From Intrasporangiaceae bacterium URHB0013 (lineage in GTDB: Bacteria; Actinomycetota; Actinomycetes; Actinomycetales; Dermatophilaceae): a DNA stretch of 64,000 nt. Below are positions 1-64,000 of the stretch, piece by piece. The stretch spans positions 62,001-126,000 of the forward strand of contig JIBA01000012.1 of NCBI GenBank assembly GCA_000620545.1, in the 5' to 3' direction. A model generated the notes under the pieces. That model was not told where the DNA came from. It was given only the letters and a program-made list of their open reading frames with translations, and did no database searches. The translations under genes were made by a program, and so were the position numbers. Numbering within the stretch: the stretch's first letter is position 1; each line of letters opens with the position of its first letter.

Positions 1-1025
1 CTCGAGGAGGCTCCCGAGCCACCGTGCCCGTTCCTGGAACTCGCCGGTCGAGAGCAGAGCGACGACGGCCTGCCCGACCGCGGCGCCGAGCGGGTTGCCG
101 CCGAACGTCGACCCGTGGCTGCCGGGTGTGAAGACTCCGAGCACGTCCCGGTCCGCGACGACTGCCGACACCGGGACGATGCCGCCGCCGAGCGCCTTGC
201 CGAGCACGTAGAGGTCCGGAACGACGTCCTCGACGTCGCAGGCGAACGTCGTGCCGGTGCGGCCCAGCCCGGACTGGATTTCATCGGCCACCATGAGCAC
301 GTGGCGGCGCCGGGTCACCTCGCGCACGTCGTGCAGCCACCCGTCGGACGGGAGGATGACGCCGCCCTCGCCCTGGATCGGCTCCAGCATCACGGCGACG
401 GTGTCGTCCGTGATCGCGGCCTCGAGGGCCGCGATGTCGCCGAAGGGCACCACGTCGAACCCGGCGTGTAGGGGCCGTAGTGGTCGCGTGCGAGCGGGTC
501 GTCGGAGAAGCTGACGATCGTCGTCGTGCGGCCGTGGAAGTTGCCCGCCATGACGACGATCCGGGCCCGACCGTCGGGCACCCCCTTGACCTCGTAGCCC
601 CACCGACGCGCCGTCTTGATCGCCGTCTCGACGGCCTCCACGCCGGTGTTCATCGGCAGCACGAGCTCCTTGCCGGCGAGGGTCGCGAGGTCACGGCAGA
701 AGGGTCCCAGCCGGTCGCTGTGGAAGGCACGGCTCGTCAACGTCAGGCGGTCGAGCTGCGACCGCGCTGCCGCGACGAGCGCCGGGTGGCGGTGCCCGAA
801 GTTGAGGGCCGAGTAGCCGGCCAGGGCGTCGAGGTATCGGCGCCCTTCGACGTCGGTGACCCAGGCGCCCTCGGCGTGCGCGATGACGACGGGCAGCGGG
901 CTGTAGTTGTTCGCCACCCAGCCCTGCGCCAGTGAGACGTGCTCGTCGGTGGTGGTGGTGGTGCGGGTGCCCGGGGCCGGGCTGGTCTGCTCGCTGGCCC
1001 CGGTTCGTGCGGCCGTGTCGCTCAC
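1..1025 (-). pseudogene. rocD: Ornithine aminotransferase (rocD-like), frameshifted, truncated by window edge
   Basis: PLP-dependent class-III aminotransferase of the ornithine-oxo-acid type, which would convert ornithine and 2-oxoglutarate to glutamate semialdehyde and glutamate in the cytosol. The N-terminal part reads well from a GTG at 1025 (NNYSPLPVVI, LDALAGYSALNFGHRHP, GNFHGRTTTI). After YTPG, near base 465, the frame is lost and meets a stop at 390. Shifting by one base restores a perfect continuation (FDVVPFGD, EPIQGEGG, VADEIQSGLGR, VLGKALGGG) that stays open to base 1. The PLP lysine codon is at 196-198. A single missing base in the CCGGGTT run explains everything, so this is either a sequencing error or a true null allele. 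The C-terminus lies outside the window. Family assignment is secure; functionality is not. Confidence 0.85.
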
Positions 1026-1200
1026 CCGTCGATCGTCGCACCGGCATCGACCCCCGGCGGCGAATTGTGAGGTAGTACCACTCTCGAATCGCCACGGGGC
1101 GAAGGACCCGGTGGGAGACTCGAAGAGGCAGGTCCCGCAGCCAGGACTACCTGCAGTCAGGTGTGTCGGTCCCGCCGGTGACCCAGCCGCGGAGATGGCC

Positions 1201-2661
1201 ATGAGCAGCACCAGCACCGCCCCCACGAGCGCCCACCGCACCTCCACTGGCAGCCGGACGAGAGTCGTCATCCTCGGCGCAGCCGGCCGCGACTTCCACG
1301 ACTTCAACGTGGTCTTCCGCGACGACCCGACCCACGAGGTCATCGCCTTCACCGCGACGCAGATCCCTGACATCGCGGGTCGTCGGTACCCGCCGGAGCT
1401 GGCCGGAAGCTTGTATCTCGAAGGGATTCCGGTCGTCGCGGAGTCGGAGCTGACCGACCTCGTCGAGCGCGAGCACGTCGACGTCGTCGTCTTCGCCTAC
1501 TCCGACGTGCGGCACGAGCACGTCATGCACCTCGCGTCACGCTGCATCGCGGCGGGTGCGGACTTCCGCCTCCACGGTGCGCGGCACACGATGCTGCCCA
1601 GCACGAAGCCCGTCGTCGCGGTGACGGCCGTACGCACCGGGGTCGGAAAGAGCCAGACGTCGCGCTACCTCGCGCGCCTGCTCATCGACCTCGGCCTCCG
1701 CGCCGTGGCCATCCGGCATCCGATGCCCTACGGCGACGTGGCAGCCCAGGCGTGCCAACGCTTCGCGACCTACGCCGACCTCGACCTGCACGACTGCACG
1801 ATCGAGGAGCGGGAGGAGTACGAGCCGCACCTCGATGCCGGCGTCGTCGTGTACGCCGGCGTCGACTACGAGCGGATCCTGCGCCAGGCCGAGCAGGAGG
1901 CTGACGTCATCCTCTGGGACGGAGGCAACAACGACCTTCCCTTCTACGTGCCCGACCTGCATGTGGTGCTGGCCGACCCGCTCCGCGCGGGCGACGAGGC
2001 GACCTACCACCCGGGCGAGGCGAACGTCCGGATGGCCGACGTCGTCGTGGTCGCGAAGTGCGACTCGGCGCGTTCGGCCGACATCGAGGCCGTCGAGGCG
2101 TCGGTCCGCGCGCTCAACCCCCGTGCGACCCTGCTGCGCGCGGACAGTCCTGTGACGGTCGACGATTCGGCTGCCGTCCACGGGCGCCGCGTCATCGTCG
2201 TCGAGGACGGCCCGTCCCTGACGCACGGATCGTTGACCTACGGCGCCGGCGTCGTCGGCGCCCGCGCGGCCGGTGCGGCGCTCCTCGTCGACCCGACGCC
2301 GTATGCCGTCGGCTCGATCGCCGACACCTATGCGACGTACCCCAACGCACGGGGCGTCCTGCCGGCCATGGGCTACGGGGCCGACCAGGTGCGCGACCTC
2401 GAGGCGACGATCCGCGCAGCCGTCGACGCGGGGGAGTGCGACGCCGTCGTCAGCGGCACACCCATCGACCTCACCCGCATCCTGTCGATTCCGGCGCCCC
2501 TCGTGCGGGCCCGCTACGAGCTGCGCGAGGTCGTGCTCGGAGGTCTGGCGGCGGCCGTCCGGTCTGCCCTCCAGCTCGACGACATCGACGTCCAGCGTGC
2601 GCCCTCGGACGCACCATCCGACGCCCCCGCGGGCGCCACCCTCGCCGGGAGGGCGACATGA
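1201..2661 (+). CDS. Cyclic 2,3-diphosphoglycerate synthetase-like P-loop protein
   Basis: About 486 residues. An N-terminal Rossmann-like segment (RVVILGAAGRDFHDFN, residues ~22-37) is followed by a P-loop (RTGVGKSQ, K150) and a later WDGGNNDLPF motif. This matches the family annotated as cyclic 2,3-diphosphoglycerate synthetase in thermophilic archaea and as GTPase in bacteria. Its bacterial substrate is not known to me. I chose ATG 1201 because GGAG at 1191-1194 is correctly spaced; ATG 1195 in the same frame would sit on that ribosome site. It is divergent from the rocD-like gene, a neighbour that fits nitrogen or arginine metabolism only loosely. The 3' end overlaps a 28-codon ORF by ATGA. 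Confidence 0.8.
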   Translation: MSSTSTAPTSAHRTSTGSRTRVVILGAAGRDFHDFNVVFRDDPTHEVIAFTATQIPDIAGRRYPPELAGSLYLEGIPVVAESELTDLVEREHVDVVVFAYSDVRHEHVMHLASRCIAAGADFRLHGARHTMLPSTKPVVAVTAVRTGVGKSQTSRYLARLLIDLGLRAVAIRHPMPYGDVAAQACQRFATYADLDLHDCTIEEREEYEPHLDAGVVVYAGVDYERILRQAEQEADVILWDGGNNDLPFYVPDLHVVLADPLRAGDEATYHPGEANVRMADVVVVAKCDSARSADIEAVEASVRALNPRATLLRADSPVTVDDSAAVHGRRVIVVEDGPSLTHGSLTYGAGVVGARAAGAALLVDPTPYAVGSIADTYATYPNARGVLPAMGYGADQVRDLEATIRAAVDAGECDAVVSGTPIDLTRILSIPAPLVRARYELREVVLGGLAAAVRSALQLDDIDVQRAPSDAPSDAPAGATLAGRAT

Positions 2662-2744
2662 GCGCGCCGACCGAGCGCCGACCCTCCCACTCGCGAGACG
2701 AGGCCTTCGTGCGCCCCTTCCGTGGCATTTCTCCAAGGATGTGA
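2658..2744 (+). CDS. Possible 28-residue small protein
   Basis: An ATG at 2658 overlaps the stop of the preceding gene (ATGA) and is preceded by GGGAGGG at 2647-2653, an excellent ribosome site. The frame encodes 28 residues (begins MSAPTERRPS, ends FRGISPRM) and stops six bases before the next start at 2750. It has no recognisable domain. It may be a real small protein, a coupling peptide that passes ribosomes on to the DUF4389 gene, or the stub of a degraded gene. Confidence 0.35.
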   Translation: MSAPTERRPSHSRDEAFVRPFRGISPRM

Positions 2745-2749
2745 GTTCC

Positions 2750-4393
2750 ATGAGCACAGCAACCAACAACCCCGTCCACCCACCCCGCCCCGCCAACCAG
2801 CACCTGGCCGCCCTCATCATCGGGTGTCTGCTCATCCTGCCCGGCCTCGGCCTGCTCCTCGGCGGAGCAGGCCTCGGTGTCACGTATGCCGTGGGTCGGG
2901 ACGACGCGGGCTACCTGTCCCTGACGGTGCCGGCCCTGTCGAGCCCGTCGCCTGCGATCACGGTCGAGGACATCGTGGTCGAGACCGGCCCCGACGTGCC
3001 CTCGTGGGTGCTCGACCGCCTCGACCTCGACCTCCGACTGACCGCACGTCCCCTCGCATCGGGGCAGGACGTCTTCCTCGGCGTCGCGCCCGCGAGCAGC
3101 GTCACGTCCTACCTCGCCGGGGTGGCGCACGACCAGGTCGTCGGCGTCACGGGCGCCCGCAGCGGCACCTCGAGGACGGCTGTGCTCCGGTCGACGCCGG
3201 GCGCGGCGACCGCGGCCGCCCCGACGACCCAGACCTTCTGGACCGCGTCGGCCACCGGCGCCGGGCAGCAACAGCTGTCCTGGCGCCTGACCGGCGGCCA
3301 GTGGGCCGTCGTCATCATGAACGCCGACGGCAGCGCTGGCGTCGCCGTGTCGTCGATCATCGGTGTCCGAGCGGGCTTCCTCCTGCCGCTCGCCCTCGTC
3401 ATGATCGGCATCGGTCTCGTCCTGACCGGCCTCGCCATCGCGCTCATCATCCGTGGCGCCAGCGGCAGCCGGCCGTCGTCGACCCGGAACCCGCCGCTCA
3501 CGCCCGCACCCGTCGACCCCCTCGACCCCATCAACGGGGCGAACATGCCCATGACCTCACCGATGAGTCCACCCATGACGTCACCGATGTCGTCACCGAT
3601 GGCCGACCCGGCAGTCTCGAGTGCCCCGCTCTCCCGGCTGACACACCCACGAGCCGTGAGTCCCGTGGCCCTCAACGCCGACCTCGACGAGCCGCTCTCG
3701 CGGTGGCTGTGGTTGGTCAAGTGGTTCCTCGCCATCCCGCACGCCGTGGTGCTCGCCTTCCTGTGGGTGGCGTTCTCGGTGGTCAGCCTCGTCGCGTTCT
3801 TCGCGATCCTCTTCACGGGCCGCTATCCACGGGGGCTCTTCGAGTTCAACGTCGGCGTGCTGCGCTGGACGTGGCGCGTGGCCTACTACGCCGGTAGCGG
3901 CGGCCTCGGCACCGACCGCTACCCGCCCTTCAGTCTCGGCCTCGAGCCGGACTACCCGGCACGACTCGACATCGCCTACCCGGAGCGTCTCTCGCGCGGT
4001 CTGGTCCTCGTCAAGTGGTGGTTGCTGGCGATCCCGCAGTACCTCATCGTGGGCCTGCTCGTCGGCGGTGGCACCTGGGCCTGGTCGTGGGCGCGGGACG
4101 CCAACGGGGACGGTCGCATCGACGTGCTCAGTGGAGGCCTGCTCGGGCTGCTCGTCCTCGTCGCCGGCCTCTCGCTCCTCTTCGCCGGCCACTACCCACA
4201 GGCGCTCTTCGACCTCGTCGCCGGCCTCAACCGCTGGGTCTACCGGGTGATCGCGTACGTCGCCCTCATGACCGACGTCTACCCGCCGTTCCAGCTCGAC
4301 GAGGGTGGCTCGGAGGTGCCGCCCGGTCCGCCGACGGGCATGCCACAGATGCCCGATGACCGGGTCGACCCGGCGCCTCAACTCACGGGCTGA
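2750..4393 (+). CDS. DUF4389 membrane protein, two copies of the domain
   Basis: 547 residues. A TM segment near residues 23-47 leads to an extracytoplasmic region of about 170 residues, then a second TM segment (~208-235). A low-complexity linker rich in MTSPM/MSPPM repeats (~265-290) follows. The C-terminal half carries two DUF4389-type repeats, each starting with L(S)RWLWLVKWFLAIPH or LSRGLVLVKWWLLAIPQ (near 312 and 411) and ending with an F-x-x-N/AGLxRWxxRVxxY element and DxYPPF. Function is unknown; such proteins are common in actinobacterial membranes. ATG 2750 follows an AAGGA at ~2735-2739. Confidence 0.8.
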   Translation: MSTATNNPVHPPRPANQHLAALIIGCLLILPGLGLLLGGAGLGVTYAVGRDDAGYLSLTVPALSSPSPAITVEDIVVETGPDVPSWVLDRLDLDLRLTARPLASGQDVFLGVAPASSVTSYLAGVAHDQVVGVTGARSGTSRTAVLRSTPGAATAAAPTTQTFWTASATGAGQQQLSWRLTGGQWAVVIMNADGSAGVAVSSIIGVRAGFLLPLALVMIGIGLVLTGLAIALIIRGASGSRPSSTRNPPLTPAPVDPLDPINGANMPMTSPMSPPMTSPMSSPMADPAVSSAPLSRLTHPRAVSPVALNADLDEPLSRWLWLVKWFLAIPHAVVLAFLWVAFSVVSLVAFFAILFTGRYPRGLFEFNVGVLRWTWRVAYYAGSGGLGTDRYPPFSLGLEPDYPARLDIAYPERLSRGLVLVKWWLLAIPQYLIVGLLVGGGTWAWSWARDANGDGRIDVLSGGLLGLLVLVAGLSLLFAGHYPQALFDLVAGLNRWVYRVIAYVALMTDVYPPFQLDEGGSEVPPGPPTGMPQMPDDRVDPAPQLTG

Positions 4394-4394
4394 C

Positions 4395-4412
4395 GGCCCG
4401 AGCCTGCGGGCC
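4395..4412. terminator. Short hairpin between convergent genes
   Basis: GGCCCG at 4395-4400 pairs with CGGGCC at 4407-4412 across a 6-nt loop, immediately after the DUF4389 stop and overlapping nothing else. There is no T tract. A modest bidirectional terminator is plausible. Confidence 0.35.
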
Positions 4413-4601
4413 TCAGGGCTGGCGACGAGGTCGGGACAGCGCCAGCCCGAGGCCCGCGACGGCGACCACCGGGCCGACGACCGCCCACAGGGTGACGCCC
4501 GACATGGCGCTCCCGCCGAGGATGCCGAGGCCCTGCAGCGTCCACACCGTGCCGACGAGCAGGATGAGGACTCCGACGATGACGCGCACGGGACGACTCA
4601 T
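4413..4601 (-). CDS. Small two-TM membrane protein
   Basis: 62 residues with two hydrophobic stretches (VRVIVGVLILLVGTVWTL and WAVVGPVVAVAGLGLALS) and a basic tail ending in RPRRQP. It is the kind of short conserved hypothetical found throughout high-GC actinomycetes. No catalytic motif is visible. It is convergent with the DUF4389 gene, from which it is separated by a short hairpin. Confidence 0.6.
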   Translation of the reverse strand: MSRPVRVIVGVLILLVGTVWTLQGLGILGGSAMSGVTLWAVVGPVVAVAGLGLALSRPRRQP

Positions 4602-4696
4602 GACAGGGCTCGCAGGCAGGTGCTCATGTGCAGACGCTACGTCGCCGAGCGCACCCCGTCACCCGTGCCGGGATCCGCAACGGCTGGCGTATGCCG

Positions 4697-4952
4697 CGGC
4701 GCGGCGCCGGTCGGGTCGGGTTCGCTTACGTCAGTGACCCGCGGTCCGGGTCAGTGACGTAGAGAGCGGCGCTGGTCGGGTGGGGTGGGCTAGGTCAGTG
4801 ACCCGCGGTCCGGGTCAGTGACGTAGAGAGCGGCGCGCGCCGGGTGGGGTGGGCTAGGTCAGTGACCCGCTGTCCGGTTCAGTGACGTAGAGAGCGGCGC
4901 TGGTCGGATGGGGTGGGCTAGGTCAGTGACCCGATGTTCGGGTCAGTGACGT
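4697..4952. repeat. 64-bp tandem array of four imperfect-palindrome hairpins
   Basis: Four hairpins lie at 4728-4760, 4792-4824, 4856-4888 and 4920-4952, exactly 64 bp apart. In the first, arm ACGTCAGTGACCCG and arm CGGGTCAGTGACGT pair at 13 of 14 positions around a 5-nt loop. The GTCAGTGAC word therefore occurs eight times with 20/44-bp alternating spacing, and is itself GTCA-N-TGAC. Loops vary (CGGTC, CGGTC, CTGTC, ATGTT) while arms are kept. The spacers share GCGGCGCTGGTCGGG; a degenerate spacer-only copy at 4697-4727 precedes the array. It occupies most of the 375-bp gap 4602-4976, directly downstream of the lipase gene stop. The rest of the gap (4602-4696) holds only one GTATGCCG copy at 4689. 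Confidence 0.9.
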
Positions 4953-4976
4953 AGTCGCGGCCGGCGCAACAGGACG

Positions 4977-5903
4977 TCAGGTCGTGGCCGGCAGGTGCGC
5001 GTCGAGCCAGTCGATGATCTCCACCTCGACCTCGTCGCGGTTCGTCTCGTTGAGGATCTCGTGGCGGGCCTCGGGCCACAGCGTCATGGTCACGTCCCGG
5101 ACTCCGAGCCGGCGCAGCTGGTCGGCGACGTGCCGCACGCCCTTGCCGTTCGCGCCGACCGGGTCCTTGTCACCGGACGCCAGGTGGACCGGCAGGTCCT
5201 CGGGGATGCGGGAGGCGACCCGGTCGGTGTTGACCGACTCCAGCCCACGCAGCAGGTCGGCGAACCCACCGGCGCTGAAGACGAATCCGCAGTCGGGGTC
5301 GTTGATGTACTTGTCGACCTCGGCGGGGTCCCTCGAGAGCCAGTCGAACTCGGTGCGTGTGGGCTTGAAGGCCGCGTTGTACTGCCCGAAGCTCAGCTTG
5401 TTCATCAGGCCGCTGGTGTGGGCGTGCCCACGGAGCCGCGCCTGAGTCGCGGCGAGGAAGATGCCGACCTTGCCCATCGCGCCGGCGCCGCCCGCGGTTC
5501 CCGAGAGCACGAGGCCGGCGAGCTCGGATCCGTGCTGGGCGGCATAACCCCGGGAGATGAACGACCCCATGCTGTGGCCGAGGAGGAAGACCGGCAAGCG
5601 GGGCTGCTCCTCGCGCGCACGCTCGGTCACGGCGTACAGGTCGTCGATGACCGTCTGCCAGCCGTCGCGCTCAGGGAAGGAGCCGCGGGGACTCGACGTC
5701 TTGCCGTGGCCCCGGTGGTCGGAGGCGTACACGGCATACCCACGGTCCGTGAGGCGCTGGGCGAAGTGGCCGTAACGGCTCGAGTGCTCGGCCAGGCCGT
5801 GTGCGATCTGCACGATCGCGCGGGGCGGCCCGTCGGGGAGCCAGCGGTTGACGAAGACCTCGGTGCCGTCGGGCGTAGTCAGCGTGAGGGTGCTGCTCTG
5901 CAT
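4977..5903 (-). CDS. Alpha/beta hydrolase, monoacylglycerol-lipase-like
   Basis: 308 residues of the lysophospholipase/monoacylglycerol lipase family (Hydrolase_4). The nucleophile serine S111 sits in GHSMG, the acid is D247 in SGDKDP and the histidine H281 in ARHEIL. The HGLAEHSSRYGHFAQRL and SDHRGHGKT motifs typical of the family are present. There is no signal peptide, so a cytosolic or membrane-associated lipase acting on monoacylglycerols or lysolipids is likely. The 64-bp hairpin array starts 25 bp beyond its stop codon. Confidence 0.85.
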   Translation of the reverse strand: MQSSTLTLTTPDGTEVFVNRWLPDGPPRAIVQIAHGLAEHSSRYGHFAQRLTDRGYAVYASDHRGHGKTSSPRGSFPERDGWQTVIDDLYAVTERAREEQPRLPVFLLGHSMGSFISRGYAAQHGSELAGLVLSGTAGGAGAMGKVGIFLAATQARLRGHAHTSGLMNKLSFGQYNAAFKPTRTEFDWLSRDPAEVDKYINDPDCGFVFSAGGFADLLRGLESVNTDRVASRIPEDLPVHLASGDKDPVGANGKGVRHVADQLRRLGVRDVTMTLWPEARHEILNETNRDEVEVEIIDWLDAHLPATT

Positions 5904-6182
5904 GGATCGTCCTCGATCTCGCTCGGTCGCGCCCGGTCCGGCTCGGTCTCGCTCTGGTTCAGGGGCACGTGGGTGGCCGTCGATCGGCAGCGTATGCCGT
6001 CGCGCGCCGTTCCCGGGCCAACCGCACCATCCACGCCCGTGGTGAGCCGGCGGTTCGCCCTGAGGTCGCGATCACCGTGGTTCCCGACCGGCGTACGGCC
6101 GTGGCGGGATGCGCCGTGGACACGCCGGTGCGACCCGTACGGAGTGGGTAGGGGCCCGGTGTTCCGACTCCAGGAGGCGACC

Positions 6183-7340
6183 ATGGACCTTGCTCTGTTC
6201 CACCCGCTCGCAGAGGCGACCGGCCCGTTCGCAAGCATCACGATCGACGTGACGAAGACCGACCCGGCCAACACCGACCACCTCAACTCTCGCTGGCGTG
6301 AGCTGGAACGACGCTTGCGCGAGTGCGGGACCCCTGACGACGTCCTCGACACGCTGCGCGAGGCCGCCCTCGAGCCCACGGGAAAGGGCGGCCAGCACGG
6401 CAGGGTGGTCGTGGCGAACGCCGACCGGGTGCTCCTGGCCCACGACCTGCCCGGTCGTCCGGTCGACGACGCGACCTGGGGCCCGATTCCCTCGCTCCTG
6501 CCGGCGATCCGCGCACTGTCGAGCGCCGTGCCCCACATCGTCGTCCGCGTCGACCGCACCGGCGCCGACATCGAGGTGCACGCTGGCCCAGACGGACAGG
6601 ACGCCCAGACGGTCACGGTGCAGGGCGACCACGACGACCTGCGACAGGTCAAGACCGGGGGCACGGCCCAGCGCCGCTTCGAGTCCCGCATCCAGGACTC
6701 CTGGGAGCACAACGCGGCGGCGGTCGCCGAGGAGCTCGACCGGATCGTGCGCACCGCGCGGCCGAAGGTCGTCATCGTCATGGGTGAGGAGCACACCGTG
6801 AGCTTCCTCGAGCAGCACGCGAGCGCAGAGCTCCGGGCCGTGATGTTCCGCTCCCACGCGGGAGGACGCGCCGAGGGAAGCTCCGAGGAGGTGGTCCGCG
6901 AGGTGGCCGAGTCGTCCCTCGCGGCCACGCGCGCCGAGGCCGAGGCGGAGATCGTGGGCCGCTTCGAGGAGCAGACGGGTCGGGCCGAGGCCGCGAGCGA
7001 GGGACTCGTGCCGGTCGTCGACGTCCTCCAACGGGCACAGGTCGCAGAGCTGCTGCTCGTCGAAGGGCGGGAGCACGACCAGGAGCTGTGGGTGGGTGAG
7101 GATGCCTTGCAGCTGGGGATCACGCGCGAGGACGTGGAGGCGCTGGGAGCGACCGAGCCCGTGCTGGCACCGGCCGACGACGCCCTCGTGTGGGCCGCGG
7201 TGTGCTCACGGGCCGGCGTGACCCTGCTCGACACCGGCCAGGCGAATCCCGCTGATGGTGTCGGGGCCCTGCTGCGCTGGTCCGACGAGTCGACGCCTCG
7301 GGCCCGCTTCCCCAGCATGCCGGGCCACGGGGGCACCTGA
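6183..7340 (+). CDS. Bacterial eRF1/Vms1-like release-factor-family protein (baeRF, Rv2629 type)
   Basis: 385 residues, start set by AGGAGG 8 bases before ATG 6183. The central signature KTGGTAQRRFESRIQDSWEH (residues 157-176) matches the bacterial eRF1-like family (Rv2629 group) and lines up with the eRF1 domain-2 loop, where a GGQ or GxxQ motif hydrolyses peptidyl-tRNA. Here it reads G159-G-T-A-Q163. A Vms1/ANKZF1-like role in releasing nascent chains on stalled ribosomes is therefore possible but unproven. The C-terminal domain (LLVEGREHDQELWVG, later VWAAVCSRAGV) matches eRF1 domain 3. The 279-bp upstream gap shows only CGGTC-rich sequence and one GTATGCCG at 5992. Confidence 0.8.
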   Translation: MDLALFHPLAEATGPFASITIDVTKTDPANTDHLNSRWRELERRLRECGTPDDVLDTLREAALEPTGKGGQHGRVVVANADRVLLAHDLPGRPVDDATWGPIPSLLPAIRALSSAVPHIVVRVDRTGADIEVHAGPDGQDAQTVTVQGDHDDLRQVKTGGTAQRRFESRIQDSWEHNAAAVAEELDRIVRTARPKVVIVMGEEHTVSFLEQHASAELRAVMFRSHAGGRAEGSSEEVVREVAESSLAATRAEAEAEIVGRFEEQTGRAEAASEGLVPVVDVLQRAQVAELLLVEGREHDQELWVGEDALQLGITREDVEALGATEPVLAPADDALVWAAVCSRAGVTLLDTGQANPADGVGALLRWSDESTPRARFPSMPGHGGT

Positions 7341-7354
7341 CGGTCCGTCGTGCT

Positions 7355-7381
7355 GCCCGCGAGATCTCCGGTCTCGCGGGC
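7355..7381. terminator. Strong hairpin terminator between convergent genes
   Basis: GCCCGCGAGA (7355-7364) and TCTCGCGGGC (7372-7381) are perfectly complementary over 10 bp with a 7-nt loop, 15 bp after the release-factor-like gene. No T tract follows, as is common in actinobacterial terminators. Confidence 0.75.
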
Positions 7382-7424
7382 GCTCGGCGGACCCCGCAGG
7401 AGCTACGCCGCGGACCCGCAGGAA

Positions 7425-7886
7425 CTACTCCGAGCGACCTTCGTCCGCGCCCTCGGCTGCCTCGGCGAAGTCCTTGAACGCCTTCATGAAAGTGAGGCTC
7501 TGCTTCGGGAAGCTCCGCGAGAACAGCAGCCCGATGACCTTCATCGGGCCACGGAACACGAACTCGTTGTGGGCAACCCACCGCGTCGCCTCGGGTCCCG
7601 ACTCGTGGAACTCGTTGCGCGTGACGTTGTGCACCCCCTTGGCGTCGTAGGTGGCCTCGAAGGCATACGGCAGGTCCCGGCGCGTCACCGTCTCGACCAT
7701 CTCCATGGTCCTGCGGCCCCGACGGAAGGTGAGCCTGGACTGCGCGCCCGGATGCCCTGGTGAGCCGTGGATCGGCTCGAAGGAGATCAGTCCCTCCTGC
7801 CACTTCGGCAGGTTGTCCGGGTCGTCGATGAGCTCGATGAAGCGGGCACGCGGGACGTTGACCACGATCTCCTGGCTGAACTCCAT
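7425..7886 (-). CDS. SRPBCC-family protein
   Basis: 153 residues beginning MEFSQEIVVNVPRARFIELIDDPDNLPKWQEGL, the START/SRPBCC opening in which a hydrophobic-ligand pocket is formed by a helix-grip fold. Later parts (TMEMVETVTRRDLPYAFEATYD, WVAHNEFVFRGPMKVIGLLF) fit polyketide-cyclase-like members. No ligand can be inferred. The start ATG lies 6 nt after a TACGGT box, so translation is probably leaderless. Confidence 0.75.
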   Translation of the reverse strand: MEFSQEIVVNVPRARFIELIDDPDNLPKWQEGLISFEPIHGSPGHPGAQSRLTFRRGRRTMEMVETVTRRDLPYAFEATYDAKGVHNVTRNEFHESGPEATRWVAHNEFVFRGPMKVIGLLFSRSFPKQSLTFMKAFKDFAEAAEGADEGRSE

Positions 7887-7892
7887 GGCCGA

Positions 7893-7898
7893 ACCGTA
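7893..7898 (-). promoter_or_regulatory. Leaderless -10 box of the SRPBCC gene
   Basis: On the minus strand TACGGT is followed by 6 nt (TCGGCC) and the ATG at 7886; no Shine-Dalgarno is present. Confidence 0.5.
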
Positions 7899-7950
7899 CT
7901 GCGAGAGGGCCTCATGCGCTCCTGTCGCAATGGTCCGTCCTCGGCCCGGC

Positions 7951-9570
7951 TCACTGCCTCGGTCGGGCCGCGACGCGGGCCGTGAGGACGGCCGTGATCG
8001 GGATGCCGAGCCAGAGCCAGGCGATGGTCGTCGATGACCCCAGGAGCCCGCTCAGCTGAGCGTCGTTGAAGAGGTACAGGTAGAGGGTGAGCACCCCCAG
8101 CTGTCCGGACACGAGCAGCGCGCGGCTGCGTTCGTTGCGGCGCCGATCGGCAAACGCGGGCGGAGGGTTGAGCCACAGGGCGATGACGACGGCCAGCACG
8201 ACCGCGATCTGGGTCACCTGGTCGGTCCACGCCTCCGGCCAGAAGCTGTCCAGGTGCAGCACCACCAGTGGGACGACGACGAGCAGCATGAGCGCTCGAG
8301 GCTGGAAACCAGCCGGCCGACGGGCCACCGCCATCGCGAGCACGGCGAGGGTCACGACCGTCTCCACCTGGCCCGGCGCCGCCCAGGCGGTGGGCGAGGT
8401 GTCGGATGCGAAGGCGATCCCGAGCAGGGCGGGTACCAGCCAGACCCCGGCGGCCAACCAGAGGTACAGACCCGCGGTCAGCGTGCGCCGAACAGCGAGC
8501 TGGGTCGATGCGGCGAGCAGGATGGCCCCGGCGATGACGAGCTGCACCACCTCGACGTGGTCGATCACCCAGTCGGGCAGGGCGAAGAGGGAGGCCGTGT
8601 CGGCCAGCGGCGAGACGGTGTTGACCACGGTGATGGCGACGAGCGTCGCCAGGGCTGTCACCTGCATGATGCCCACGCCCAGCGAGACGGCGGCCAGTCG
8701 CGGTGTGAAGCCACCCGGCTCCAAGGGGCGACGCGAGCTCGGCACGGCGACGCCCACCATAAGTCCGGCCACCAGTGCGGCATGCACCCAGGACCACGGC
8801 TGGTCGACTCGCGCTCGCCAGAAGACGTCGCCTCCGAGGAAGCCACCCGTCAGGTGGAGGTAGAGAGCCCCGAGGAGCAGGAGCTTGAGAACGGCCGCCG
8901 CGAGCACCGCCCGCGTCGTGACACGCCAGTGCAGCAGACGGCCGGTGCGCTCCCGCTGCCCCTCGACCGACACCGTCAGCGCGAAGATCGTCAGCAGCGA
9001 CAGGAGGATCGCCGCCGACGGAGCCAGGCCTCGGCCGCGAACGGCGGCGAGGGCCTGTTCGACGTCCGAGCTGCGGACGGTGGCGACCAGGGCCATGAGC
9101 GCCGGGACCGCCGCCAGGGCGCACCGGACCGTCTCGCGGTCTCGACCCCCGGGAGGTAGGGCCAGCGCGGTTACGAGGGATGCGAGTCCGAGCACGACGA
9201 GCCACACCCGTGCCGAGCCAAGTCCAAGGGCGTCCATCGTCAAGAGGGCGAGGACCACGGCCACGCCACTCAAAAGGGCGCGTCGGGCCGGCGTGGAGCG
9301 GACGCAGGCGATCGTGGTCGTCACGGTGATGACGCCGAGGGCCACCACGGTGAGGATCGACTGCCACGGCCAGTACGGGGTTCCGGTGAAGCGGTTGAGC
9401 ACCGCCGGTCCGCGCCACCCGGTGAGGATCATGAGGCACAGCACGGCGGCCAGCGCCTGAGCCAGGAGCACGACGACCCTGATCGGACGCTCGAGGTTGG
9501 GCGTACCAGCCCGGAGCGCTCGCGTCCGGAGACCCTCACCCAGCCGGGCCCGGAGCCCCACCTGTGTCAT
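7951..9570 (-). CDS. Large polytopic membrane protein, unknown function
   Basis: About 539 residues dominated by hydrophobic segments; I count roughly fourteen, from VVVLLAQALAAVLCLMILTGW (near 30-50) to WLWLGIPITAVLTARVA at the C-terminus. Loops carry a few charged motifs (SSDVEQAL, WRARVDQPW, FNDAQLSG). I do not recognise the family. ATG 9570 was chosen over longer in-frame starts because the upstream frame overlaps the methyltransferase gene and has Arg/Gly-rich shadow composition; GTG 9573 is equally possible. No neighbouring gene suggests a substrate. Confidence 0.65.
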   Translation of the reverse strand: MTQVGLRARLGEGLRTRALRAGTPNLERPIRVVVLLAQALAAVLCLMILTGWRGPAVLNRFTGTPYWPWQSILTVVALGVITVTTTIACVRSTPARRALLSGVAVVLALLTMDALGLGSARVWLVVLGLASLVTALALPPGGRDRETVRCALAAVPALMALVATVRSSDVEQALAAVRGRGLAPSAAILLSLLTIFALTVSVEGQRERTGRLLHWRVTTRAVLAAAVLKLLLLGALYLHLTGGFLGGDVFWRARVDQPWSWVHAALVAGLMVGVAVPSSRRPLEPGGFTPRLAAVSLGVGIMQVTALATLVAITVVNTVSPLADTASLFALPDWVIDHVEVVQLVIAGAILLAASTQLAVRRTLTAGLYLWLAAGVWLVPALLGIAFASDTSPTAWAAPGQVETVVTLAVLAMAVARRPAGFQPRALMLLVVVPLVVLHLDSFWPEAWTDQVTQIAVVLAVVIALWLNPPPAFADRRRNERSRALLVSGQLGVLTLYLYLFNDAQLSGLLGSSTTIAWLWLGIPITAVLTARVAARPRQ

Positions 9571-9683
9571 CACTCCATAGAACCGCTCGAGGGAGGCCCC
9601 CGCAGGGTTTCGGCGTGGTTCACGCCGGTCTCGCCATGCGCCGATCGAGGTGCATGCCCGACCAGCGCAGAGCCCCGCCCGGC

Positions 9684-10685
9684 TCACCGCCCTGCTCGGG
9701 TCTCCAGGATGACGACGTCGGTGTCCGTGTCCACGAGCCGGGCGGGCTCCAGACCGGCCGCGACGAACAGGGCGTCGAGCTCCGCCGCCGTGCGTTCGCG
9801 CCCACCGGGCAGCACCAGCATGTTGAGATCCGACATGGCCGAGTCCAGCTCGTGGCCCGGCCGGTCGAGCACCAGCTCCACGACGAGCACCACCCCGCCC
9901 GGTGCGAGGGACCGACGGCACGTGCGCAGGATCTCGACGCATCTCTCGTCGGACCAGTCGTGCAGGACCTTCTTGAGCAGGTAGGCGTCGGCTGCCGGGA
10001 CGTGCTCGAAGAAGTTGCCCGCCACGACCGACCACCGGGATGCCACCGAGTCACTGGCCGTCGACGGCGGTCCGGCGGGCACTGCCTGTGGCAGGTCGAA
10101 CACCGTCCCGCGGAGGTGCTCGTTCCGGGCCAGGACGGCCTCGAGCAGCAGCCCGTGGCCGCCGCCGACGTCCGCGACCGTCTCCAACCCCGAGAAGTCG
10201 TAGGCACCGGCCACGGCGGCCGCCACTCTCGTCGTCAGGGCCGTCATGTTGTCGTTGAAGATCGCGCCCGCCTCAGCATGGGCGGCCCGATAGGTCCAGA
10301 CGTCCACGCCGTGCAGGGCCTCGAACGCGGTGTCGCCCGTGCGCACGCTGTGGGTCAGGTGCCCCCAGGCTGCCCATGTCGCCGGGTCCTGGAGCATGCG
10401 CGCCAGCGGCCGGAGTGACCCGGCCGCGTCGGTGCGCAACCCGTCGCCGAGCGGCGTCCCGGCGTAGAGGCCCTCGGTCGACACGGCATACACACCCAGT
10501 GCGACGAGAACCCGCATGAGCCGGCCCAGCGTGTCCTCGTCGGCGCCCACCCGGCTGGCCAGCTGGGCCAGCGTCAGTGGCCCGGAGGCGAGCTCGTCGC
10601 TAATCCCGAGCTCGGCGGCCGTGCTGATGGCGGCCGAGGTCCGGAACGCGGTGACCAGTGACCTGAGGTCCGGCGTGACGTCCAT
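9684..10685 (-). CDS. SAM-dependent O-methyltransferase (class I, plant-type/CrtF-like)
   Basis: 333 residues. An N-terminal dimerisation/winged-helix domain (STAAELGISDELASGPLTLAQLASRVGADEDTLGRLMR) is followed by the SAM site DVGGGHG (~172-178) and the KKVLHDWSDE motif, whose histidine acts as base in hydroxyneurosporene and small-molecule O-methyltransferases. The substrate is presumably a phenolic or hydroxylated secondary metabolite. It lies about 3.7 kb from the type III PKS cluster but is separated from it by ligD, so a shared pathway is only a possibility. A GGAGGA site precedes the ATG. Confidence 0.85.
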   Translation of the reverse strand: MDVTPDLRSLVTAFRTSAAISTAAELGISDELASGPLTLAQLASRVGADEDTLGRLMRVLVALGVYAVSTEGLYAGTPLGDGLRTDAAGSLRPLARMLQDPATWAAWGHLTHSVRTGDTAFEALHGVDVWTYRAAHAEAGAIFNDNMTALTTRVAAAVAGAYDFSGLETVADVGGGHGLLLEAVLARNEHLRGTVFDLPQAVPAGPPSTASDSVASRWSVVAGNFFEHVPAADAYLLKKVLHDWSDERCVEILRTCRRSLAPGGVVLVVELVLDRPGHELDSAMSDLNMLVLPGGRERTAAELDALFVAAGLEPARLVDTDTDVVILETRAGR

Positions 10686-10757
10686 GCGGCCATCGTCCTC
10701 CGCTCGCGGGGCGGCGTGACCGGTTCGGACGGCGCGGACCGCGGACCGCGCGATGGT

Positions 10758-12950
10758 TCAGCCGGCGCCGGCTGAGAGGACGTCGGCGAGGTCGTAGCCG
10801 ACCGGCTCGTCGAGCTGGTCGAAGGTGCACGACTCCGGGGTGCGGTCGTCACGCCACCGGACGAACTGCGCCGTGTGCCGGAAGCGGGTGCCCTCCATGT
10901 GGTCGTAGCGCACCTCGACGACGCGCTCTGGCCGAAGCGGCACGAACGAGAGGTCCTTCTGGTTGTTCCAGCGGGAGTACTCCGACGACCGGGGGGTGCG
11001 TACGCCGCCGCTGTCCTCGGCGGGGGCCGCCCAGTTCCACGGGTGCTCGTCCCACTCTGCGACGAGCGGCTGGAGCTCCTCGAAGAGCTCCTTCCGGCGA
11101 GCCATCGGGAAGGCGCCGATGACGCCGACCGAGGCGAGCTGGCCGTCCTCGCCATGGAGACCGAGCAGCAGCGAGCCGATCGCGTCCGGTCCGCTCTTGT
11201 GCACGCGGTAGCCGGCGACGACGCAGTCGGCGGTGCGCTCGTGCTTGATCTTGAACATCAGGCGCTTGTCGGGCTCGTAGGCGATATCGACCGGCTTGGC
11301 GATGACGCCGTCGAGCCCGGCGCCCTCGAACTGGGTGAACCAGCCCGTCGCGACGTCGCGGTCGGAGGTCGCCGCAGTGAGGTGGATCGGCGCCTCCACA
11401 CCGGACAGGGCCTTCTCGAGGGCCGCGCGCCGCTCGGCGAACGGCCGCCCGGTGAAGTCCTCGTCGCCGAGTGCCAGCAGGTCGAACGCGACGAACGACG
11501 CCGGGGTCTCCGCGGCGAGCTTCTTGACGCGCGACGCCGCGGGGTGGATGCGCTGCTGGAGCAGGTCGAAGTCCAGGCGGTCCCGGGACGACGGGGAGAC
11601 GAGGATGATCTCGCCGTCGACGACGCACTTCTCGGGGAAGTTGGCGAGCACGGCCTCGACGACGTCGGGGAAGTAGCGCGTCATCGGCTTCTCGTTGCGC
11701 GACCCGATCTCGACGAGGTCGCCGGACCGGAAGATGATCGAGCGGAAGCCGTCCCACTTCGGCTCGTAGAGCACGTCGACCTTGACGGCCGTGAAGTCCT
11801 TGACCGGCTTGGCGAGCATCGGTGCGACGGGAGGGACGACCGGCATGCCCCACGTCGTGCGCAGGTCGGCGTCGCGCTCGGCCTTGGGGGCCATGTACTC
11901 GGCGTCCGCCTTGTCCTGCCGGCGCTTGCTCGGCTGCACGCGCGGCGGCTCCCCCGGCATCTTGGGATAGTCGGGCGGGAAGTTCAGCTCACCCAACCCA
12001 CGCTCGTTGACGTCCTTGTCCCACAGGGCGATTGCGGCAGCGACGTCGCCCACTTCGTCGTCGATCCCGGCCCACGCGTCACCACGGTCGGCGACGAGCC
12101 CCGGCACGGTTCGCACGGTGAGCTCCTTGGGGTCGACCGACCCCAGCTCGTCCCACGTCACCGGCGTCGAGACCGGTGCACCCGGAAGCGGCCGCGGCGA
12201 GTACGCCGACGCGATGGTCCGGTCGCGACAGGCCTGGTTGAAGTCGACGAAGATCCTCTCGCCGCGCTCCTCCTTCCACCAGGACGTCGTCACGAGGTCG
12301 GGGAGCCGGCGCTCGAGCTCCCGCGCGATGCCGATGACGCCGTGGCGGACGTCGAGGAACTCGTGCGTCGGAGCGACCCGCGCGTAGACGTGCACGCCCC
12401 GGTTGCCCGAGGTCTTCGCCCAGGCCGTCAGCCCGATCTCGGCCATCACCTCGCGCAGCGCGACGGCGGCCTCGACGGCATCCTTGAAGCCACGTCCGGG
12501 CTGGGGGTCCAGGTCGATGCGCAGCTCGTCGGGTTTGTCGACGTCGGCGGTGCGAACCGGCCAGGGGTGGAAGGTGATGGTGTTCATCTGGGCAGCCCAG
12601 ACGGCATCGGCCATCTCGTCGATGACGAGCTGCGGGTGCTTGCGCCCCGACGGATAGGTGCACATCACCGTGCGCGTGCCCTCGGGCACACCCTTGGGTG
12701 GGTTCTTGGAGAAGAACTCCTCGCCCTCGATCCCCTCGGGGAACCGCTGGAGCGTCACCGGCCGGTCACCGAGCGCTCGCAGCATCGGATCGGCGACGGC
12801 GACGAGGTAGTGCGCCATGTCGAGCTTGGTCACCGGCTTGCCGTCGGCCATCCCGGCCGCAGGCCACAGCACCCGGTCGGGGCTGGAGACGCGCACCTCC
12901 CGCACCCCGGACGGACCTGGCGCTTCGACGACGGCGGGCTTGGCGCTCAC
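10758..12950 (-). CDS. ligD: LigD-type polymerase-ligase, no phosphoesterase domain
   Basis: 730 residues. The N-terminal half is a LigD/primase-type polymerase domain (VSSPDRVLWP near 21-30, metal-binding RIDLDP with D146 and D148, SGNRGVH at 181-187). The C-terminal half is an ATP-dependent DNA ligase with the adenylated lysine K398 in EPKWDGFR, followed by VVDGEI, FVAFDLLAL and FKIKHERTADCVVAGYR. The central or N-terminal 3'-phosphoesterase module of some LigDs is absent. It acts in Ku-dependent end joining; no Ku gene lies in the window. The GTG start is 6 nt from a TACGAT box and has no ribosome site, so it is likely leaderless. Confidence 0.9.
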   Translation of the reverse strand: MSAKPAVVEAPGPSGVREVRVSSPDRVLWPAAGMADGKPVTKLDMAHYLVAVADPMLRALGDRPVTLQRFPEGIEGEEFFSKNPPKGVPEGTRTVMCTYPSGRKHPQLVIDEMADAVWAAQMNTITFHPWPVRTADVDKPDELRIDLDPQPGRGFKDAVEAAVALREVMAEIGLTAWAKTSGNRGVHVYARVAPTHEFLDVRHGVIGIARELERRLPDLVTTSWWKEERGERIFVDFNQACRDRTIASAYSPRPLPGAPVSTPVTWDELGSVDPKELTVRTVPGLVADRGDAWAGIDDEVGDVAAAIALWDKDVNERGLGELNFPPDYPKMPGEPPRVQPSKRRQDKADAEYMAPKAERDADLRTTWGMPVVPPVAPMLAKPVKDFTAVKVDVLYEPKWDGFRSIIFRSGDLVEIGSRNEKPMTRYFPDVVEAVLANFPEKCVVDGEIILVSPSSRDRLDFDLLQQRIHPAASRVKKLAAETPASFVAFDLLALGDEDFTGRPFAERRAALEKALSGVEAPIHLTAATSDRDVATGWFTQFEGAGLDGVIAKPVDIAYEPDKRLMFKIKHERTADCVVAGYRVHKSGPDAIGSLLLGLHGEDGQLASVGVIGAFPMARRKELFEELQPLVAEWDEHPWNWAAPAEDSGGVRTPRSSEYSRWNNQKDLSFVPLRPERVVEVRYDHMEGTRFRHTAQFVRWRDDRTPESCTFDQLDEPVGYDLADVLSAGAG

Positions 12951-12956
12951 CCGCCG

Positions 12957-12962
12957 ATCGTA
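12957..12962 (-). promoter_or_regulatory. Leaderless -10 box of ligD
   Basis: TACGAT on the minus strand, then 6 nt, then the GTG start at 12950. Confidence 0.55.
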
Positions 12963-13015
12963 GCCACGGAGTGAGACGTTGCCGGTGTGGCCCGCCGATC
13001 GGGTACGGGGGGGCC

Positions 13016-13417
13016 ATGACCCAGGCGCCCACGCTCCACAACCTCGGCGGCGAACGGTTCGTGCTGCTGACGACCTACCGCCGCAGCGGCGAGCCGGTCC
13101 CGACCCCCGTGTGGGTGCTGCCCGACGCCGGCGCCGCGATCGTCAGCACCCCCGAAGGGGCGGGCAAGCTGAAGCGCCTCCTCGACGACCCGCGGGTCAC
13201 CGTCCAGCCGTGCGACCGCCGGGGCAATGTCGACCCGGGCGCACCCGTCGTCGAGGGTCGCGCGGAGATCATCCGGGACTCTGCGGCGTCCGAGGCCGTG
13301 AACCGTCGGCTGGCACGCAAGTACGGCCTCGAGTTCCGGATCTTCATGGCCATCGAGTGGATCGTGCGGCGCGGCAACGCCAACCGCGTCGTCGTGCGGA
13401 TCACCCCCACCGACTGA
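13016..13417 (+). CDS. PPOX-class F420-dependent-type flavin/deazaflavin protein
   Basis: 133 residues with the split-barrel fold signature of the pyridoxamine-phosphate-oxidase superfamily. The order FVLLTTYRRSGEPVPTPVWV, VSTPEGAGKLKRLLDDPRVTVQP, RGNVDPGAPVVEGRAEII is characteristic of small actinobacterial PPOX proteins that bind F420. The substrate is unknown. It is divergent from ligD, whose start lies 66 bp away. The start ATG follows a weak TACGGG box by 6 nt and a run of G that could also act as ribosome site. Confidence 0.8.
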   Translation: MTQAPTLHNLGGERFVLLTTYRRSGEPVPTPVWVLPDAGAAIVSTPEGAGKLKRLLDDPRVTVQPCDRRGNVDPGAPVVEGRAEIIRDSAASEAVNRRLARKYGLEFRIFMAIEWIVRRGNANRVVVRITPTD

Positions 13418-13448
13418 CAGCGCCCGACGCCAGCTGACGCCGACTGGT

Positions 13449-14255
13449 TCAGCTGCGCGCCACGATGCTGACGACGTTGACGAGCGCGATGAGCACCGCC
13501 GCGACGAACGGCAGGCGCCCCCGTGCCAGGACGGCGACGACCGCGAGGACCACGCACGCCGCGAGCAGTCCCAGCCCGGTGCCGTCCAGCCCGGGGCCGT
13601 ATGCCGCCACGACCGACCCCGCGAGCAGCACTGCGGGTGCCAGCCACCGGACCACCGGCTCCCCGAGCCGGTGCGGCAGGCCTCGCACGCCGGTGGCTTC
13701 GTCGTCCGCGAGGTCGGGAAGGACGTTGAGCAGGTGGGCGCCCACTCCGAGCAGCGCGCCCGCGACGAGCACCCAGGCGGGCGGCCAGACGGGTGTCGGG
13801 AGGGCGAGCGTGACGACGGCAGGCAGCGCACCGAAGGCGACGGCATACGGCAGCGGGGAGAGCACGGTCCGCTTGAACCAGAGGTTGTAGGCCCAGCCGG
13901 ACGCAACACCGAGGACCAGGTGCACGAGTCCCGAGGCCCATCCGCACGCGAGCGACAGCACGACGCACGCGCCGACCGCGGCTCCGCAGGCGGCGCGGAC
14001 GACCGGCTCCGCCACGTCGCCGGCGGCCAGGGGTTTGTCGGTGCGCCCGACGGCGCGGTCGCGGCGAGCGTCGACGAGATCGTTGCACCAGCCGATGGAG
14101 AGCTGTCCGGTGAGCACTGCTGCTGTCACGAGCAGCCCTCGCCCCAGGGTGAGCCCGGCCGACCATGCGAGCAGCGCGGTGAACACGCTGACCGCGAGCG
14201 TCGGCCCGGGATGGCAGGCGAGCGCCAGTCCCCGCACCGTCCGAGCGACCGCCAC
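13449..14255 (-). CDS. UbiA-family prenyltransferase
   Basis: About 268 residues and eight or more TM segments. The first aspartate-rich motif is NDLVDARRD (N58) and the second is the DLADDEATGVRGLP loop, both used to bind prenyl diphosphate through Mg2+. I chose GTG 14255 rather than upstream ATG 14360 because the extra 35 residues are hydrophilic and would cover the divergent promoter, and because TAGGCT lies 7 nt before the GTG. It is back to back with the type III PKS, with an IPP isomerase at the far end of that operon. This suggests prenylation of the PKS product or of a related quinone ring. A UbiA chlorophyll/menaquinone-like function is the alternative. Confidence 0.85.
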   Translation of the reverse strand: MAVARTVRGLALACHPGPTLAVSVFTALLAWSAGLTLGRGLLVTAAVLTGQLSIGWCNDLVDARRDRAVGRTDKPLAAGDVAEPVVRAACGAAVGACVVLSLACGWASGLVHLVLGVASGWAYNLWFKRTVLSPLPYAVAFGALPAVVTLALPTPVWPPAWVLVAGALLGVGAHLLNVLPDLADDEATGVRGLPHRLGEPVVRWLAPAVLLAGSVVAAYGPGLDGTGLGLLAACVVLAVVAVLARGRLPFVAAVLIALVNVVSIVARS

Positions 14256-14262
14256 GGGGCTG

Positions 14263-14268
14263 AGCCTA
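14263..14268 (-). promoter_or_regulatory. Leaderless -10 box of the UbiA gene
   Basis: TAGGCT on the minus strand, 7 nt before GTG 14255; it mirrors the identical box used by the divergent PKS gene. Confidence 0.5.
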
Positions 14269-14339
14269 GGTGGCTGTGGGTACCAACGGCCCGTGATGAC
14301 CGCCGTCCACCGTCGCACCCCGCCCGAGCCGGCGGCGCC

Positions 14340-14345
14340 TAGGCT
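14340..14345 (+). promoter_or_regulatory. Leaderless -10 box of the type III PKS operon
   Basis: TAGGCT, then GGCCCG, then the GTG start at 14352; no Shine-Dalgarno is present. Confidence 0.55.
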
Positions 14346-14351
14346 GGCCCG

Positions 14352-15422
14352 GTGAGCCACCTAGCGGCCGTCCGCGGCGTCCTGCCGGAGCACAGCTACG
14401 CGCAGGCCGACATCACGAGGGCCTTCGCCGACGTGCTGGGCTCCACGGGACCGGACCGTGCGCTGCTGGAGCGGTTCCACGCCAACGCCGGGGTGAGCCA
14501 GCGACACCTCGCCCTGCCGCTCGAGCGCTACTGGCAGCTGGCGGACTTCGGTGCGGCCAACGACGAGTTCATCCGCGTCGCCACCGAGCTCGGGTCGCAC
14601 GCGGTCACCAAGGCGCTCGCCGCGGCCGGTCTCACACCTCAGGACGTCGACCTCATCATGTCGACGACGATCACCGGGCTCGCGGTCCCGTCGATCGAGG
14701 CTCGGGTCGCCGCCGAGATCGGGCTGCGGGACGACGTGAAGCGCGTCCCGCTCGTCGGCCTGGGATGCGTCGCCGGTGCGGCCGGCGTCGCGCGCGTCCA
14801 TGACTACCTGCTCGGCCACCCGGACGACATCGCCGTGCTCCTCTCCGTCGAGCTGTGCAGCCTCACCGTCCAGCGCGACGACCGCTCGACGGCGAACCTC
14901 GTCGCCAGCGGCCTCTTCGGCGACGGTGCCGCCGCGGTCGTCATGGTCGGGGCCAACCGGGCCGCCGACCTGGCACCGGACCAGCCGCGCGTCGTCGCCA
15001 CCCGCAGCCGTCTCTACCCCGGGACCGAGCGCGCCATGGGCTGGGACGTCGGCGCCACCGGCCTGCGCATCGTCCTCGGCGCCGAGGTGCCCGATCTCGT
15101 GCGCGAGAACGTCCGGGACGACGTCGACCGCTTCCTGGCCGGGCAGGGACTGACCCGCGCCGACATCGACTGGTGGGTCGCCCACCCCGGCGGCCCCAAG
15201 GTCCTCGAGGCGATGCAGGAGGCGCTCGAGGTCGAGCGGGAGGCCCTCGGCGTCACGTGGCGCTCCCTCGACCGGATCGGCAACCTCAGCTCCGCCTCCG
15301 TGCTGCACGTGCTCGCCGACACCCTCTCCGACCACACACCCGAGCCCGGGTCGTGGGGCATCCTCATGGCCATGGGCCCGGGCTTCTGCCTCGAGCTCGT
15401 CCTGCTCCGCGCCGCGGACTGA
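14352..15422 (+). CDS. Type III polyketide synthase (alkylresorcinol/phloroglucinol-type)
   Basis: 356 residues. The catalytic triad of chalcone-synthase-like enzymes is visible: C139 in VGLGCVAGAAG, H278 in WVAHPGGPKV and N311 in GNLSSASV. The C-terminal GPGFCLE loop is also present. It would load an acyl-CoA or acyl-ACP starter and extend it with malonyl units to a resorcinol, pyrone or quinone precursor. It is the first gene of an operon with an ICMT-like methyltransferase and an FAD oxidoreductase, the order known from the Streptomyces srsABC phenolic-lipid operon. Start GTG 14352 has a TANNNT box 6 nt upstream and no ribosome site. Confidence 0.92.
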   Translation: MSHLAAVRGVLPEHSYAQADITRAFADVLGSTGPDRALLERFHANAGVSQRHLALPLERYWQLADFGAANDEFIRVATELGSHAVTKALAAAGLTPQDVDLIMSTTITGLAVPSIEARVAAEIGLRDDVKRVPLVGLGCVAGAAGVARVHDYLLGHPDDIAVLLSVELCSLTVQRDDRSTANLVASGLFGDGAAAVVMVGANRAADLAPDQPRVVATRSRLYPGTERAMGWDVGATGLRIVLGAEVPDLVRENVRDDVDRFLAGQGLTRADIDWWVAHPGGPKVLEAMQEALEVEREALGVTWRSLDRIGNLSSASVLHVLADTLSDHTPEPGSWGILMAMGPGFCLELVLLRAAD

Positions 15423-15430
15423 CCCACCAC

Positions 15431-15495
15431 CCGACCGACCGACCGACCAACAGACCGACCGACCAACCGACCAACAGGCCGACCGACCGACCGAC
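15431..15495 (+). repeat. CCGA/GACC tetranucleotide microsatellite in the PKS operon
   Basis: A 65-bp block made almost only of CCGA units, with CCAA and CAGG interruptions, fills the gap between the PKS stop and the AAGGAG ribosome site of the next gene. Copy-number change here would alter the distance between two co-transcribed genes. Confidence 0.85.
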
Positions 15496-15508
15496 AAGGA
15501 GTGGCGTC

Positions 15509-16060
15509 GTGACCTCCACGTGGCTCTTCACTGGCCTCGTCGCGCTCGTCGGGCTCGAGCGCCTGGCCGAGCTCGTCGTCTCGAAACGGCATGCAGCGTG
15601 GGCCTTCTCGCGCGGCGGCGTGGAGCGGGGTCAGTCGCACTACCCGGTCATGGTGGTGCTCCACACGGGCCTGCTCGTCGGCGCCGTCGCGGAGGTGTGG
15701 CTCGCCGACCGCCCGTTCGTCCCGGTGCTCGGTTGGGTCATGCTCGCCCTCGTCGTCGCCAGCCAGGCGCTGCGCTGGTGGTGCATCGCGACGCTCGGCA
15801 ACCAGTGGAACACTCGCGTCATCGTCGTCCCCGGCCTCGCGCTCGTCCGGCGCGGCCCCTACCGCCTCCTCCCGCACCCCAACTACGTCGCCGTCGTCGT
15901 CGAGGGCTTCGCCCTGCCGCTCGTGCACACGGCGTGGGTCACGGCGCTCGTCTTCACCGTGGCCAACGCCGCCCTGCTCACTGTCCGCATCCGGGCCGAG
16001 AACGCCGCCCTGCGCGAGATCGCCTCGCCGGCCAGCGCCCCCAGCGGAGCAGCCACGTGA
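15509..16060 (+). CDS. Isoprenylcysteine carboxyl methyltransferase-like membrane methyltransferase (SrsB-like)
   Basis: 183 residues with four or five TM segments. The C-terminal signature (LRWWCIATLGNQWNTRVIVV, RRGPYRLLPHPNYVAVVVEG) is the SAM-binding half of ICMT-type enzymes. In the S. griseus srs operon the homologous gene methylates the alkylresorcinol ring, which fits its position directly after the PKS. GTG 15509 is preceded by AAGGAG at 15496-15501. The stop overlaps the next start as GTGA. Methylation of an actual isoprenylated protein is unlikely in a bacterium. Confidence 0.85.
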   Translation: MTSTWLFTGLVALVGLERLAELVVSKRHAAWAFSRGGVERGQSHYPVMVVLHTGLLVGAVAEVWLADRPFVPVLGWVMLALVVASQALRWWCIATLGNQWNTRVIVVPGLALVRRGPYRLLPHPNYVAVVVEGFALPLVHTAWVTALVFTVANAALLTVRIRAENAALREIASPASAPSGAAT

Positions 16061-17169
16061 GCGCTGACATCGTCGTCATCGGCGGCGGCCCCGTCGGCCT
16101 CGCGGCAGCGTTGTATGCCGTCCGCTCGGGTCTCGCGCCCGTCATCCTCGAGCCCCGGGCCGGCTCCATCGACAAGGCCTGCGGCGAGGGACTCATGCCC
16201 GGTGGCCTCCAGGCACTCACCGAGCTCGGCGTCGATCCGCCCGGTCACGACCTCCGCGGCATCCGCTACCTCGCCCGGGGCCGGGCCGTCGAGGCCGACT
16301 TCTCCGCCGGCCCCGGCCGTGGGGTGCGTCGCACCACGTTGCACGGCGCCCTGGGCGAGGCCGTGGCCGCGGTCGGCGTCGAGGTGCTGCCGTTCGGCGC
16401 GGCCGAGGTGACGCAGGACGGGGCCACCGTCACGGTGCGCACCGACGACTGCGGCAGGGCCGGGCCTACGCTCACCGCGCCCTGGGTCGTCGCGGCCGAC
16501 GGACTGCACTCGCCGACCCGTCGGTCCCTGGGGCTCGACCGTGACCACGCGGCCGTCCGCCGACTGCCTGTCGGAAGCCGGCGCAGCGCCCGGACCGCCG
16601 AGTCGAGGCCGCTCCGCCGCTACGGGCTGCGCCAGCACTACGGCATACGCCCCTGGGGAGACCATGTGGAGGTGCACTGGGGCCCTCACGGTGAGGCGTA
16701 CGTGACGCCGGTCGCCGACGACCTCGTCGGCGTCGCCGTGCTCAGCAGGCAGCGAAACCCATTGTCCGACGGCCTCGCACAGTTCCCGGCGCTGCGCGAG
16801 CGGCTCGGCGGAGCGCCGGTCGTCACGTCGGTGCTCGGTGCGGGGCCGCTGCGGCAGCGCACGACCCACCGCGTCGCCGGACGCGTCCTGCTCGCCGGGG
16901 ACGCGAGCGGCTACGTCGACGCCCTGACGGGAGAAGGCATCTCGCTGGGCCTCGCCCACGCTCGGTTGGCGGTCGCGGCCGTCGTCGCCGGTGACCCGCA
17001 GTCCTACGAGCGGTCGTGGCGCGCGGCCACGAGGCGCTACTCGCTGCTGACCCACGCCCTCGTGCAGGCCACCCGCCCCGCCTGGGGACGGCGGCTGCTC
17101 GTCCCCGCCGCCGCGACGCTGCCCCCGGTCTTCCGGGGCGCGGTCAACGAGCTGGCGAGTCCCAGCTGA
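16057..17169 (+). CDS. FAD-dependent oxidoreductase/monooxygenase (SrsC / geranylgeranyl-reductase-like)
   Basis: 370 residues. The Rossmann FAD motif VVIGGGPVGLAAALYAVRSG starts at residue 6, and the second FAD motif is LLAGDASGYVDALTGEGISL, the GD box. KACGEGLMPGG near 45-55 is the PxxYxW-preceding loop seen in geranylgeranyl reductases and aromatic hydroxylases. In srs-type operons the equivalent enzyme hydroxylates the resorcinol to a quinol that oxidises to a quinone. With UbiA and Idi nearby, prenyl-chain reduction is an alternative. Translationally coupled upstream (GTGA) and downstream (TGATG). Codon 197 (bases 16645-16647) is a rare ATA, imposed by a GTATGCCG copy. Confidence 0.85.
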   Translation: MSADIVVIGGGPVGLAAALYAVRSGLAPVILEPRAGSIDKACGEGLMPGGLQALTELGVDPPGHDLRGIRYLARGRAVEADFSAGPGRGVRRTTLHGALGEAVAAVGVEVLPFGAAEVTQDGATVTVRTDDCGRAGPTLTAPWVVAADGLHSPTRRSLGLDRDHAAVRRLPVGSRRSARTAESRPLRRYGLRQHYGIRPWGDHVEVHWGPHGEAYVTPVADDLVGVAVLSRQRNPLSDGLAQFPALRERLGGAPVVTSVLGAGPLRQRTTHRVAGRVLLAGDASGYVDALTGEGISLGLAHARLAVAAVVAGDPQSYERSWRAATRRYSLLTHALVQATRPAWGRRLLVPAAATLPPVFRGAVNELASPS

Positions 17170-17798
17170 TGAGGCCGCACGAGCGAGAGGAGCTCGTCGT
17201 CCTCGTCGGTGCGGACGGCCGGGCCATCGGCACGGCCCCCAAGGCGACGGTCCACCACGGCGACACCCCGCTGCACCTCGCCTTCTCCGTCTACCTCTTC
17301 GACGACGCCGGCTCGCTGCTCGTCACGCAGCGCGCCGTCGGCAAGGCCACCTTCCCGGGCGTCTGGACCAACTCCGCCTGCGGTCACCCGGCGCCGGGGG
17401 AGCCGGTCGAGCACGCCGTCCGACGTCGCGCCCGGGACGAGCTGCGCCTCGACGTGCACGACCTGCGGCTCGTGCTGCCGCGCTTCTCCTACCGCGCCGA
17501 GATGGCCGGCGTCGTCGAGTGGGAGCTGTGCCCCGTGCTCACCGGACGGGTCGACGGAGTAGCCCCCGGGCCGCGCCCGGACCCGGCCGAGGTGGAGGAC
17601 GCCGAATGGGTGGGCTGGGCCGACTTCGCCGCGTCCGTCCTCAGCGGAGGGCGTCAGGTCTCGACGTGGTGTCGCGAGCAGGTGACGGAGTTGCACGCCC
17701 TCGGCCCTGACCCGGATGCGTGGCCGGCTGCCGACGCAGCCGACCTCCCACCCGCGATGGCCACCCTCTCGAGCGTGCGACCGATCCCGCTCGAGTGA
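17169..17798 (+). CDS. idi: Type 1 isopentenyl-diphosphate delta-isomerase
   Basis: 209 residues of the Nudix-fold IPP isomerase. Catalytic C71 lies in WTNSACGHP and the paired glutamate in VVEWELCPV (117/119). The HHGDTPLHLAFSVYLFDD opening is also typical. It interconverts IPP and DMAPP in the cytosol. The start overlaps the stop of the oxidoreductase gene (TGATG), tying isoprenoid supply to the PKS operon and supporting a prenylated product made with the divergent UbiA enzyme. The first ATG is used. Confidence 0.92.
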   Translation: MRPHEREELVVLVGADGRAIGTAPKATVHHGDTPLHLAFSVYLFDDAGSLLVTQRAVGKATFPGVWTNSACGHPAPGEPVEHAVRRRARDELRLDVHDLRLVLPRFSYRAEMAGVVEWELCPVLTGRVDGVAPGPRPDPAEVEDAEWVGWADFAASVLSGGRQVSTWCREQVTELHALGPDPDAWPAADAADLPPAMATLSSVRPIPLE

Positions 17799-17852
17799 GC
17801 GCCCTGTCGCCACCCCGTGACGCACGGAGGTCGCGCTGGGTAGGTGGTCTTC

Positions 17853-18602
17853 GTGACCGCGACCCCCACCCCGCGCCCGGCGCCGGCGAGCATGCCGCTC
17901 CCTCCGGCGCGGGCCGCCGGCGCCGCGCTCGCGGCGGGCCTGGGACTCGTGGCGTGGGCCACCGGACGCAAGCCGCTGCACGCGGTCGGGCGGACCTGGC
18001 GCGCTGACCTCCGCGTCGACGCACCGATGCCGCACCTGGGGATTCCTCTCCTCGTCGACCGTGGGGTGCACCCCTGCACGGTCAGGGTCTCGCGGGCCCT
18101 CGGCACGCAGGAGGGGTGGTGGGACGTCGGCGGTCTGGCGCTGCGCATCCCCGGCGCCGGCTCGTTGGGTCGACCCGCCGACGTCCTCCTGGCCACGACG
18201 GGCACCGGGCACCTCACGAGGTACCTGCTCCGTCCCGTTCGGCGCCCCGCGGCGCGACCCTTGTCGACGCTCCTGCCCACGAGGGCCGCAGGGCACTCGG
18301 TCGCCCTGCTCGCACGCCCCGTCGACACCGGGGGTGAGGCGCGCGAGTACGAGGTGGCGGTGAGCATCGACCGAGGCTCGTGGGACGTCCTGGGACTCCT
18401 GCAGCTGATCGCCGAGGTGCCCGACGAACACATGCGGTTCGACCCCATCGTCGACGAGCTCGAGGGCACGAGCGTCCCGCCGTGGATCGTCGCGGTCCGC
18501 GAGCCCGCCTACCGGTGGGCGCGCCGGCTCGGCGCCCGACGCTCACGCCGGGCTGGACCGAGAAGCTCCGAGACGGGTGCCCGGCCGGTCGCCGTCGACT
18601 GA
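17853..18602 (+). CDS. Conserved hypothetical (actinobacterial 'phosphodiesterase'-labelled family)
   Basis: About 249 residues. An Ala-rich N-terminus with one hydrophobic stretch precedes a region VRVSRALGTQEGWWDVGGLALRIPG and DVLLATTGTGHLTRYLL. This is a conserved actinobacterial family with a distant likeness to the catalase fold opening, but I see no haem ligand motif and do not assign a reaction. GTG 17853 was preferred to GTG 17844 because TAGGTG lies 6 nt before it. The gene follows idi by 54 bp and may be an extra member of the PKS operon. Its 3' end contains CCGAGAAGCT (18558-18567), perfectly complementary to AGCTTCTCGG (18605-18614) just past the stop. Confidence 0.6.
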   Translation: MTATPTPRPAPASMPLPPARAAGAALAAGLGLVAWATGRKPLHAVGRTWRADLRVDAPMPHLGIPLLVDRGVHPCTVRVSRALGTQEGWWDVGGLALRIPGAGSLGRPADVLLATTGTGHLTRYLLRPVRRPAARPLSTLLPTRAAGHSVALLARPVDTGGEAREYEVAVSIDRGSWDVLGLLQLIAEVPDEHMRFDPIVDELEGTSVPPWIVAVREPAYRWARRLGARRSRRAGPRSSETGARPVAVD

Positions 18603-18658
18603 GCAGCTTCTCGGAGAGGACTGAGCAGGTACTCAGAGAGCCGGGACGCCGACGGGTC

Positions 18659-18743
18659 GGGCGCCAGAGGCGGTGCGGCAGCAGAGGCCGTTGGGCGTCA
18701 GAGGCGGTTGGGCGTCAGAGGCGGTTGGGCGTCAGAGGCGGTC
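18659..18743. repeat. 17-bp minisatellite, five copies, spanning the CBS gene stop codon
   Basis: Units start at 18659, 18676, 18693, 18710 and 18727; the last three read GGGCGTCAGAGGCGGTT with at most small changes. On the minus strand every unit carries TGA. The CBS gene stop is in the fifth unit, so expansion would not lengthen the protein. Confidence 0.85.
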
Positions 18744-19151
18744 CGGGTCAGCCGCGCTGATGTCGGCGAGGACCGAGCCGTGGTCCTGCGCCATGGCCAG
18801 GTCGCCGATCGACACGATGCCCACCGGTACGCCACCGTCGACGACCGGGACGCGCCGCACCGCCCGTTCGCGCATGAGTCTCACGACGTCGCCGACCGAG
18901 TCCTCGGGTGCTGCCACGACGTCGATCGGGGTGCTGATGCTCGACAGCATCGCCGAGCCGGGGGCCACGTTCTCCGCGATGACGCGCAGCACGATGTCCC
19001 GGTCCGTGACGATCCCGACGAGCTCGTCGCCGTCCACGACGAGGACGCTGCCGATGTTGATGTCCCGCATGGCGCGCGCCGCATCGATCGCCGTCGCGTC
19101 GGGCCCGAGCACGAGCGGGCCGGGGGTCATGATCTCGCCGACTGTCTTCAC
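18732..19151 (-). CDS. Tandem CBS-domain protein
   Basis: 139 residues consisting of two CBS motifs (IMTPGPLVLGPDATAIDAARAM to GIVTDRDI, and STPIDVVAAPEDSVGDVVRLM to GIVSIGDL) with no enzymatic partner domain. Such stand-alone Bateman modules bind adenine nucleotides; actinobacterial homologues include hypoxia-induced Hrp1-like proteins. Start is GTG with AGGAAGG upstream. The target protein is unknown. Confidence 0.85.
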   Translation of the reverse strand: MKTVGEIMTPGPLVLGPDATAIDAARAMRDINIGSVLVVDGDELVGIVTDRDIVLRVIAENVAPGSAMLSSISTPIDVVAAPEDSVGDVVRLMRERAVRRVPVVDGGVPVGIVSIGDLAMAQDHGSVLADISAADPDRL

Positions 19152-19248
19152 GATGACGCCTTCCTGTCGCAGTCACTCGCCGACCTCCTACCCAGACCGG
19201 ACACGCGTGGACAGGACGCGAGCCGCTCATCGAGCAGGGAGTGGGGCG

Positions 19249-19689
19249 TCAGATGAGCTGGTCGGCGAGGGCCTCGAGGTCGTCCTGCCCGCACCCGGCG
19301 GCGAGCGCCGCACCCACCGCTCCCCGTGCGGCGACGTGCGGGTCCGGGCGCAGGGCCGCGATGACCGCCGCGACGGCCCGCGCCTCGATGCAGTCGTCGT
19401 GCTCGCGGAGCTGGTCGAGGTTGCAGGTGCTCGGATGGGTGCCGAGCTGCGCCTCGCAGGCCGAGTCGAGCTCACGCTCGAGGTCCCACAGCGCGACGAG
19501 CTCCTCGATCTCGGGATAGCGCTCCAGACCGCCGCGGGCGACCTCGAGCGCGTTCCGGTCGAGCACCCCGGCGATCGCGCACGCGTGGCGAGCGACACGG
19601 AAGGCGTACCGTCTGGCGTCCCCGCGGTCGGCGGCCGCGATGCGTGCGGCGAGGCCCGGTGCCACCGTCTCGACCTGGTGCAGCTTCAC
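19249..19689 (-). CDS. Hypothetical helical protein, possibly immunity-protein-like
   Basis: 146 residues, mostly predicted helix by composition. Notable stretches are VARHACAIAGV, LVALWDLERELDSACEA and CNLDQLREHDDCIEARAVAAVIAALRPDPHVAARGAVG. The pattern recalls small proteins labelled putative immunity protein in actinomycetes, but there is no toxin gene beside it and I do not assign a function. GTG 19689 is preceded by GAGGAG with 5-nt spacing, which decides the start. Confidence 0.6.
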   Translation of the reverse strand: MKLHQVETVAPGLAARIAAADRGDARRYAFRVARHACAIAGVLDRNALEVARGGLERYPEIEELVALWDLERELDSACEAQLGTHPSTCNLDQLREHDDCIEARAVAAVIAALRPDPHVAARGAVGAALAAGCGQDDLEALADQLI

Positions 19690-19873
19690 GGATACTCCTC
19701 GACGATCTGGGACAGCGCTGCAGGAGCAGCCCTTCGGCCATACCCGCTCGGGGCGACGCCCTCCCGGTCGGTGGCGCGAACTCAGGTGGGCAGCCGAGCG
19801 CACCACGGGAAACTCACGCAAACGCACTCTGGCGCACGAGGGCGACGGCTCCTCCGCGTCGGTGGAAGCGACC

Positions 19874-20221
19874 TCACTCGTCCTGCATGGCCCGCACCTC
19901 GACGGGGCCCCCGCAGGCCGCCGAGCCCTCGCGCGCCAGCGACAGGGCGGCGTCGAGGTCGGCGGCCTCGATGATCCAGAAGCCGCCGAGCCACTCGCGG
20001 GCCTCGCTGAAGGGTCCGTCGGTGATCGACCCAGCGCCGGCCGACGCGTCGACGACCTTGGCCTGGCTGACGTCGGTGAGGCCGGCGGCGTGGACCCACG
20101 CGCCGGTCTCCTGGAGCTTCCGGTTGAAGGCGTCGACCGAGGCGTACATCTGCTGGATCTCCTCCTCGGACGGCATCGGTGTGCCCTCACGGTGGTGGAC
20201 GGAGAGAAGGAACTGCGTCAT
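19874..20221 (-). CDS. YCII-related (DGPF-type) protein
   Basis: 115 residues: MTQFLLSVHHREG at the N-terminus, then GAWVHAAGLT, ITDGPFSEAREWLGGFWIIEAADLDAAL, the DGPF/YCII dimeric ferredoxin-like fold. The DGPF core motif is intact. In actinobacteria these proteins often accompany ECF41/ECF42 sigma factors; here the nearest such sigma gene is more than 20 kb away. AAAGGAG precedes the ATG by 7 nt. Biochemical role unknown. Confidence 0.85.
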   Translation of the reverse strand: MTQFLLSVHHREGTPMPSEEEIQQMYASVDAFNRKLQETGAWVHAAGLTDVSQAKVVDASAGAGSITDGPFSEAREWLGGFWIIEAADLDAALSLAREGSAACGGPVEVRAMQDE

Positions 20222-20344
20222 GGGAGTGCTCCTTTGTTGGGGTGTCTGTGCTGGGGTGCCGGCGCGGCTGCCGGTCCACCCCCACGTCGAACGGCCCGGT
20301 GTGGCCTCGACACGGCTCGACGACGATGTTGCGGCCGGGACGTC

Positions 20345-21055
20345 TCAGGTGACGGGAAGCCTCTCGCGGAGGAACTCGGTCGTCGTCGCCCACGCAAGGG
20401 TGGCGGAGGCCGGGTCGTGCCACGGCATGTCGTCGTTGTCGAACGCGTGGTCGGCGCCGGCATACGTCTCGAAGACGGTGGCCGGCTGCTCGGTGAGGGA
20501 GGCCTCGATGCGACGCACCGTCTCGGTGTCGATGAACGAGTCGGCGAGGCCGAAGTGGTGCAGGCTCGGGGCGGTCACGGTCATGACGTCGTGCAGCCCC
20601 GGCAGGGCCGAGCCGTAGTAGCTGACGAGCGCGTCGAGCGGCGCCGAGCCGTCGGACTCCAGGTGCGCGGCGACGTTGAAGCCGAGTCCGCCGCCGAAGC
20701 AGAAACCGACGGCCCCGACACCACCGGTGACCTCGTCACGGTCGCGGAGCCACTCGACCGTCGCCGCGGCGTCCGTCACGGTGGCCTGCCAGTCGAGGCG
20801 CTGGACGAGGCCCATCCCCTGCTGCAGCGCGTCGTCGCCCTCGACGGGCGAGGTGACGCCGAGGCGCCAGAAGATCTCGGGCGCCACGACGACGTAGCCG
20901 TGCTCCGCGAGCTGGGCCGCACGACGCTGGATGTAGTCGCTGACACCGAAGATCTCCTGCAGCACGACGATCCCGGGGCCGTGTCCCGACGGCGGGAGCC
21001 AGAGGTGCGCGGGCATCTCGCCGGCGTCGGTCGTGATGGTCACGTGCTCGCTCAT
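20345..21055 (-). CDS. Dienelactone hydrolase family protein
   Basis: 236 residues with the DLH layout: E34 in VVLQEIFGV, nucleophile C119 in GFCFGGG, acid D172 and H203 in AGADHAF. The Cys-His-Asp triad plus the switching glutamate is typical of carboxymethylenebutenolidase. It may hydrolyse dienelactone from chlorocatechol-type pathways or other small esters. No aromatic-degradation genes adjoin it except a BenE-like transporter 12 kb away. ATG 21055 is next to a TGACGTCA palindrome. Confidence 0.85.
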   Translation of the reverse strand: MSEHVTITTDAGEMPAHLWLPPSGHGPGIVVLQEIFGVSDYIQRRAAQLAEHGYVVVAPEIFWRLGVTSPVEGDDALQQGMGLVQRLDWQATVTDAAATVEWLRDRDEVTGGVGAVGFCFGGGLGFNVAAHLESDGSAPLDALVSYYGSALPGLHDVMTVTAPSLHHFGLADSFIDTETVRRIEASLTEQPATVFETYAGADHAFDNDDMPWHDPASATLAWATTTEFLRERLPVT

Positions 21056-21171
21056 GACGTCAGTATGTCGAGACGGCCGGGACGGTGGCTGGCGCCAGCG
21101 TGTCCCGGCCGTCACGACCGATCGCGTATGCCGTGTGCCCGGGCGGGTGCCCGAGGGCCGCCCCCAGCGGG

Positions 21172-21627
21172 TCAGCGTCGCGGACGCAGATCGAGGAGAC
21201 GGGCGTCGTAGATCCGCACCCGCTCGGTGAGGACGTCGTGCTCGCGCTCGTGACGGCGAAGCACCCCGACGAGCGTCAGGACCGCGACGACGACCAGACC
21301 ACCGAGGAAGACGAGCGCGAGGCCGCCGGTAGGCGTGTCAGCGCGCCCCGTGGCGAGCAGGAAGAGGGCGGCGCCGAAGAGCAGTGCGACAACGGCACCG
21401 AGGCTGCCGACGCGGCGTGCCGCGGACCGGTCGGTCGCCTCGAGGGCCTCCTGGGCAATGGCGCGCTCCTCACGGGCGACGCTGCGGCTCAGGTACGTCG
21501 GGGCCGGGAAGCGGTGGGTGCGGCGGCGACCGCCCACGCGCAGCCGGTGGTCCGCGGGGAGCTCGAGGCGGGGCGGGCGGGGTGCGGCGCCGAGGGCTGG
21601 CGCGGGGATCGTGGTCAGCGCGGTCAT
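21172..21627 (-). CDS. Two-TM membrane protein of unknown function
   Basis: 151 residues from ATG 21627, which AGGAG precedes by about 9 nt. A proline-rich cytoplasmic N-terminus and a basic patch (LRVGGRRRTHRFPAP) lead to two TM segments (VGSLGAVVALLFGAALFLLA and GGLALVFLGGLVVVAVLTLVGVL) and a charged tail ending in RIYDARLLDLRPRR. Not recognised. It lies downstream of doxX but is separated from it by a very strong hairpin, so it is probably transcribed alone or at reduced level. Confidence 0.6.
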   Translation of the reverse strand: MTALTTIPAPALGAAPRPPRLELPADHRLRVGGRRRTHRFPAPTYLSRSVAREERAIAQEALEATDRSAARRVGSLGAVVALLFGAALFLLATGRADTPTGGLALVFLGGLVVVAVLTLVGVLRRHEREHDVLTERVRIYDARLLDLRPRR

Positions 21628-21646
21628 CGTGCAGGCTCCTGTCTCT

Positions 21647-21687
21647 GCCGCTGGGTGCACCCTCGCCATGAGGGTGCACCCAGCGGC
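21647..21687 (-). terminator. 17-bp perfect stem hairpin between two same-strand genes
   Basis: GCCGCTGGGTGCACCCT (21647-21663) and its exact complement at 21671-21687 enclose a 7-nt loop. It lies 20 bp after the DoxX stop and 20 bp before the next start on the minus strand. It is the strongest hairpin I found; no T tract. Intrinsic termination or mRNA 3'-end protection is likely, and the inner GGGTGCACCC is also an operator-like palindrome. Confidence 0.75.
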
Positions 21688-21706
21688 TGTGGCGTGATGG
21701 GGTCGG

Positions 21707-22255
21707 TCAGTCGTCCGAGCCGGCGTGCAGCCGGGCTCCGAGGGCGTAGGCGGCGACGACGAGCGCCGACGCGGCCAGGATGATGTCCTTGAGGACGTAC
21801 TGGCCCATCAGGGTGGGGCCGTGCGGGAAGAGCTCGGCCGTGAAGAGCGCGAGCGGCGACATGATGCCGATGAGGGCCCCGCCGAGGACGACGATGCCGA
21901 CGCGCAGGAACTTGCCGGTGACGAGGGTCAGGCCGATGACGGTCTCGGTGACGGCCGTCAGCAGCACCGCGGTGTGGCCGGACACGAGGCCGAAGGTGAG
22001 CCGGTCGATCGTCGCCGACGCGATCGCCTCCGCCGGGCTGAGGCCCGGGACGAACTTGATGACGCCGAATCCGAGGAAGACCAGCCCCAGGCTGATCCGC
22101 AGGGCCTGGAGGCTGTAGGCGACGAGGAACGCCTGGAGGCGGTCGACGGCCGTGACGGCCACGCCCGTGAGGGTTGCCCGGACGGAGCCGCGGCGGGTGG
22201 ACGGGATCGATCGGTGCCCGGACTCTGCGGGTCGGTCGAGGACGAACTGCGACAT
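21707..22255 (-). CDS. DoxX-family integral membrane protein
   Basis: 182 residues, four TM segments. The opening SLQALRISLGLVFLGFGVIKFVPGLSPAEAIAS and the later PLALFTAELFPHGPTLMGQYVLKDIIL match DoxX/SURF4-like quinone-associated membrane proteins, some of which act in oxidative-stress complexes. AAGGAGC lies 7 nt before the ATG. A TGAGGTC/GACCTCA inverted repeat upstream may be an operator. Confidence 0.8.
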   Translation of the reverse strand: MSQFVLDRPAESGHRSIPSTRRGSVRATLTGVAVTAVDRLQAFLVAYSLQALRISLGLVFLGFGVIKFVPGLSPAEAIASATIDRLTFGLVSGHTAVLLTAVTETVIGLTLVTGKFLRVGIVVLGGALIGIMSPLALFTAELFPHGPTLMGQYVLKDIILAASALVVAAYALGARLHAGSDD

Positions 22256-22270
22256 GGTGGTTGCTCCTTG

Positions 22271-22294
22271 TGAGGTCGAACTGTCGAGACCTCA
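22271..22294 (-). promoter_or_regulatory. Inverted repeat upstream of the DoxX gene
   Basis: TGAGGTC (22271-22277) and GACCTCA (22288-22294) form a perfect 7-bp dyad with a 10-nt centre, 15 bp upstream of the start codon. The remaining part of the gap to 22475 shows nothing I can name. Confidence 0.35.
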
Positions 22295-22474
22295 GATGGA
22301 GCAGGACCGCCGGAAGATACGCCTCGGCGCCGGGTTGAGTCGAGATACCTAGACCAAACGCAGTCCTAGGCGGGCAAAACGGGCACGAGCGCGGACGTGA
22401 TCAATTGGGTTGACATCACAGGAGATTCGCGTGACCCCAGAGCTGACGGCGGTCGAGGGTCGCCCGGCCTCGGG

Positions 22475-22906
22475 TCACCAGTTGACGAGCAACCGCTCCT
22501 GCTTGTCGCGGAACGTCCCGACGATGATGACGATGAGGTCGATGAGCGCCCAGATGCCGAAGCCGCCGAAGGTGACGAGCTGCAGGATTCCGGTGCCCAC
22601 CTTGCCCACGTAGAAGCGGTGCACGCCGAAGACGCCGAGGAAGAAGCAGAGCAGCGCCGCCGCGAGCCTCGATCGGTCGCTCACCGGCAGTCCCTCGGCG
22701 TCGAGTGCCACTGGCGCGAACGCAGCCGCCAGGGACGGGGCGGGCTGGACCTGCTGGGCGGGTGGCGGGAGCTGGGGGCCGAGCTGGTCGGTCCACGACT
22801 GGCCGTCCCAGTAGCGTGACCGCGGCTGGCCCTCGGGGTCCGGGTACCAGCCGGCGGGGATCTCGCGGGGCGCCGACGGGGTCGGCTGGTCGGGCTGCTG
22901 GGTCAT
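22475..22906 (-). CDS. DUF2510-TM2 domain membrane protein
   Basis: 143 residues. An N-terminal DUF2510 motif (GWYPDPEGQPRSRYWDGQSW, near 19-38) is joined through a Pro/Gln linker to a C-terminal TM2 domain (AALLCFFLGVFGVHRFYVGK, then GTGILQLVTFGGFGIWALID). This fusion is typical of actinobacteria. Function is unknown; TM2 proteins are small double-spanning membrane proteins. GGAGG precedes ATG 22906 by about 7 nt. Confidence 0.85.
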   Translation of the reverse strand: MTQQPDQPTPSAPREIPAGWYPDPEGQPRSRYWDGQSWTDQLGPQLPPPAQQVQPAPSLAAAFAPVALDAEGLPVSDRSRLAAALLCFFLGVFGVHRFYVGKVGTGILQLVTFGGFGIWALIDLIVIIVGTFRDKQERLLVNW

Positions 22907-23070
22907 GGTGACCTCCGAGGGATGGGGCGGTTGTCGGGCGGACCGGGGCTCCTCCCAGCATGGTGGACGCCGGTCGCCGACGGCAGCCCTTTCCGCACCC
23001 GCGACCACCTGTACTTTTCTGCACCCCTGCTCGGCGACAAACGTCATGGTCCTGCGCACGTGCCGACCCC

Positions 23071-23076
23071 TACCGT
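23071..23076 (+). promoter_or_regulatory. Leaderless -10 box of the histidine kinase operon
   Basis: TACCGT followed by GGTCGC and the GTG start at 23083. Confidence 0.55.
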
Positions 23077-23082
23077 GGTCGC

Positions 23083-24330
23083 GTGACCACGACCCAGAGC
23101 CGCCTCGAGCGCCGCCTCGCACCCCGCCACACGGCATACGTCGTGCTCGGTGGGGTCGTCGCCGTGCTGGCGGCGCCGGTCGTGTGGACTCTCGCCGGCC
23201 TCGCGACCGGACTCGCCGTCGTGGTCGTGGGAGTCGCGTTCGTGGGGCTCCTCCTCGTCGTCTCGGAGGGCCTCAGCCGTTGTCACCGGGCCCGGGCGGA
23301 GGCGTTGCTCGGCGTCGTGGTCGACGCACCTGGTGACCCGGCCGAGGCGGGATGGCGCGGCTGGCTGGCCCGTCTGGGCCGGGCGACGACCTGGCGAGCG
23401 CTGGCGTACCACGCGTTCGTCGCGCCGACGCTGCTCGCGGCCTCGGCCGCCCTCGTCGCGTTCTGCTGGGGCGGTGGGCTCGTGCTCGTGACCTCGCCGC
23501 TGTGGTCACGCGTCAGCCCGGAGGTGGTCGCCCTGCCCGGCGGACTGCTCCAGGGCTTGGGACGCATCTGGGCGTCGACCGCCGTCGGGTTCGGCTGCCT
23601 CGTCCTGGCCCCACGGGTGGCCCGCTGGCTCGCCGCCCTCGACCTCGCGATCATGCGGCCGATGCTCGGCGAGACGCGGGGCGAGCAGCTCTCGCCCCGC
23701 GTCACGGCTCTCGAGCAGACGCGTGCCGGCGTCATCGACGCCGCCGACGCCGAGCGCCGCCGCATCGAGCGCGACCTGCATGACGGCGCCCAGCAGCGCC
23801 TCACCTCCCTCGCGCTCAACCTCGGCATGGCCCGGTCGGCGCTGACCCCCGAGGCGGCGCCCGAGACGCGTCGCGCCATCGAGGAGGCGCACGACGAGGC
23901 GAAGCAGGCGCTCGCCGAGCTGCGCGGCTTCGTCCGCGGGCTGCACCCCGCCGTGCTCGACGAACGAGGTCTGGACGCGGCCCTGTCGGGCATCGTCGCC
24001 CGCTCACCGGTGCCGACCAGCCTGCGGGTGCTGCTGACCGAGCGTCCGCCGCGCACCCTGGAGGCCGTCGCGTACTTCGTCGTCTCGGAGGCACTGACCA
24101 ACGTCGCCAGGCACTCCGGTGCCACGTCGGCCGCGGTCCGCGTCACCTCGGACGCCCGACGTCTCGTCGTCGAGGTCAGCGACGACGGCCACGGCGGCGC
24201 GGCGACCGGTGGCGGCTCCGGCCTCACCGGCCTGACCCAGCGGGTCGCGTCGGTCGACGGCACGCTCGCGGTGAGCAGCCCGATCGGCGGTCCGACGGTG
24301 CTCAGGGCGGAGATGCCATGCGGGTCGTGA
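23083..24330 (+). CDS. Two-component sensor histidine kinase (NarL-type, HisKA_3)
   Basis: 415 residues. TM segments lie near 20-60 and 105-185 with a DUF1707/sensor-like domain between (residues ~75-105). The dimerisation box ERRRIERDLHDGAQQRL holds phospho-accepting H233. The ATPase part has SEALTNVARHSGA and DDGHGG followed by GLTGLTQRV. It senses an unknown, probably envelope, signal and phosphorylates the LuxR-type regulator encoded next, whose start it overlaps by 13 bp. The DUF4097-like protein after that is a likely target or accessory. Confidence 0.88.
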   Translation: MTTTQSRLERRLAPRHTAYVVLGGVVAVLAAPVVWTLAGLATGLAVVVVGVAFVGLLLVVSEGLSRCHRARAEALLGVVVDAPGDPAEAGWRGWLARLGRATTWRALAYHAFVAPTLLAASAALVAFCWGGGLVLVTSPLWSRVSPEVVALPGGLLQGLGRIWASTAVGFGCLVLAPRVARWLAALDLAIMRPMLGETRGEQLSPRVTALEQTRAGVIDAADAERRRIERDLHDGAQQRLTSLALNLGMARSALTPEAAPETRRAIEEAHDEAKQALAELRGFVRGLHPAVLDERGLDAALSGIVARSPVPTSLRVLLTERPPRTLEAVAYFVVSEALTNVARHSGATSAAVRVTSDARRLVVEVSDDGHGGAATGGGSGLTGLTQRVASVDGTLAVSSPIGGPTVLRAEMPCGS

Positions 24331-24959
24331 TCGCCGAGGACTCGATCCTCTTGCGCGACGGGCTGATTCGCTTGCTTGCTGCCAACGGCATCGAGGTGGT
24401 CGAGGCCGTCGGCGATGCCGAGGCCGCCCTCGTCGCCGTCGAGCGGCACCAGCCCGACCTCGCCCTGCTCGACGTGCGGATGCCGCCCAGCCACACCGAC
24501 GAGGGGCTGCGCGCCGCCCTCGTCATCCGCGCGCAGTGGCCCGACGTCGCGCTGCTCATCCTCAGCCAGTACGTCGAGGAGCGGTATGCCGCAGACCTCC
24601 TCGCCAGCACCACCTCCGCCGTGGGCTACCTCCTCAAGGACCGGGTCGCGGACGTCGACGACTTCGTGGACTCCCTGCGGCGCGTCGCCGACGGCGGCAC
24701 GGCGCTCGACCCCGAGGTCGTCGCCCAGCTGCTGCTGCGGCGCGACAAGAGCCCGCTCCAGCGGCTCACCGACCGTGAGCGCGAGACCCTCTCGCTCATG
24801 GCCGAGGGCCGCTCCAACACCGGTATCGCCCGCGCGCTGCACGTCAGTGAGAGCGCGATCGCCAAGCACGTCAACGCCATCTTCACCAAGCTCGACATGC
24901 CGACGACGGCGGGCGACCACCGCCGCGTCCTCGCCGTCCTCCAGTACCTCTCGGAATGA
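24318..24959 (+). CDS. LuxR/NarL-family response regulator
   Basis: 213 residues. The receiver domain has acidic E7-D8, phospho-acceptor D52 in LALLDVRMP and K in VGYLLKDRV. The C-terminal LuxR HTH (LTDRERETLSLMAEGRSNTGIARALHVSESAIAKHVNAIF, ~150-190) binds DNA. Cognate to the upstream kinase by overlap and family match. It likely controls its own operon and envelope genes. Confidence 0.9.
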   Translation: MRVVIAEDSILLRDGLIRLLAANGIEVVEAVGDAEAALVAVERHQPDLALLDVRMPPSHTDEGLRAALVIRAQWPDVALLILSQYVEERYAADLLASTTSAVGYLLKDRVADVDDFVDSLRRVADGGTALDPEVVAQLLLRRDKSPLQRLTDRERETLSLMAEGRSNTGIARALHVSESAIAKHVNAIFTKLDMPTTAGDHRRVLAVLQYLSE

Positions 24960-24969
24960 GGATCCCCCG

Positions 24970-25914
24970 ATGTCCCTGCACGAACCCAGGCACGAACCCA
25001 GGCACGAACCCGGGCACGAACCAACGCCCGTTCCCGACGACCGGGTCCACGGCGACTCGGTGCCAGGTTCCGAGCCCTACGGTGACTCCTGGCTCCGCCC
25101 GACGCTGACGACCGACCGCTCCGCCGGCGCCCCCGGCCGTTCGGGCAGCACGGCCAGTCCGGGCAGCTCGGGCAGCTCGGCGAGTCCGCCCGTCCGGTCC
25201 AGCCGCCCGTGGTGGCTCGTCGCCGGGCTGGGTGCGACCCTCGTGCTCGCGAGCGTCGCCGGCGCCGCGACCTGGGGCGCGGCCACGGGTGGACTGTGGC
25301 GCAGCGTCGACCAGCAGCAGGCGTACAGCCAGCCCGCCGGCGGCTTGCGGATCACGGGCGGCGCCAGCGACATCGAGGTACAGGGCGGGGGCCCGGCAGG
25401 CACCGTCCACGTCCGCCGACACCTGTCCTGGGGCCCGGGATCCAGCGAGCCGACGCCGCGCGAGACGTGGACCGGGTCGACGCTCGACCTCGACCCGCAG
25501 TGCCGCGGCTTCCTGTCCTGGTGCTCGGTCGACTACGTCGTCACGGTCCCGGACGCGAGCGACGTCACCGTTGAGACCGGGTCCGGCGACATCACGCTCA
25601 TCGGCTCGCTCGGTGGCGTCACGCTCGAGGCGGGCTCCGGCGACATCGAGACCGCGAACCTCAGGGCCGAGCAGGTCACGGCCGAGGCGGGCAGCGGCGA
25701 CATCGAGCTCGAGCTCGCCACCGCGGCCTCGCCCGTGTCGGTCAGGACGGGCTCGGGCGACGTCTCGGTGCGCCTGCCGCAGGACACCGTGTATGCCGTG
25801 GACGCCCAGACGGGATCGGGCGACACCGAGGTGAGCGTCCCCACCAACCCGGACAGCACCTCGACGCTGCGGATCAGGACCGGCTCCGGCGACGCCGCCG
25901 TCGACGTGCGTTGA
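24970..25914 (+). CDS. Membrane-anchored DUF4097-like protein with GSGD repeats
   Basis: 314 residues. The N-terminus is a cytoplasmic low-complexity region encoded by four 12-bp CACGAACCCAGG repeats (HEPRHEPRHEPGHEP), then a Ser/Gly/Pro-rich stretch and one TM helix (WWLVAGLGATLVLASVAGAA, ~77-97). The outside part is a beta-helix-type domain with six GSGD repeats about 14-19 residues apart. DUF4097/DUF2807 adhesin-like proteins have this shape and often accompany envelope-stress regulators. It follows the response regulator by 10 bp. Confidence 0.8.
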   Translation: MSLHEPRHEPRHEPGHEPTPVPDDRVHGDSVPGSEPYGDSWLRPTLTTDRSAGAPGRSGSTASPGSSGSSASPPVRSSRPWWLVAGLGATLVLASVAGAATWGAATGGLWRSVDQQQAYSQPAGGLRITGGASDIEVQGGGPAGTVHVRRHLSWGPGSSEPTPRETWTGSTLDLDPQCRGFLSWCSVDYVVTVPDASDVTVETGSGDITLIGSLGGVTLEAGSGDIETANLRAEQVTAEAGSGDIELELATAASPVSVRTGSGDVSVRLPQDTVYAVDAQTGSGDTEVSVPTNPDSTSTLRIRTGSGDAAVDVR

Positions 25915-25945
25915 CGGGACGCCCACGCGCGCCCGGCACGACGAA

Positions 25946-25984
25946 GCCGTATGCCGTCGAGGAGGTCTCTCGGCGGCATACGGC
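25946..25984. terminator. Hairpin made of an inverted GTATGCCG pair between convergent genes
   Basis: GCCGTATGCCG (25946-25956) and CGGCATACGGC (25974-25984) are perfect complements across 17 nt, exactly in the gap between the two convergent stop codons. Both arms are copies of the over-represented octamer. Confidence 0.65.
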
Positions 25985-26000
25985 CCTGGGAAGCGCCGGC

Positions 26001-26366
26001 TCAGGTGGGGTTGCCGGCGGGGGTGTCCTCGTCGAAGGCGCTGTGCTTGTCGTCGGGCACGGCAGAGGCGGCCGGGGTGGGAGGAGCCGCCTTGTCGTGG
26101 TGGTCGACGAGCTTGTCGATGCCCTTGTCGACCGAGGCACGAACCTTGGTCACGGTGTCGGCGTGCTTGCCGCCGGTCTTCTCGCCGATCTTGGCCTCCG
26201 CCTTGTCCAGCGCCCCGTCGACCTTGACCCGGTTCTCGTGGGCGTAGCCGGCGGCGACCGACATCGCGGCCTTGGCGATCTCGATGACAGCGTCGCCGAA
26301 GTCCTTTGCCTTCTCCTGGAGGTGGACCTCGTCTGCCTTGTTCTTCAACTGCTCACCGAATGACAC
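26001..26366 (-). CDS. Rv0909-like antitoxin-family protein
   Basis: 121 residues from GTG 26366, with GAGGAG upstream. The central section GALDKAEAKIGEKTGGKHADTVTKVRASVDKGIDKLVD matches the short actinobacterial protein family annotated as antitoxin after M. tuberculosis Rv0909, whose partner is an SRPBCC-type protein. No toxin is adjacent; the nearest SRPBCC genes are at 7.4 and 27.6 kb. The long acidic/Pro tail and amphipathic Lys-Ala helices would also fit a hydrophilic stress protein. Confidence 0.6.
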   Translation of the reverse strand: MSFGEQLKNKADEVHLQEKAKDFGDAVIEIAKAAMSVAAGYAHENRVKVDGALDKAEAKIGEKTGGKHADTVTKVRASVDKGIDKLVDHHDKAAPPTPAASAVPDDKHSAFDEDTPAGNPT

Positions 26367-26591
26367 GGTGTCTCCTCGTCTCGCACTGGCCGACCCACGT
26401 CGGCTCACTGCATCCACACTCTTACCCGACGGCTGCCCGTGCAACCGGGGTCGACCCGGAAATCGACCCCGACCGACCCTGAGTGTCGTGGGGTTCGGAC
26501 CGGTGAGCCCGAGATGTCCGGGTCTGCGTGACCGCTGCCTCCGTGCAGGACCGCTGTGGCTGCGCCACGGATGCGGCCGTTGCGGCTGCGG

Positions 26592-27623
26592 TCAGCGTCC
26601 CCACGCGGTCGACCACACCCAGTCGAGGACCGACCGGTGCCGTGCCCATGGCGGATCACCCACCGATGGTGCCTGCGGATCGCCGTCGACGGCTGCCCCG
26701 TCGGGTGCGCCGTCAGCTGCACGAGCCGACGCGAGCGATCGGGACACCGCGTCGGAGACCCGCAGGCGGCCGCCCGGCGGCTCACCGAGCACGTCGGCAG
26801 CGTCGCGGTCCCCGACCATGTCGTGGCCGAGGCTCGGGATGAGCGACTGCACCGTCCCGCTCGGCACGTCGACGAGGGCGCCGGCCACGCGCGCGACCGT
26901 CTCGACCGGCGCCAGCCACACGGGAACCTGCACGCGGAGCAGGCGGGCGCGGGCGGCATACGTCCGCAGGAGGGAGACGTAGCTGAGGCGGTCCGGACCG
27001 ACGAGATCGAGGTGACCGGTCACGTCGGGTCGTTCGAGGGCCTCGGCGAGGAACCAGACGGCGTCGGCCACGGCGACAGGCTGGATCACCGAGCCGGCCA
27101 TCCACGCCGGCACGGTCTGCACGACCCCGAGCCGGTGGGACGTCTGGCGCATCACCTCGAAGCTCGTCGACCCCGCGCCGATGACCATCGACGCGCGCAG
27201 GGTCAGCACCGAGCAGTCCGCCGTCGCGAGGATCTCCTCGACCTCGAGCCGCGAGAGCAGGTGGTCCGACAGCTCGTCGTCGGGCAGGTCGGGCACGATC
27301 CCCGAGAGGTAGACCAGCCGCGTCACCCCGACGACGCCCGCGGCGTACGCGACGTTGTCGGCGGCCCGCCGGTCGAGGCGCATGAAGTCCTCGTCGTCCA
27401 GCCCGTGCACGAGGTAGCAGATCGCGTCGACGCCCTCGAGCGCCTCGACGACGCGGTCCTCGTCCTGGACGTCGACGCGACGCCACTCGACCTCACCGGA
27501 CCAGGGCCACGCGTCGGCGGGGCTCCGGTGGTGCGTCGCCACGACGTCGTGGCCGCGACGGAGCAGCTCGGGCACGAGCCGCGACCCGACGTAGCCGCTG
27601 GCGCCGACGACCGCGACCTTCAT
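26592..27623 (-). CDS. NAD(P)-binding SDR-like protein (atypical, NmrA/complex-I type)
   Basis: 343 residues. A Rossmann start VAVVGASGYVGSRLVPELLRRGHDV binds NAD(P), followed by VEALEGVDAICYLVHG, TRLVYLSGIVPD and LRASMVIGAGSTSFEVMRQ. It lacks the classical YxxxK active site and belongs to the extended atypical SDR group whose members often sense redox state or modify membranes. It overlaps the upstream CoxG-like gene by ATGA, suggesting the two act together, perhaps on a bound lipid. The 225 bp downstream to the antitoxin-like gene holds nothing recognisable. Confidence 0.78.
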   Translation of the reverse strand: MKVAVVGASGYVGSRLVPELLRRGHDVVATHHRSPADAWPWSGEVEWRRVDVQDEDRVVEALEGVDAICYLVHGLDDEDFMRLDRRAADNVAYAAGVVGVTRLVYLSGIVPDLPDDELSDHLLSRLEVEEILATADCSVLTLRASMVIGAGSTSFEVMRQTSHRLGVVQTVPAWMAGSVIQPVAVADAVWFLAEALERPDVTGHLDLVGPDRLSYVSLLRTYAARARLLRVQVPVWLAPVETVARVAGALVDVPSGTVQSLIPSLGHDMVGDRDAADVLGEPPGGRLRVSDAVSRSLASARAADGAPDGAAVDGDPQAPSVGDPPWARHRSVLDWVWSTAWGR

Positions 27624-28168
27624 CGTCGCCTGCGCTCACGACGGTCGCGGCGGAAGGAGCCGAGGAGGTCGGTCGCCGAGCGGAGGAGGTCGAGCGGGCT
27701 GTCCTCGTCCGCCTCGGCGTCGGCGACCGGTCCCGACACGGACATGCACGTGAGGAACCGTTCGATGAGCGGGTCGGCGGCGCGCTGGACGAGACCGGTG
27801 CCGAAGTCCATCGGGAAGCCGAGGAAGACGAGGTCGGTCACGAGGTTGGCGCGGGTGCGGTCGCCGTCGAGCGCACGCAGCGACAGGGTGATGTCGATGG
27901 TCGCCTTGCCGAGGCCGTGGCGCTCCTGTCCGGAGGCCGTCAGCCGGGCCCGGCCGGAGGCCTCGTCACGCTCGACCATCGAACCGGTGCCGTCGAAGGA
28001 CATCGACAGCGGCCCCAACTTGGCCGTGACCTCTCCGACGAAGGCGTCGCCGTCGACCTCGGTGACCTTCGCGCCGGGGAAGCACCGGCCGATCCGGCGC
28101 AGGTCCATGAAGTTGGCCCAGACCACGTCGACCGGCGCGCCGAGCTCCTGCTCGTGGCCGAGTCTCAT
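27620..28168 (-). CDS. CoxG/SRPBCC-family protein
   Basis: 182 residues. MRLGHEQELGAPVDVVWANFMDLRRIGRCFPGAKV is the carbon-monoxide-dehydrogenase-subunit-G (CoxG) type of SRPBCC opening, and DLVFLGFPMDFGTGLVQRAADPLIERFL is the long C-terminal helix. CoxG proteins bind hydrophobic quinone-like ligands or anchor enzymes at the membrane. No CO dehydrogenase genes are present. GGAAGGA lies before the ATG; the stop overlaps the SDR start. The tail is highly basic (RRDRRERRRR). Confidence 0.78.
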   Translation of the reverse strand: MRLGHEQELGAPVDVVWANFMDLRRIGRCFPGAKVTEVDGDAFVGEVTAKLGPLSMSFDGTGSMVERDEASGRARLTASGQERHGLGKATIDITLSLRALDGDRTRANLVTDLVFLGFPMDFGTGLVQRAADPLIERFLTCMSVSGPVADAEADEDSPLDLLRSATDLLGSFRRDRRERRRR

Positions 28169-28282
28169 CGCGCGTCCTTCCGTGGCTGCGCAGCCCGGTC
28201 GGTGGCCGGCGGCGCCTGGTCAACCGTCGCATACCCGTCCGGCCTCCGACAGGGGCGCCTCCGATCCAGCGACCGGGCCCCG

Positions 28283-29578
28283 TCAGTCGACCGGGGCAGC
28301 GGTGGCGGCGGTGGCGGCGGTGGCGGCGGTGGAGTCTGCCAGGAGCTCCCAGTGCAGCCCGTCGCCCCAGCCGCCATCGGCCACTCGGTCGACCGCGTGC
28401 TCGCGACCGAACTGCACGAAACCGACCGACCGGAGCACGGCGTTGCTCGCCTCGTTGTCGGCGGCGGTCTCCGCGACGAGGCGGCGCAGGCCTAGTCCGC
28501 CCTCGCTCGTCGGGGCCAGGGCGTGGGCGACGGCGAGCCGGGCCCCCTCCTTGGCGGCGCCACGGCCGCGGGCACTCGGGAAGAACTGGTAGCCGAGCTC
28601 GGCCACGTCGGTGATGACGCCCCCCCGGCTGAAGACGGTGACGCCCCCCAGGGCGCGGTCGCTCTCGAGGTCGGCGACGCACCAGTCGATACCGGTGCCC
28701 TCAGCCATCCGCTCCTGCCGGTTGTGCACCCAGGTCGCGAAGGTCTCGCGCCGGAGGATCGAACGGGACGGCATCCAGTGCTCGGGGTCGTCGCGTGGCT
28801 CGACGGCGTCGACGTCGTCGAGCCGCCACGGACGCAGCCGCACCCGTTCGCCCTCGGCCGGGGTCGCGGCGTACCAGGGGTGGCGCGCCGTGAGCCGGTC
28901 TCCCGGGGTGATGCTGGCGGTCCACGTGTCCAGCGCCTCGGGGCCACCCTCCGGGTCGGGGTGGCTGCCCGGGATCGTGCCGTGGAAGGTGAACCCCGCA
29001 GCCCAGGCCGTCCGGCGAGAGCCCCAGTTGCCGACGACGGCGCGCCAGTGGATACGACGGACCGGCACGCCCCAGACCGGGGTCGCGAAGGCGTGGGCGA
29101 CGACGAGGCGGACCGCGCGGGACATCAGGCCCCGGCCGCGGGCGCCCGGGTGCAGCCCGAAGCCGAGCTCACCGACGGACGCCGCGGCGCCGGGTCGCAG
29201 GTCGATCGTGCCTGCGTAGCGCTGCCCACCCGTCTCATCGGTCCACGCGATCGCCCACGAGCGCTTGCCGCCGGGCTCACCCCACGCGCTGAGGTTGCCC
29301 TCGAGGAAGGTGACGGCGTCCTCGCGTGAGTAGGGCCTCGGGACGGTGGTCCACCGCAGGCTCTCGGGGTCGCTGCTCTGCTCGACGATGGCGTCGGCGT
29401 CGCCGATGGAGTGGGCGCGGAGCGTCACCACGCCGTCGGTCAGCTCGGTCACGGCGCGGGCGGACTCGGTGGGTGCTGCCGCGGGTGCTGCCGTGGCTGC
29501 CGGGGAGGGCGTCGCGGCACGCGGCTGGGAGCTGTGGGTCACGGCGTCAGCCTGCCAGTAGGCACCGACCCTCGTCAT
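28283..29578 (-). CDS. Double-GNAT-domain acetyltransferase
   Basis: 431 residues with two RimJ/RimL-type GNAT domains. The first (~45-225) has LGFGLHPGARGRGLMSRAVRL and NWGSRRTAWAAGFTF. The second (~245-415) has LGYQFFPSARGRGAAKEGARL and NEASNAVLRSVGFVQFG. Each Q/RGRG-type loop binds acetyl-CoA. The tail STAATAATAATAAPVD is encoded by a 9-bp GGTGGCGGC microsatellite (28301-28332), so its length may vary in frame. Start could also be GTG 29542, which removes 12 poorly conserved residues. Substrate unknown. Confidence 0.82.
   Translation of the reverse strand: MTRVGAYWQADAVTHSSQPRAATPSPAATAAPAAAPTESARAVTELTDGVVTLRAHSIGDADAIVEQSSDPESLRWTTVPRPYSREDAVTFLEGNLSAWGEPGGKRSWAIAWTDETGGQRYAGTIDLRPGAAASVGELGFGLHPGARGRGLMSRAVRLVVAHAFATPVWGVPVRRIHWRAVVGNWGSRRTAWAAGFTFHGTIPGSHPDPEGGPEALDTWTASITPGDRLTARHPWYAATPAEGERVRLRPWRLDDVDAVEPRDDPEHWMPSRSILRRETFATWVHNRQERMAEGTGIDWCVADLESDRALGGVTVFSRGGVITDVAELGYQFFPSARGRGAAKEGARLAVAHALAPTSEGGLGLRRLVAETAADNEASNAVLRSVGFVQFGREHAVDRVADGGWGDGLHWELLADSTAATAATAATAAPVD
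28301..28332. repeat. In-frame 9-bp microsatellite
   Basis: GGTGGCGGC repeated about 3.5 times; on the minus strand it encodes the Ala-Ala-Thr tail of the double-GNAT protein. Confidence 0.8.
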
Positions 29579-30028
29579 GGCGGTTTGCCCCCGAGTCGCG
29601 ACGCTTCCCGGGTATCGAAAGGACCGGGAGCCAGCAAGCCGGCTCCCGGTCCCGAGGCCCGCTACCCCTCCACAGGCTGCGTACCGGCTCTACCGTACCC
29701 AATGGACCCGCTGGACCAACGCGCGTTGCGCGCGGCCCCGCGGTGCGCAACTCGGCGGGCCAGCGGCCGGGCACCATGGGACCTTCGGGCGCGTGAGAGG
29801 GGTGGCGGTGAGCTCGCTGACAGGGGCCGCGCAGGCGCGCGAGCGACGGCTCCATCGAGGGCTGCGCCGCGTGCCCGGTGGCGGGACGGGAGTCTCCCCC
29901 TGGCTACGACTCCCGTCCCGGAGCACCGGGCTCGGTCGTCACCCTACGAAGGTCGTGCGCGGTTTCGGGCCCACGTTGCGGACCTCCATTCCGCGCGCAA
30001 CGGAACACGCACGGCCCGGGGGCCGGCC
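29579..30028 (+). other. 450-bp gap with two perfect hairpins upstream of the XRE-like gene
   Basis: GGACCGGGAGCC (29621-29632) pairs perfectly with 29641-29652 over 12 bp with an 8-nt loop. CGGGACGGGAGTC (29882-29894) pairs perfectly with 29908-29920 over 13 bp with a 13-nt loop. A TACCGT box at 29691-29696 is a possible -10, which would put the second hairpin in a leader of about 325 nt. The DNA is open in two frames but the translation is Arg/Ala-rich without conserved features. I see no clear gene here. Confidence 0.55.
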
Positions 30029-31606
30029 GTGCTGATCGACGAGGTCCGGTGGGTGCTGCGCAACGCCCGGCTGCATGCCGCCGACCCCGCACTGCGGAGC
30101 GCTGCCGGCTTCGCCCAGGGGGCGGGCCGTGCCGTGCCGGTGCACCGCGCACAGGTCGGTCGGTGGGAGAACGGCGACGTGGAGCTGACCCGGGCGCTCG
30201 TGCGCCGCTACGAGACCGTGCTCGGCCTGCCGGAGGGCCAGCTGCTCACGGCCATCGACCTCTTCTCGCGGTCCCGCGACCCGGTGAGAGCGGCGGCGAC
30301 GCTGCCGCCGCGCACCGCCCCAGACGTGGACGCCACGCTGCAGCTGCTCGAGCGAGCGCTGGGCGAGGACCGGATGAGCGGCCTCGACTGGGACCGGCTC
30401 TCCGACAACCTCGGCCGGATGCCGCACGCCATGGTCCGGACGACGGACTGGGAGCGCATCTTCCGGCGGCTGCTGCAGGAGGTGAGCCTCGGGCTTTACC
30501 TCGAGTACGCCCAGAGGGCCGAGGCCCTCGCCCGCCTCGCCGGGCACCCCCGCAGCGGGAGGGTGGTCGCCGGGCTGGCGGAGGAGGTGGTCGCCCGGCC
30601 CGACGCGCAGTTCTACAACGACACCCTGAGCCTGCTGCAGTTCACGAGCGACCCACAGGCGTTGTCGGTCCTCTTCGGCCAGCTGCGCGAGCCGACCAAC
30701 GCCAGCTCCCTGCGGTCCTGCCTCATCGTCCTCACGACGCTCGTGCGCGGTGCGCGCCTGGACCCCGAGACGCGTCTCGAGGCGGTCCGGCTCGCGGTGC
30801 GCCACCTGCGCGACCCGAGCCTCCCCTACCTCGTGCACCGCGGCGCCGCCAACCTCGTGCGCACCATCGGACCGGCCCGCAGCCACCGTGTCGCGGCCGT
30901 GCTCACGGCAGAGGACCGCCGCGCCGCGGCATCGATCATCCGCGACGGGCGCGCCATCACCTCCCAGGCGATCCGCGAGGCGCACCAGCGGATCAGGGCC
31001 GCGCTGGAGGCCAGCGAGGGGCGGGCCGCCGCCGGCGAGCCGATCCTCGCCGGCCTGCTCCAGACCGCGCTCGGGGAGACCAACGAGGAGGACCGGTCCA
31101 ACGCCCTGGGGATCCTCATGCTCTCGCCGCAGAGCCGCATCATCGGGAGCGTGCACGCGGCCGCCTTCACCGCGGCGATGGGGCGGCACGACCACGTGGC
31201 GGCCCACGAGAGCGTCGCCGTGCTGACGTGGATGGGGCAGGCGGAGGACCTCGACATGTTCGAGCGGGTCGCCCTCTCGCCTGCCACACCGTCCGACATC
31301 GCCATGGAGGTCGGCTACGTCGTCGGCAACACCCTCGAACCGGCCAACCGGCGACGTGACGAACGCGAGGCCGCCTTCGCCCGGCGCATCGCCGAGGTCG
31401 TCGCGACCGGCGACGGCGAGCCGCATGCGGAGCTGCTCCGCGGCCTCGTCTACGTGCTCGGCATGCGGGGGCGTCACGACCTCGTGACCGCCCTCGTCGA
31501 CGCCCTGCCGGCGCCCGGCCCGGACCCGCTCGCGATGCCCGAGATCGCCCGGGGTGTGCTCGGCTGGTGGAAGGACCTGCCCGAGCACCTGCGTCCGGAG
31601 CGCTGA
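30029..31606 (+). CDS. XRE-type HTH protein with long helical-repeat domain
   Basis: 525 residues. An N-terminal HTH of the XRE class (SAAGFAQGAGRAVPVHRAQVGRWENGDVELTRALVRRYETVLGL, ~22-65) is followed by some 450 residues of alternating helices resembling HEAT/armadillo-like repeats (for example RSCLIVLTTLVRGARLDPETRLEAVRLAVRHLRDPSLPYLVHRGAANLV). The layout suggests a regulator whose large C-terminal part senses a protein or peptide partner. GTG 30029 is the first start that leaves a sensible HTH; there is no strong ribosome site. Target genes unknown. Confidence 0.7.
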   Translation: MLIDEVRWVLRNARLHAADPALRSAAGFAQGAGRAVPVHRAQVGRWENGDVELTRALVRRYETVLGLPEGQLLTAIDLFSRSRDPVRAAATLPPRTAPDVDATLQLLERALGEDRMSGLDWDRLSDNLGRMPHAMVRTTDWERIFRRLLQEVSLGLYLEYAQRAEALARLAGHPRSGRVVAGLAEEVVARPDAQFYNDTLSLLQFTSDPQALSVLFGQLREPTNASSLRSCLIVLTTLVRGARLDPETRLEAVRLAVRHLRDPSLPYLVHRGAANLVRTIGPARSHRVAAVLTAEDRRAAASIIRDGRAITSQAIREAHQRIRAALEASEGRAAAGEPILAGLLQTALGETNEEDRSNALGILMLSPQSRIIGSVHAAAFTAAMGRHDHVAAHESVAVLTWMGQAEDLDMFERVALSPATPSDIAMEVGYVVGNTLEPANRRRDEREAAFARRIAEVVATGDGEPHAELLRGLVYVLGMRGRHDLVTALVDALPAPGPDPLAMPEIARGVLGWWKDLPEHLRPER

Positions 31607-31628
31607 CGCGACGGTCCAGGTGAGTCGC

Positions 31629-31634
31629 TAGGTT
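31629..31634 (+). promoter_or_regulatory. Leaderless -10 box of hisN
   Basis: TAGGTT, then GGTGCC, then the GTG start at 31641. Confidence 0.55.
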
Positions 31635-31640
31635 GGTGCC

Positions 31641-32441
31641 GTGGAGACGGACGAGGTGCTGAGCCTGCTCGAGGACGTGGCCGACGAGGTCATCAACCCC
31701 CGGTTCCGGGCACTGGCCGCCGGAGAGATCCACGAGAAGCGCCCCGGCGACCTCGTCACCGATGCCGACCACGAGGCCGAGGAGCTCATCACCGCGGCCC
31801 TCACCACCGCCTATCCCGACGCGGTCGTGCTCGGTGAGGAGGCGTTCGCCGGAGACCCGGCCCTGATGGAGCGCTATGCCGCTGCCGACCACGCGTTCAC
31901 CGTCGACCCCGTCGACGGCACGAAGAACTTCGTCCACGGCTCGAAGGACCACGCGGTCATGGTCAGCGAGACCGTCGCCGGCGAGGCCGTGCGGGCATGG
32001 ATCTGGCAGCCGCAGCACGAGCTCGGCTACGTTGCCGAGCGTGGCGCCGGCACCTACCGCCGCGACGCGGACGGCTCACAGCGCCTGACCATTCCCGAGC
32101 AGCCCACGGAGGGCCTCCGGGGCCGCACCTCGCGCCGCGCGTGGATCGGCCGGTCGCTTGCCGGCCTCGAGCCGATGACCCTGACCTGGGTGTCGTGCGG
32201 CATCGACTACCCCAAGCTCGTCGAGGGCGAGGCCGACTACATCCTCTACGTGTCCGCCTCCCCGTGGGACCACGTGCCCGGGTCACTCCTGCTCGCCGAG
32301 GCCGGAGGCATGCTCGGCACGACCGCCGGCGTGGCGTACTCGCCCCGCGACACGGCGCCCCCGGGCCTCGTCGCCGCCGGCAGCCCCACGGCATACGACC
32401 GCGTATGCCGTGCGCTCGCCTCGAGCGACCACCTGCCCTGA
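31641..32441 (+). CDS. hisN: Histidinol-phosphatase / inositol monophosphatase family protein
   Basis: 266 residues of the Mg2+/Li+-dependent IMPase fold. Metal ligands appear in GEE (65-67), DPVDGTKNF (89-97) and SPWDHVPGSLLLAEAGG. In actinobacteria members of this length commonly serve as HisN, dephosphorylating histidinol phosphate; a general inositol-phosphatase role cannot be excluded. The 3' end carries an inverted pair of GTATGCCG copies, which forces the rare codons GCA, GTA and TGC. Confidence 0.8.
   Translation: METDEVLSLLEDVADEVINPRFRALAAGEIHEKRPGDLVTDADHEAEELITAALTTAYPDAVVLGEEAFAGDPALMERYAAADHAFTVDPVDGTKNFVHGSKDHAVMVSETVAGEAVRAWIWQPQHELGYVAERGAGTYRRDADGSQRLTIPEQPTEGLRGRTSRRAWIGRSLAGLEPMTLTWVSCGIDYPKLVEGEADYILYVSASPWDHVPGSLLLAEAGGMLGTTAGVAYSPRDTAPPGLVAAGSPTAYDRVCRALASSDHLP
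32387..32412. repeat. Inverted pair of GTATGCCG copies inside the hisN 3' end
   Basis: CACGGCATAC (32387-32396) and GTATGCCGTG (32403-32412) are perfect 10-bp complements with a 6-nt loop, 29 bp before the stop codon. It could form a terminator-like hairpin in the transcript. Confidence 0.75.
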
Positions 32442-32448
32442 CCCGTCG

Positions 32449-33654
32449 GTGACCTCATCCACCGAGCGGTCATCCCCATCGGGCTCGACCGCCCACGCAG
32501 TGCTGGCGGGCGTCGTCTGCGGACTGGTCGGCTTCACGAGCTCGTTCGCCGTCGTGCTGACCGGTCTCCGGGCCGTCGGGGCCGACCCGGGCGAGGCGGC
32601 GTCCGGCCTGCTCGTGCTCTGCGTGACGATGGGCCTGGGGTGCGTGCTCTTCTCGCTGTGGCTGCGGATGCCGATCACGATGGCATGGTCGACGCCGGGC
32701 GCGGCTCTGCTCGCCGCGGCGACGGTGCCGGTCGGCGGCTTCGCCTCTGCGGTGGGCGCTTTCGTCGTGTGCGGCCTGCTGCTCGCCCTGTGCGGTCTGG
32801 TGCGGCCGCTCGAGCGGCTCGTCGAGAGGATCCCCACGCCGCTCGCCAGCGCGATGCTCGCGGGCGTGTTGCTGACCTTGTGCGTCGCGCCCTTCCGCGC
32901 CGTCGTCGCCTCGCCCGCCGCGATCGCGCCGGTCATGGCGACGTGGCTCGTCCTCGTCGCGGTGGCGCGGCGGTGGGCCGTCATCGGCGCGCTCGGCGCG
33001 GCTCTCGTCGTGATGGGGGTGCAGGGCGTCTTCGGGCGGCTCGACCTCGCTGCTGCCGCGCCGTCCCTCGTCCTCGTCGCGCCGACGTGGGACGCGACCA
33101 CGCTCGTGGCGGTGGCCCTGCCGCTCTTTATCGTCACGATGACGAGCCAGAACATCCCGGGCATGGCGGTGCTCGCCTCGTTCGGCTATCGGCCGGGTAT
33201 CCGCCGACCGCTGCTCTACACCGGCGGGGCGAGCGCGCTCGGTGCCGTCGGCGGTGCGCACGCGATCAACCTCGCCGCGATCTCCGCGGCGCTGGCGGCC
33301 GGTCCTGAGGCGCACCCGGACCGGCACCGGCGCTGGATCGCGGGCGTCGCGTGCGGCGTCACCTACCTCGCGTTCGGGCCGCTGGCCGGTGTCGTCACGG
33401 CCGTGGCGGCGTCGGCGCCTGCAGGACTCATCGAGACCATCGCCGGCCTGGCGCTGCTCGGGACGTTCGCCGCCGCGGCGGCCGCTGCGCTCTCGGACGC
33501 CTCGTCCCGCGAGGCCGGCGCCGTCACCCTGGTGGTCGCCGCCTCCGGCATCACGATCGCGGGGGTCGGCGCGGCCTTCTGGGGTCTCATCGCGGGCGTC
33601 CTCGTCCTCGTCGCCCTCCACCTGGGGCCCAGGCGTCGGCATCCGGCCGGGTAG
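32449..33654 (+). CDS. benE: Benzoate/H+ symporter, BenE family
   Basis: 401 residues, about 12 TM segments. Diagnostic stretches are GLVGFTSSFAVVLTGLRAVGADPGEAASGL, PITMAWSTPGAALLA, PLFIVTMTSQNIPGMAVL and GAVGGAHAINLAAISAAL, all BenE hallmarks. It would import benzoate or a related aromatic acid. There is no benzoate-degradation cluster here, so the true substrate may differ. GTG 32449 starts 8 bp after hisN, implying one transcript. The stop lies inside a 66-bp tandem duplication. Confidence 0.88.
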   Translation: MTSSTERSSPSGSTAHAVLAGVVCGLVGFTSSFAVVLTGLRAVGADPGEAASGLLVLCVTMGLGCVLFSLWLRMPITMAWSTPGAALLAAATVPVGGFASAVGAFVVCGLLLALCGLVRPLERLVERIPTPLASAMLAGVLLTLCVAPFRAVVASPAAIAPVMATWLVLVAVARRWAVIGALGAALVVMGVQGVFGRLDLAAAAPSLVLVAPTWDATTLVAVALPLFIVTMTSQNIPGMAVLASFGYRPGIRRPLLYTGGASALGAVGGAHAINLAAISAALAAGPEAHPDRHRRWIAGVACGVTYLAFGPLAGVVTAVAASAPAGLIETIAGLALLGTFAAAAAAALSDASSREAGAVTLVVAASGITIAGVGAAFWGLIAGVLVLVALHLGPRRRHPAG

Positions 33655-33766
33655 ACGAGTCCACTCGCAGTGGCTCCGAGAGCAGCGGGCACGTCACCCG
33701 GTCGGCATCCGGCCGGGTAGACGCGTCCACGCGAGGTGGCTCGCAGACGAGCGGGCACGTCACCCG
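33635..33766. repeat. 66-bp tandem duplication across the benE stop, with a covarying stem
   Basis: Copies begin at 33635 and 33701 (GTCGGCATCCGGCCGGGTAG). Each contains a small hairpin: CGAGT-CC-ACTCG in copy 1 (33656-33667) and CGCGT-CC-ACGCG in copy 2 (33722-33733). The A-to-C and T-to-G changes are compensatory and keep the stem. The stop codon TAG of benE is in copy 1; copy 2 is non-coding. Confidence 0.85.
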
Positions 33767-33781
33767 GTCCCGGTCAGGTGC

Positions 33782-34414
33782 TCACTCCTCGGAGGCTTCG
33801 GCGGAGGCCTTCTTCGACCGGGCGGCGTGGGCGGGTGCGGTCTTGGCGGCCCTCCTCGCGTCGCGGGCGGCCTTCTTCGCGGTGGCCGACGCCGTGGTCG
33901 TCTTCCTCGCGGCGACGTAGCGCTCGGGCTCCTTGTCGCGCGGCGTGATCCCCTCGGCCCACCGCACCGCCTCGTAGCGCAGGAACTCCACCGCGATCTC
34001 GTGGCGCAGCTCCAGGCTCGCGCGCTGGCGGAAGTCCGCGAGGTCCTGCCGCTCCTCCTCGCCCATGTGGTCGCTGTTGTGGACGTTGGCGTCGACGACG
34101 GCCGTCCACCACGCGTCGGAGCCGGTGCGGCAGCGCCCGACCCTGCGCACCGACCTCCGGATCTCGTTGTGGTCCTTGACGGCGTCCTCGACCTCCTCGT
34201 CGACGGACTCGGCGTCGGCGCCGCCCGTCCCGATGCGCAGCAGCTCGGGGTAGAAGTAGCGCTCCTCTGCCTCGGCGTGCACCTCGAGCAGGATCTCGAG
34301 CCGCTTCCAGATCGCGGCCAGACCCTCGTCGTCGTCGCGCGGCCACTCCTCGAGCATGGCGAACATCCGTCGCTGCTCGTCGTGCTGGCGGAGGATGACG
34401 TCGGTGATGTCCAC
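33782..34414 (-). CDS. Hemerythrin HHE-domain protein with basic Lys/Ala tail
   Basis: 210 residues. Helical-bundle metal ligands are visible in ILRQHDEQ, LEVHAEAEERYFYPEL, VKDHNEIR and VHNSDHMGEEE, so a non-haem diiron site is likely, used for O2/NO sensing or iron storage. The last ~45 residues (from AARKTTTASATAKKAARDAR) are histone-H1-like Lys/Ala-rich and could bind DNA or polyphosphate. GTG 34414 was chosen because an AGAAGGG site precedes it and the longer frame is unconvincing. Confidence 0.85.
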   Translation of the reverse strand: MDITDVILRQHDEQRRMFAMLEEWPRDDDEGLAAIWKRLEILLEVHAEAEERYFYPELLRIGTGGADAESVDEEVEDAVKDHNEIRRSVRRVGRCRTGSDAWWTAVVDANVHNSDHMGEEERQDLADFRQRASLELRHEIAVEFLRYEAVRWAEGITPRDKEPERYVAARKTTTASATAKKAARDARRAAKTAPAHAARSKKASAEASEE

Positions 34415-34577
34415 GGGTGGCCCTTCTTCTCGTCCGGAGGGTTCCGGACTCACTGTGCCGCATCCATACCCGCTGGTCCGCGCCGGCGCTTTAACCGTTT
34501 TGCGTATCACGGCTGCCCGCTGGTGCCACCGTGAGTCGAGAGACAGTTCATCGACACACGGATGGTGGTGGGTCCGC

Positions 34578-35999
34578 ATGACGAGCAACGACCTGGTCGT
34601 GGTGCTTCCCGGCATCACCGGCAGCACCCTCGGCGTCCGGGGTGACGACGGCTCGCCGGCGAGTGAGAACCTCATCTGGGCCCCGAGCGCTGGCGCCGTC
34701 TGGAAGCTGCTCGTCGGCGGCCAGTCGATCCTCAAGAAGATGCTGCCCGAGGGGATCGGCGACGAGCACCCCGGCGACGGCGTCGAGGCGGTCGCCCTGA
34801 TGCAGGACGTCCACGTCCTGCCGGGCATCTGGACGCCGATCCGCGGCTACGACGTGCTCGTGAACGCGCTCGAGAAGCAGGGCTACCACCGCGGCGCCGG
34901 CGGCCGGCCGGCCACCCTCATCCCGTTCGCGTACGACTGGCGGCTGTCCAACCGCTACAACGGCGAGCGCCTCAAGACGGTCGTCGAGCCGGCGTTGGAG
35001 CAGATCCGGGCGCAGGGCGGGGCGTATGCCGATGCGAAGGTCGTCTTCGTCTGCCACTCCATGGGCGGGCTCGTCGCGCGCTGGTACATCGAGAAGTGCG
35101 GCGGCGCGGAGGTGACCCGCAAGCTCATCACGCTCGGAACCCCGTGGCGCGGCGCGACCGACGCGCTCGAGCAGCTCGTCAACGGCGTCAAGAAGGGCAT
35201 CGGGCCGCTCTCGGTCGACCTGACGGCCTTCTCGCGCAGCATGCCGTCGCTCTTCCAGCTGCTGCCGGAGTTCGCATGCATCAGCTCCGCCGGCGGCTAC
35301 GCGAAGACGACGGAGGTGTCGGTGCCCAACGTCAGCACCGCGATGGTCGCCGACGCGATGGCCTTCCACACCGACCTCCAGGCCGCCGAGGCCGCTCGAC
35401 CGGGGAGCCGCACCTCCGCTCACCTGATCGTCGGGAGCCGGCAACCGACCGCGACCACGGTCCGGCTCTCGGACGGCACGGCCACCGCCTACCAGGACTT
35501 CGGCAGCGACAACGACTACGGCGACGGCACGGTCCCACTGACAGGTGCGGTCGGGCTCGGCGAGGCGCTGGACACGAACCTGGCGGTGCGCGTGCCCGAC
35601 CAGCACACCAACCTCCAGTGCAACCAGTTCGTCCTGGACCAGGTCCAGGAGATCCTCAGCGCCAAGCCGGTCCGCCGCCGCGAGATCACCGACACCAACG
35701 TGCGCGCCGTCGTGCCTGACCTCATCACGGCCGGGGAGACCCTCGAGGTGGCCTTCGACCTCGAGTCGGACGACCCCGGCGCCGACCCGCCACACAAGGC
35801 CGTGACCGTCACGGTCCGCGACGAGAGGGGCACGGTGCTTGCCGCCGCCGAGCCGTCGCTCCGCACGGGTCACGGTGTGGCGACGTTCCCCGACCTGCCG
35901 GCCGGCACGCACACCGTCGCCATCACGGGTTCCGGGCCCGCGTCGACGGTGCGGCCGGTCATCTCGACGACCCTCGTGTGGCCGGCCCCGGTCCGCTGA
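34578..35999 (+). CDS. Lecithin:cholesterol acyltransferase/PGAP1-like alpha/beta hydrolase
   Basis: 473 residues. The LCAT-like signature opens with VVVLPGITGSTLGV and nucleophile S161 lies in FVCHSMGGLVARWYIEK, followed by ITLGTPWRGATDAL. The acid is probably in the YGDGTVPLTGA region and the His in VRVPDQHTNLQCN. The C-terminal ~100 residues look like an Ig-like/beta-sandwich domain (VTVTVRDERGTVLAAAE). No signal peptide is visible, so a cytosolic lipase, acyltransferase or effector-like esterase is possible. It is followed within 60 bp by the 70-bp hairpin repeats. Confidence 0.8.
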   Translation: MTSNDLVVVLPGITGSTLGVRGDDGSPASENLIWAPSAGAVWKLLVGGQSILKKMLPEGIGDEHPGDGVEAVALMQDVHVLPGIWTPIRGYDVLVNALEKQGYHRGAGGRPATLIPFAYDWRLSNRYNGERLKTVVEPALEQIRAQGGAYADAKVVFVCHSMGGLVARWYIEKCGGAEVTRKLITLGTPWRGATDALEQLVNGVKKGIGPLSVDLTAFSRSMPSLFQLLPEFACISSAGGYAKTTEVSVPNVSTAMVADAMAFHTDLQAAEAARPGSRTSAHLIVGSRQPTATTVRLSDGTATAYQDFGSDNDYGDGTVPLTGAVGLGEALDTNLAVRVPDQHTNLQCNQFVLDQVQEILSAKPVRRREITDTNVRAVVPDLITAGETLEVAFDLESDDPGADPPHKAVTVTVRDERGTVLAAAEPSLRTGHGVATFPDLPAGTHTVAITGSGPASTVRPVISTTLVWPAPVR

Positions 36000-36042
36000 G
36001 CATCGACGCCGCTGCGACCAGCCGGGAGCGACCTCCTCAATC

Positions 36043-36410
36043 TCCGGCGCTTAGGTCCGGATCGCGCGCTCGCAGCAGGAGCGCGCGAAACCTGCACCGG
36101 GCGCGCGACATGTCCCGCGCTTCCGTTCGGATCGCGCGCTCGCAGCACGAGCGCGCGAAACCTGCGCCGGGTGCGAGACATCTCCCGCGCTTCCGTTCGG
36201 ATCGCGCGCTCGCAGCAGGAGCGCGCGAAACCTGCACCGGGCGCGCGACATGTCCCGCGCTTCCGTTCGGATCGCGCGCTCGCAGCACGAGCGCGCGAAA
36301 CCTGCGCCGGGTGCGAGACATCTCCCGCGCTTCCGTTCGGATCGCGCGCTCGCAGCAGGAGCGCGCGAAACCTGCGCCAGGTGCGCGACATCTCCCGCGC
36401 TTGGTCCCGA
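36043..36410. repeat. 70-bp tandem array, five units in A-B-A-B-A' order, each with a hairpin
   Basis: Units start at 36061, 36131, 36201, 36271 and 36341. Units 1 and 3 are identical, as are 2 and 4, so a 140-bp block has duplicated exactly. Each unit holds TCGCGCGCTC and GAGCGCGCGA (36062-36071 and 36079-36088 in unit 1), a perfect 10-bp stem with a 7-nt loop. In B units the loop change adds an 11th pair. A partial copy runs into 36043-36060. The array lies in the 521-bp gap 36000-36520; the remainder (36411-36520) holds only the upstream region and AGGAGG site of the VOC gene. Confidence 0.92.
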
Positions 36411-36520
36411 CCGGGAGGCGTCCGGGACCGCGCCCGGGTGTTCTGCCCGACGGTGTCCGGGCCGGGTGGTTGGGTAGGTCGAAACGACACCGAGACGGCA
36501 GAGCCCACCCAGGAGGATCC

Positions 36521-36931
36521 ATGTCCGACCCGTCCAGCACTGACACCAAGATCGGCTACGACTGCGTCGCGCTCGACTGTGCCGACGCCGCAGGCGTGGC
36601 GCAGTTCTACGCCGACCTGCTCGACGGCCGGGTCGAGGCCGACCCCGACGGCGACTGGTTCGACGTGCTCTGGGACGGTCCCCGCATCGCGACCCAGCTG
36701 GCACCGAACCATGAGTCACCCGACTGGCCCCGCGGCCAGCAGCAGGCACACCTCGACTTCGTCGTCGTCGACATCGCGGCCGCCCACGAGCGGGTGCTCG
36801 CCCTCGGCGGCACGGCCCTCGACCCCGTCGAACCGCCCCGGCCGAACCCCGAGCGCGGCTTCCGGGTCTATGCCGACCCGGCCGGACACCCGTTCTGCCT
36901 GTGCCGTCCGAACAAGGACGCCTGGGGCTGA
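36521..36931 (+). CDS. Glyoxalase/bleomycin-resistance (VOC) family protein
   Basis: 136 residues with two betaalphabetabetabeta units: IGYDCVALDCADAAGVAQFYADLLDG at the N-terminus and QQAHLDFVVVDIAAAHERVLALGG in the second half, ending in VYADPAGHPFCLC. This is the VOC subtype with a D-P-A-G-H-P-F-C-L finish, often called glyoxalase-like domain. Metal use and substrate unknown. ATG 36521 with AGGAGG 5 nt upstream decides the start, although the frame is open through the repeats. Confidence 0.85.
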   Translation: MSDPSSTDTKIGYDCVALDCADAAGVAQFYADLLDGRVEADPDGDWFDVLWDGPRIATQLAPNHESPDWPRGQQQAHLDFVVVDIAAAHERVLALGGTALDPVEPPRPNPERGFRVYADPAGHPFCLCRPNKDAWG

Positions 36932-36953
36932 GCCGTCGGACGGCCGGCGACGG

Positions 36954-38561
36954 TCAGCCGAAGTCCAACCCGTCGAGCGAGGACGACGGCTTCTGGTCGG
37001 GCAGGCGCAGCATCCGGAAGGAGTTGGCGAGTCCCAGGAGTCCGGCGAGGAGCGGCACCGACAGGGCGATCTGCAGCGAGATGTCGCGGGCCTCGGCGTT
37101 GATGGCCACGACCGCGGCCTCCACGTCCGCCGGCTGGCCGGTGATCTGCTGCTCGAGCTGGCTGTTGCTCATCACTTCCGCGTCGTGCTCGAGGGCGTCG
37201 GCGATCTGCTGCTGCTGCGCCGCCGGGATCACCGGACTGCTCTCGGCGAGCTGGGTGAAGCTGAGCGACAGTGCGGCGAGCATGAGACCGCCGGCCATGG
37301 CGAGACCGAAGGAGAGCCCGAACGACCCCGCGGCGGAGTTGACCCCGGCGGCCTCGCTCACCCGCTCCTCCTCGACGGGGGCGAGGGTGTAGTTGTTCAG
37401 CTGGGACACCAGCAGGCCCAGGCCGCAGCCCGTGATCGCGAGGGGGACCACGAAGTACCAGCCGCTGTCGGCGCGCGGGACGAACGGGATGATGATCGCG
37501 ATCCCGAGGCTGGTGAGGACGAAGCCGGCGCGGATGATCGCCGCGGGGCGCCGGTCACCGGCCTTCCTGCCGGCCACGAGCGCCGCCGCGAACATCGTCA
37601 GCGACAACGGGGCCAGCGACAGCCCGGACTGCAGGGCGTTGTACTCGAGCGTCATCTGGAAGTAGAGCGGGAGGGCGATCATGGCGCCGCCCAGGGTGAC
37701 CTGTTGGAGCAGCTGGCCCGAGACGCCTGCCGTGAAGTTCGGATGACGGAACAGGTCCGGGTCGAGCAGGGTCACCATGCCGGCGCGCTTGCGCCGGATG
37801 AGCCACCGAGCCAGCAGCACGAGCGCCACGGCCCCGACGGCCATGAGGATGCCGACGAACTCGCCGCCCTCCTGCCAGACGAGGATCCCCAGCACCACGC
37901 CGCCCATGCCGATGACCGACAGGATCGCGCCGACCACGTCGATCCTGCGCGAACCGGTGTACGGAACGTCGTGGACCAACCGGATCTGGCTGAGGACGAC
38001 GACGATGATGACGACCTCCAGCGCGAACCCGACCCGCCACGACAGGTAGGTCGTGACGAACCCGCCCAGCAGCGGACCGATCGCGGCGGCGATGGCGGCG
38101 GACGCGCCGACGAGCGCGTAGGCCTGCTTCTGCGCTGCGCCGACGAAGTTGCCGTGGATCAGCGACTGCATCGCGGGCAGGAGCAACGACGCTCCGAGTC
38201 CGCCCGTGATGGCCCAGAAGATGACGATCGCCGTGAGGCTCTGGGCGAGCGTCATGGCGAGCGCGCCCACGGCATACCCGAGCAGTCCCAGGACGTAGGC
38301 GCGCTTCCGGCCGATGAGGTCGCCGACCTTGCTGTTGATGAGGATGAACGCGGCCGAGACGAGGGCCTCGAGCGCGATGGCGGACTGCACCCCGCTCGCT
38401 GTCGTGTCGAGGTCGACGATGACCGCGGAGATCGAGACGTTCATCAACGACGTGTCGACCACGAGGACGAACATCGCCATGGCCAGCAGGAGCATCAGCC
38501 GGCGGCTCCCCGAGGCCTCGGGCGCGTCCTGCGCCCTACCTTCGGCTGGGCTCTGCGTCAT
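36954..38561 (-). CDS. MFS transporter, DHA2 (EmrB/QacA) family
   Basis: 535 residues, 14 TM segments. Motif A is KVGDLIGRKRAYVLG, and VVDTSLMNVSISAVIVDLD is the DHA2-type TM1. Substrate is likely a hydrophobic drug or cation exported by proton antiport. Between TM13 and TM14 lies a long loop (~435-505, AAQQQQIADALEHDAEVMSN) typical of actinobacterial members. GAGGGTGAC precedes ATG 38561. It is convergent with the VOC gene and not linked to a regulator. Confidence 0.88.
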   Translation of the reverse strand: MTQSPAEGRAQDAPEASGSRRLMLLLAMAMFVLVVDTSLMNVSISAVIVDLDTTASGVQSAIALEALVSAAFILINSKVGDLIGRKRAYVLGLLGYAVGALAMTLAQSLTAIVIFWAITGGLGASLLLPAMQSLIHGNFVGAAQKQAYALVGASAAIAAAIGPLLGGFVTTYLSWRVGFALEVVIIVVVLSQIRLVHDVPYTGSRRIDVVGAILSVIGMGGVVLGILVWQEGGEFVGILMAVGAVALVLLARWLIRRKRAGMVTLLDPDLFRHPNFTAGVSGQLLQQVTLGGAMIALPLYFQMTLEYNALQSGLSLAPLSLTMFAAALVAGRKAGDRRPAAIIRAGFVLTSLGIAIIIPFVPRADSGWYFVVPLAITGCGLGLLVSQLNNYTLAPVEEERVSEAAGVNSAAGSFGLSFGLAMAGGLMLAALSLSFTQLAESSPVIPAAQQQQIADALEHDAEVMSNSQLEQQITGQPADVEAAVVAINAEARDISLQIALSVPLLAGLLGLANSFRMLRLPDQKPSSSLDGLDFG

Positions 38562-38734
38562 GTCACCCTCTCGGCCGCCGACCCGCCACCAGGTGTTCCT
38601 GGGGGCGTCGTCGCTACCACCGCACCGGATGGGTCTGTGGCACCAGCGCCGCCCAGGCCGGGTTCGGAGTCTATCGAGGTCCACCGGACGGTCGATGGCG
38701 AATCGACGCCCAGGGTGGTGGCTGGTGTCCGCCT

Positions 38735-39532
38735 TCAGTCGAGGACGATGCCGAAGTGGTCGGCGAGAGCGGCCCGCACCGCGGAGTCGTCGCCGAGCTC
38801 CGTCTCCTCGCGGCGGCCGCGGGTCGTCGTGATGAGGCGGTTGCCGCTGAGGGTGACCCGCCCGGTCGGGGTGAGGGCCGAGGCGACACGTGATCGGGTG
38901 AAGTGGCTCTCGGGGGACGTCTGCTGCCACTGGTTGCGCTCGCTGAAGTCGGTGAGCGGATGGGGCGTCGTCGTGAACACGAAGCGGTCCCTCCAGTCCT
39001 CGCCCTCCCGGCGCTCGCGGTGGACCCACGTGTCGCCCCGGCGCACGAGCCCCAGCGACTGACCACGTTCGCGTCGCTCGAAGCCGTCGCGCAACGGCAG
39101 CGGCTCGATGAACCCCTCGCCGAAGCCGACGTCGGCGAGCACGCGCTCCTCGAGACGTCCGCCCGAGACGACGAGCGCGACGTGGTCGAAGTCGTCGGTG
39201 AGCCCGCCCGTGGGGGTGGCCACGCGCGCGGAGACGAGGTCGACGTCGTACCCCAGGCGGCGCAGCAGGAGAGCGAAGAGTCCGTTGAGCTCGTAGCAGT
39301 AGCCGCCACGTCGGGCGCCCACCACCTTGGCCACCAGCGTCGGGTGCTCGAGGCGGATCGGCCGACCGAGCGAGATGTCGAGGTTCTCGAACGGCACGGC
39401 CAGCAGATGCGCCCTGTGCAGCGACGCGAGCGCGGCCAGGGTCGGCGACTCGGGCGCGGCGACGCCGATGCGGGCGAGGTACGCGTCGGCCTCGGCGGCG
39501 GTCAGGGCGTCAGCTCTCGTGGGTGCGGTCAC
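38735..39532 (-). CDS. nat: Arylamine N-acetyltransferase
   Basis: 265 residues. The catalytic triad is C79 in RRGGYCYELN, H117 in DFDHVAL and D134 in VLADVGFG, with VPFENLDISLGRPIRLE upstream. It transfers acetyl groups from acetyl-CoA to arylamines or hydrazines. In mycobacteria nat influences cell-wall lipid synthesis and isoniazid inactivation. GTG start with a CAGCAT box 6 nt upstream, so perhaps leaderless. Confidence 0.92.
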   Translation of the reverse strand: MTAPTRADALTAAEADAYLARIGVAAPESPTLAALASLHRAHLLAVPFENLDISLGRPIRLEHPTLVAKVVGARRGGYCYELNGLFALLLRRLGYDVDLVSARVATPTGGLTDDFDHVALVVSGGRLEERVLADVGFGEGFIEPLPLRDGFERRERGQSLGLVRRGDTWVHRERREGEDWRDRFVFTTTPHPLTDFSERNQWQQTSPESHFTRSRVASALTPTGRVTLSGNRLITTTRGRREETELGDDSAVRAALADHFGIVLD

Positions 39533-39565
39533 GCGACCATGCTGCGACCTCGAGCCCGCTGGAGG

Positions 39566-40585
39566 TCAAGCGGGGCCTGGCAGTGGCAGCGTCACGCCGA
39601 CCATGGTCACCCCACGCCCGTCCCACTCGTATGCCGTGTGCTCGAGCAGGTGCCCCGCCGCGGCACGCAACACGGCGGGGTCGAGCGTCGGCGTGTCGAG
39701 GGGCCCGCGCTCGAGCACCTGCGTGCCGTCGTCGTAGCGGACGAGCACCTCGAGGCGGCGCGGGAGTCGAGGTGGCCCGTCGAGCGCGAGCACTCGACCG
39801 ACCGCACGCTCGACGCAGCCGTCGAGCACTGCGACGACCTTCGAGCGGGTCCGCGTCGCGGGCAGCGACCGGCTGGCGCTCACCGAACGGCGGGGACCCG
39901 GCAGCCGGATCGTCGCATCATCGGTGCCGCGAGCGATCGAGACGAGGCGGCGGGCCATCCCGGTCGAGACGATGCGCTTGAGGTCCTCCTCGTCGAGCCC
40001 GTGGAGGTCGGCAACCACGAACAGGCCTGCGGCGTGGAGCTTCTCGTAGCTAGCCGGACCGACGCCCCACAGCTCGTCGAGACGCAACCGAGGCCGCAGG
40101 TGCGCCTCGAGCGCGGCGTCGACGACGACGAGGCCGTCAGGCTTGGCGCGTCGGCTCGCCAGCTTGGCCATGAGCTTGGTGCGCCCGACACCGACCGACA
40201 CCGCGAGCCCGACCTCTGCGCGGACGGTGGCACGAAGGGCGGCCGCCATCCCCGCCGGGTCACCCCGGTCGCGCCCCGTCACGTCGAGGAAGGCCTCCTC
40301 GACGGAGCCGGGCTCGACGAGGGGCGTGAAGCGCCGGAAGACCTCGAACAACCGGGCCGAGGCCTCGTCGTAGGCGTCGGAGCGGTAGCCGGTCACGACC
40401 ACCTGGGGCCAGCGGCGACGGACCTGGCGCAGCGGCATACCAGCGCGGATGCCCAGCGCCCGCGCCTCGTAGGAGGGACACGCGACGACCTCGTGCGCGA
40501 CGACCATCGGCCGGCCGCGCAGCGCAGGGTCGTCGCGCTGCTCGACCGAGGCGAAGAACGCATCCGCGTCGGCATGCAGGATCAC
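39566..40585 (-). CDS. dinB: Y-family DNA polymerase, DinB/Pol IV type, with SVEEAFLD active site
   Basis: 339 residues. The first metal ligand is D6 in ILHADADAFFASVEQ; the second site, usually S-x-D-E-A-x-x-D, reads SVEEAFLD (E96-E97). Further Pol IV signatures are KLMAKLASRRAKPDGL and LWGVGPASYEKLHAAGL. It would bypass lesions during stress. The Asp-to-Glu exchange at a catalytic ligand may reduce or change activity. No beta-clamp-binding QxxLxLF is obvious; the C-terminus ends GVTLPLPGPA. GTG 40585 was chosen since homologues start close to this motif. Confidence 0.85.
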   Translation of the reverse strand: MILHADADAFFASVEQRDDPALRGRPMVVAHEVVACPSYEARALGIRAGMPLRQVRRRWPQVVVTGYRSDAYDEASARLFEVFRRFTPLVEPGSVEEAFLDVTGRDRGDPAGMAAALRATVRAEVGLAVSVGVGRTKLMAKLASRRAKPDGLVVVDAALEAHLRPRLRLDELWGVGPASYEKLHAAGLFVVADLHGLDEEDLKRIVSTGMARRLVSIARGTDDATIRLPGPRRSVSASRSLPATRTRSKVVAVLDGCVERAVGRVLALDGPPRLPRRLEVLVRYDDGTQVLERGPLDTPTLDPAVLRAAAGHLLEHTAYEWDGRGVTMVGVTLPLPGPA

Positions 40586-40743
40586 CCCACCACTGTGGCC
40601 CCTGCCGCCGACACCGGGTCGCCACGACTGCGGCATGGTCCGCCGAACGGTGGAGCGATCACCACACCGATCCGCGGACGATCCCGCAGACCATCACGCA
40701 GCCGAAGCCGGCCAGGCCCCGACGACCGGCTCCCGGTCGCGGC

Positions 40744-41745
40744 TCAGTAGCCGGCGCGGTCCAGGGCCTCGGTCGTCAGCCGGCGCCCGAGCTCGATCAT
40801 CTCGGCCGCCCGGTGGAAGTCGAGCGTGCGCACGGCGTTGGACGGGACGGTGACGAGCACGTCGGGCGGGTTGCTCGCCATGCGGTAGCGGGAGATCAAC
40901 GCACTCATGGTGTCGAACGACATGTTGAGCAGGTCGACCAGCCCGACGTCCGCCGACCTCACGACGAGCGCCTCGGCCGGCGTCCGGGGCACCTCGTTCG
41001 CGGCCTCGGGCTGGATCGTCTGGTCGTGCTCGAGGTCCCTCGCGTGCCCGCCGAAGCGGCTCGTGATGGCCCTGACGTGCTCGGACTCGAGCACCTCGGC
41101 GGCGCTGCGGCGCAGGCGGCTCGTCCACTCCTCGCGCGGGACCGGCTCCGACGACTCCTTGACCGGCGTGGTGTGGCCGCCCGTGGTGCGCATGCCCGAG
41201 AGGGAGACCGCGATCGTCAGGTCCGCGGACACTGCAGCCGTCGGCTCGATGGGGATGGGGTTGATGAGGCCCCCGTCGACGAGGACGCGGCCGTTGATGA
41301 CGGCCGGCGTGATGACGCCGGGGATCGCGATCGAGGCCCGGATCGCGTGCTCGACCGGTCCGCGTTGGAACCACACCTCGCGCCGCGCGTTGATGTCGGT
41401 GGCGACGGCCGTGTAGGGGATGGGCAGGCCCTCGATCGTGGCGCCGTCGAGGATCTCGCCGACCTTCGCGATGATCCGTTCGGCGCGGATCGCACCGTTG
41501 GGCGTGGTGATGCTGAGGTCCAGCAGGCGCCAGACCTCCCGCTGGGTCAGGCTGCGGGCCCAGTGGGTGTACGCCTCGAGCTGGCCCGCCGCGGCCACGC
41601 CGCCGACGAGGGCGCCCATCGACGTGCCCGCGATCGACACGACCTCGAAGCCGCGCTCGGCCAGCACCTCTAGGGTGCCGATGTGGGCGTAGCCGCGAGC
41701 ACCGCCCGACCCCAGCACCACCGCCGCACGCATCCCCTCAGCCAC
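40744..41745 (-). CDS. Patatin-like phospholipase
   Basis: 333 residues from GTG 41745. The oxyanion loop GSGGARGYAH (12-21), nucleophile elbow GTSMG (S42) and catalytic D157 in VLVDGGLINP give the Ser-Asp dyad of bacterial patatins (NTE/RssA type). It probably hydrolyses phospholipids or lysophospholipids. There is no signal peptide. TATCGT 6 nt before the GTG suggests leaderless translation; ATG 41733 is an alternative start with GAGGGG directly against it. Confidence 0.87.
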   Translation of the reverse strand: MAEGMRAAVVLGSGGARGYAHIGTLEVLAERGFEVVSIAGTSMGALVGGVAAAGQLEAYTHWARSLTQREVWRLLDLSITTPNGAIRAERIIAKVGEILDGATIEGLPIPYTAVATDINARREVWFQRGPVEHAIRASIAIPGVITPAVINGRVLVDGGLINPIPIEPTAAVSADLTIAVSLSGMRTTGGHTTPVKESSEPVPREEWTSRLRRSAAEVLESEHVRAITSRFGGHARDLEHDQTIQPEAANEVPRTPAEALVVRSADVGLVDLLNMSFDTMSALISRYRMASNPPDVLVTVPSNAVRTLDFHRAAEMIELGRRLTTEALDRAGY

Positions 41746-41751
41746 GTGCCG

Positions 41752-41757
41752 ACGATA
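41752..41757 (-). promoter_or_regulatory. Leaderless -10 box of the patatin gene
   Basis: TATCGT on the minus strand, then CGGCAC, then the GTG start at 41745. Confidence 0.55.
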
Positions 41758-41785
41758 GCCCGCGTCCCGAGGGCCCGCGCCCCCC

Positions 41786-42703
41786 TCACGACGTGAGGAA
41801 GTAGATCTCCATCGCGTCGAGCCGCCTCGGGTCGGCGACCATCTCGATGCCGGTGACGCGGTCGCCGTCGACCGTGAAGGCGAAAGCCACCTTCGGCTCG
41901 CCGCGCAGGGTCCACACCGCGCCCACTCCGCCGTCGAACGCCGCCAGCCGCGCCGACCGGGCGCTGCCGTTGAACCGCTGGGCCACCGCATCCGCACCGC
42001 GCAGCGACTCGGGCGACCCCATGGCGACGGCTGCCGCGTCGGACGTCAGCACGACGTCGGGGTCCAGCATCTCGAGCAGGGCCGCGAAGTCACCACCGCG
42101 GGCAGCCGCGAGGAAGGCGGTGATGACCTCCCGCTGCCGAGTGCGAGCCGGGCTCGACTCGGAGGCGTCGGCCGACCGTACGCGCCGTCGGGCGCGGCTC
42201 GCGAGCTGGCGGGTGGCGGCGGGGGAGCGGTCGAGGATGTCCGCGATCTGCTCGAACGGCATACCGAAGAGGTCGTGGAGCACGAAGGCCAGCCGCTCGG
42301 CCGGGGCCAGCGTGTCGAGGACGACGAGCAGGGCCAGTCCGATGCTGTCGGCGAGCTCGACCTCGCTCGCCGGGTCGGGTGCCAGCTGGCCTGCCTGCGT
42401 CCTCGCCGTCCGCACGTCACCACCCCCGACGAGTTCGGCGAGGCCGGCGTCCCAGCTGTCCTCGCGGCGTGAGCTGCGCGACCGCAGCATGTCGAGGCTG
42501 ATCCGCCCGACGACGGTCGTCAGCCAGCCGGCCAGGTTGGCGACCTCCGTCGTGTCGCTCCCGCTGAGACGCAGCCACGCCTCCTGCACGGCGTCGTCGG
42601 CGTCGGCCCCCGACCCCAGCACCCGGTAGGCGACCGCGCGCAACCGCGGCCGGTGCTGCTCGAAGTCGCGCGCCAGCCACTGCTCGCGGTCGTCATCGTC
42701 CAT
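41786..42703 (-). CDS. ECF41-type sigma factor with SnoaL-like C-terminal domain (SigJ-like)
   Basis: 305 residues. Region 2 (FEQHRPRLRAVAYRVLGSGADADDAVQEAWLRL) and region 4 (LAPAERLAFVLHDLFGMPFEQIADILDRSPAATRQLASRARRRV) are followed by a fused SnoaL_2-like domain (~195-305, ITAFLAAARGGDFAALLEMLDPDVVLTSD). ECF41 factors have no anti-sigma; their C-terminal domain tunes activity and they act on the gene next door, here probably the divergent VOC-PPOX pair. ATG 42703 or GTG 42712 could be the start; GGAGG fits the ATG better. Confidence 0.88.
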   Translation of the reverse strand: MDDDDREQWLARDFEQHRPRLRAVAYRVLGSGADADDAVQEAWLRLSGSDTTEVANLAGWLTTVVGRISLDMLRSRSSRREDSWDAGLAELVGGGDVRTARTQAGQLAPDPASEVELADSIGLALLVVLDTLAPAERLAFVLHDLFGMPFEQIADILDRSPAATRQLASRARRRVRSADASESSPARTRQREVITAFLAAARGGDFAALLEMLDPDVVLTSDAAAVAMGSPESLRGADAVAQRFNGSARSARLAAFDGGVGAVWTLRGEPKVAFAFTVDGDRVTGIEMVADPRRLDAMEIYFLTS

Positions 42704-42816
42704 CGTCGTCACATCCTCCACTCGTGATCCGTCATAGCACTGACGAGCCGGCGTCACCCGATGTGACAGCACCCGCTCGCCCACCCATCGCACGATCACC
42801 CACCGAGGAGCCCACG

Positions 42817-43155
42817 ATGTCCGCTGTGAACACCGTCATCTACCCCGTCGCCGACCTCGACGCCGCCAAGAGGATCTTCACGACCCTGCTCGGCGCCGAG
42901 CCGCACACCGACGAGCCCTACTACGTCGGCTACAACGTCGACGGACAGGAGATCGCCCTCGACCCGAGCGGCCACCGCAAGGGCCTCACGGGCGCGACCC
43001 CCTACTGGTCGGTCGACGACCTCGAAGCGACCGTCGCCTCCCTCGTCGAGGCCGGGTCGACCGTCACGCAGGAGGCCACCGAGGTCGGCGGCGGACGCAC
43101 CGTGGCCGTGGTGGCCGACGCCGACGGCAACATGATCGGCCTGATGCAGGGATGA
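42817..43155 (+). CDS. VOC-family protein, likely ECF41 target
   Basis: 112 residues: VNTVIYPVADLDAAKRIFTTLLGAEPHTDEPYYVGYNVDGQEIAL, then PYWSVDDLEATVASLVEAG and a NMIGLMQG finish. Single VOC module that probably dimerises. ATG 42817 has GAGGAG 8 nt upstream. It is divergent from the ECF41 sigma gene (113 bp apart) and overlaps the next gene by ATGA, the arrangement expected for an ECF41 regulon. Substrate unknown. Confidence 0.85.
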   Translation: MSAVNTVIYPVADLDAAKRIFTTLLGAEPHTDEPYYVGYNVDGQEIALDPSGHRKGLTGATPYWSVDDLEATVASLVEAGSTVTQEATEVGGGRTVAVVADADGNMIGLMQG

Positions 43156-43667
43156 CGAACACCGATGACGTCTGCCGTCCGCCCGCCGAGGGGGTGCCCG
43201 CGTTCCCACCTCCGCCGCGCGCCGCTGCGGAGCGGGTCCGTGACGTCAGGACCATGTTGGGCCGCGAGATCGACTGCTGGGTCGCGACGGTCGACCCGGC
43301 AACGGGCGCACCGCACCTCATCCCGCTGTCGTTCGACTGGGACGGGGCGGCGCTGCTACTGGCGACCGCCGAGCGCAGCATCGCGGGCCGCGGCCTCGCG
43401 TCCGGGACAGGAGTGCGGATCGCGCTCGGCTCGACACGCGACGTCGTCATGGTCGACGGGGCCGTCGAGACGATCGCGACCGCCGACCTCGACCCTGCGG
43501 CCGCCGACCGCTTCGCCGAGCGGACGGGTTTCGACCCACGGCAGACCTCGCGTCGATACCTCTTCTTCCGGGTCGTCCCGAGCCGCATCCAGGCCTGGAG
43601 GGAGGAGAACGAGCTGCGAGGTCGGGACGTGATGCGAGAGGGCCGCTGGGTCGGCACCGACGGCTGA
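43152..43667 (+). CDS. PPOX-type flavin/F420-binding protein
   Basis: 171 residues: an N-terminal Pro-rich arm, then DCWVATVDPATGAPHLIPLSFDWDGAALLLATAERS, GVRIALGSTRDVVMVDGAVETIA and a C-terminal RRYLFFRVVPSRIQAWREENE. Split-barrel fold of the pyridoxamine-phosphate-oxidase superfamily. It overlaps the VOC gene (ATGA), so the two are co-expressed, perhaps in detoxification under the ECF41 sigma factor. Confidence 0.82.
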   Translation: MTNTDDVCRPPAEGVPAFPPPPRAAAERVRDVRTMLGREIDCWVATVDPATGAPHLIPLSFDWDGAALLLATAERSIAGRGLASGTGVRIALGSTRDVVMVDGAVETIATADLDPAAADRFAERTGFDPRQTSRRYLFFRVVPSRIQAWREENELRGRDVMREGRWVGTDG

Positions 43668-43983
43668 TCCAGCCGGGACGAAAAGCATTGTGCACCAGGC
43701 GATTACGCCGCCGTGGGCACGTCGGCCCACCCGGCCCGGCGCAGGCCGTGTGACAGGAGGTGCCTGCCCGTCAGGGGGAACGGACCACGGGGCCGGGAGG
43801 GGTGTCGACGACGCCCACCCGGCCCCTCGGGCTGCCCCGAACCAGCGTCAGGTCTTGCGCCCTCGCGTCGAGATGTGCAGTATGGAAAGGCAGATGTAAG
43901 CGCTTACAGAGCCGGGGAGACCCGGTCAGGGGCCTGGTCGCGACACATCACTCAACGACGAGACGCGAGAGGTGGGACCCACG
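43668..43983 (+). other. Regulatory gap upstream of the LacI/ABC operon
   Basis: A 316-bp non-coding stretch. GTGGGC/GCCCAC (43713-43730) is a weak 6-bp hairpin that may end the PPOX transcript. A TATGGA at 43881-43886 is a possible -10, placing a perfect LacI-type operator just downstream of the transcription start. The rest shows nothing recognisable. Confidence 0.45.
43895..43908 (+). promoter_or_regulatory. LacI-family operator, perfect 14-bp palindrome
   Basis: TGTAAGCGCTTACA is a perfect palindrome with the central CG step typical of LacI/GalR operators and of actinobacterial sugar-operon sites. It lies 76 bp before the lacI-type gene and overlaps the expected promoter start region, so the regulator probably represses itself and the ABC operon. 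Confidence 0.8.
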
Positions 43984-45105
43984 ATGACAGCACGCCAGCA
44001 GGGCGGCCAGTCCGCCGGCCGAGCGGTCGGCGCCCCCTCCGTGAACGCCTCGACCGCCCCCGCTGCTGCCTCCAGCGCGCCGACGTCGGCGGAGCCTGCA
44101 CCGGCCCCCTCCGTGGGCGCCACGATCTACTCCGTCGCCGACCGCGCGGGCGTCTCGATCGCCACGGTCTCCCGCGTCCTGCAGGGTGCCGGAACGGTCT
44201 CCTCGACGACGACGCAGAAGGTGCTCGATGCCGTCGACCAGCTCAACTACGTGCCGCTCGGCGCCGCCCGCAGCCTCGCCGTCCGCCACCACGAGGCGCA
44301 CGGACTCGTGCTGCCCGAGCTGACCGGCCCCTACTACTCCGAGCTGCTCATGGGCTTCGAGTCCCGGGCAGCCGAGCTGGGCCAGAGCGTCACCCTGATG
44401 CTCACCGGCGGCAAGGCCGACCTCGCCCGCGCCGTGCGCCAGCTCGCCACCCGCGTCGACGCCATCGCGGTGCTCGGCTCGGCCGCGATGCCGCCCGCCG
44501 TCGCGCGCGCACTGCACGGTCAGAAGCCCGTCGTCATCATCGCCGGCGCGGGCCAGGAGGGCATCGAGAGCGTCCGCGCCGAGAACGCCCACAGCGCCGA
44601 GCTGCTCACCGAGCACGTGCTGGCTCACGGCCGTGCGCGCCTCGTCTTCGTCGGTGACCCCGACGGCGCACCCGACATCCACGAACGCCACGCGGGGTTC
44701 GTCGCCGCGCACCGCGCCCGGGGACTCGTGCCCGCAGGCCCGGTCCGCGTGCCGTTCCGGGAGGCGGCGGGCGACGCCGTCGCCGAGCGCATCCTCTCCG
44801 GAGAGATCGACGCCGACGCCCTCGTCTGCGCCAACGACGAGCTCGCCCTGGCGATCATGAGCCACCTGCAGGACGCCGGCCGCGACGTGCCCCGCGACAT
44901 CGCCGTCGTCGGCTGGGACGACGTCATGACCTCGCGCTACGTGCGGCCGGGCCTCACGACCGTTCGCCAGCCCGTCCACGAGCTCGGTGTCGTCGCCGCC
45001 GAGCGCCTCCACCAGAGGGTCTCGGGTGCGCCGCCGCGGCTCGAGGCCCAGATCCTGCCCACACAGGTGGTCATCCGCGGTTCCTGCGGGTGCGCCCCGC
45101 GTTGA
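43984..45105 (+). CDS. LacI-family transcriptional regulator of the first sugar ABC operon
   Basis: 373 residues. The LacI HTH (ATIYSVADRAGVSIATVSRVLQG) begins only at residue ~46, after an Ala/Ser/Pro-rich extension that is unusual for the family. The ligand-binding part (HGLVLPELTGPYYSELLMGF, LVCANDELALAIMSHL, VVGWDDVMTSRYVRPGLTTVRQP) is complete. The C-terminus RGSCGCAPR is a known LacI ending. It would release the upstream TGTAAGCGCTTACA site when sugar binds. GTG 43972 four codons upstream is an alternative start. Confidence 0.88.
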   Translation: MTARQQGGQSAGRAVGAPSVNASTAPAAASSAPTSAEPAPAPSVGATIYSVADRAGVSIATVSRVLQGAGTVSSTTTQKVLDAVDQLNYVPLGAARSLAVRHHEAHGLVLPELTGPYYSELLMGFESRAAELGQSVTLMLTGGKADLARAVRQLATRVDAIAVLGSAAMPPAVARALHGQKPVVIIAGAGQEGIESVRAENAHSAELLTEHVLAHGRARLVFVGDPDGAPDIHERHAGFVAAHRARGLVPAGPVRVPFREAAGDAVAERILSGEIDADALVCANDELALAIMSHLQDAGRDVPRDIAVVGWDDVMTSRYVRPGLTTVRQPVHELGVVAAERLHQRVSGAPPRLEAQILPTQVVIRGSCGCAPR

Positions 45106-45198
45106 GACCATGACCCACGATTCCGACCCCCAACCCCGACCCTTCCCTCCCCACCCTCGACACCGCCGTCGAGGACACCTGAGAAAGTGAGAACACCG

Positions 45199-46485
45199 AT
45201 GAGACGCACCACAGCCATCACGGTCGCGTGCATGACTGCCGCGGCCCTCACCGTGACCGCCTGCGGTCGCAGCGCCGAGACCGGGGGCGCCGCCGCCGGC
45301 CAGACGGGCGCCGCCGTCAGCACCGGCAAGGCCACCGGCACGATCACCGTCTGGGCGATGGGTGCCGAGGGCGACAACCTGCCCAAGCTGACGAAGGACT
45401 TCGAGGCCGCCAACCCCGGCGTCAAGGTCCAGGTCACCGCCATCCCGTGGGATGCCGCGCACGACAAGTTCACGACCGCGATCACGGCCGGCAAGACGCC
45501 GGACGTCGCCATGGTCGGCACGACGTGGATGGGTGAGTTCGCAAGCAGCGACGCGCTCGACCCGACACCCGCCCAGATCGACAAGTCCGCCTTCTTCGAG
45601 GGCGCCCAGAAGACCACCGAGGTGGGCGGCACGTCCTACGGCATCCCGTGGTACGTCGAGACGCGTGTCGTCTTCTACCGCTCCGACCTCGCCAAGAAGG
45701 CCGGCTACGAGGAAGTGCCCACCGACCAGCAGGGCCTCAAGGACATGGCCAAGGCCATGCAGACCAAGGCCGGCGCGCAGTACGGCATCGGCCTGCAGGC
45801 CGGCGGCGAGGGCTCGTGGCAGACGCTCATGCCGTTCGCCTGGGGCGACGGCGCCGACCTGACCAAGGACGGCGGCAAGGCGTACAACATCGACAGCCCC
45901 GAGATCCTCAAGGCCACGAAGTACTACCAGTCGTACTTCACCGACGGCATCTCCAACAAGAGCGCCCCGGCGACACCGACGACCGAGCCCGACTTCGTCA
46001 GCGGGAAGGTCCCGATGTTCATCTCCGGCCCGTGGATGATGTCCGCGGTCGAGAAGGTCGGCGGCGCCGGCTTCAAGGACAAGTACAACGTCGCGCCGAT
46101 CCCCGCCGGCTCGGCCGGGTCGTCGTCGTTCGTCGGTGGCTCGAACTTCGTCGTGTTCAAGAACACCCAGAACCGCGACACCGCGTGGAAGTTCGTCAGC
46201 TGGCTCGCCGACCCCAAGGTCCAGTCGAAGTGGTACACCATCTCGACCGACCTCCCGTCGGTCAAGAGCGCCTGGCAGGACCCCGCTCTCGCCTCGGACA
46301 AGAAGCTCGCCGTCTTCGGCAAGCAGCTCGAGACGGCCAAGGCCCCGCCGTCGTTCCCGACGTGGGAGCAGGCGGTCAAGGGTCTCGACACCGAGCTGGA
46401 GAAGATCACGAAGACCGGCGAGGACCCCGCCACCGGCCTCAAGACGGCCCAGCAGCAGGCGGAGTCCGTCGGCACGGGAATGTGA
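45199..46485 (+). CDS. Sugar ABC transporter substrate-binding lipoprotein
   Basis: 428 residues. Sec lipoprotein signal with lipobox LTVTAC (C22). The mature part is a cluster-B binding protein: GTITVWAMGAEGDNLPKLTKDFEAANPGVKVQV, GKTPDVAMVGTTWMGEFAS, SYGIPWYVETRVVFYRSDLAKKAG and a GPWMMSAVEK loop. It delivers an oligosaccharide to the two permeases that follow. The glucoamylase-like protein and GH3 after the permeases suggest a glucan-derived ligand. Lysine-rich codon use (AAG) stands out from neighbours but is normal for this family. Confidence 0.9.
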   Translation: MRRTTAITVACMTAAALTVTACGRSAETGGAAAGQTGAAVSTGKATGTITVWAMGAEGDNLPKLTKDFEAANPGVKVQVTAIPWDAAHDKFTTAITAGKTPDVAMVGTTWMGEFASSDALDPTPAQIDKSAFFEGAQKTTEVGGTSYGIPWYVETRVVFYRSDLAKKAGYEEVPTDQQGLKDMAKAMQTKAGAQYGIGLQAGGEGSWQTLMPFAWGDGADLTKDGGKAYNIDSPEILKATKYYQSYFTDGISNKSAPATPTTEPDFVSGKVPMFISGPWMMSAVEKVGGAGFKDKYNVAPIPAGSAGSSSFVGGSNFVVFKNTQNRDTAWKFVSWLADPKVQSKWYTISTDLPSVKSAWQDPALASDKKLAVFGKQLETAKAPPSFPTWEQAVKGLDTELEKITKTGEDPATGLKTAQQQAESVGTGM

Positions 46486-46489
46486 TCCG

Positions 46490-47500
46490 ATGACCGCCCA
46501 GACCGGCACGACCGGGTCCTCCGCCGGACCCGTGACGCCACCTCCGGTCTCCTCCCCGGGACGGCCCGACGACGGGTCGTCCCGGGGGAGGGGCGACGGG
46601 GGCTCCCTCGGACGGGTCGGTTCGGGCCGCCGACGGGAGGGGCGGGCGGCCTGGATCCTCGCGATCCCCTTCTGCCTGCTCTTCCTCGCCTTCACGGCCT
46701 GGCCGGTGATCCAGTCGCTCTTCATGAGCATCACCGACACGAGGGCCCGCGACCTGCGTCACCCCTTCGGCGTCAACGTCATCGGCCTCGACAACTTCAC
46801 CAAGGCGCTCTCCGACCCCACCTTCCGCAAGGCCGCTGCCAACACCGCCTACTTCGTGCTCATCGGCATGCCGCTGACGCTCGTCGTGGCGCTCGCCGCG
46901 GCGGTCGCGCTCGACAAGGGGATCACGCGTTTCCGTGCGGTCTTCCGCCTCGGCTTCTACATGCCGGTCATCACCTCGATCGTCGCGGTGGCCGTCGTCT
47001 GGCGCTTCCTCCTCCAGGACCCGGGCGGCCTCATCAACACGGTGCTCGGCTGGGTCGGCATCACTGGGCCCAACTGGCTCGGTGACCCGAACTGGTCGAT
47101 GCCCTCGCTCATCCTCATGGCGACCTGGCGCAACTTCGGCACGGCGATGATCATCTTCCTCGCCGGCCTGCAGGCGGTCCCGGCCGAGCTCCACGAGGCG
47201 GCCGCGATCGACGGCGCGAACGCGTGGAAGCGGTTCCGCTTCGTGACGATGCCGCTGCTGCGCCCGACGCTGCTCTTCGTCATGGTCACGACGGCCATCG
47301 GCTACCTCCAGTTCTTCGAGGAGCCGTTCGTCATGACCAAGGGCGGACCGCTGAACAGCACGATCTCGCTGTCGATGTACACCTACCAGCAGTTCGGCTT
47401 CGGCAACTACGGCCTCGCGTCGGCGATGAGCTACATCATCTTCGTCGTCATCGCCATCGTCACGGCCCTCCAGTTCCGTCTGCTCCGAGAGAGGACGTGA
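46490..47500 (+). CDS. Sugar ABC transporter permease (MalF-type)
   Basis: 336 residues. A Gly/Ser/Arg-rich cytoplasmic arm of ~50 residues precedes six TM segments. The EAA loop (ELHEAAAIDGANAWKRFRFVTMPLLRP, ~230-256) docks the ATPase. No ATP-binding subunit is encoded in the operon, so a shared MsiK-like ATPase elsewhere is expected. The start lies 4 bp after the binding-protein stop; the stop is 2 bp before the next ATG. Confidence 0.9.
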   Translation: MTAQTGTTGSSAGPVTPPPVSSPGRPDDGSSRGRGDGGSLGRVGSGRRREGRAAWILAIPFCLLFLAFTAWPVIQSLFMSITDTRARDLRHPFGVNVIGLDNFTKALSDPTFRKAAANTAYFVLIGMPLTLVVALAAAVALDKGITRFRAVFRLGFYMPVITSIVAVAVVWRFLLQDPGGLINTVLGWVGITGPNWLGDPNWSMPSLILMATWRNFGTAMIIFLAGLQAVPAELHEAAAIDGANAWKRFRFVTMPLLRPTLLFVMVTTAIGYLQFFEEPFVMTKGGPLNSTISLSMYTYQQFGFGNYGLASAMSYIIFVVIAIVTALQFRLLRERT

Positions 47501-47502
47501 CC

Positions 47503-48414
47503 ATGTCCGTCGACACCGCACAGCGGCCGACCGGACCTGCTCCGGCACCGAGCCGGGGCAAGCGACCCAGCAGGACCGGCTCCGGCATGGTCGGCTCGAG
47601 CCAGGGTGGGCGCTGGTGGCTCTACCTGCTGCTCACCGTCGCACTCGTCGCCGTCATCGCCCCGTTCGTCTGGATGGTGCTCGGCAGCTTCAAGGGCGAG
47701 GGTGAGCTGCGGCAGGTCCCGCCGACGTGGCTGCCCGAGAGCGCGTCGCTCGACAACTACACGCAACTGTTCAGCAAGCTGAACTTCGGGCAGTACTTCA
47801 CCAACTCGATCGTCGTCGCCGTCGTCGTGACCGCCGGAAACCTCGTCTTCTGCTCGATGCTCGGCTACGCCCTGGCGATGCTCGACTTCAGGGGCAAGAA
47901 GGCCATCTTCATCGCGGTCATGGGCACGCTCATGATCCCCGGTGTCGTGACCTTCGTGCCGCTGTTCGTGCTCGTCGCCAATGCCGGTCTCATCGACACG
48001 ATCCCCGGCCTGTTCCTGCCGTTCCTCGTCAGCCCGTTCGGCGTGTTCCTCATGCGCCAGTTCATCCTCGGACTGCCGAAGGACCTGCTCGACGCGGGCC
48101 GAGTCGACGGCGCGGGTGAGCTGCGGATCTTCTGGCGGATCATCCTGCCGCTCTGCGGGCCGGCCCTGGCCACGCTCGGGATCCTGACCTTCCTCGGCAG
48201 CTGGAACAACTTCCTCTGGCCGCTCGTCGTGGCGCAGTCCGAGGACAAGTACACCCTCCCGGTGGCGCTCGCCCTCTACTCGACCGGCCAGAACAGCACG
48301 AACTACGGGCTGCTGCTCGCCGGCGCCACCGTCGTCATCATCCCGATCCTCGTCGTCTTCCTCATCTTCCAGAAGCGCTTCATCGAGGGCATCGCCACCA
48401 CCGGCCTCAAATAA
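47503..48414 (+). CDS. Sugar ABC transporter permease (MalG-type)
   Basis: 303 residues, six TM segments. PFVWMVLGSFKGEGEL and the EAA-equivalent loop LPKDLLDAGRVDGAGELRIFWRIILPLCGPAL identify the MalG-type partner of the preceding permease. AGAGAGGA gives spacing for ATG 47503; GTG 47497 overlapping the previous stop is possible. It is followed within 20 bp by the secreted glucoamylase-like protein, so the operon extends. Confidence 0.9.
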   Translation: MSVDTAQRPTGPAPAPSRGKRPSRTGSGMVGSSQGGRWWLYLLLTVALVAVIAPFVWMVLGSFKGEGELRQVPPTWLPESASLDNYTQLFSKLNFGQYFTNSIVVAVVVTAGNLVFCSMLGYALAMLDFRGKKAIFIAVMGTLMIPGVVTFVPLFVLVANAGLIDTIPGLFLPFLVSPFGVFLMRQFILGLPKDLLDAGRVDGAGELRIFWRIILPLCGPALATLGILTFLGSWNNFLWPLVVAQSEDKYTLPVALALYSTGQNSTNYGLLLAGATVVIIPILVVFLIFQKRFIEGIATTGLK

Positions 48415-48433
48415 CGGAAACGGAGCACAGCCC

Positions 48434-50068
48434 ATGGCAGAACTGACTGATCCGACCCCGAAGAGACTCCACACCCCGAGCCGTCGCTCGCTGCTCGTCG
48501 GCGGAGCCGCCTCGGTCGCCGCCTTCGCGCTCGCCCCCGCGGCGTCCGCGTCTACGACCCGTCGCGCGCCGACCTTCCTGCGCCAGAGCCCCTCTGCCGT
48601 CAGGTCGCTCGAGACCGCGACGGTGCGCGGGTGGGCGGCTGACACCTGGCGCAGCCTCGTCGCGATGACGGACCCCAGGACCGGCCTCCCGGCCGACAAC
48701 ATCCCGGCCTCCCTCGCCGCCGGGGACCGCTCCGGCTACACCTCGCCGACCAACATCGGCGGCTACCTCTGGTCGACCATCGTGGCCCGCGAGCTCGGCA
48801 TCATCACCCGCGGCGAGGCGTCGGCTCGACTCATTCGCACCCTCAAGACGGTCGAGCGGATGGAGCACCACACGCCGAGCGGCATGTACTACAACTGGTA
48901 CGACGAGGCGACCGGTGCGGCCCTGCACTCGTGGCCCGGCTCCGGCGACAAGGTCTACCCGTTCTGCTCGAGCGTCGACAACGGATGGCTCGGAGCAGCC
49001 CTGCTCGTCGTCCAGAACTCCGACCCCGCGGCGGCGACGTGGGCGAGGCGCATCTTCGAGCGGATGCGGTGGGACGCCTTCTACAACGACAACAGCGACC
49101 CAGCCCACCTCGTGCGGCCCGGCGGACTCATCCACGGCGGCTTCTTCCCCGGCGAGCACAACCGCCCGGGCGGCGTCTACCAGGGCACCCACATCGGCGG
49201 CGATCCCGTGTGGCTCACGACCCACCACTACGACACGACCGTGTCGGAGACGCGCATCACGAGCTACCTCGGCATCATCACCGGCCAGATCCCGGCCAAG
49301 CAGTACTTCGCGATGTGGCGCACCTTCCCGGCCACCTGCGACTGGTCGTGGCACGAGATGCAACCCGTCGGCGAGCACCGCACGTACTACGGCATCGACG
49401 TCTACGAGGGTGCCTACACCTACCGCGGCATGCGGATCGTGCCCGGGTGGGGCGGATCGATGTTCGAGGAGCTCATGCCCGACGTCTTCGTGGACGAGGC
49501 GGCCTGGGCGCCCAGCTCGTGGGGTCGCAACCACCCTCTGCACGTGCGCGCGCAGCGAGAGCACGGGCTCGTCGAGGCGGACTACGGCTACTGGGGCTTC
49601 AGCCCCTCGAGCAACCCCGCCGGCGGCTACCGGGAGTACGGCGTGGACGCGCTCGGGCTCAACCCGACCGGCTACATGTCGGACCAGCAGAGCACGAACT
49701 ACGACCCGGGCTTCGGCACCTGCCGCGCCGCGACGAACGCGACGCCGAGGTATGGCGACGGCGTGGTCACCCCGCACGCGTCGTTCCTGGCGATGATGCA
49801 CGAGCCGGACGAGGCCTTCACGAACCTCGTCAACATCCAGACCGACTTCGGCTCCTACGACGTCGGCGGCTTCTTCGACGCCGTCGCCGTGAGGTCCAAG
49901 AAGGTGGCCGAGCGCTATCTATCGCTGGACCAGGCGATGGTCATGGGAGCGATCGGCAACGTGCTCGGCAACGACGTGATCCGTCGCGGCTTCAGCACGC
50001 GTGCGGTGGAGCGCGCGCTGCGTCCCGTCATCGGCGTCGAGGAGTTCGGGGCCAGCCCCCGCGCCTGA
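48434..50068 (+). CDS. Tat-exported glucoamylase-like (six-hairpin-type) protein
   Basis: 544 residues. A twin-arginine signal (SRRSLLVGGAASVAAFAL, R17-R18) ends near ASASTT. The mature part has the alternating (alpha/alpha) toroid feel of glucoamylase-like/GH144-type proteins: DNGWLGAALLVVQNS, GMYYNWYDEATG, VPGWGGSMFEELMPD and PHASFLAMMHEPDEAFTNL. Acidic candidates are in the VDNGW and GGSMFEELMPD motifs. It probably trims a glucan or other oligosaccharide outside the cell for uptake by the adjacent ABC importer. I cannot fix the CAZy family or linkage from sequence reading alone. Confidence 0.75.
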   Translation: MAELTDPTPKRLHTPSRRSLLVGGAASVAAFALAPAASASTTRRAPTFLRQSPSAVRSLETATVRGWAADTWRSLVAMTDPRTGLPADNIPASLAAGDRSGYTSPTNIGGYLWSTIVARELGIITRGEASARLIRTLKTVERMEHHTPSGMYYNWYDEATGAALHSWPGSGDKVYPFCSSVDNGWLGAALLVVQNSDPAAATWARRIFERMRWDAFYNDNSDPAHLVRPGGLIHGGFFPGEHNRPGGVYQGTHIGGDPVWLTTHHYDTTVSETRITSYLGIITGQIPAKQYFAMWRTFPATCDWSWHEMQPVGEHRTYYGIDVYEGAYTYRGMRIVPGWGGSMFEELMPDVFVDEAAWAPSSWGRNHPLHVRAQREHGLVEADYGYWGFSPSSNPAGGYREYGVDALGLNPTGYMSDQQSTNYDPGFGTCRAATNATPRYGDGVVTPHASFLAMMHEPDEAFTNLVNIQTDFGSYDVGGFFDAVAVRSKKVAERYLSLDQAMVMGAIGNVLGNDVIRRGFSTRAVERALRPVIGVEEFGASPRA

Positions 50069-50082
50069 CCCGCACCCCACAC

Positions 50083-50121
50083 CCCGTGGCCGCCTGACCG
50101 CACGCATCGGGCGGCCACGGG
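50083..50121 (+). terminator. 12-bp perfect stem between the glucoamylase-like gene and GH3
   Basis: CCCGTGGCCGCC (50083-50094) pairs exactly with GGCGGCCACGGG (50110-50121), loop 15 nt. It starts 15 bp after the stop and ends 26 bp before the GH3 start. It may be a partial terminator or mRNA processing site lowering GH3 expression. Confidence 0.6.
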
Positions 50122-50147
50122 AACCCCACCGACGAAAGGCCTGACCC

Positions 50148-51974
50148 GTGCGCCCCGAGCTTCGCACCACCGAGGACGGTGTCGCGTACCGCGACCTCAA
50201 CGGCAACGGCCGGATGGACCCGTACGAGGACGCCCGGCTGCCCGTCGAGGAGCGCGTCCGTGACCTGGTCGGCCGCCTCTCCCTCGAGGAGAAGGTCGGC
50301 CTGATGTTCCAGACGGTCATCGAGGCGGGCGCCGACGGCTCGGTGCTCGAGCACCCGGGTGCCATCAGCAAGTCGCCGACGAGCACCGTCGTGCTCGAGA
50401 AGCACCTCAGCCACTTCAACGTGCACGCGCTCGACGACCCGCGCATGGCAGCCCGGTGGAGCAACGCCCTGCAGGCGCTCGCCGAACGCACGCCACACGG
50501 CATACCCGTGACGATCTCAACCGACCCCCGGCACGCGTTCATCGAGAACGTCGGGGTCTCCTTCTCCGCCGGTGCGTTCTCCCAGTGGCCCGAGCCGCTC
50601 GGCCTCGCGGCGCTGCGTGACGCGGACGCCGTGCGGCGCTTCGCCGACATCGCCCGGCAGGAGTATGTGGCCGTCGGCATCCGCGCGGCTCTGCACCCGA
50701 CGCTCGACCTCGCGACCGAACCGCGCTGGGCTCGCCAGGCCGGCACCTTCGGCCAGGATCCCGACCTCGTGACGGAGCTCGGTGTCGCCTATCTCAAGGG
50801 CTTCCAAGGCGATTCGATCGGGCCGGGCAGCGTGGCGTGCACGAGCAAGCACTTCCCGGGCGGCGGTCCGCAGAAGGACGGGGAGGACGCCCACTTCCCG
50901 TACGGTCGCGAGCAGGTCTATCCCGGTGGGCGGTTCGCCGACCACCTCAAGCCCTTCCCGCCGGTCATCGAGGCCGGCACCGCGGGCATCATGCCGTACT
51001 ACGGGATGCCGGTCGACCTCGTCGTCGACGGCGTCCCGATCGAGCCGGTCGGCTTCGGCTACAACAAGCAGCTCGTCGCCGGGCTGCTGCGCGGGAAGCT
51101 CGGCTACGACGGCGTCGTCGTCACCGACTGGGAGCTCGTCAACGACAACCACGTCGGCGACCAGGTGCTGCCCGCCCGCGCGTGGGGCGTCGAGCACCTC
51201 GACCCGCACGGACGCATGGAGCTGATCCTCGAGGCCGGTGCCGACCAGTTCGGCGGCGAGGAGTGTGTCGACATCCTTCTCGACCTCGTCGCGCAGGGGC
51301 GGGTCACCGAGGCGCGCGTCGACGAGTCGGCACGTCGGATCCTCGCGGTGAAGTTCCGCCTCGGTCTGTTCGACGACCCGTACGTCGACGAGGAGGCGGC
51401 GGCCGTGACGGTGGGGCGGGCCGACTTCCGCGAGGAGGGGTATGCCGCGCAGGCCCGATCAGTGACGGTGCTGCACAACGAGGATGGCCGGCTGCCGCTC
51501 GAGCAGGGCCTGCGGATCTACGCCGAACGGGTCTCACCCGAGGCGGTCATCCGGCACGGCAAGCTCGTCGAGCGACCGGAGGACGCCGACGTCGCCGTCG
51601 TGCGCCTGACCGCGCCCTTCGAGCCGCGCTCGGATCTCTTCCTCGAGTCGTGGTTCCACCAGGGTTCGCTCGACTTCCCGCCCGGCCTCATCGCCCGGCT
51701 CGAGCGCATCGCGGCCGCGTGCCCGCTCGTCATCGACGTCGTGCTCGACCGACCCGCCGTCGTGACGCCGCTGCTCCGGTTCGCCTCGGCGGTCGTCGGC
51801 ACGTACGGCAGCAGCGACGACGCCCTGCTCGACGCCATCACCGGCACGATCCCTCCTGCCGGCCGCCTGCCGTTCGACCTGCCGCGGTCGATGGACCAGG
51901 TGCGCGCCCACGGCGAGGACGTGCCGGGCTACGACGACCCGCTCTACCGCTTCGGAGACGGCCTCACGATCTGA
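50148..51974 (+). CDS. Glycoside hydrolase family 3 (beta-glucosidase-like)
   Basis: 608 residues. GH3 N-terminal TIM barrel with LSLEEKVGLMFQ, ACTSKHFPGGGPQKDGEDAHFPYG and nucleophile D327 in VVVTDWELVND. The shorter C-terminal alpha/beta sandwich runs from EGYAAQARSVTVLHNEDG to the end; no fibronectin or PA14 domain. It has no signal peptide, so it acts in the cytosol on oligosaccharides brought in by the neighbouring ABC transporter. GTG 50148 follows GAAAGG. ILE codon ATA at 50502 is forced by a GTATGCCG copy. Confidence 0.9.
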   Translation: MRPELRTTEDGVAYRDLNGNGRMDPYEDARLPVEERVRDLVGRLSLEEKVGLMFQTVIEAGADGSVLEHPGAISKSPTSTVVLEKHLSHFNVHALDDPRMAARWSNALQALAERTPHGIPVTISTDPRHAFIENVGVSFSAGAFSQWPEPLGLAALRDADAVRRFADIARQEYVAVGIRAALHPTLDLATEPRWARQAGTFGQDPDLVTELGVAYLKGFQGDSIGPGSVACTSKHFPGGGPQKDGEDAHFPYGREQVYPGGRFADHLKPFPPVIEAGTAGIMPYYGMPVDLVVDGVPIEPVGFGYNKQLVAGLLRGKLGYDGVVVTDWELVNDNHVGDQVLPARAWGVEHLDPHGRMELILEAGADQFGGEECVDILLDLVAQGRVTEARVDESARRILAVKFRLGLFDDPYVDEEAAAVTVGRADFREEGYAAQARSVTVLHNEDGRLPLEQGLRIYAERVSPEAVIRHGKLVERPEDADVAVVRLTAPFEPRSDLFLESWFHQGSLDFPPGLIARLERIAAACPLVIDVVLDRPAVVTPLLRFASAVVGTYGSSDDALLDAITGTIPPAGRLPFDLPRSMDQVRAHGEDVPGYDDPLYRFGDGLTI

Positions 51975-52055
51975 CGCACCTCGGCTCACCGACGCCGACC
52001 CACGGACAGGCACCTCCCACTCGGGTGCACCCCCCGCACCCGCGTGCCCGATGGG

Positions 52056-52082
52056 CCCCGGCCGCACCCACCGCGGTCGGGG
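52056..52082. terminator. GC hairpin between convergent genes
   Basis: CCCCGGCCGC (52056-52065) and GCGGTCGGGG (52073-52082) pair over 10 bp with one G-U/mismatch and a 7-nt loop, in the gap after GH3 and before the DUF2630 stop. Confidence 0.55.
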
Positions 52083-52105
52083 TCTCGTCGTGCAAGCGCC
52101 GACCC

Positions 52106-52354
52106 TCAGCCGGTGTAGCCCTCGACGGTGCGCTCAGAACGCACCTCGGCGTCGTCCGGGTCCTCCCCGAACTCGCGCTTGGCCCGGCGCTGGCGCAGCA
52201 GATCCCAGCACTGGTCGAGCTCGACCTCGACGTTCCGGAGCCGGGCGTGCTCCTCGTCGACCGAGATCGCGCCGGCCTGCAGGGCGGACCGGAGCCGGTG
52301 CTCCTCGTCGATGAGCGACTGGATGTGGTGCTGGATCGAGATGTCGTCAGCCAT
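52106..52354 (-). CDS. DUF2630 protein
   Basis: 82 residues, entirely helical: MADDISIQHHIQSLIDEEHRLRSAL then EEHARLRNVEVELDQCWDLLRQRRAKREFGEDPDDAEVR. The IxxLVxEEHxLR core and CWDLLRQRRA end are the DUF2630 hallmarks. Small actinobacterial protein of unknown function, probably a coiled-coil dimer. Confidence 0.88.
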   Translation of the reverse strand: MADDISIQHHIQSLIDEEHRLRSALQAGAISVDEEHARLRNVEVELDQCWDLLRQRRAKREFGEDPDDAEVRSERTVEGYTG

Positions 52355-52393
52355 GCCGTCACCTTCGCACGGCTGTCTCCGGCCGTCGAGGGC

Positions 52394-52399
52394 TAGCAT
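52394..52399 (+). promoter_or_regulatory. Leaderless -10 box of the hydrolase gene
   Basis: TAGCAT, then 7 nt, then GTG 52407; it also decides between that GTG and ATG 52398. Confidence 0.5.
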
Positions 52400-52406
52400 G
52401 TGGACA

Positions 52407-53096
52407 GTGACCACATTCGCGCTCCTCCCCGGCGCCGGCGGCGCCGCCGCCTGGTACTGGCACCGCGTCGTGCCGCTGCTCGAGTCGGCACGCCACGAGG
52501 CGGTCGCCGTCGACCTGCCGGCCGACGACGCGGACGCCGGGCTGCCGGAGTATGCCGCCCTCGTCGAGTCCGCGGTCGCCGGCCGTGACGACGTGGTGGT
52601 CGTGGCCCAGTCGATGGGCGGGTTCACCGCGCCGATGGTCGCGGCGCGGCGCCCCGTCTCGGGCATCGTCCTGCTCAACGCGATGGTCCCGCTGCCGGGC
52701 GAGACGGCCGGCGCGTGGTGGGACGCCGTGGGGTCGGAGGACGCGCGCCTGGCCGCCGCCCGCGCCGGGGGCTACCCGACCGAGATGGACCTCGACACCT
52801 ACTTCCTGCACGATCTGGACCCTGACGTGGCAGCCAGCGGTGAGCAGCACCAGCGGCAGGAGGTCGACCGCGCCTTCGAGACACCCTGCGACATCGAGCG
52901 CTGGCCCGACGTCCCGACCCGTGTCGTGGCCGGTGCCGGTGACCGCTTCTTCCCGCTGGCGCTGCAGCGCCGAGTGGCCCGTGATCGCCTCGGCCTCGAC
53001 GTCGACACCGTCCCCGGTGGGCACCTCGCCGCGCTGTCGCATCCGGCCGAGCTCACCGCATACCTGCTCGCCGAGGGACACGGCTCGACCGGCTGA
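52407..53096 (+). CDS. Alpha/beta hydrolase (salicylate-esterase/MES-like)
   Basis: 229 residues: TTFALLPGAGGAAAWYWHRVVPLLESARHEAVAVDLPADD at the N-terminus, nucleophile in VVVAQSMGGFTAPMVA, and HLAALSHPAELTAYLL with the catalytic His near the end. The opening matches plant methyl-esterase/hydroxynitrile-lyase-type hydrolases. The nucleophile elbow reads A-Q-S-M-G rather than G-H-S-M-G. Substrate unknown. Confidence 0.82.
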   Translation: MTTFALLPGAGGAAAWYWHRVVPLLESARHEAVAVDLPADDADAGLPEYAALVESAVAGRDDVVVVAQSMGGFTAPMVAARRPVSGIVLLNAMVPLPGETAGAWWDAVGSEDARLAAARAGGYPTEMDLDTYFLHDLDPDVAASGEQHQRQEVDRAFETPCDIERWPDVPTRVVAGAGDRFFPLALQRRVARDRLGLDVDTVPGGHLAALSHPAELTAYLLAEGHGSTG

Positions 53097-53102
53097 GCGG
53101 AC

Positions 53103-54140
53103 TCAGCCTCGGGAGGGGAGCGTCCGCCGCTGGCGCTCCCTGACCCCGAGGGTCGTCTCGCGCGGCTCGAGCGTCCAGGCCACGTCGACCGCCACCGCCG
53201 GCCCGTGGTCGCCGTCGATGCGCCGTGACAGCAGCGCGAGCGTGGACCGGGCCAGTCCGGTCAGGTCGGGCGCGATCGTCGAGACGGTGGGGTTGGCGTA
53301 GCGGGTCTCCGCGATGTCGTCGAAGCCGATGATGGCGATCTCCTCCGGGACGTCCACGCCGGCCTCGACGCAGGCACGCAGGGCACCGATGGCCATGAGG
53401 TCGTTGAAGCAGAAGACGCCGTCGGGCGGCTCTGGCAGGGCCAGCAGCTCCAGCATCGCGGCGTGGCCGTCGGCGCGGTCGAAGCTCGTCACGCTGATGA
53501 CCAGGTCGGTGTCGTAGGGGAGGCGGGCGGCCTCGAGCGCCTGGCGATAGCCGGTCAGCCGCTCGGAGGCCGTGCCTCGCGTCGCCTCGCGTCCGACGGC
53601 AGCGATGCGTCGGCGTCCCTGCGCGACAAGGTGTTCCGTGGCGGCACGCGAGGCAGCGACCGAGTTGACGGCGACGTGGTCGAAGCCCGAGGGCACCGGT
53701 CGCTCGCCGAGCAGGACCATCGGGAGGTTGTCGGCGCGCTGCCCGATCTCGTCGGCGGACAGGGCGAGGGGGGAGAGGATGACGCCGTCGATGACGTGCG
53801 AGCGCATGCCTTCCAGGACCAGGCGCTCGGCGTCTGGGTCACCCCGGGTCACGTCGAGCAGCACGATGAAGCCGAGGGCGGCCGCCTCCTCGGTGATGCG
53901 CGCGGCGAGCTCGGCGAAGTAGGGCGAGTCCATGGCCGGCACGGCCAGGGCGAGGAAGCCCGCGCGGCCGTGCTTGAGGCTGCGAGCCGACAGGTTGGGC
54001 CGGTAGTGCAGCTCGGCCATCGCGGCCTCGACGCGCTCGCGCGTGCTCGCCTTCACGTGGGGGTGGTTGTTGAGGACGTTCGAGGCGGTCTTGACCGACA
54101 CTCCCGCACGCTCCGCCACATCCCTCAGCCGCGCCGCCAA
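53103..54140 (-). CDS. LacI-family transcriptional regulator (second)
   Basis: 345 residues. The HTH (RLRDVAERAGVSVKTASNVLNNHPHV) starts at residue 4. The effector domain is complete (FLALAVPAMDSPYFAELAARITEEA, DGVFCFNDLMAIGALRACVEAG, IGFDDIAETRYANPTVSTI). The start appears to be TTG at 54140 with GGAGG 5 nt upstream, a rare start codon here. It probably regulates one of the glycan genes: the GH43/ABC cluster 4-10 kb away is the nearest candidate. It ends 6 bp from the hydrolase stop. Confidence 0.85.
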   Translation of the reverse strand: MAARLRDVAERAGVSVKTASNVLNNHPHVKASTRERVEAAMAELHYRPNLSARSLKHGRAGFLALAVPAMDSPYFAELAARITEEAAALGFIVLLDVTRGDPDAERLVLEGMRSHVIDGVILSPLALSADEIGQRADNLPMVLLGERPVPSGFDHVAVNSVAASRAATEHLVAQGRRRIAAVGREATRGTASERLTGYRQALEAARLPYDTDLVISVTSFDRADGHAAMLELLALPEPPDGVFCFNDLMAIGALRACVEAGVDVPEEIAIIGFDDIAETRYANPTVSTIAPDLTGLARSTLALLSRRIDGDHGPAVAVDVAWTLEPRETTLGVRERQRRTLPSRG

Positions 54141-54253
54141 CCGAGCCTCCGTCCGCGAGCCGTCGAGCCGTCGAGCCGTGTGCCGGCCGGTGCCCTCTCC
54201 CGAGACTAGCCCCGAAGCCGGCGCGCCACTCGGCCCCGGCCACGGCCGGCGTC

Positions 54254-54946
54254 TCAGGTCTGGGCCGCGGCGAGCACCCGGCCTGTGCCGGTGCGGACCT
54301 CCAGCGACTGGATCTCGTTGGTGCGCAGCGCCGTGGCTCCGGTGACGCGCGAGGAGCCGGCAGGTGTCGCCCGCCAGGAGGCGGCCGTCGTCGCCTTGCC
54401 ACTGCGGTCGATGACCCAGAGGGCGAGCTCGCCGTTGGTCGGCATGTCGTTGCAGACGACGTCGAGCTGCGTGCCCCAGCCGCGCGTCACGAGGGCGATG
54501 TCGATCCGGACCTGGCTGCCGGCCACCGGAGCCGCGGCCACGCGCGTCGTCGGCAGCGTGGGCGTGCTCGGGCCGAGCAGCTGCGGACCGAGCCAGGCTC
54601 CACCGGCGAAGATCAGCACCGCGGCGGCGGCCGCGACGACGGAGAGCCAGGCGCGCCGGCGCCGGCGGCGGCGACCGACCTCACCGAGCAGCGTGGCGAC
54701 GCGCTCGTCGTCGGGCTCCGTGATGAGCGGGACGGGCGCGCCGACCTGGGCGTCGGTGAGGTGCGGGCCCCCCTCGGGACCGGCGAGGTCGAGCAGGCGC
54801 GGCATTCCCGACACCTGGCCGAGCTCGGTCTGGCACTGGCGGCAGGAGCGCAGGTGCTCGCTGAAGGTCCGGTGGTCCTCGTCGGACAGGCCACCGAGCA
54901 CGTATGCGCCGAGCATCACGTGCAGGTCGTCCAGTCCGGTGGTCAT
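54254..54946 (-). CDS. Anti-sigma factor with zinc-finger (RskA-type)
   Basis: 230 residues. The N-terminal anti-sigma domain has the zinc motif HLRSCRQC (H31, C35, C38), then a single TM helix (WLSVVAAAAAVLIFAGGAWLG, ~99-120) and an extracytoplasmic RskA-type C-terminal domain (MPTNGELALWVIDRSGKATTAASW). It would hold the ECF sigma factor at the membrane until a signal leads to proteolysis. It overlaps the sigma gene by ATGA, so the pair is co-translated. Confidence 0.9.
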   Translation of the reverse strand: MTTGLDDLHVMLGAYVLGGLSDEDHRTFSEHLRSCRQCQTELGQVSGMPRLLDLAGPEGGPHLTDAQVGAPVPLITEPDDERVATLLGEVGRRRRRRRAWLSVVAAAAAVLIFAGGAWLGPQLLGPSTPTLPTTRVAAAPVAGSQVRIDIALVTRGWGTQLDVVCNDMPTNGELALWVIDRSGKATTAASWRATPAGSSRVTGATALRTNEIQSLEVRTGTGRVLAAAQT

Positions 54947-55431
54947 CTCGTCACTCCCATCTCGTCGAGGATGACGCGCAGGTTGCGCACGGCGTAGTAG
55001 GCGCGGGACTTCACGGTGCCCTCCGGTACCCCTACCCGACGCGAGGTCTCGGCCACGGTCATCCGTTCGTAGTAGAGGCAGCGCACGATCTCACGGTGGT
55101 TGGTCTGGAGCCGCCCGAGGGCCTCCTCGACGAGGACCTGGTCGAGCGCGCGGTCGAGGGCCGAGTCACTCTCGGCGATCTCGCCGAGCTGGGCCTGCTG
55201 CGGTCGGCGGCCGGCGGCGCGGTGCTGGTCGACGATGAGGTGACGGGCCGTGGTGATGAGGTAGGCCCGGAGGTTGTCGGCCTCCGGCGCCTGCTTCCAG
55301 ACGCGCAGGATGACCTCCTGGACGATGTCCTCGACCCGGTTCGCGTCGCTGGTGGCGCGCCACACGACACGTCGCAGCATCGGGCCGTGCTCGCGGTAGA
55401 TCTCGGCGATCGCCTCGTCATCGAGCGGCAT
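54943..55431 (-). CDS. ECF sigma factor (SigK/SigL-like)
   Basis: 162 residues. Region 2 is IYREHGPMLRRVVWRATSDANRVEDIVQEVILRVWKQ and region 4 is LGRLQTNHREIVRCLYYERMTVAETSRRVGVPEGTVKSRAYYAVRNL. It reads promoters of the form TGAACC-N16-CGTCTC judged by the matching pair in its own and the divergent promoter. GTGAGGAGG precedes the ATG. The downstream gene is its anti-sigma; the divergent lipoprotein is the likely target. Confidence 0.9.
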   Translation of the reverse strand: MPLDDEAIAEIYREHGPMLRRVVWRATSDANRVEDIVQEVILRVWKQAPEADNLRAYLITTARHLIVDQHRAAGRRPQQAQLGEIAESDSALDRALDQVLVEEALGRLQTNHREIVRCLYYERMTVAETSRRVGVPEGTVKSRAYYAVRNLRVILDEMGVTR

Positions 55432-55467
55432 GCCGCAGGCACCTCCTCACAGTTGCTCCCCGGTCCA

Positions 55468-55495
55468 GAGACGTCTAGCCGTCGGGTCTGGTTCA
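55468..55495 (-). promoter_or_regulatory. ECF sigma promoter for the sigma/anti-sigma operon
   Basis: On the minus strand TGAACC (55490-55495), 16 nt, then CGTCTC (55468-55473), 37 bp upstream of the sigma start. Confidence 0.7.
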
Positions 55496-55508
55496 TCGGC
55501 CGACAGGG

Positions 55509-55536
55509 TGAACCGTCTCACGACCGGAGGCGTTTC
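55509..55536 (+). promoter_or_regulatory. ECF sigma promoter for the divergent lipoprotein
   Basis: TGAACC (55509-55514), 16 nt, then CGTTTC (55531-55536), 43 bp upstream of the lipoprotein start. Element and spacing equal those of the opposite promoter. Confidence 0.72.
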
Positions 55537-55578
55537 CGAGGTGGGCGCCACCCCGGCGCCCCACTCGAGGAGGTCAAC

Positions 55579-56124
55579 ATGATGCGCGCTCGTTCCCTCA
55601 CCGCGACGGCCCTCGCCTCTGCGGTCCTGGTGCTCTCGGCGGGCTGCGGCTCGTCCACTCCCGAAGCGGCCAGCCCGGCTGCGTCACCATCGTCCGCCGC
55701 GTCGTCGACGAGCACGTCGGCCGCCACGTCCGAAGCCACCTCCGCGGCCGGCGGTGCGACAGAGGTCACGGAGCTCAAGAGCGCGAGCACGTCGCTCGGC
55801 ACCATCGTCACGGACGGCAACGGCATGACGCTCTACATGTTCGACAAGGACACCAAGGGTGGTCCGACGAGCGCCTGCACCGGCGAGTGCCTCGCCGCCT
55901 GGCCGCCGGCCTTCATGGGCTCGGCCGCACCGATGATGACCGGGGTCACCGGCACGGTCGCCTCGATCGACACGCCGGACGGCAAGAAGCAGCTCACTCT
56001 CGGTGGGTGGCCCCTCTACTACTGGGCCAAGGACACGAAGCCCGGTGACGTGACCGGTCAGGCCGTCAAGGACGTGTGGTGGGTGCTCGACCCCGCCGGC
56101 ACGCCGATCAAGACGAAGTCGTAG
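55579..56124 (+). CDS. Secreted lipoprotein with PF03640-type repeats
   Basis: 181 residues. Lipoprotein signal with lipobox VLSAGC, then an Ala/Ser/Thr-rich linker of ~45 residues and two repeats of the secreted-repeat family (LGTIVTDGNGMTLYMFDKDTKG... TSACTGECLAAWPP, and KKQLTLGGWPLYYWAKDTKPGD...VWWVLDPAGTPI). Family members may bind cofactors or electron carriers at the cell surface. Divergent from the ECF sigma gene and with the matching promoter. GAGGAGG lies 6 nt before the ATG pair (55579/55582). Confidence 0.88.
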   Translation: MMRARSLTATALASAVLVLSAGCGSSTPEAASPAASPSSAASSTSTSAATSEATSAAGGATEVTELKSASTSLGTIVTDGNGMTLYMFDKDTKGGPTSACTGECLAAWPPAFMGSAAPMMTGVTGTVASIDTPDGKKQLTLGGWPLYYWAKDTKPGDVTGQAVKDVWWVLDPAGTPIKTKS

Positions 56125-56150
56125 GCCACCGAACGAGGCTGCGCCGGGCC

Positions 56151-56156
56151 TAGCGT
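56151..56156 (+). promoter_or_regulatory. Leaderless -10 box of the UDGb gene
   Basis: TAGCGT, then GGGGCC, then ATG 56163. Confidence 0.55.
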
Positions 56157-56162
56157 GGGGCC

Positions 56163-57005
56163 ATGTGCCCCGCCGACCTGCCCAACCCGGCGCAGCATCC
56201 CGTCACGGGCGGGCTCTTCCTGTCGCCGGTCCCCGCCGGCTCCGGTTGGCCGGGTGACCCCGCGACAGCAGAGACGCCCGTGGCCACCACCCCCGCACAG
56301 GTGCGTCGCCTCGCGAAGGGGGCGGACGGCATACGCGAGCTCGATGCCCGTGTCAGCGTGTGCCGCGCGTGCCCGCGACTCGTCGAGTGGCGCGAATCCG
56401 TTGCCACCCAAGGACGTCGGGCGGCCTTTGCGGACCAACCGTACTGGGGACGGCCCGGGCCCTCGTTCGGCGACCCGCAGGCCGAGGTGCTCGTCGTCGG
56501 GCTCGCTCCCGCGGCCAACGGCACCAACCGCACCGGCCGGATGTTCACCGGTGATCGCTCCGGCGACTGGTTGTATGCCGCCCTCCACCGGGGTGGGTAC
56601 GCGAGCCAGCCGACGTCGGTGGCCTCCGGCGACGGGCTCGTGCTGACCGGACTCCGCATCGTCGCGACCGTGCGGTGCGCGCCACCCGCGAACAAGCCGA
56701 CGACCGAGGAGAAGGCGACGTGCGCCCCGTGGCTCGACCGGGACCTCGAGCTCTCGGAGCCGCGCCTCCGGTCCGTGCTGGCGCTCGGCGGCATCGCGTG
56801 GGACGCGGCGCTCGGTGCCGCCCGACGTCGGGGATGGAGCGTGCCGAGGCCGAGACCGAGGTTCGGTCACGGAACCGAGGCGGTGCTGACCACCGACACC
56901 GGCCGGCACGTGCGCCTCGTCGGCAGCTATCACGTGAGCCAGCAGAACACCTTCACCGGCAAGCTCACCGAGGCGATGCTCGACCAGGTCGTCGCCCGGC
57001 TGTGA
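56163..57005 (+). CDS. Family 5 uracil-DNA glycosylase (UDGb), Fe-S
   Basis: 280 residues. Four cysteines fit a [4Fe-4S] cluster: C67 and C70 in VCRAC, C172 in [15 protein letters not shown]187 in ATCAPW. The active-site motif is [19 protein letters not shown] (113-131) and the second motif is [14 protein letters not shown], where most homologues have HPSQ. It removes uracil and other deaminated bases from DNA. The leaderless ATG follows TAGCGT by 6 nt. Rare ATA codon near 56331 is within a GTATGCCG copy. Confidence 0.9.
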
Positions 57006-57083
57006 GCTGGTGCGGTGCATCGCCGGGAGGCTCTGAGTAGGAGCGCTGATGCACGAGCGACCGCGGTGGGCGAGGCTGGAGGG

Positions 57084-57389
57084 GTGCAACCTCGCAGCGT
57101 TCGCCCGTACCTGCTCGCCCTCGGGGCGCTGTGGGTCGTCCCGGTCGTCCTCGTGCTCGTGCTGCACCTGACGCTGCCCGACCACAACGCCTCGGGTCAG
57201 TGCGCCGGCCTCGGCTTCGGCTGCACGCCGACCCCGGCGGACACGGTGCTCTTCCTCGGCTACCTGGCGGCACTGCCGCTCTTCCTGCTCGGCATGGTCG
57301 CCTGCGTCGTCATCGCCGTCGTGCAGGCCCGCCGCGACCGCCGCTCCGCCGGCACGGCAGGCAGCAACCCGACAGGTCCGGAGTCCTGA
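57084..57389 (+). CDS. Small two-TM membrane protein
   Basis: 101 residues from GTG 57084: PYLLALGALWVVPVVLVLVLHLTLP, a short Cys-containing loop (QCAGLGFGCTP) and a second TM pair (TVLFLGYLAALPLFLLGMVACVVIAVVQARR). The two loop cysteines could form a disulfide outside the membrane. Function unknown. GGAGGG directly before the GTG is too close for a normal ribosome site, and GAGGCT lies 6 nt upstream. Confidence 0.65.
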   Translation: MQPRSVRPYLLALGALWVVPVVLVLVLHLTLPDHNASGQCAGLGFGCTPTPADTVLFLGYLAALPLFLLGMVACVVIAVVQARRDRRSAGTAGSNPTGPES

Positions 57390-57397
57390 GTCCGCGT

Positions 57398-57403
57398 TAG
57401 CGT
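57398..57403 (+). promoter_or_regulatory. Leaderless -10 box of the DUF1992 gene
   Basis: TAGCGT, then 7 nt, then ATG 57411. Confidence 0.5.
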
Positions 57404-57410
57404 GGATGCC

Positions 57411-57914
57411 ATGTCGGGCCAGCCGTACTGGGAGAGCGCCGTGGAGAGGCAGATCCGCGAGGCGCAGGAGCGTGGTGACTTCGACAACCTGCCGGGGGCC
57501 GGCAAGCCGCTCGACCTCAGCGACTCAGGCGACCCGGACTGGTGGGTCAAGCGTTTCGCCGCGCGCGAGAACCTCGACCTCGGCGGCGCGCTCCCGGGGG
57601 CGCTGGCGCTGCGCAAGGAGGCGTCGGGCTATCCCGAGTCCCTCGTCGACGTGCGCACCGAGGAGCAGGTCCGCGAGATCATCGAGGACTACAACAAGCG
57701 CGTCCTCGCCGACCGGCTGCGCCCCGCGGTCGGCAACCTGCCGCCCCTCATCGCCAAGACGCTCGACGTCGACGACATGGTCGAGCAGTGGCGGCCGCTG
57801 CGCGCCGAGGTCGAGCAGCAGCAGCGCGTCGCCCGTGAGCAGGCGGCCGCGGTTCGGGCCGCCGAGCGCCGCGACCACGTCCCCTGGTGGCGCCGCCTGC
57901 TCGGGCTCGGCTGA
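57411..57914 (+). CDS. DUF1992 (DnaJ-C28-like) protein
   Basis: 167 residues: SAVERQIREAQERGDFDNLPGAGKPLDLSD and EQVREIIEDYNKRVLADRLRPAVGNLPPLIAKTLDVDDMVEQWR are the DUF1992 core shared with DNAJC28. No J domain is present. It may be a chaperone-associated or ribosome-associated helical protein; role in actinobacteria is unknown. The 202-bp gap to the GH43 gene has open reading in several frames and may contain a decayed coding fragment. Confidence 0.87.
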   Translation: MSGQPYWESAVERQIREAQERGDFDNLPGAGKPLDLSDSGDPDWWVKRFAARENLDLGGALPGALALRKEASGYPESLVDVRTEEQVREIIEDYNKRVLADRLRPAVGNLPPLIAKTLDVDDMVEQWRPLRAEVEQQQRVAREQAAAVRAAERRDHVPWWRRLLGLG

Positions 57915-58116
57915 GTCGCAGCCACCCGACGCGGTCCGCGTCCATCGCCACCGAGCCGTTTCCCGCGCCGTTTCCCGCGTCGGCTCGTCCAGCAGGTGCT
58001 GAAGGGTGACGGGGCCCAGGCGGCCAGGCTGGCCGCGACGTCGTCGATGCCGACCGACGTGCGCACGCTCGTCGTCGGCGACGCCGAGGCGCTCGCGCGC
58101 GGATGGCGCAGCGGCA

Positions 58117-59106
58117 TCACTCGACTCGCGCGTCGTCCTGCACGTCGTCCGGCGCCGAGGACCGACCAGGCCCACGTGGAAGTGCTGTCCGCTCCCACGT
58201 GGGCCCGTCGGTCGCGGGGCCCTGCGGCGTCCACCACAGGGGGTCGATGCGCATCTGCCGGGCAGTGACGGCTTCGTTCCACGCGTGGTACACGACGACG
58301 TCGCCCCACTCGGGCGTGGCGATCAGCGAGTTGTGACCGGGTCCGATGACGTGTCCGGGCACCGACTGGAGCACCCTGCGGGCCTCGTCGACCTCTGACC
58401 AGGGACCGAGGGGGTGGTCACTGACGGCGCAGCCCACGGCATACGTCGGCTGCTGCCACGAGCCGGCGGAGTAGAAGCACCAGTAGCGGCCCTCACGGAA
58501 GACGACGAAGGGCCCCTCCAGGGTGTGCCAGTCGATGACCCGGCCGTAGCGCTCCCGCTGCCGCTCGTAGATCTGCCAGTCCGCGCTCGCCAGGAGCACG
58601 TCGACGGGCTCACCCAGACGGGTCGTCGAGAGCAGCGGCGCCACCGCCAGCATCGTGCCGATCCGCTCGCCCTCGAGCACGTCGCGCGCGTAGAAGAGGA
58701 AGAGCTCGCCGTCGGCCGACCGGAACGGGTTCGGGTCGATCGCGAAGCCCTCGTGTGGGGTGAGGTTGACCCCCTGGTCGACATAGGGACCCTCGGGGTC
58801 GTCGGCCAGGGCGACGCGCAGGTGGTGGTCGAGGTCGCCCTGGCCCGCCGAGTAGTACATCGCCCAGCGGCCGTCGATCTCGATGACCTCCGGCGCCCAG
58901 AAGTCCGTGCCCACCCCCTCCGGACGTACCAGGGCGCCGCCGATCCGGGACCACGAGACGAGGTCGGTGGAGGTCAGCACCGGGAAGACCGGGCCCTCGG
59001 GCGCGTTGTCCGTGCCGAAGGCGAGGTAACGGTCGCCGACCCGCATGACGAACGGGTCGGCGAAGTAGTCGTCGTGGACGGGGTTGCAGTAGGGCACCTC
59101 AGCCAT
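58117..59106 (-). CDS. Glycoside hydrolase family 43 (intracellular)
   Basis: 329 residues, five-bladed propeller. The catalytic acids are D17 in YFADPFV, a central Asp in GFAIDPNPF and the Glu in HTLEGPFVVFREGRYW. It lacks a signal peptide, so it hydrolyses arabinose- or xylose-containing oligosaccharides in the cytosol. It is back to back with a secreted GH43, 137 bp apart. CATGTCACG occurs twice at its start (59104-59112 and 59115-59123), possibly an operator. Confidence 0.88.
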   Translation of the reverse strand: MAEVPYCNPVHDDYFADPFVMRVGDRYLAFGTDNAPEGPVFPVLTSTDLVSWSRIGGALVRPEGVGTDFWAPEVIEIDGRWAMYYSAGQGDLDHHLRVALADDPEGPYVDQGVNLTPHEGFAIDPNPFRSADGELFLFYARDVLEGERIGTMLAVAPLLSTTRLGEPVDVLLASADWQIYERQRERYGRVIDWHTLEGPFVVFREGRYWCFYSAGSWQQPTYAVGCAVSDHPLGPWSEVDEARRVLQSVPGHVIGPGHNSLIATPEWGDVVVYHAWNEAVTARQMRIDPLWWTPQGPATDGPTWERTALPRGPGRSSAPDDVQDDARVE

Positions 59107-59243
59107 GTCACGAGCATGTCACGGCTCCGCGGCTCCGGTCATTCCGCGAGGAGCGCCTCGTGCGAGGACGTTTCGTCGAGGAGGGCGCGGGGTAGGAACG
59201 GGCGGAAGGGGCTGCAGCGGTGCGCCCCGGGAAGGGTCGAGCG

Positions 59244-61583
59244 ATGCCACGACGTCCGACCGGCTGGGCCTTCGTCCTTGCGCCCCTGAGTGCGCTGGCC
59301 CTGGCGGTGACTCCCCTCGCAACGAGCACGTCGGCGCAGGCGACGGCCCCGAGCCGCAGCGGGACCGGGTCGGGCACCGCCTACTCGAACCCGGTCAGCA
59401 GGCCGTTCGCCGACACCTTCGCAGACCCCTCGGTCATCCGCGGCAAGGACGGCTGGTGGTACGCCTACGGCACGAGCGACCCCCTCCGGGAGGGCGAGGG
59501 CACGGCCCACCGCATCCCCGTCGCCCGATCGGCGGACCTCGTGCACTGGTCGTACGTCGGCGATGCGTTCAGCACGGCGACGGTGCCCACGTGGGCCGCG
59601 CCGGACGCCGCCCTCTGGGCGCCGGACATCCGTTACGTCGATGGGCAGTATCGGCTGTACTACGTCGTCACGCAGACGACCGTCACACCGGGACCCAACG
59701 ACAACGCCATCGGCATGGCGACCGCCCCGACGCCGGCCGGTCCGTGGACCGACAGCGGCGCGCCCGTCGTGGGCCCGCGCCCGGGAGCCAGCGGCAACGC
59801 CGACGACTTCCTGTGGACCTTCGACCCGTCGGCCGTGACCGACGTCGACGGCAGCCAGTGGCTCTTCTACGGTTCGTACTACGGCGGAATCCACGTCGCC
59901 CCGCTGTCCCAGGACGGCCGCACCGTCACGGGCCCGTCTCGCATGGTCGCGATCGACAACAAGTTCGAGGGTGCCTACGTCGTGCGGCACGGCGGCTACT
60001 GGTACCTCTTCGCCTCGACCGCCAACTGCTGCGCAGGCCCCACCACCGGCTACAGCGTGCAGGTGGGCCGGTCCCGCGACCTGCGCGGCCCGTACGTCGA
60101 CCGGGAGGGCGTGGCCCTCACTGCCTCGCGGGCGGGCGGGACGCCGTCGCTCACCCAGAACGGCAACCAGTGGGTGGGCGCCGGTCACAATGCCGTCGCC
60201 ACCGACCTCGCCGGTCAGGACTGGAACGTCTACCACGCGATCGACCGCTTCGACCCCTACCTCGACGGCACGGACGGCATCAACGAGCGACCGATGCTGC
60301 TCGACCGCCTCGACTGGGTGGACGAATGGCCCGTCACGCGAGCCGGACTCGGTCCCAGCAGCGGCACCCAGCCGGGACCCGTCGCCGCAGGCCGCCTCGT
60401 CACGACGTTCGACGACCGGGGCACGGCCTGGGCGCGCACCGGCTCGTGGACCGAGCGCAGCGACGCGCAGTCGGGCCGCTTCCTGGGCTCCGGGTCGGCC
60501 GGCACGGTGCTGACGCGCGCGGCCGTGCCCGGTGACATCCGCATCGAGGCAGACCTCCGCTCGTCCGCCGCACCCCACGGCCTGGTCGTACGCCGGGACG
60601 CCCAGTCCCAGGTGCGCCTCACCATCGACCCGGCGGCGCGCACGGCTCGGCTGGCCCTCGTCGTCGACGGTGTCACCCGACGTGCGACGACCGCCACGCT
60701 CCCGGCGACCTACGACCCTGTCGACTGGCACTCCGTGAGCCTCGAGGTGCGAGACGGGCGCGCGCACGCGCAGGTCACCCACGCCCGGCTCCACGACCCG
60801 TTGGCCGATCTCACGCTGGCCGTGCCGGGCCGCCGCGGTGCGGCGCCCACCCACGCCGGCGCGTGGGCCGGCGGCGCAGGCGTCGGTGTCGACAACCTCA
60901 GTGCCACGCGCGCGGCGGACCTCGTCGACGCGCTCGCCCCTCTGCCGGTACCGAACCGGCTGGACCGCGACGCCAGCGACGAGTTCACCGGTGGCTCACT
61001 CGGATCCGGCTGGAGCTGGGTGCGGCAGGACGATGCGGCGACGGTCCGCGGCGGCGCCCTCGTGTGGCCGGTCGAGCGGGCCGACCTGACGGGCCCGACG
61101 AACGACGCCGGGGTGCTCCTGCGCAACCTGCCCGCGTCCACGACCGACAGCCGGCCATGGACGGCCGAGACGAAGGTGACCCTCGACGTCGGCACCGACG
61201 TGGTGCGCAACTTCCAGCAGGCGGGCCTCATCGTCTACGTCGACGACGACCTCTTCACCCGCCTGTCGCACGTGGCCATCTGGAACACGCGCCAGACCGA
61301 GTTCGGCAAGGAGATGCCGTATGCCGGCCGGCTCTCCTACGGGGGCACGATCATCGGGCCTCCGGCCGAGACGACCTGGTTGCGCATCACGCACCACGTG
61401 GACGGGACGACGGGCGAGCACCGCCTCCGCGGCTGGACCAGCCGCGACGGCCGCACCTGGGTTGCCGGGGGCGTGTGGACCCTCCCGGCCGGCGCGCACC
61501 TTCGCGTGGGCCTCGTCTCCCACGGCTCGCAAAGCGGCCCGGCGGCCACGTCGACCTTCGACTACCTACGGATCTTCCGATGA
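59244..61583 (+). CDS. Secreted GH43 (arabinanase-like) with C-terminal beta-sandwich domains
   Basis: 779 residues. A Sec signal (GWAFVLAPLSALALAVTPLA) is cut near SAQA. The GH43 propeller (~45-400) has acids in TFADPSVIRGK, WTFDPSAVTDVDGSQWLFYGSYYGG and KFEGAYVVRHGGYWYLFAS, the pattern of endo-1,5-alpha-L-arabinanases. It is followed by a LamG-like middle domain (~400-580) and a beta-xylosidase C-terminal type domain (DEFTGGSLGSGWSWV to FDYLRIFR, ~600-779). ATG 59244 has GAAGGG upstream. It probably breaks polymer outside the cell for the ABC importer encoded next. Confidence 0.9.
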   Translation: MPRRPTGWAFVLAPLSALALAVTPLATSTSAQATAPSRSGTGSGTAYSNPVSRPFADTFADPSVIRGKDGWWYAYGTSDPLREGEGTAHRIPVARSADLVHWSYVGDAFSTATVPTWAAPDAALWAPDIRYVDGQYRLYYVVTQTTVTPGPNDNAIGMATAPTPAGPWTDSGAPVVGPRPGASGNADDFLWTFDPSAVTDVDGSQWLFYGSYYGGIHVAPLSQDGRTVTGPSRMVAIDNKFEGAYVVRHGGYWYLFASTANCCAGPTTGYSVQVGRSRDLRGPYVDREGVALTASRAGGTPSLTQNGNQWVGAGHNAVATDLAGQDWNVYHAIDRFDPYLDGTDGINERPMLLDRLDWVDEWPVTRAGLGPSSGTQPGPVAAGRLVTTFDDRGTAWARTGSWTERSDAQSGRFLGSGSAGTVLTRAAVPGDIRIEADLRSSAAPHGLVVRRDAQSQVRLTIDPAARTARLALVVDGVTRRATTATLPATYDPVDWHSVSLEVRDGRAHAQVTHARLHDPLADLTLAVPGRRGAAPTHAGAWAGGAGVGVDNLSATRAADLVDALAPLPVPNRLDRDASDEFTGGSLGSGWSWVRQDDAATVRGGALVWPVERADLTGPTNDAGVLLRNLPASTTDSRPWTAETKVTLDVGTDVVRNFQQAGLIVYVDDDLFTRLSHVAIWNTRQTEFGKEMPYAGRLSYGGTIIGPPAETTWLRITHHVDGTTGEHRLRGWTSRDGRTWVAGGVWTLPAGAHLRVGLVSHGSQSGPAATSTFDYLRIFR

Positions 61584-61671
61584 CCACGCCGGGCGGACAC
61601 CCCGCCGACGCAACCCAGGACCCACCGCACCCGGACCGGTCCCAGCACCTCTCGACACACAGGAGCACATC

Positions 61672-63021
61672 ATGAACGAGCCCATCCTCTCCAGCGGGGT
61701 CTCACGACGAGCCTTCTTGGGCCTCAGCGGCGGCGCCGCTGCCGGGCTCGCCCTGGCCGCCTGTGGCGGCGGCAAGTCGGCCTCCGACGCCGCGGGCGGG
61801 GCAGGCGCCGCGCCCACCACGAGCTTCAGCGGTACGTACTCCGGCCCCGCGGTCACGTTGTCGTACTGGAACGGCTTCACCGGCGGAGACGGGCCCTTCA
61901 TGACAAAGATGGTGCAGGAGTTCATGAAGGAGAACCCCAACATCACCATCAAGGCCAACACCGTCCAGTGGGCGCAGTACTACCAGCGGATGCCCGCCGC
62001 CGTGACGGCTGGCAAGGGACCCGACGTCGGCGTCATGCACCTCGACCAGCTGGCCACGAACGCCGCGCGCAAGGTCATCGTCCCCGTCGACGACGTCGCC
62101 AAGGCCATCGGGCTCGAGGAGTCTGACTTCACCAAGCAGGTCTGGGAGGCGGGGATCTACCAGAACGCCCGCTACGGCATACCGCTCGACGTCCACTCGC
62201 TCGCGATGTTCTACAACACGGACGATATGAAGAAGGCCGGCCTCGACAAGCCCCCGACGGACGCGGCGAGCTACATGGCCGCCCTCGACAAGTTCAAGGC
62301 GGCCGGCATGGACCAGCCGTTCTGGATGCCGACCAGGTGGCCCGACCACCTGATGTTCCTGTCGCTGCTGTGGCAGAACGGCGGCGAGCCCTACTCGGCC
62401 GACGGCACCAAGGCCACCTTCGACTCCGACGCCGGCATCAAGGCGCTGACCTGGATGGCCGACATCGTCAACAAGGGCTACAGCCCGAAGAACCTAGGCC
62501 CGGACACGGAGTACGTCGCGTTCAAGAACAAGAAGTACCCGCTCCACTGGAACGGCATCTGGCAGATCAACGACCTCAAGAGCTCCGGGGTGCCGTTTGC
62601 GCTGGCTCCGATCCCGCAGATCGGCGACCGGCCTGCGGCGTGGGCGAACTCGCACAACTTCTACGTGACCCGGCAGGCCACCCAGGACGACAACAAGCTC
62701 CAGGCGTCCAAGGTCTTCATCGACTGGATCAGCAAGAAGTCGGCCGAGTGGGCCGGTGCCGGCATGGTGCCGGCGCGCAAGTCCGTCCGCGAGACCGAGG
62801 CGGTCAAGAACAGCATCCAGGGGCCCATCGCCGAGCAGATCGACAACCTGCACTTCCTCCCGCCGATCCCCGGTGTCGGCGACGTGCAGGCCCAGACGCT
62901 GGAGATCGCCGTGTCGGACGGCATCACCGGCAAGCGCCCGCCCGCCCAGGCCCTCAAGGAAGAGGCGGCCAAGGCATCGCAGCTCATGGAGGCCAACAAG
63001 AAGAAGTTCGGGGCATCCTGA
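61672..63021 (+). CDS. Sugar ABC transporter substrate-binding Tat lipoprotein
   Basis: 449 residues. SRRAFLGLSGGAAAGLALAAC combines a twin-arginine motif (R12-R13) with a lipobox Cys at 31. The mature part is a cluster-B binding protein: VTLSYWNGFTGGDGPFMTKMVQEFMKENPNITIKANT, GKGPDVGVMHLDQLATNAA, YGIPLDVHSLAMFYNTDDMKKAGLD. Codon 170 is a rare ATA in a GTATGCCG copy. The ligand is likely an arabino- or xylo-oligosaccharide. AGGAG precedes ATG 61672. Confidence 0.92.
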   Translation: MNEPILSSGVSRRAFLGLSGGAAAGLALAACGGGKSASDAAGGAGAAPTTSFSGTYSGPAVTLSYWNGFTGGDGPFMTKMVQEFMKENPNITIKANTVQWAQYYQRMPAAVTAGKGPDVGVMHLDQLATNAARKVIVPVDDVAKAIGLEESDFTKQVWEAGIYQNARYGIPLDVHSLAMFYNTDDMKKAGLDKPPTDAASYMAALDKFKAAGMDQPFWMPTRWPDHLMFLSLLWQNGGEPYSADGTKATFDSDAGIKALTWMADIVNKGYSPKNLGPDTEYVAFKNKKYPLHWNGIWQINDLKSSGVPFALAPIPQIGDRPAAWANSHNFYVTRQATQDDNKLQASKVFIDWISKKSAEWAGAGMVPARKSVRETEAVKNSIQGPIAEQIDNLHFLPPIPGVGDVQAQTLEIAVSDGITGKRPPAQALKEEAAKASQLMEANKKKFGAS

Positions 63022-63022
63022 G

Positions 63023-63961
63023 ATGGCTGCCGCGGTGGAGCTCGCAGACACGGACGCGAGGCCGCCGGGCCGCGCGAGGAAGGGCCCGGGGGTCGCCCCC
63101 TGGGTCTTCCTCGCGCCCTACCTCGTGCTCTTCCTCGGCTTCGTGATCGCCCCGGCGGTCTACGGCTTCTACATCAGCCTGCACGACTACGACTACACGC
63201 TGCCCGGCAAGCCCTTCGTCGGGCTCGACAACTACGCGAAGCTGTTCTCGTCCGACTCGGTCCTCTTCTCGGACTTCTGGAACAGCATGAGGGCCACCGG
63301 CATCTTCACGCTGTTCAGCGTGCCGCTGCTGCTCGCCGTCCCGCTCGCGGTGGCGCTGCTGATGAACCAGAAGTTCTGGGGCCGCAACCTCTTCCGGGCC
63401 GTCTACTTCGCCCCCTACGTGCTCGGCGTCGCCGTCGTGGCGGTGCTGTGGCGCTTCCTGCTCGACAGCAACATCGGCCTGGTCAACCAGTATCTCGGCG
63501 CCCTCGGGCTGCCGGACTCGGTCGCGTGGCTCACCACGACCCCGGCGGCCTGGGTGTCCCTGGTCGGCGTCACGGTCTGGTGGACGCTCGGCTTCAACGC
63601 CGTCATCTACCTGGCCGGGCTCCAGGACATCGCCCCGGAGCTCTACGAGTCGGCGAAGGTGGACGGGGCGAACGCCTGGCAGCGGTTCTGGCACGTCACG
63701 ATCCCGGGCCTGCGGCCGGTGCTGTCCTTCGTCACGATGGTGACGATCATCGCCTCGGCGAACATGTTCGGGCAGTCCTACCTGATGACCCAGGGCGCTC
63801 CCGGCCAGGAGACCCGCACGGCCATCTACTTCATCACCGACACCGGTCTGCGGAACTACCAGATGGGCGACGCCGCCGCGATGAGCTACGTCCTCACGGT
63901 TGCTCTCATGCTCCTCAGCATCGCCGTCTTCTGGATCTTCCGTGAGAAGGAGAGGTCATGA
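63023..63961 (+). CDS. Sugar ABC transporter permease (MalF-type)
   Basis: 312 residues, six TM segments, with APYLVLFLGFVIAPAVYGFYISLHDYDY at the N-terminus and EAA loop ELYESAKVDGANAWQRFWHVTIPGLRPVL. It begins one base after the binding-protein stop and overlaps the following permease start as ATGA. No ATPase gene is visible, as in the first sugar operon. Confidence 0.92.
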   Translation: MAAAVELADTDARPPGRARKGPGVAPWVFLAPYLVLFLGFVIAPAVYGFYISLHDYDYTLPGKPFVGLDNYAKLFSSDSVLFSDFWNSMRATGIFTLFSVPLLLAVPLAVALLMNQKFWGRNLFRAVYFAPYVLGVAVVAVLWRFLLDSNIGLVNQYLGALGLPDSVAWLTTTPAAWVSLVGVTVWWTLGFNAVIYLAGLQDIAPELYESAKVDGANAWQRFWHVTIPGLRPVLSFVTMVTIIASANMFGQSYLMTQGAPGQETRTAIYFITDTGLRNYQMGDAAAMSYVLTVALMLLSIAVFWIFREKERS

Positions 63962-64000
63962 GCGCCACCCAGACCAGCGCAGACTCCGCTGTCACGGCGC
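63958..64000 (+). CDS. Second sugar ABC permease, only the first 14 codons in the window
   Basis: ATG 63958 overlaps the stop of the previous permease (ATGA) and the frame MSATQTSADSAVTA runs off the right edge. Position and overlap indicate the MalG-type partner, with a GAAGGAGAGG ribosome site upstream. Confidence 0.75.
   Translation, partial: MSATQTSADSAVTA

Follow-up and report, generated by a model that had tools for sequence, protein, structure and literature searches.

The octamer in the window

We analyzed a stretch of 64,000 nucleotides (the window) from a Terrabacter-like organism, which carries FAD-binding, histidine-kinase, inositol-phosphatase-family, DinB-like, GH3, UDG-family, GH43 and solute-binding-protein genes among others. 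The octamer GTATGCCG, which on direct reading differs from its own reverse complement and is thus non-palindromic, occurs in the window 33 times when both strands are counted, 17 times on the plus and 16 times on the minus strand. This recount agreed exactly with the preliminary description, every coordinate of which was recovered. Dinucleotide shuffles of the window (n = 100) contained a mean of 1.05 copies and a maximum of 4, and an order-3 Markov model gives an expectation of 1.64, which bears out the over-representation first claimed. A T follows the word directly in 21 of the 33 copies. A plasmid search and a phage search, each made with one 25-kb stretch of the window, gave a single 48-base match and zero matches, respectively.

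According to a home-made, unvalidated gene caller, on which the gene positions and frames given here rest, 27 of the 33 copies lie in called genes, 20 in the sense and 7 in the antisense orientation. The commonest frame, G-TAT-GCC-G, encodes Tyr-Ala and accounts for 17 of the 27 genic copies. Copies in this frame are located at 2301-2308 (+; gene 1195-2661), 2884-2891 (+; gene 2750-4393), 5732-5739 (-; gene 4977-5903), 10484-10491 (-; gene 9684-10685), 13841-13848 (-; gene 13449-14186), 16113-16120 (+; FAD-binding gene 16057-17169), 20458-20465 (-; gene 20345-21055), 24584-24591 (+; gene 24318-24959), 25791-25798 (+; gene 25060-25914), 26954-26961 (-; gene 26592-27623), 35024-35031 (+; gene 34578-35999), 38270-38277 (-; gene 36954-38495), 51440-51447 (+; GH3 gene 50148-51974), 52550-52557 (+; gene 52398-53096), 56573-56580 (+; UDG-family ORF 56163-57005), 58437-58444 (-; GH43 gene 58117-59106) and 61319-61326 (+; GH43 gene 59307-61583). 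The Met-Pro frame is used at 40433-40440 (-; DinB-like (IMS family) gene 39566-40585) and 42257-42264 (-; gene 41786-42703), and the Val-Cys frame at 32403-32410 (+; sense in the inositol-phosphatase-family gene 31641-32441).

Antisense copies occupy 13599-13606 (+; gene 13449-14186), 23132-23139 (-; histidine-kinase gene 23083-24330), 32389-32396 (-; the inositol-phosphatase-family gene) and 39629-39636 (+; the DinB-like gene). At 16641-16648 (-; FAD-binding gene), 50498-50505 (-; GH3 gene) and 62175-62182 (-; solute-binding-protein gene 61672-63021), also antisense, the word forces the codon ATA in the called frames. Frame arithmetic on the UDG-family ORF 56163-57005, whose called gene starts later, places a further ATA at the antisense copy 56327-56334 (-), so that the forced ATA previously described in four genes was found in each. 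Copies outside called genes are present at 4689-4696 (+), 5992-5999 (+), 21126-21133 (+), 25949-25956 (+) and 25974-25981 (-), the last two being the left and right arms of an inverted pair (25949/25974). A second inverted pair (32389/32403) has the antisense copy in the inositol-phosphatase-family gene as its left arm and the Val-Cys copy as its right; both hairpin pairs reported before are real. The statement that copies sit in all reading frames held for 5 of the 6 possible frames; the sixth is empty, and the distribution is strongly skewed to one frame.

Genome-wide excess and retention at homologous sites

The whole genome contains 1,988 copies of GTATGCCG, or about 1 per 2.3 kb, 8 times the number of copies of the backward-read control word (248). 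Within 464 kb of this genome, called genes carry 107 sense and 49 antisense copies, as compared with the 6.4 and 3.9 expected from a codon-preserving null (synonymous-codon shuffles) for the same genes. Tyr-Ala is the frame of 95 of these 156 genic copies, and antisense, Met-Pro and intergenic copies are also in excess. Outside called genes the word is denser, with 50 of the 206 copies in this sample falling in 16% of the sequence. The excess varies with the null model between 13 and 48 times, and codon-aware nulls, including a second test from which genome G027 was left out as zero genes were called there, leave it unexplained. The comparison with the backward control and the codon-aware nulls cover both tests by which the preliminary description could have been refuted, and both uphold it. 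One-mismatch forms occur at 1.00 times the codon null, 0.93 times a mononucleotide null and 1.52 times a word-masked Markov null.

At homologous sites, the identical word was found in 57 of 72 instances, as compared with 36% for other 8-mers. The rare codons TAT, GCA and ATA are retained much more often where they fall in the word than elsewhere. Together with the codon nulls, this retention strongly supports the earlier proposal that it is the DNA word that is kept and not the peptide.

Distribution and dialects in the Dermatophilaceae

More than 100 copies of GTATGCCG per Mb were found in 108 of the 186 Dermatophilaceae genomes and in 0 of the 392 genomes sampled from the rest of the phylum. 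In some family lineages that are poor in GTATGCCG, the abundant word is instead GGATGCCG, GTACGCCG or CGATGCGG. These dialect words show a genome-wide excess in their own lineages, in several reading frames, and two of them lie one base from GTATGCCG; all five words share A3, G5 and G8, the case for a dialect being weakest for CGAAGGGG. Genomes G084 and G085 carry two words at once, with about 1,200 copies of GTATGCCG and 2,100-2,200 of GGATGCCG each. GGATGCCG dominates in G082, GTACGCCG is raised in G126 and G032, and genus g54 spans both GTATGCCG and GGATGCCG lineages. In a de novo dialect search of 20 sampled word-poor genomes, none stood out in 12.

A ComEC tree with 41 rows had 18 of them labelled GTATGCCG. 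These require 6 changes, a figure matched in 126 of 500 shuffles, so that the tree shows no more than a scattered occurrence of the word in the family. In this tree, G082 was labelled GTATGCCG despite its dominance by GGATGCCG, G126 and G032 were labelled 'none' despite raised GTACGCCG, and the G113 row is a fragment. The scatter could reflect either an old origin with losses or several gains. In genus g71, lost copies have mostly decayed rather than switched to another dialect. Dialect swaps at homologous sites, considered as support for switching, were set aside: the 38 of 72 pairwise instances reduce to only 5 of 22 distinct sites, so few that we do not rely on them. These five lie at three homologous places and are all synonymous, two of them changing ATA to the usual ATC.

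A probable DNA-uptake role of the word, and alternatives

The portions of the published accounts considered here name uptake words in the Neisseriaceae (PMC3630211) and the Pasteurellaceae (PMC1939737). Like the Neisseriaceae DUS, for which 2,426 and 5,918 copies are given for two dialects and inverted repeats are tabulated, GTATGCCG is a short non-palindromic word with thousands of copies and lineage spellings that share a core, and the two words one base from it resemble the related dialects there (PMC3630211). Unlike the DUS, which are 10-mers, it is 8 bp long, resides in high-G+C Gram-positive hosts and shows little one-mismatch excess. The Pasteurellaceae USS, of 9-10 bp, is likewise over-represented genome-wide; its hosts and core sequence differ, and its one-mismatch gradient is stronger, with an over-representation of 145 for the 10-mer at no mismatch and 10 at one (PMC1939737). 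The scant enrichment of one-mismatch forms of GTATGCCG, whose value depends on the null, would tell against an uptake reading.

The source genome carries ComEA, ComEC and a Tad/Flp-type (TadE) locus, and across the 186 family genomes ComEC is present in 180, ComEA in 179 (97 above the curated cut-off) and TadE in 181. Unlike in the Neisseriaceae, the type IVa pilus gene PilM_2 is found in just 7 of the 186 while TadE is near-universal. In Micrococcus luteus, comEA, comEC and tad are the genes named in connection with transformation (PMC4322843, PMC6370729). The part of the M. luteus account considered contains no uptake word, unlike the present case with its putative one, and 'uptake sequence' occurs 0 times in that paper (PMC4322843). 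As a cause of the word, gene presence was rejected: ComEC, ComEA and TadE occur just as often in word-poor genomes and so do not distinguish these from word-rich ones, and PilM_2 is almost missing from the family.

The preliminary description had offered three roles, an uptake-like signal, a methylation target and a nucleoid-protein site. With the reservation just given about the competence genes, the first fits best, being favoured by the excess beyond codon nulls, the rare-codon retention, the dialects, the balanced strands without pooled polarity, the scatter within genes and the higher density outside them, the inverted pairs, a word-free island and the ComEA/ComEC/Tad set. In our view GTATGCCG probably serves a Gram-positive family as a DNA-uptake (kin-recognition) sequence of the DUS type, spelled in several dialects; its spread, retention, dialects and island absence were observed, and from these we infer uptake. 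The candidate receptor of the competence machinery, which would prefer GTATGCCG-bearing DNA, may be ComEA or one of the minor pilins of the Tad/Flp pilus. Imported kin alleles with the word would overwrite alleles that had lost it, letting copies spread and persist, and a shift in receptor specificity could slowly rewrite a genome to a new dialect. We give an even chance to the fuller proposal that a competence system of the Tad/Flp type reads a dialect-forming uptake word in the Dermatophilaceae. This uptake-signal system would be independent of those in the Neisseriaceae and Pasteurellaceae, would have switched specificity several times within the one family, and would be in mid-switch in some genomes (G084 and G085). 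If true, this would be an independent Gram-positive case, implying that self-preferring DNA uptake evolves repeatedly; the dialect switches would provide natural replicates for finding the receptor; and natural transformation would be indicated in the Dermatophilaceae, for which the literature matches listed include no report of it. Among the matches listed, with preprints outside their scope, there was also no report that by its title has GTATGCCG as its subject, and none on uptake words in this family. Even under a different cause, a word present in thousands of exact copies, with a spelling that shifts between lineages of one family, demands a mechanism, and one that is directly testable.

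The methylation role would be HIP-like, with a sequence-specific DNA methyltransferase coupled to mismatch repair both creating and keeping the word. The part of the cyanobacterial account considered here describes HIPs as over-represented octamers with cognate methyltransferases, which some species have lost or exchanged for alternates while related ones keep them, and proposes a repair model (PMC4390886). The near-absence of one-mismatch excess would also suit a precise enzyme. However, HIPs are palindromes linked to known methyltransferases, whereas GTATGCCG is asymmetric, and transversions are among the dialect differences. Possible C-to-T precursors are not depleted in the source genome (GTACGCCG, 52 v 26.7 expected; GCATGCCG, 53 v 40.1), although in genes GTACGCCG numbers 45 against 62.4 expected under the codon null, and three relatives, G146-G148, have few copies of it (33-58). 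Repair should also mark foreign DNA in time, but a resident 23-kb low-G+C defence island, the sole one seen and perhaps a recent one, has zero copies. We regard a HIP-like origin as unlikely.

Binding of a nucleoid-associated (chromosome-organising) protein along the whole chromosome would account for the genome-wide scatter on both strands and for the strict retention of single copies. It would not readily account for the lack of GTATGCCG in the closely related genomes G065, G126 and G150, which lie inside word-rich genera, or for the word-free island, and the copies are spaced no more evenly than at random (CV 0.88 v 0.98; 95% range 0.86-1.12). We consider such a site quite unlikely, more so than a methylation-linked role. 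Gaps under 60 bp number 11 v 5.2 simulated, an excess that is only suggestive since simulations reach 14.

A guide for recombination or segregation, either Chi for RecBCD or KOPS for FtsK, seems highly improbable. Chi sequences differ between species. GTATGCCG is an over-represented asymmetric octamer in coding DNA. E. coli Chi (GCTGGTGG) is likewise an asymmetric octamer in excess, with an over-representation of 5.7 (PMC1939737) compared with the 13-48 times seen here. Pooled strand polarity is, however, absent: orientation relative to locus GC skew is 315 v 316 (heterogeneity p 0.95; 55 loci), a test that leans on the heterogeneity value because the loci show little GC skew. One genome, G066, looks strand-uneven locally, with 1 v 13 (0.5 and 1.2 Mb), 7 v 8 (2.0 Mb) and 5 v 1 (2.8 Mb). 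RecC was undetected in the source genome and in 8 of 9 genomes of its own genus; of the 33 family genomes scanned, 24 gave no RecC, and many of these are word-rich. The balanced strands and undetected RecC argue against Chi and KOPS; the RecC result concerns RecBCD-type Chi, and a Chi-like site for a nuclease of the AdnAB or AddAB type would lie beyond it.

Finally, a codon-pair, dipeptide or compositional artefact, for which the prevalence of the single dipeptide Tyr-Ala might speak, is refuted by the synonymous shuffles, the excess in other frames and between genes, and the rare-codon retention, and its probability is negligible.

The flanks of GTATGCCG are diverse in the source genome, where the word is thus not part of a longer shared element of the REP/REPIN type. 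G023 is an exception, in that about 12 extra bases are common to most copies of the word there.

Abundance of GTATGCCG and codon usage

We counted the octamer GTATGCCG in the window, where all 33 copies reported in the preliminary description were found at their places, against 1.05 expected from shuffles and 1.64 from an order-3 Markov model. The description had also proposed a whole-genome count; across the 4,567,713 bases and 17 contigs of the URHB0013 assembly, the excess persisted, with 977 forward and 1,011 reverse copies (435 per Mb) versus 113 and 135 of its backward spelling, a control possibly itself raised by favoured upstream bases. By the same Markov model, the window also contains 10 copies of GTCACTGA (0.8 expected) and 53 of AGTCCG (20.7 expected).

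Codon usage was examined in 464 kb of this genome (the window plus 20 stretches, 10%), which holds 206 copies. Within genes, 107 sense and 49 antisense copies were present, compared with 6.4 (maximum 13) and 3.9 (maximum 11), respectively, after 100 synonymous-codon shuffles; a further 50 copies lie outside called genes, in 16% of the sample. The word accounts for 95 of 251 TAT codons and 14 of 31 ATA codons. In the context G-TAx-GCC-G, TAT outnumbers TAC by 95 to 30, versus 253 TAT and 2,301 TAC among all Tyr codons. Under a second null that additionally preserves the codon junction, GTATGCCG took first rank at z 45 for the URHB0013 genome, z 30 for Knoellia pooled with Janibacter HTCC2649 and z 16 for Humibacillus xanthopallidus. 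The excess of GTATGCCG is not codon bias. Outside the family Dermatophilaceae, in Paractinoplanes (loci L041, L047, L052, L054 and L056), CGTACGGG exceeded the codon null, with 40 copies observed versus 10.4.

Distribution in the family and preservation of single copies

Among named genomes, the best matches to the DinB-like protein of the window came from Terracoccus sp., Terrabacter (Intrasporangiaceae in the NCBI taxonomy) and Humibacillus, followed by Knoellia and others. GTATGCCG is dense in six of six named Terrabacter loci (9–12 copies per 15–21 kb) and in six named loci of Knoellia (15–25 in 21 kb, 6 in 8 kb), and numbers 14 and 15 in two of H. xanthopallidus, 11 in Terracoccus, 19 in Janibacter sp. 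HTCC2649, 22 in an Intrasporangiaceae MAG locus and 4 in 11 kb of a further Dermatophilaceae MAG. The named loci of Intrasporangium flavum and a Humibacillus MAG had none, that of Humibacillus sp. DSM 29435 a single copy, and those outside the family 0–3.

Genome-wide, with genome sizes rounded, densities above 100 per Mb were found in 108 of 186 family genomes searched (31 of 53 genera; densest G201, ~1,356 per Mb), versus none of 392 genomes outside the family, from 396 drawn across the phylum (densest G478, 161 copies in 1.8 Mb). Word-rich genera contain genomes that lack it: G065 has 37 copies (1,251–1,660 in four genus mates), G126 has 19 (1,062 and 3,681) and G150 has 50 (394–1,901 in 30).

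Individual copies are preserved at their sites. Eight disjoint genome pairs yielded 72 aligned copies, of which 57 were identical in the partner, versus 4,700 of 12,932 other 8-mers (p ~2e-13, optimistic because four Terrabacter pairs share part of their sites). Where the amino acid was unchanged, TAT was kept in 16/20 cases inside the word and 7/28 outside, GCA in 13/17 and 23/152, and ATA in 5/5 and 0/3. All-pairs counts of exact retention agreed, at 74% versus 41% for ordinary 8-mers in Terrabacter, 83% versus 25% in Knoellia and 90% versus 52% in H. xanthopallidus.

Dialects in relatives

Words were counted de novo in 80-kb samples from 25 relatives, including 20 that are word-poor; in 8 of these 20, another word was prominent. 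GGATGCCG, GTACGCCG and CGATGCGG were each counted genome-wide in 186 genomes. GGATGCCG reaches 4,480 copies in G082, 3,949 in G034, 3,838 in G071, 3,816 in G024 and 3,619 in G083, with 241–1,336 in the remaining genomes apart from G084 (2,195) and G085 (2,099); these two additionally carry 1,217 and 1,189 GTATGCCG, as if they were genomes between dialects. GTACGCCG numbers 4,185 in G129, 3,903 in G130 and 2,111–2,618 in G128, G031, G059, G060 and G069, with intermediates including G126 (1,463), G032 (1,359), G068 (1,125) and G183 (1,011). Its lows extend down to G148, one of three GTATGCCG-rich genomes of genus g69 in which it is unusually rare (58, 46 and 33 copies in G146, G147 and G148). 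CGATGCGG has 2,007 copies in G125 and at most 1,110 elsewhere.

Comparison by frame with the codon null was in agreement. Observed versus null counts were 46 versus 7.0 for GGATGCCG in G034 (where 9.9 kb outside genes held another 34 copies) and 28 versus 6.0 in two Humibacillus loci; 65 versus 15.6 for CGATGCGG in G125; and 55 versus 14.3, 47 versus 11.6 and 37 versus 10.7 for GTACGCCG in G031, G059 and G130. In nine control tests, the ratio of observed to null lay between 0 and 2.0. The less similar CGAAGGGG, which may be one more dialect or may be unrelated, had 56 versus 9.2 and 42 versus 8.3 in genus g67 and, more weakly, 25 versus 7.2 in g63; CGAAGGGG(G) is over-represented in both (L167–L174 and L079–L082), outside genes too. 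Since top words in three out-group sets reached z 6–10 under the junction-preserving null, z alone is insufficient for the weaker dialects, which we identify by genome-wide counts and frames.

GGATGCCG and GTACGCCG are each one base off GTATGCCG, CGATGCGG is two off GGATGCCG, and A3, G5 and G8 are common to all five words. Near-misses in the URHB0013 genome exceed a word-masked Markov null at positions 1, 2, 4, 7 and 8, with no excess at 3, 5 and 6. The positions in excess resemble those that vary between dialects, a match that is only suggestive because the excess at 2 and 4 vanishes under the codon null.

Candidate functions

Pooled strand polarity relative to GC skew is nil (315 versus 316; heterogeneity p 0.95, 55 loci); G066 alone looks uneven. 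Of 11 gaps shorter than 60 bp between copies, 7 separate inverted copies, five of these convergent. RecC went undetected in the URHB0013 genome, in 8 of 9 genomes from the same genus and, of the 33 family genomes that were scanned, in 24. ComEA adjoins ComEC in the URHB0013 genome, and a TadE-bearing locus is present, its neighbours, read by eye, being a Tad ATPase and membrane proteins. Copies on contig 10 of this genome, on which the window starts at 62 kb, are on average 2 kb apart; GTATGCCG is absent across one stretch of 23 kb (~18.1–41.4 kb; 20–40 kb is L191 1–20000). This low-G+C stretch (~0.62) encodes DruE- and DruM-like (Druantia-like) and GmrSD-like proteins and helicase fragments; from these features together we read the island as probable recently acquired defence DNA.

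Taken together, the nil polarity, the failure to detect RecC, the inverted pairs, the word-free island and the ComEA/ComEC and TadE loci are best fitted by an uptake word for kin recognition. A receptor would prefer DNA bearing the word, and imported kin alleles would restore it. This reading is weakened by competence-gene presence, which does not follow the word, by one-mismatch forms being barely enriched, by the few dialect swaps at homologous sites and by the island being a single case. The main rival is a methylation or repair cause, as proposed for the HIP words of cyanobacteria.

Two local arrangements were also seen. Four GTATGCCG copies at exact 54-bp spacing form an imperfect tandem array at L190 10906–11075. 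In G023 (genus g16; L135–L138), most copies lie inside a longer common motif, approximately CGTATGCCGCTGRGCTSG, some as palindromic pairs.
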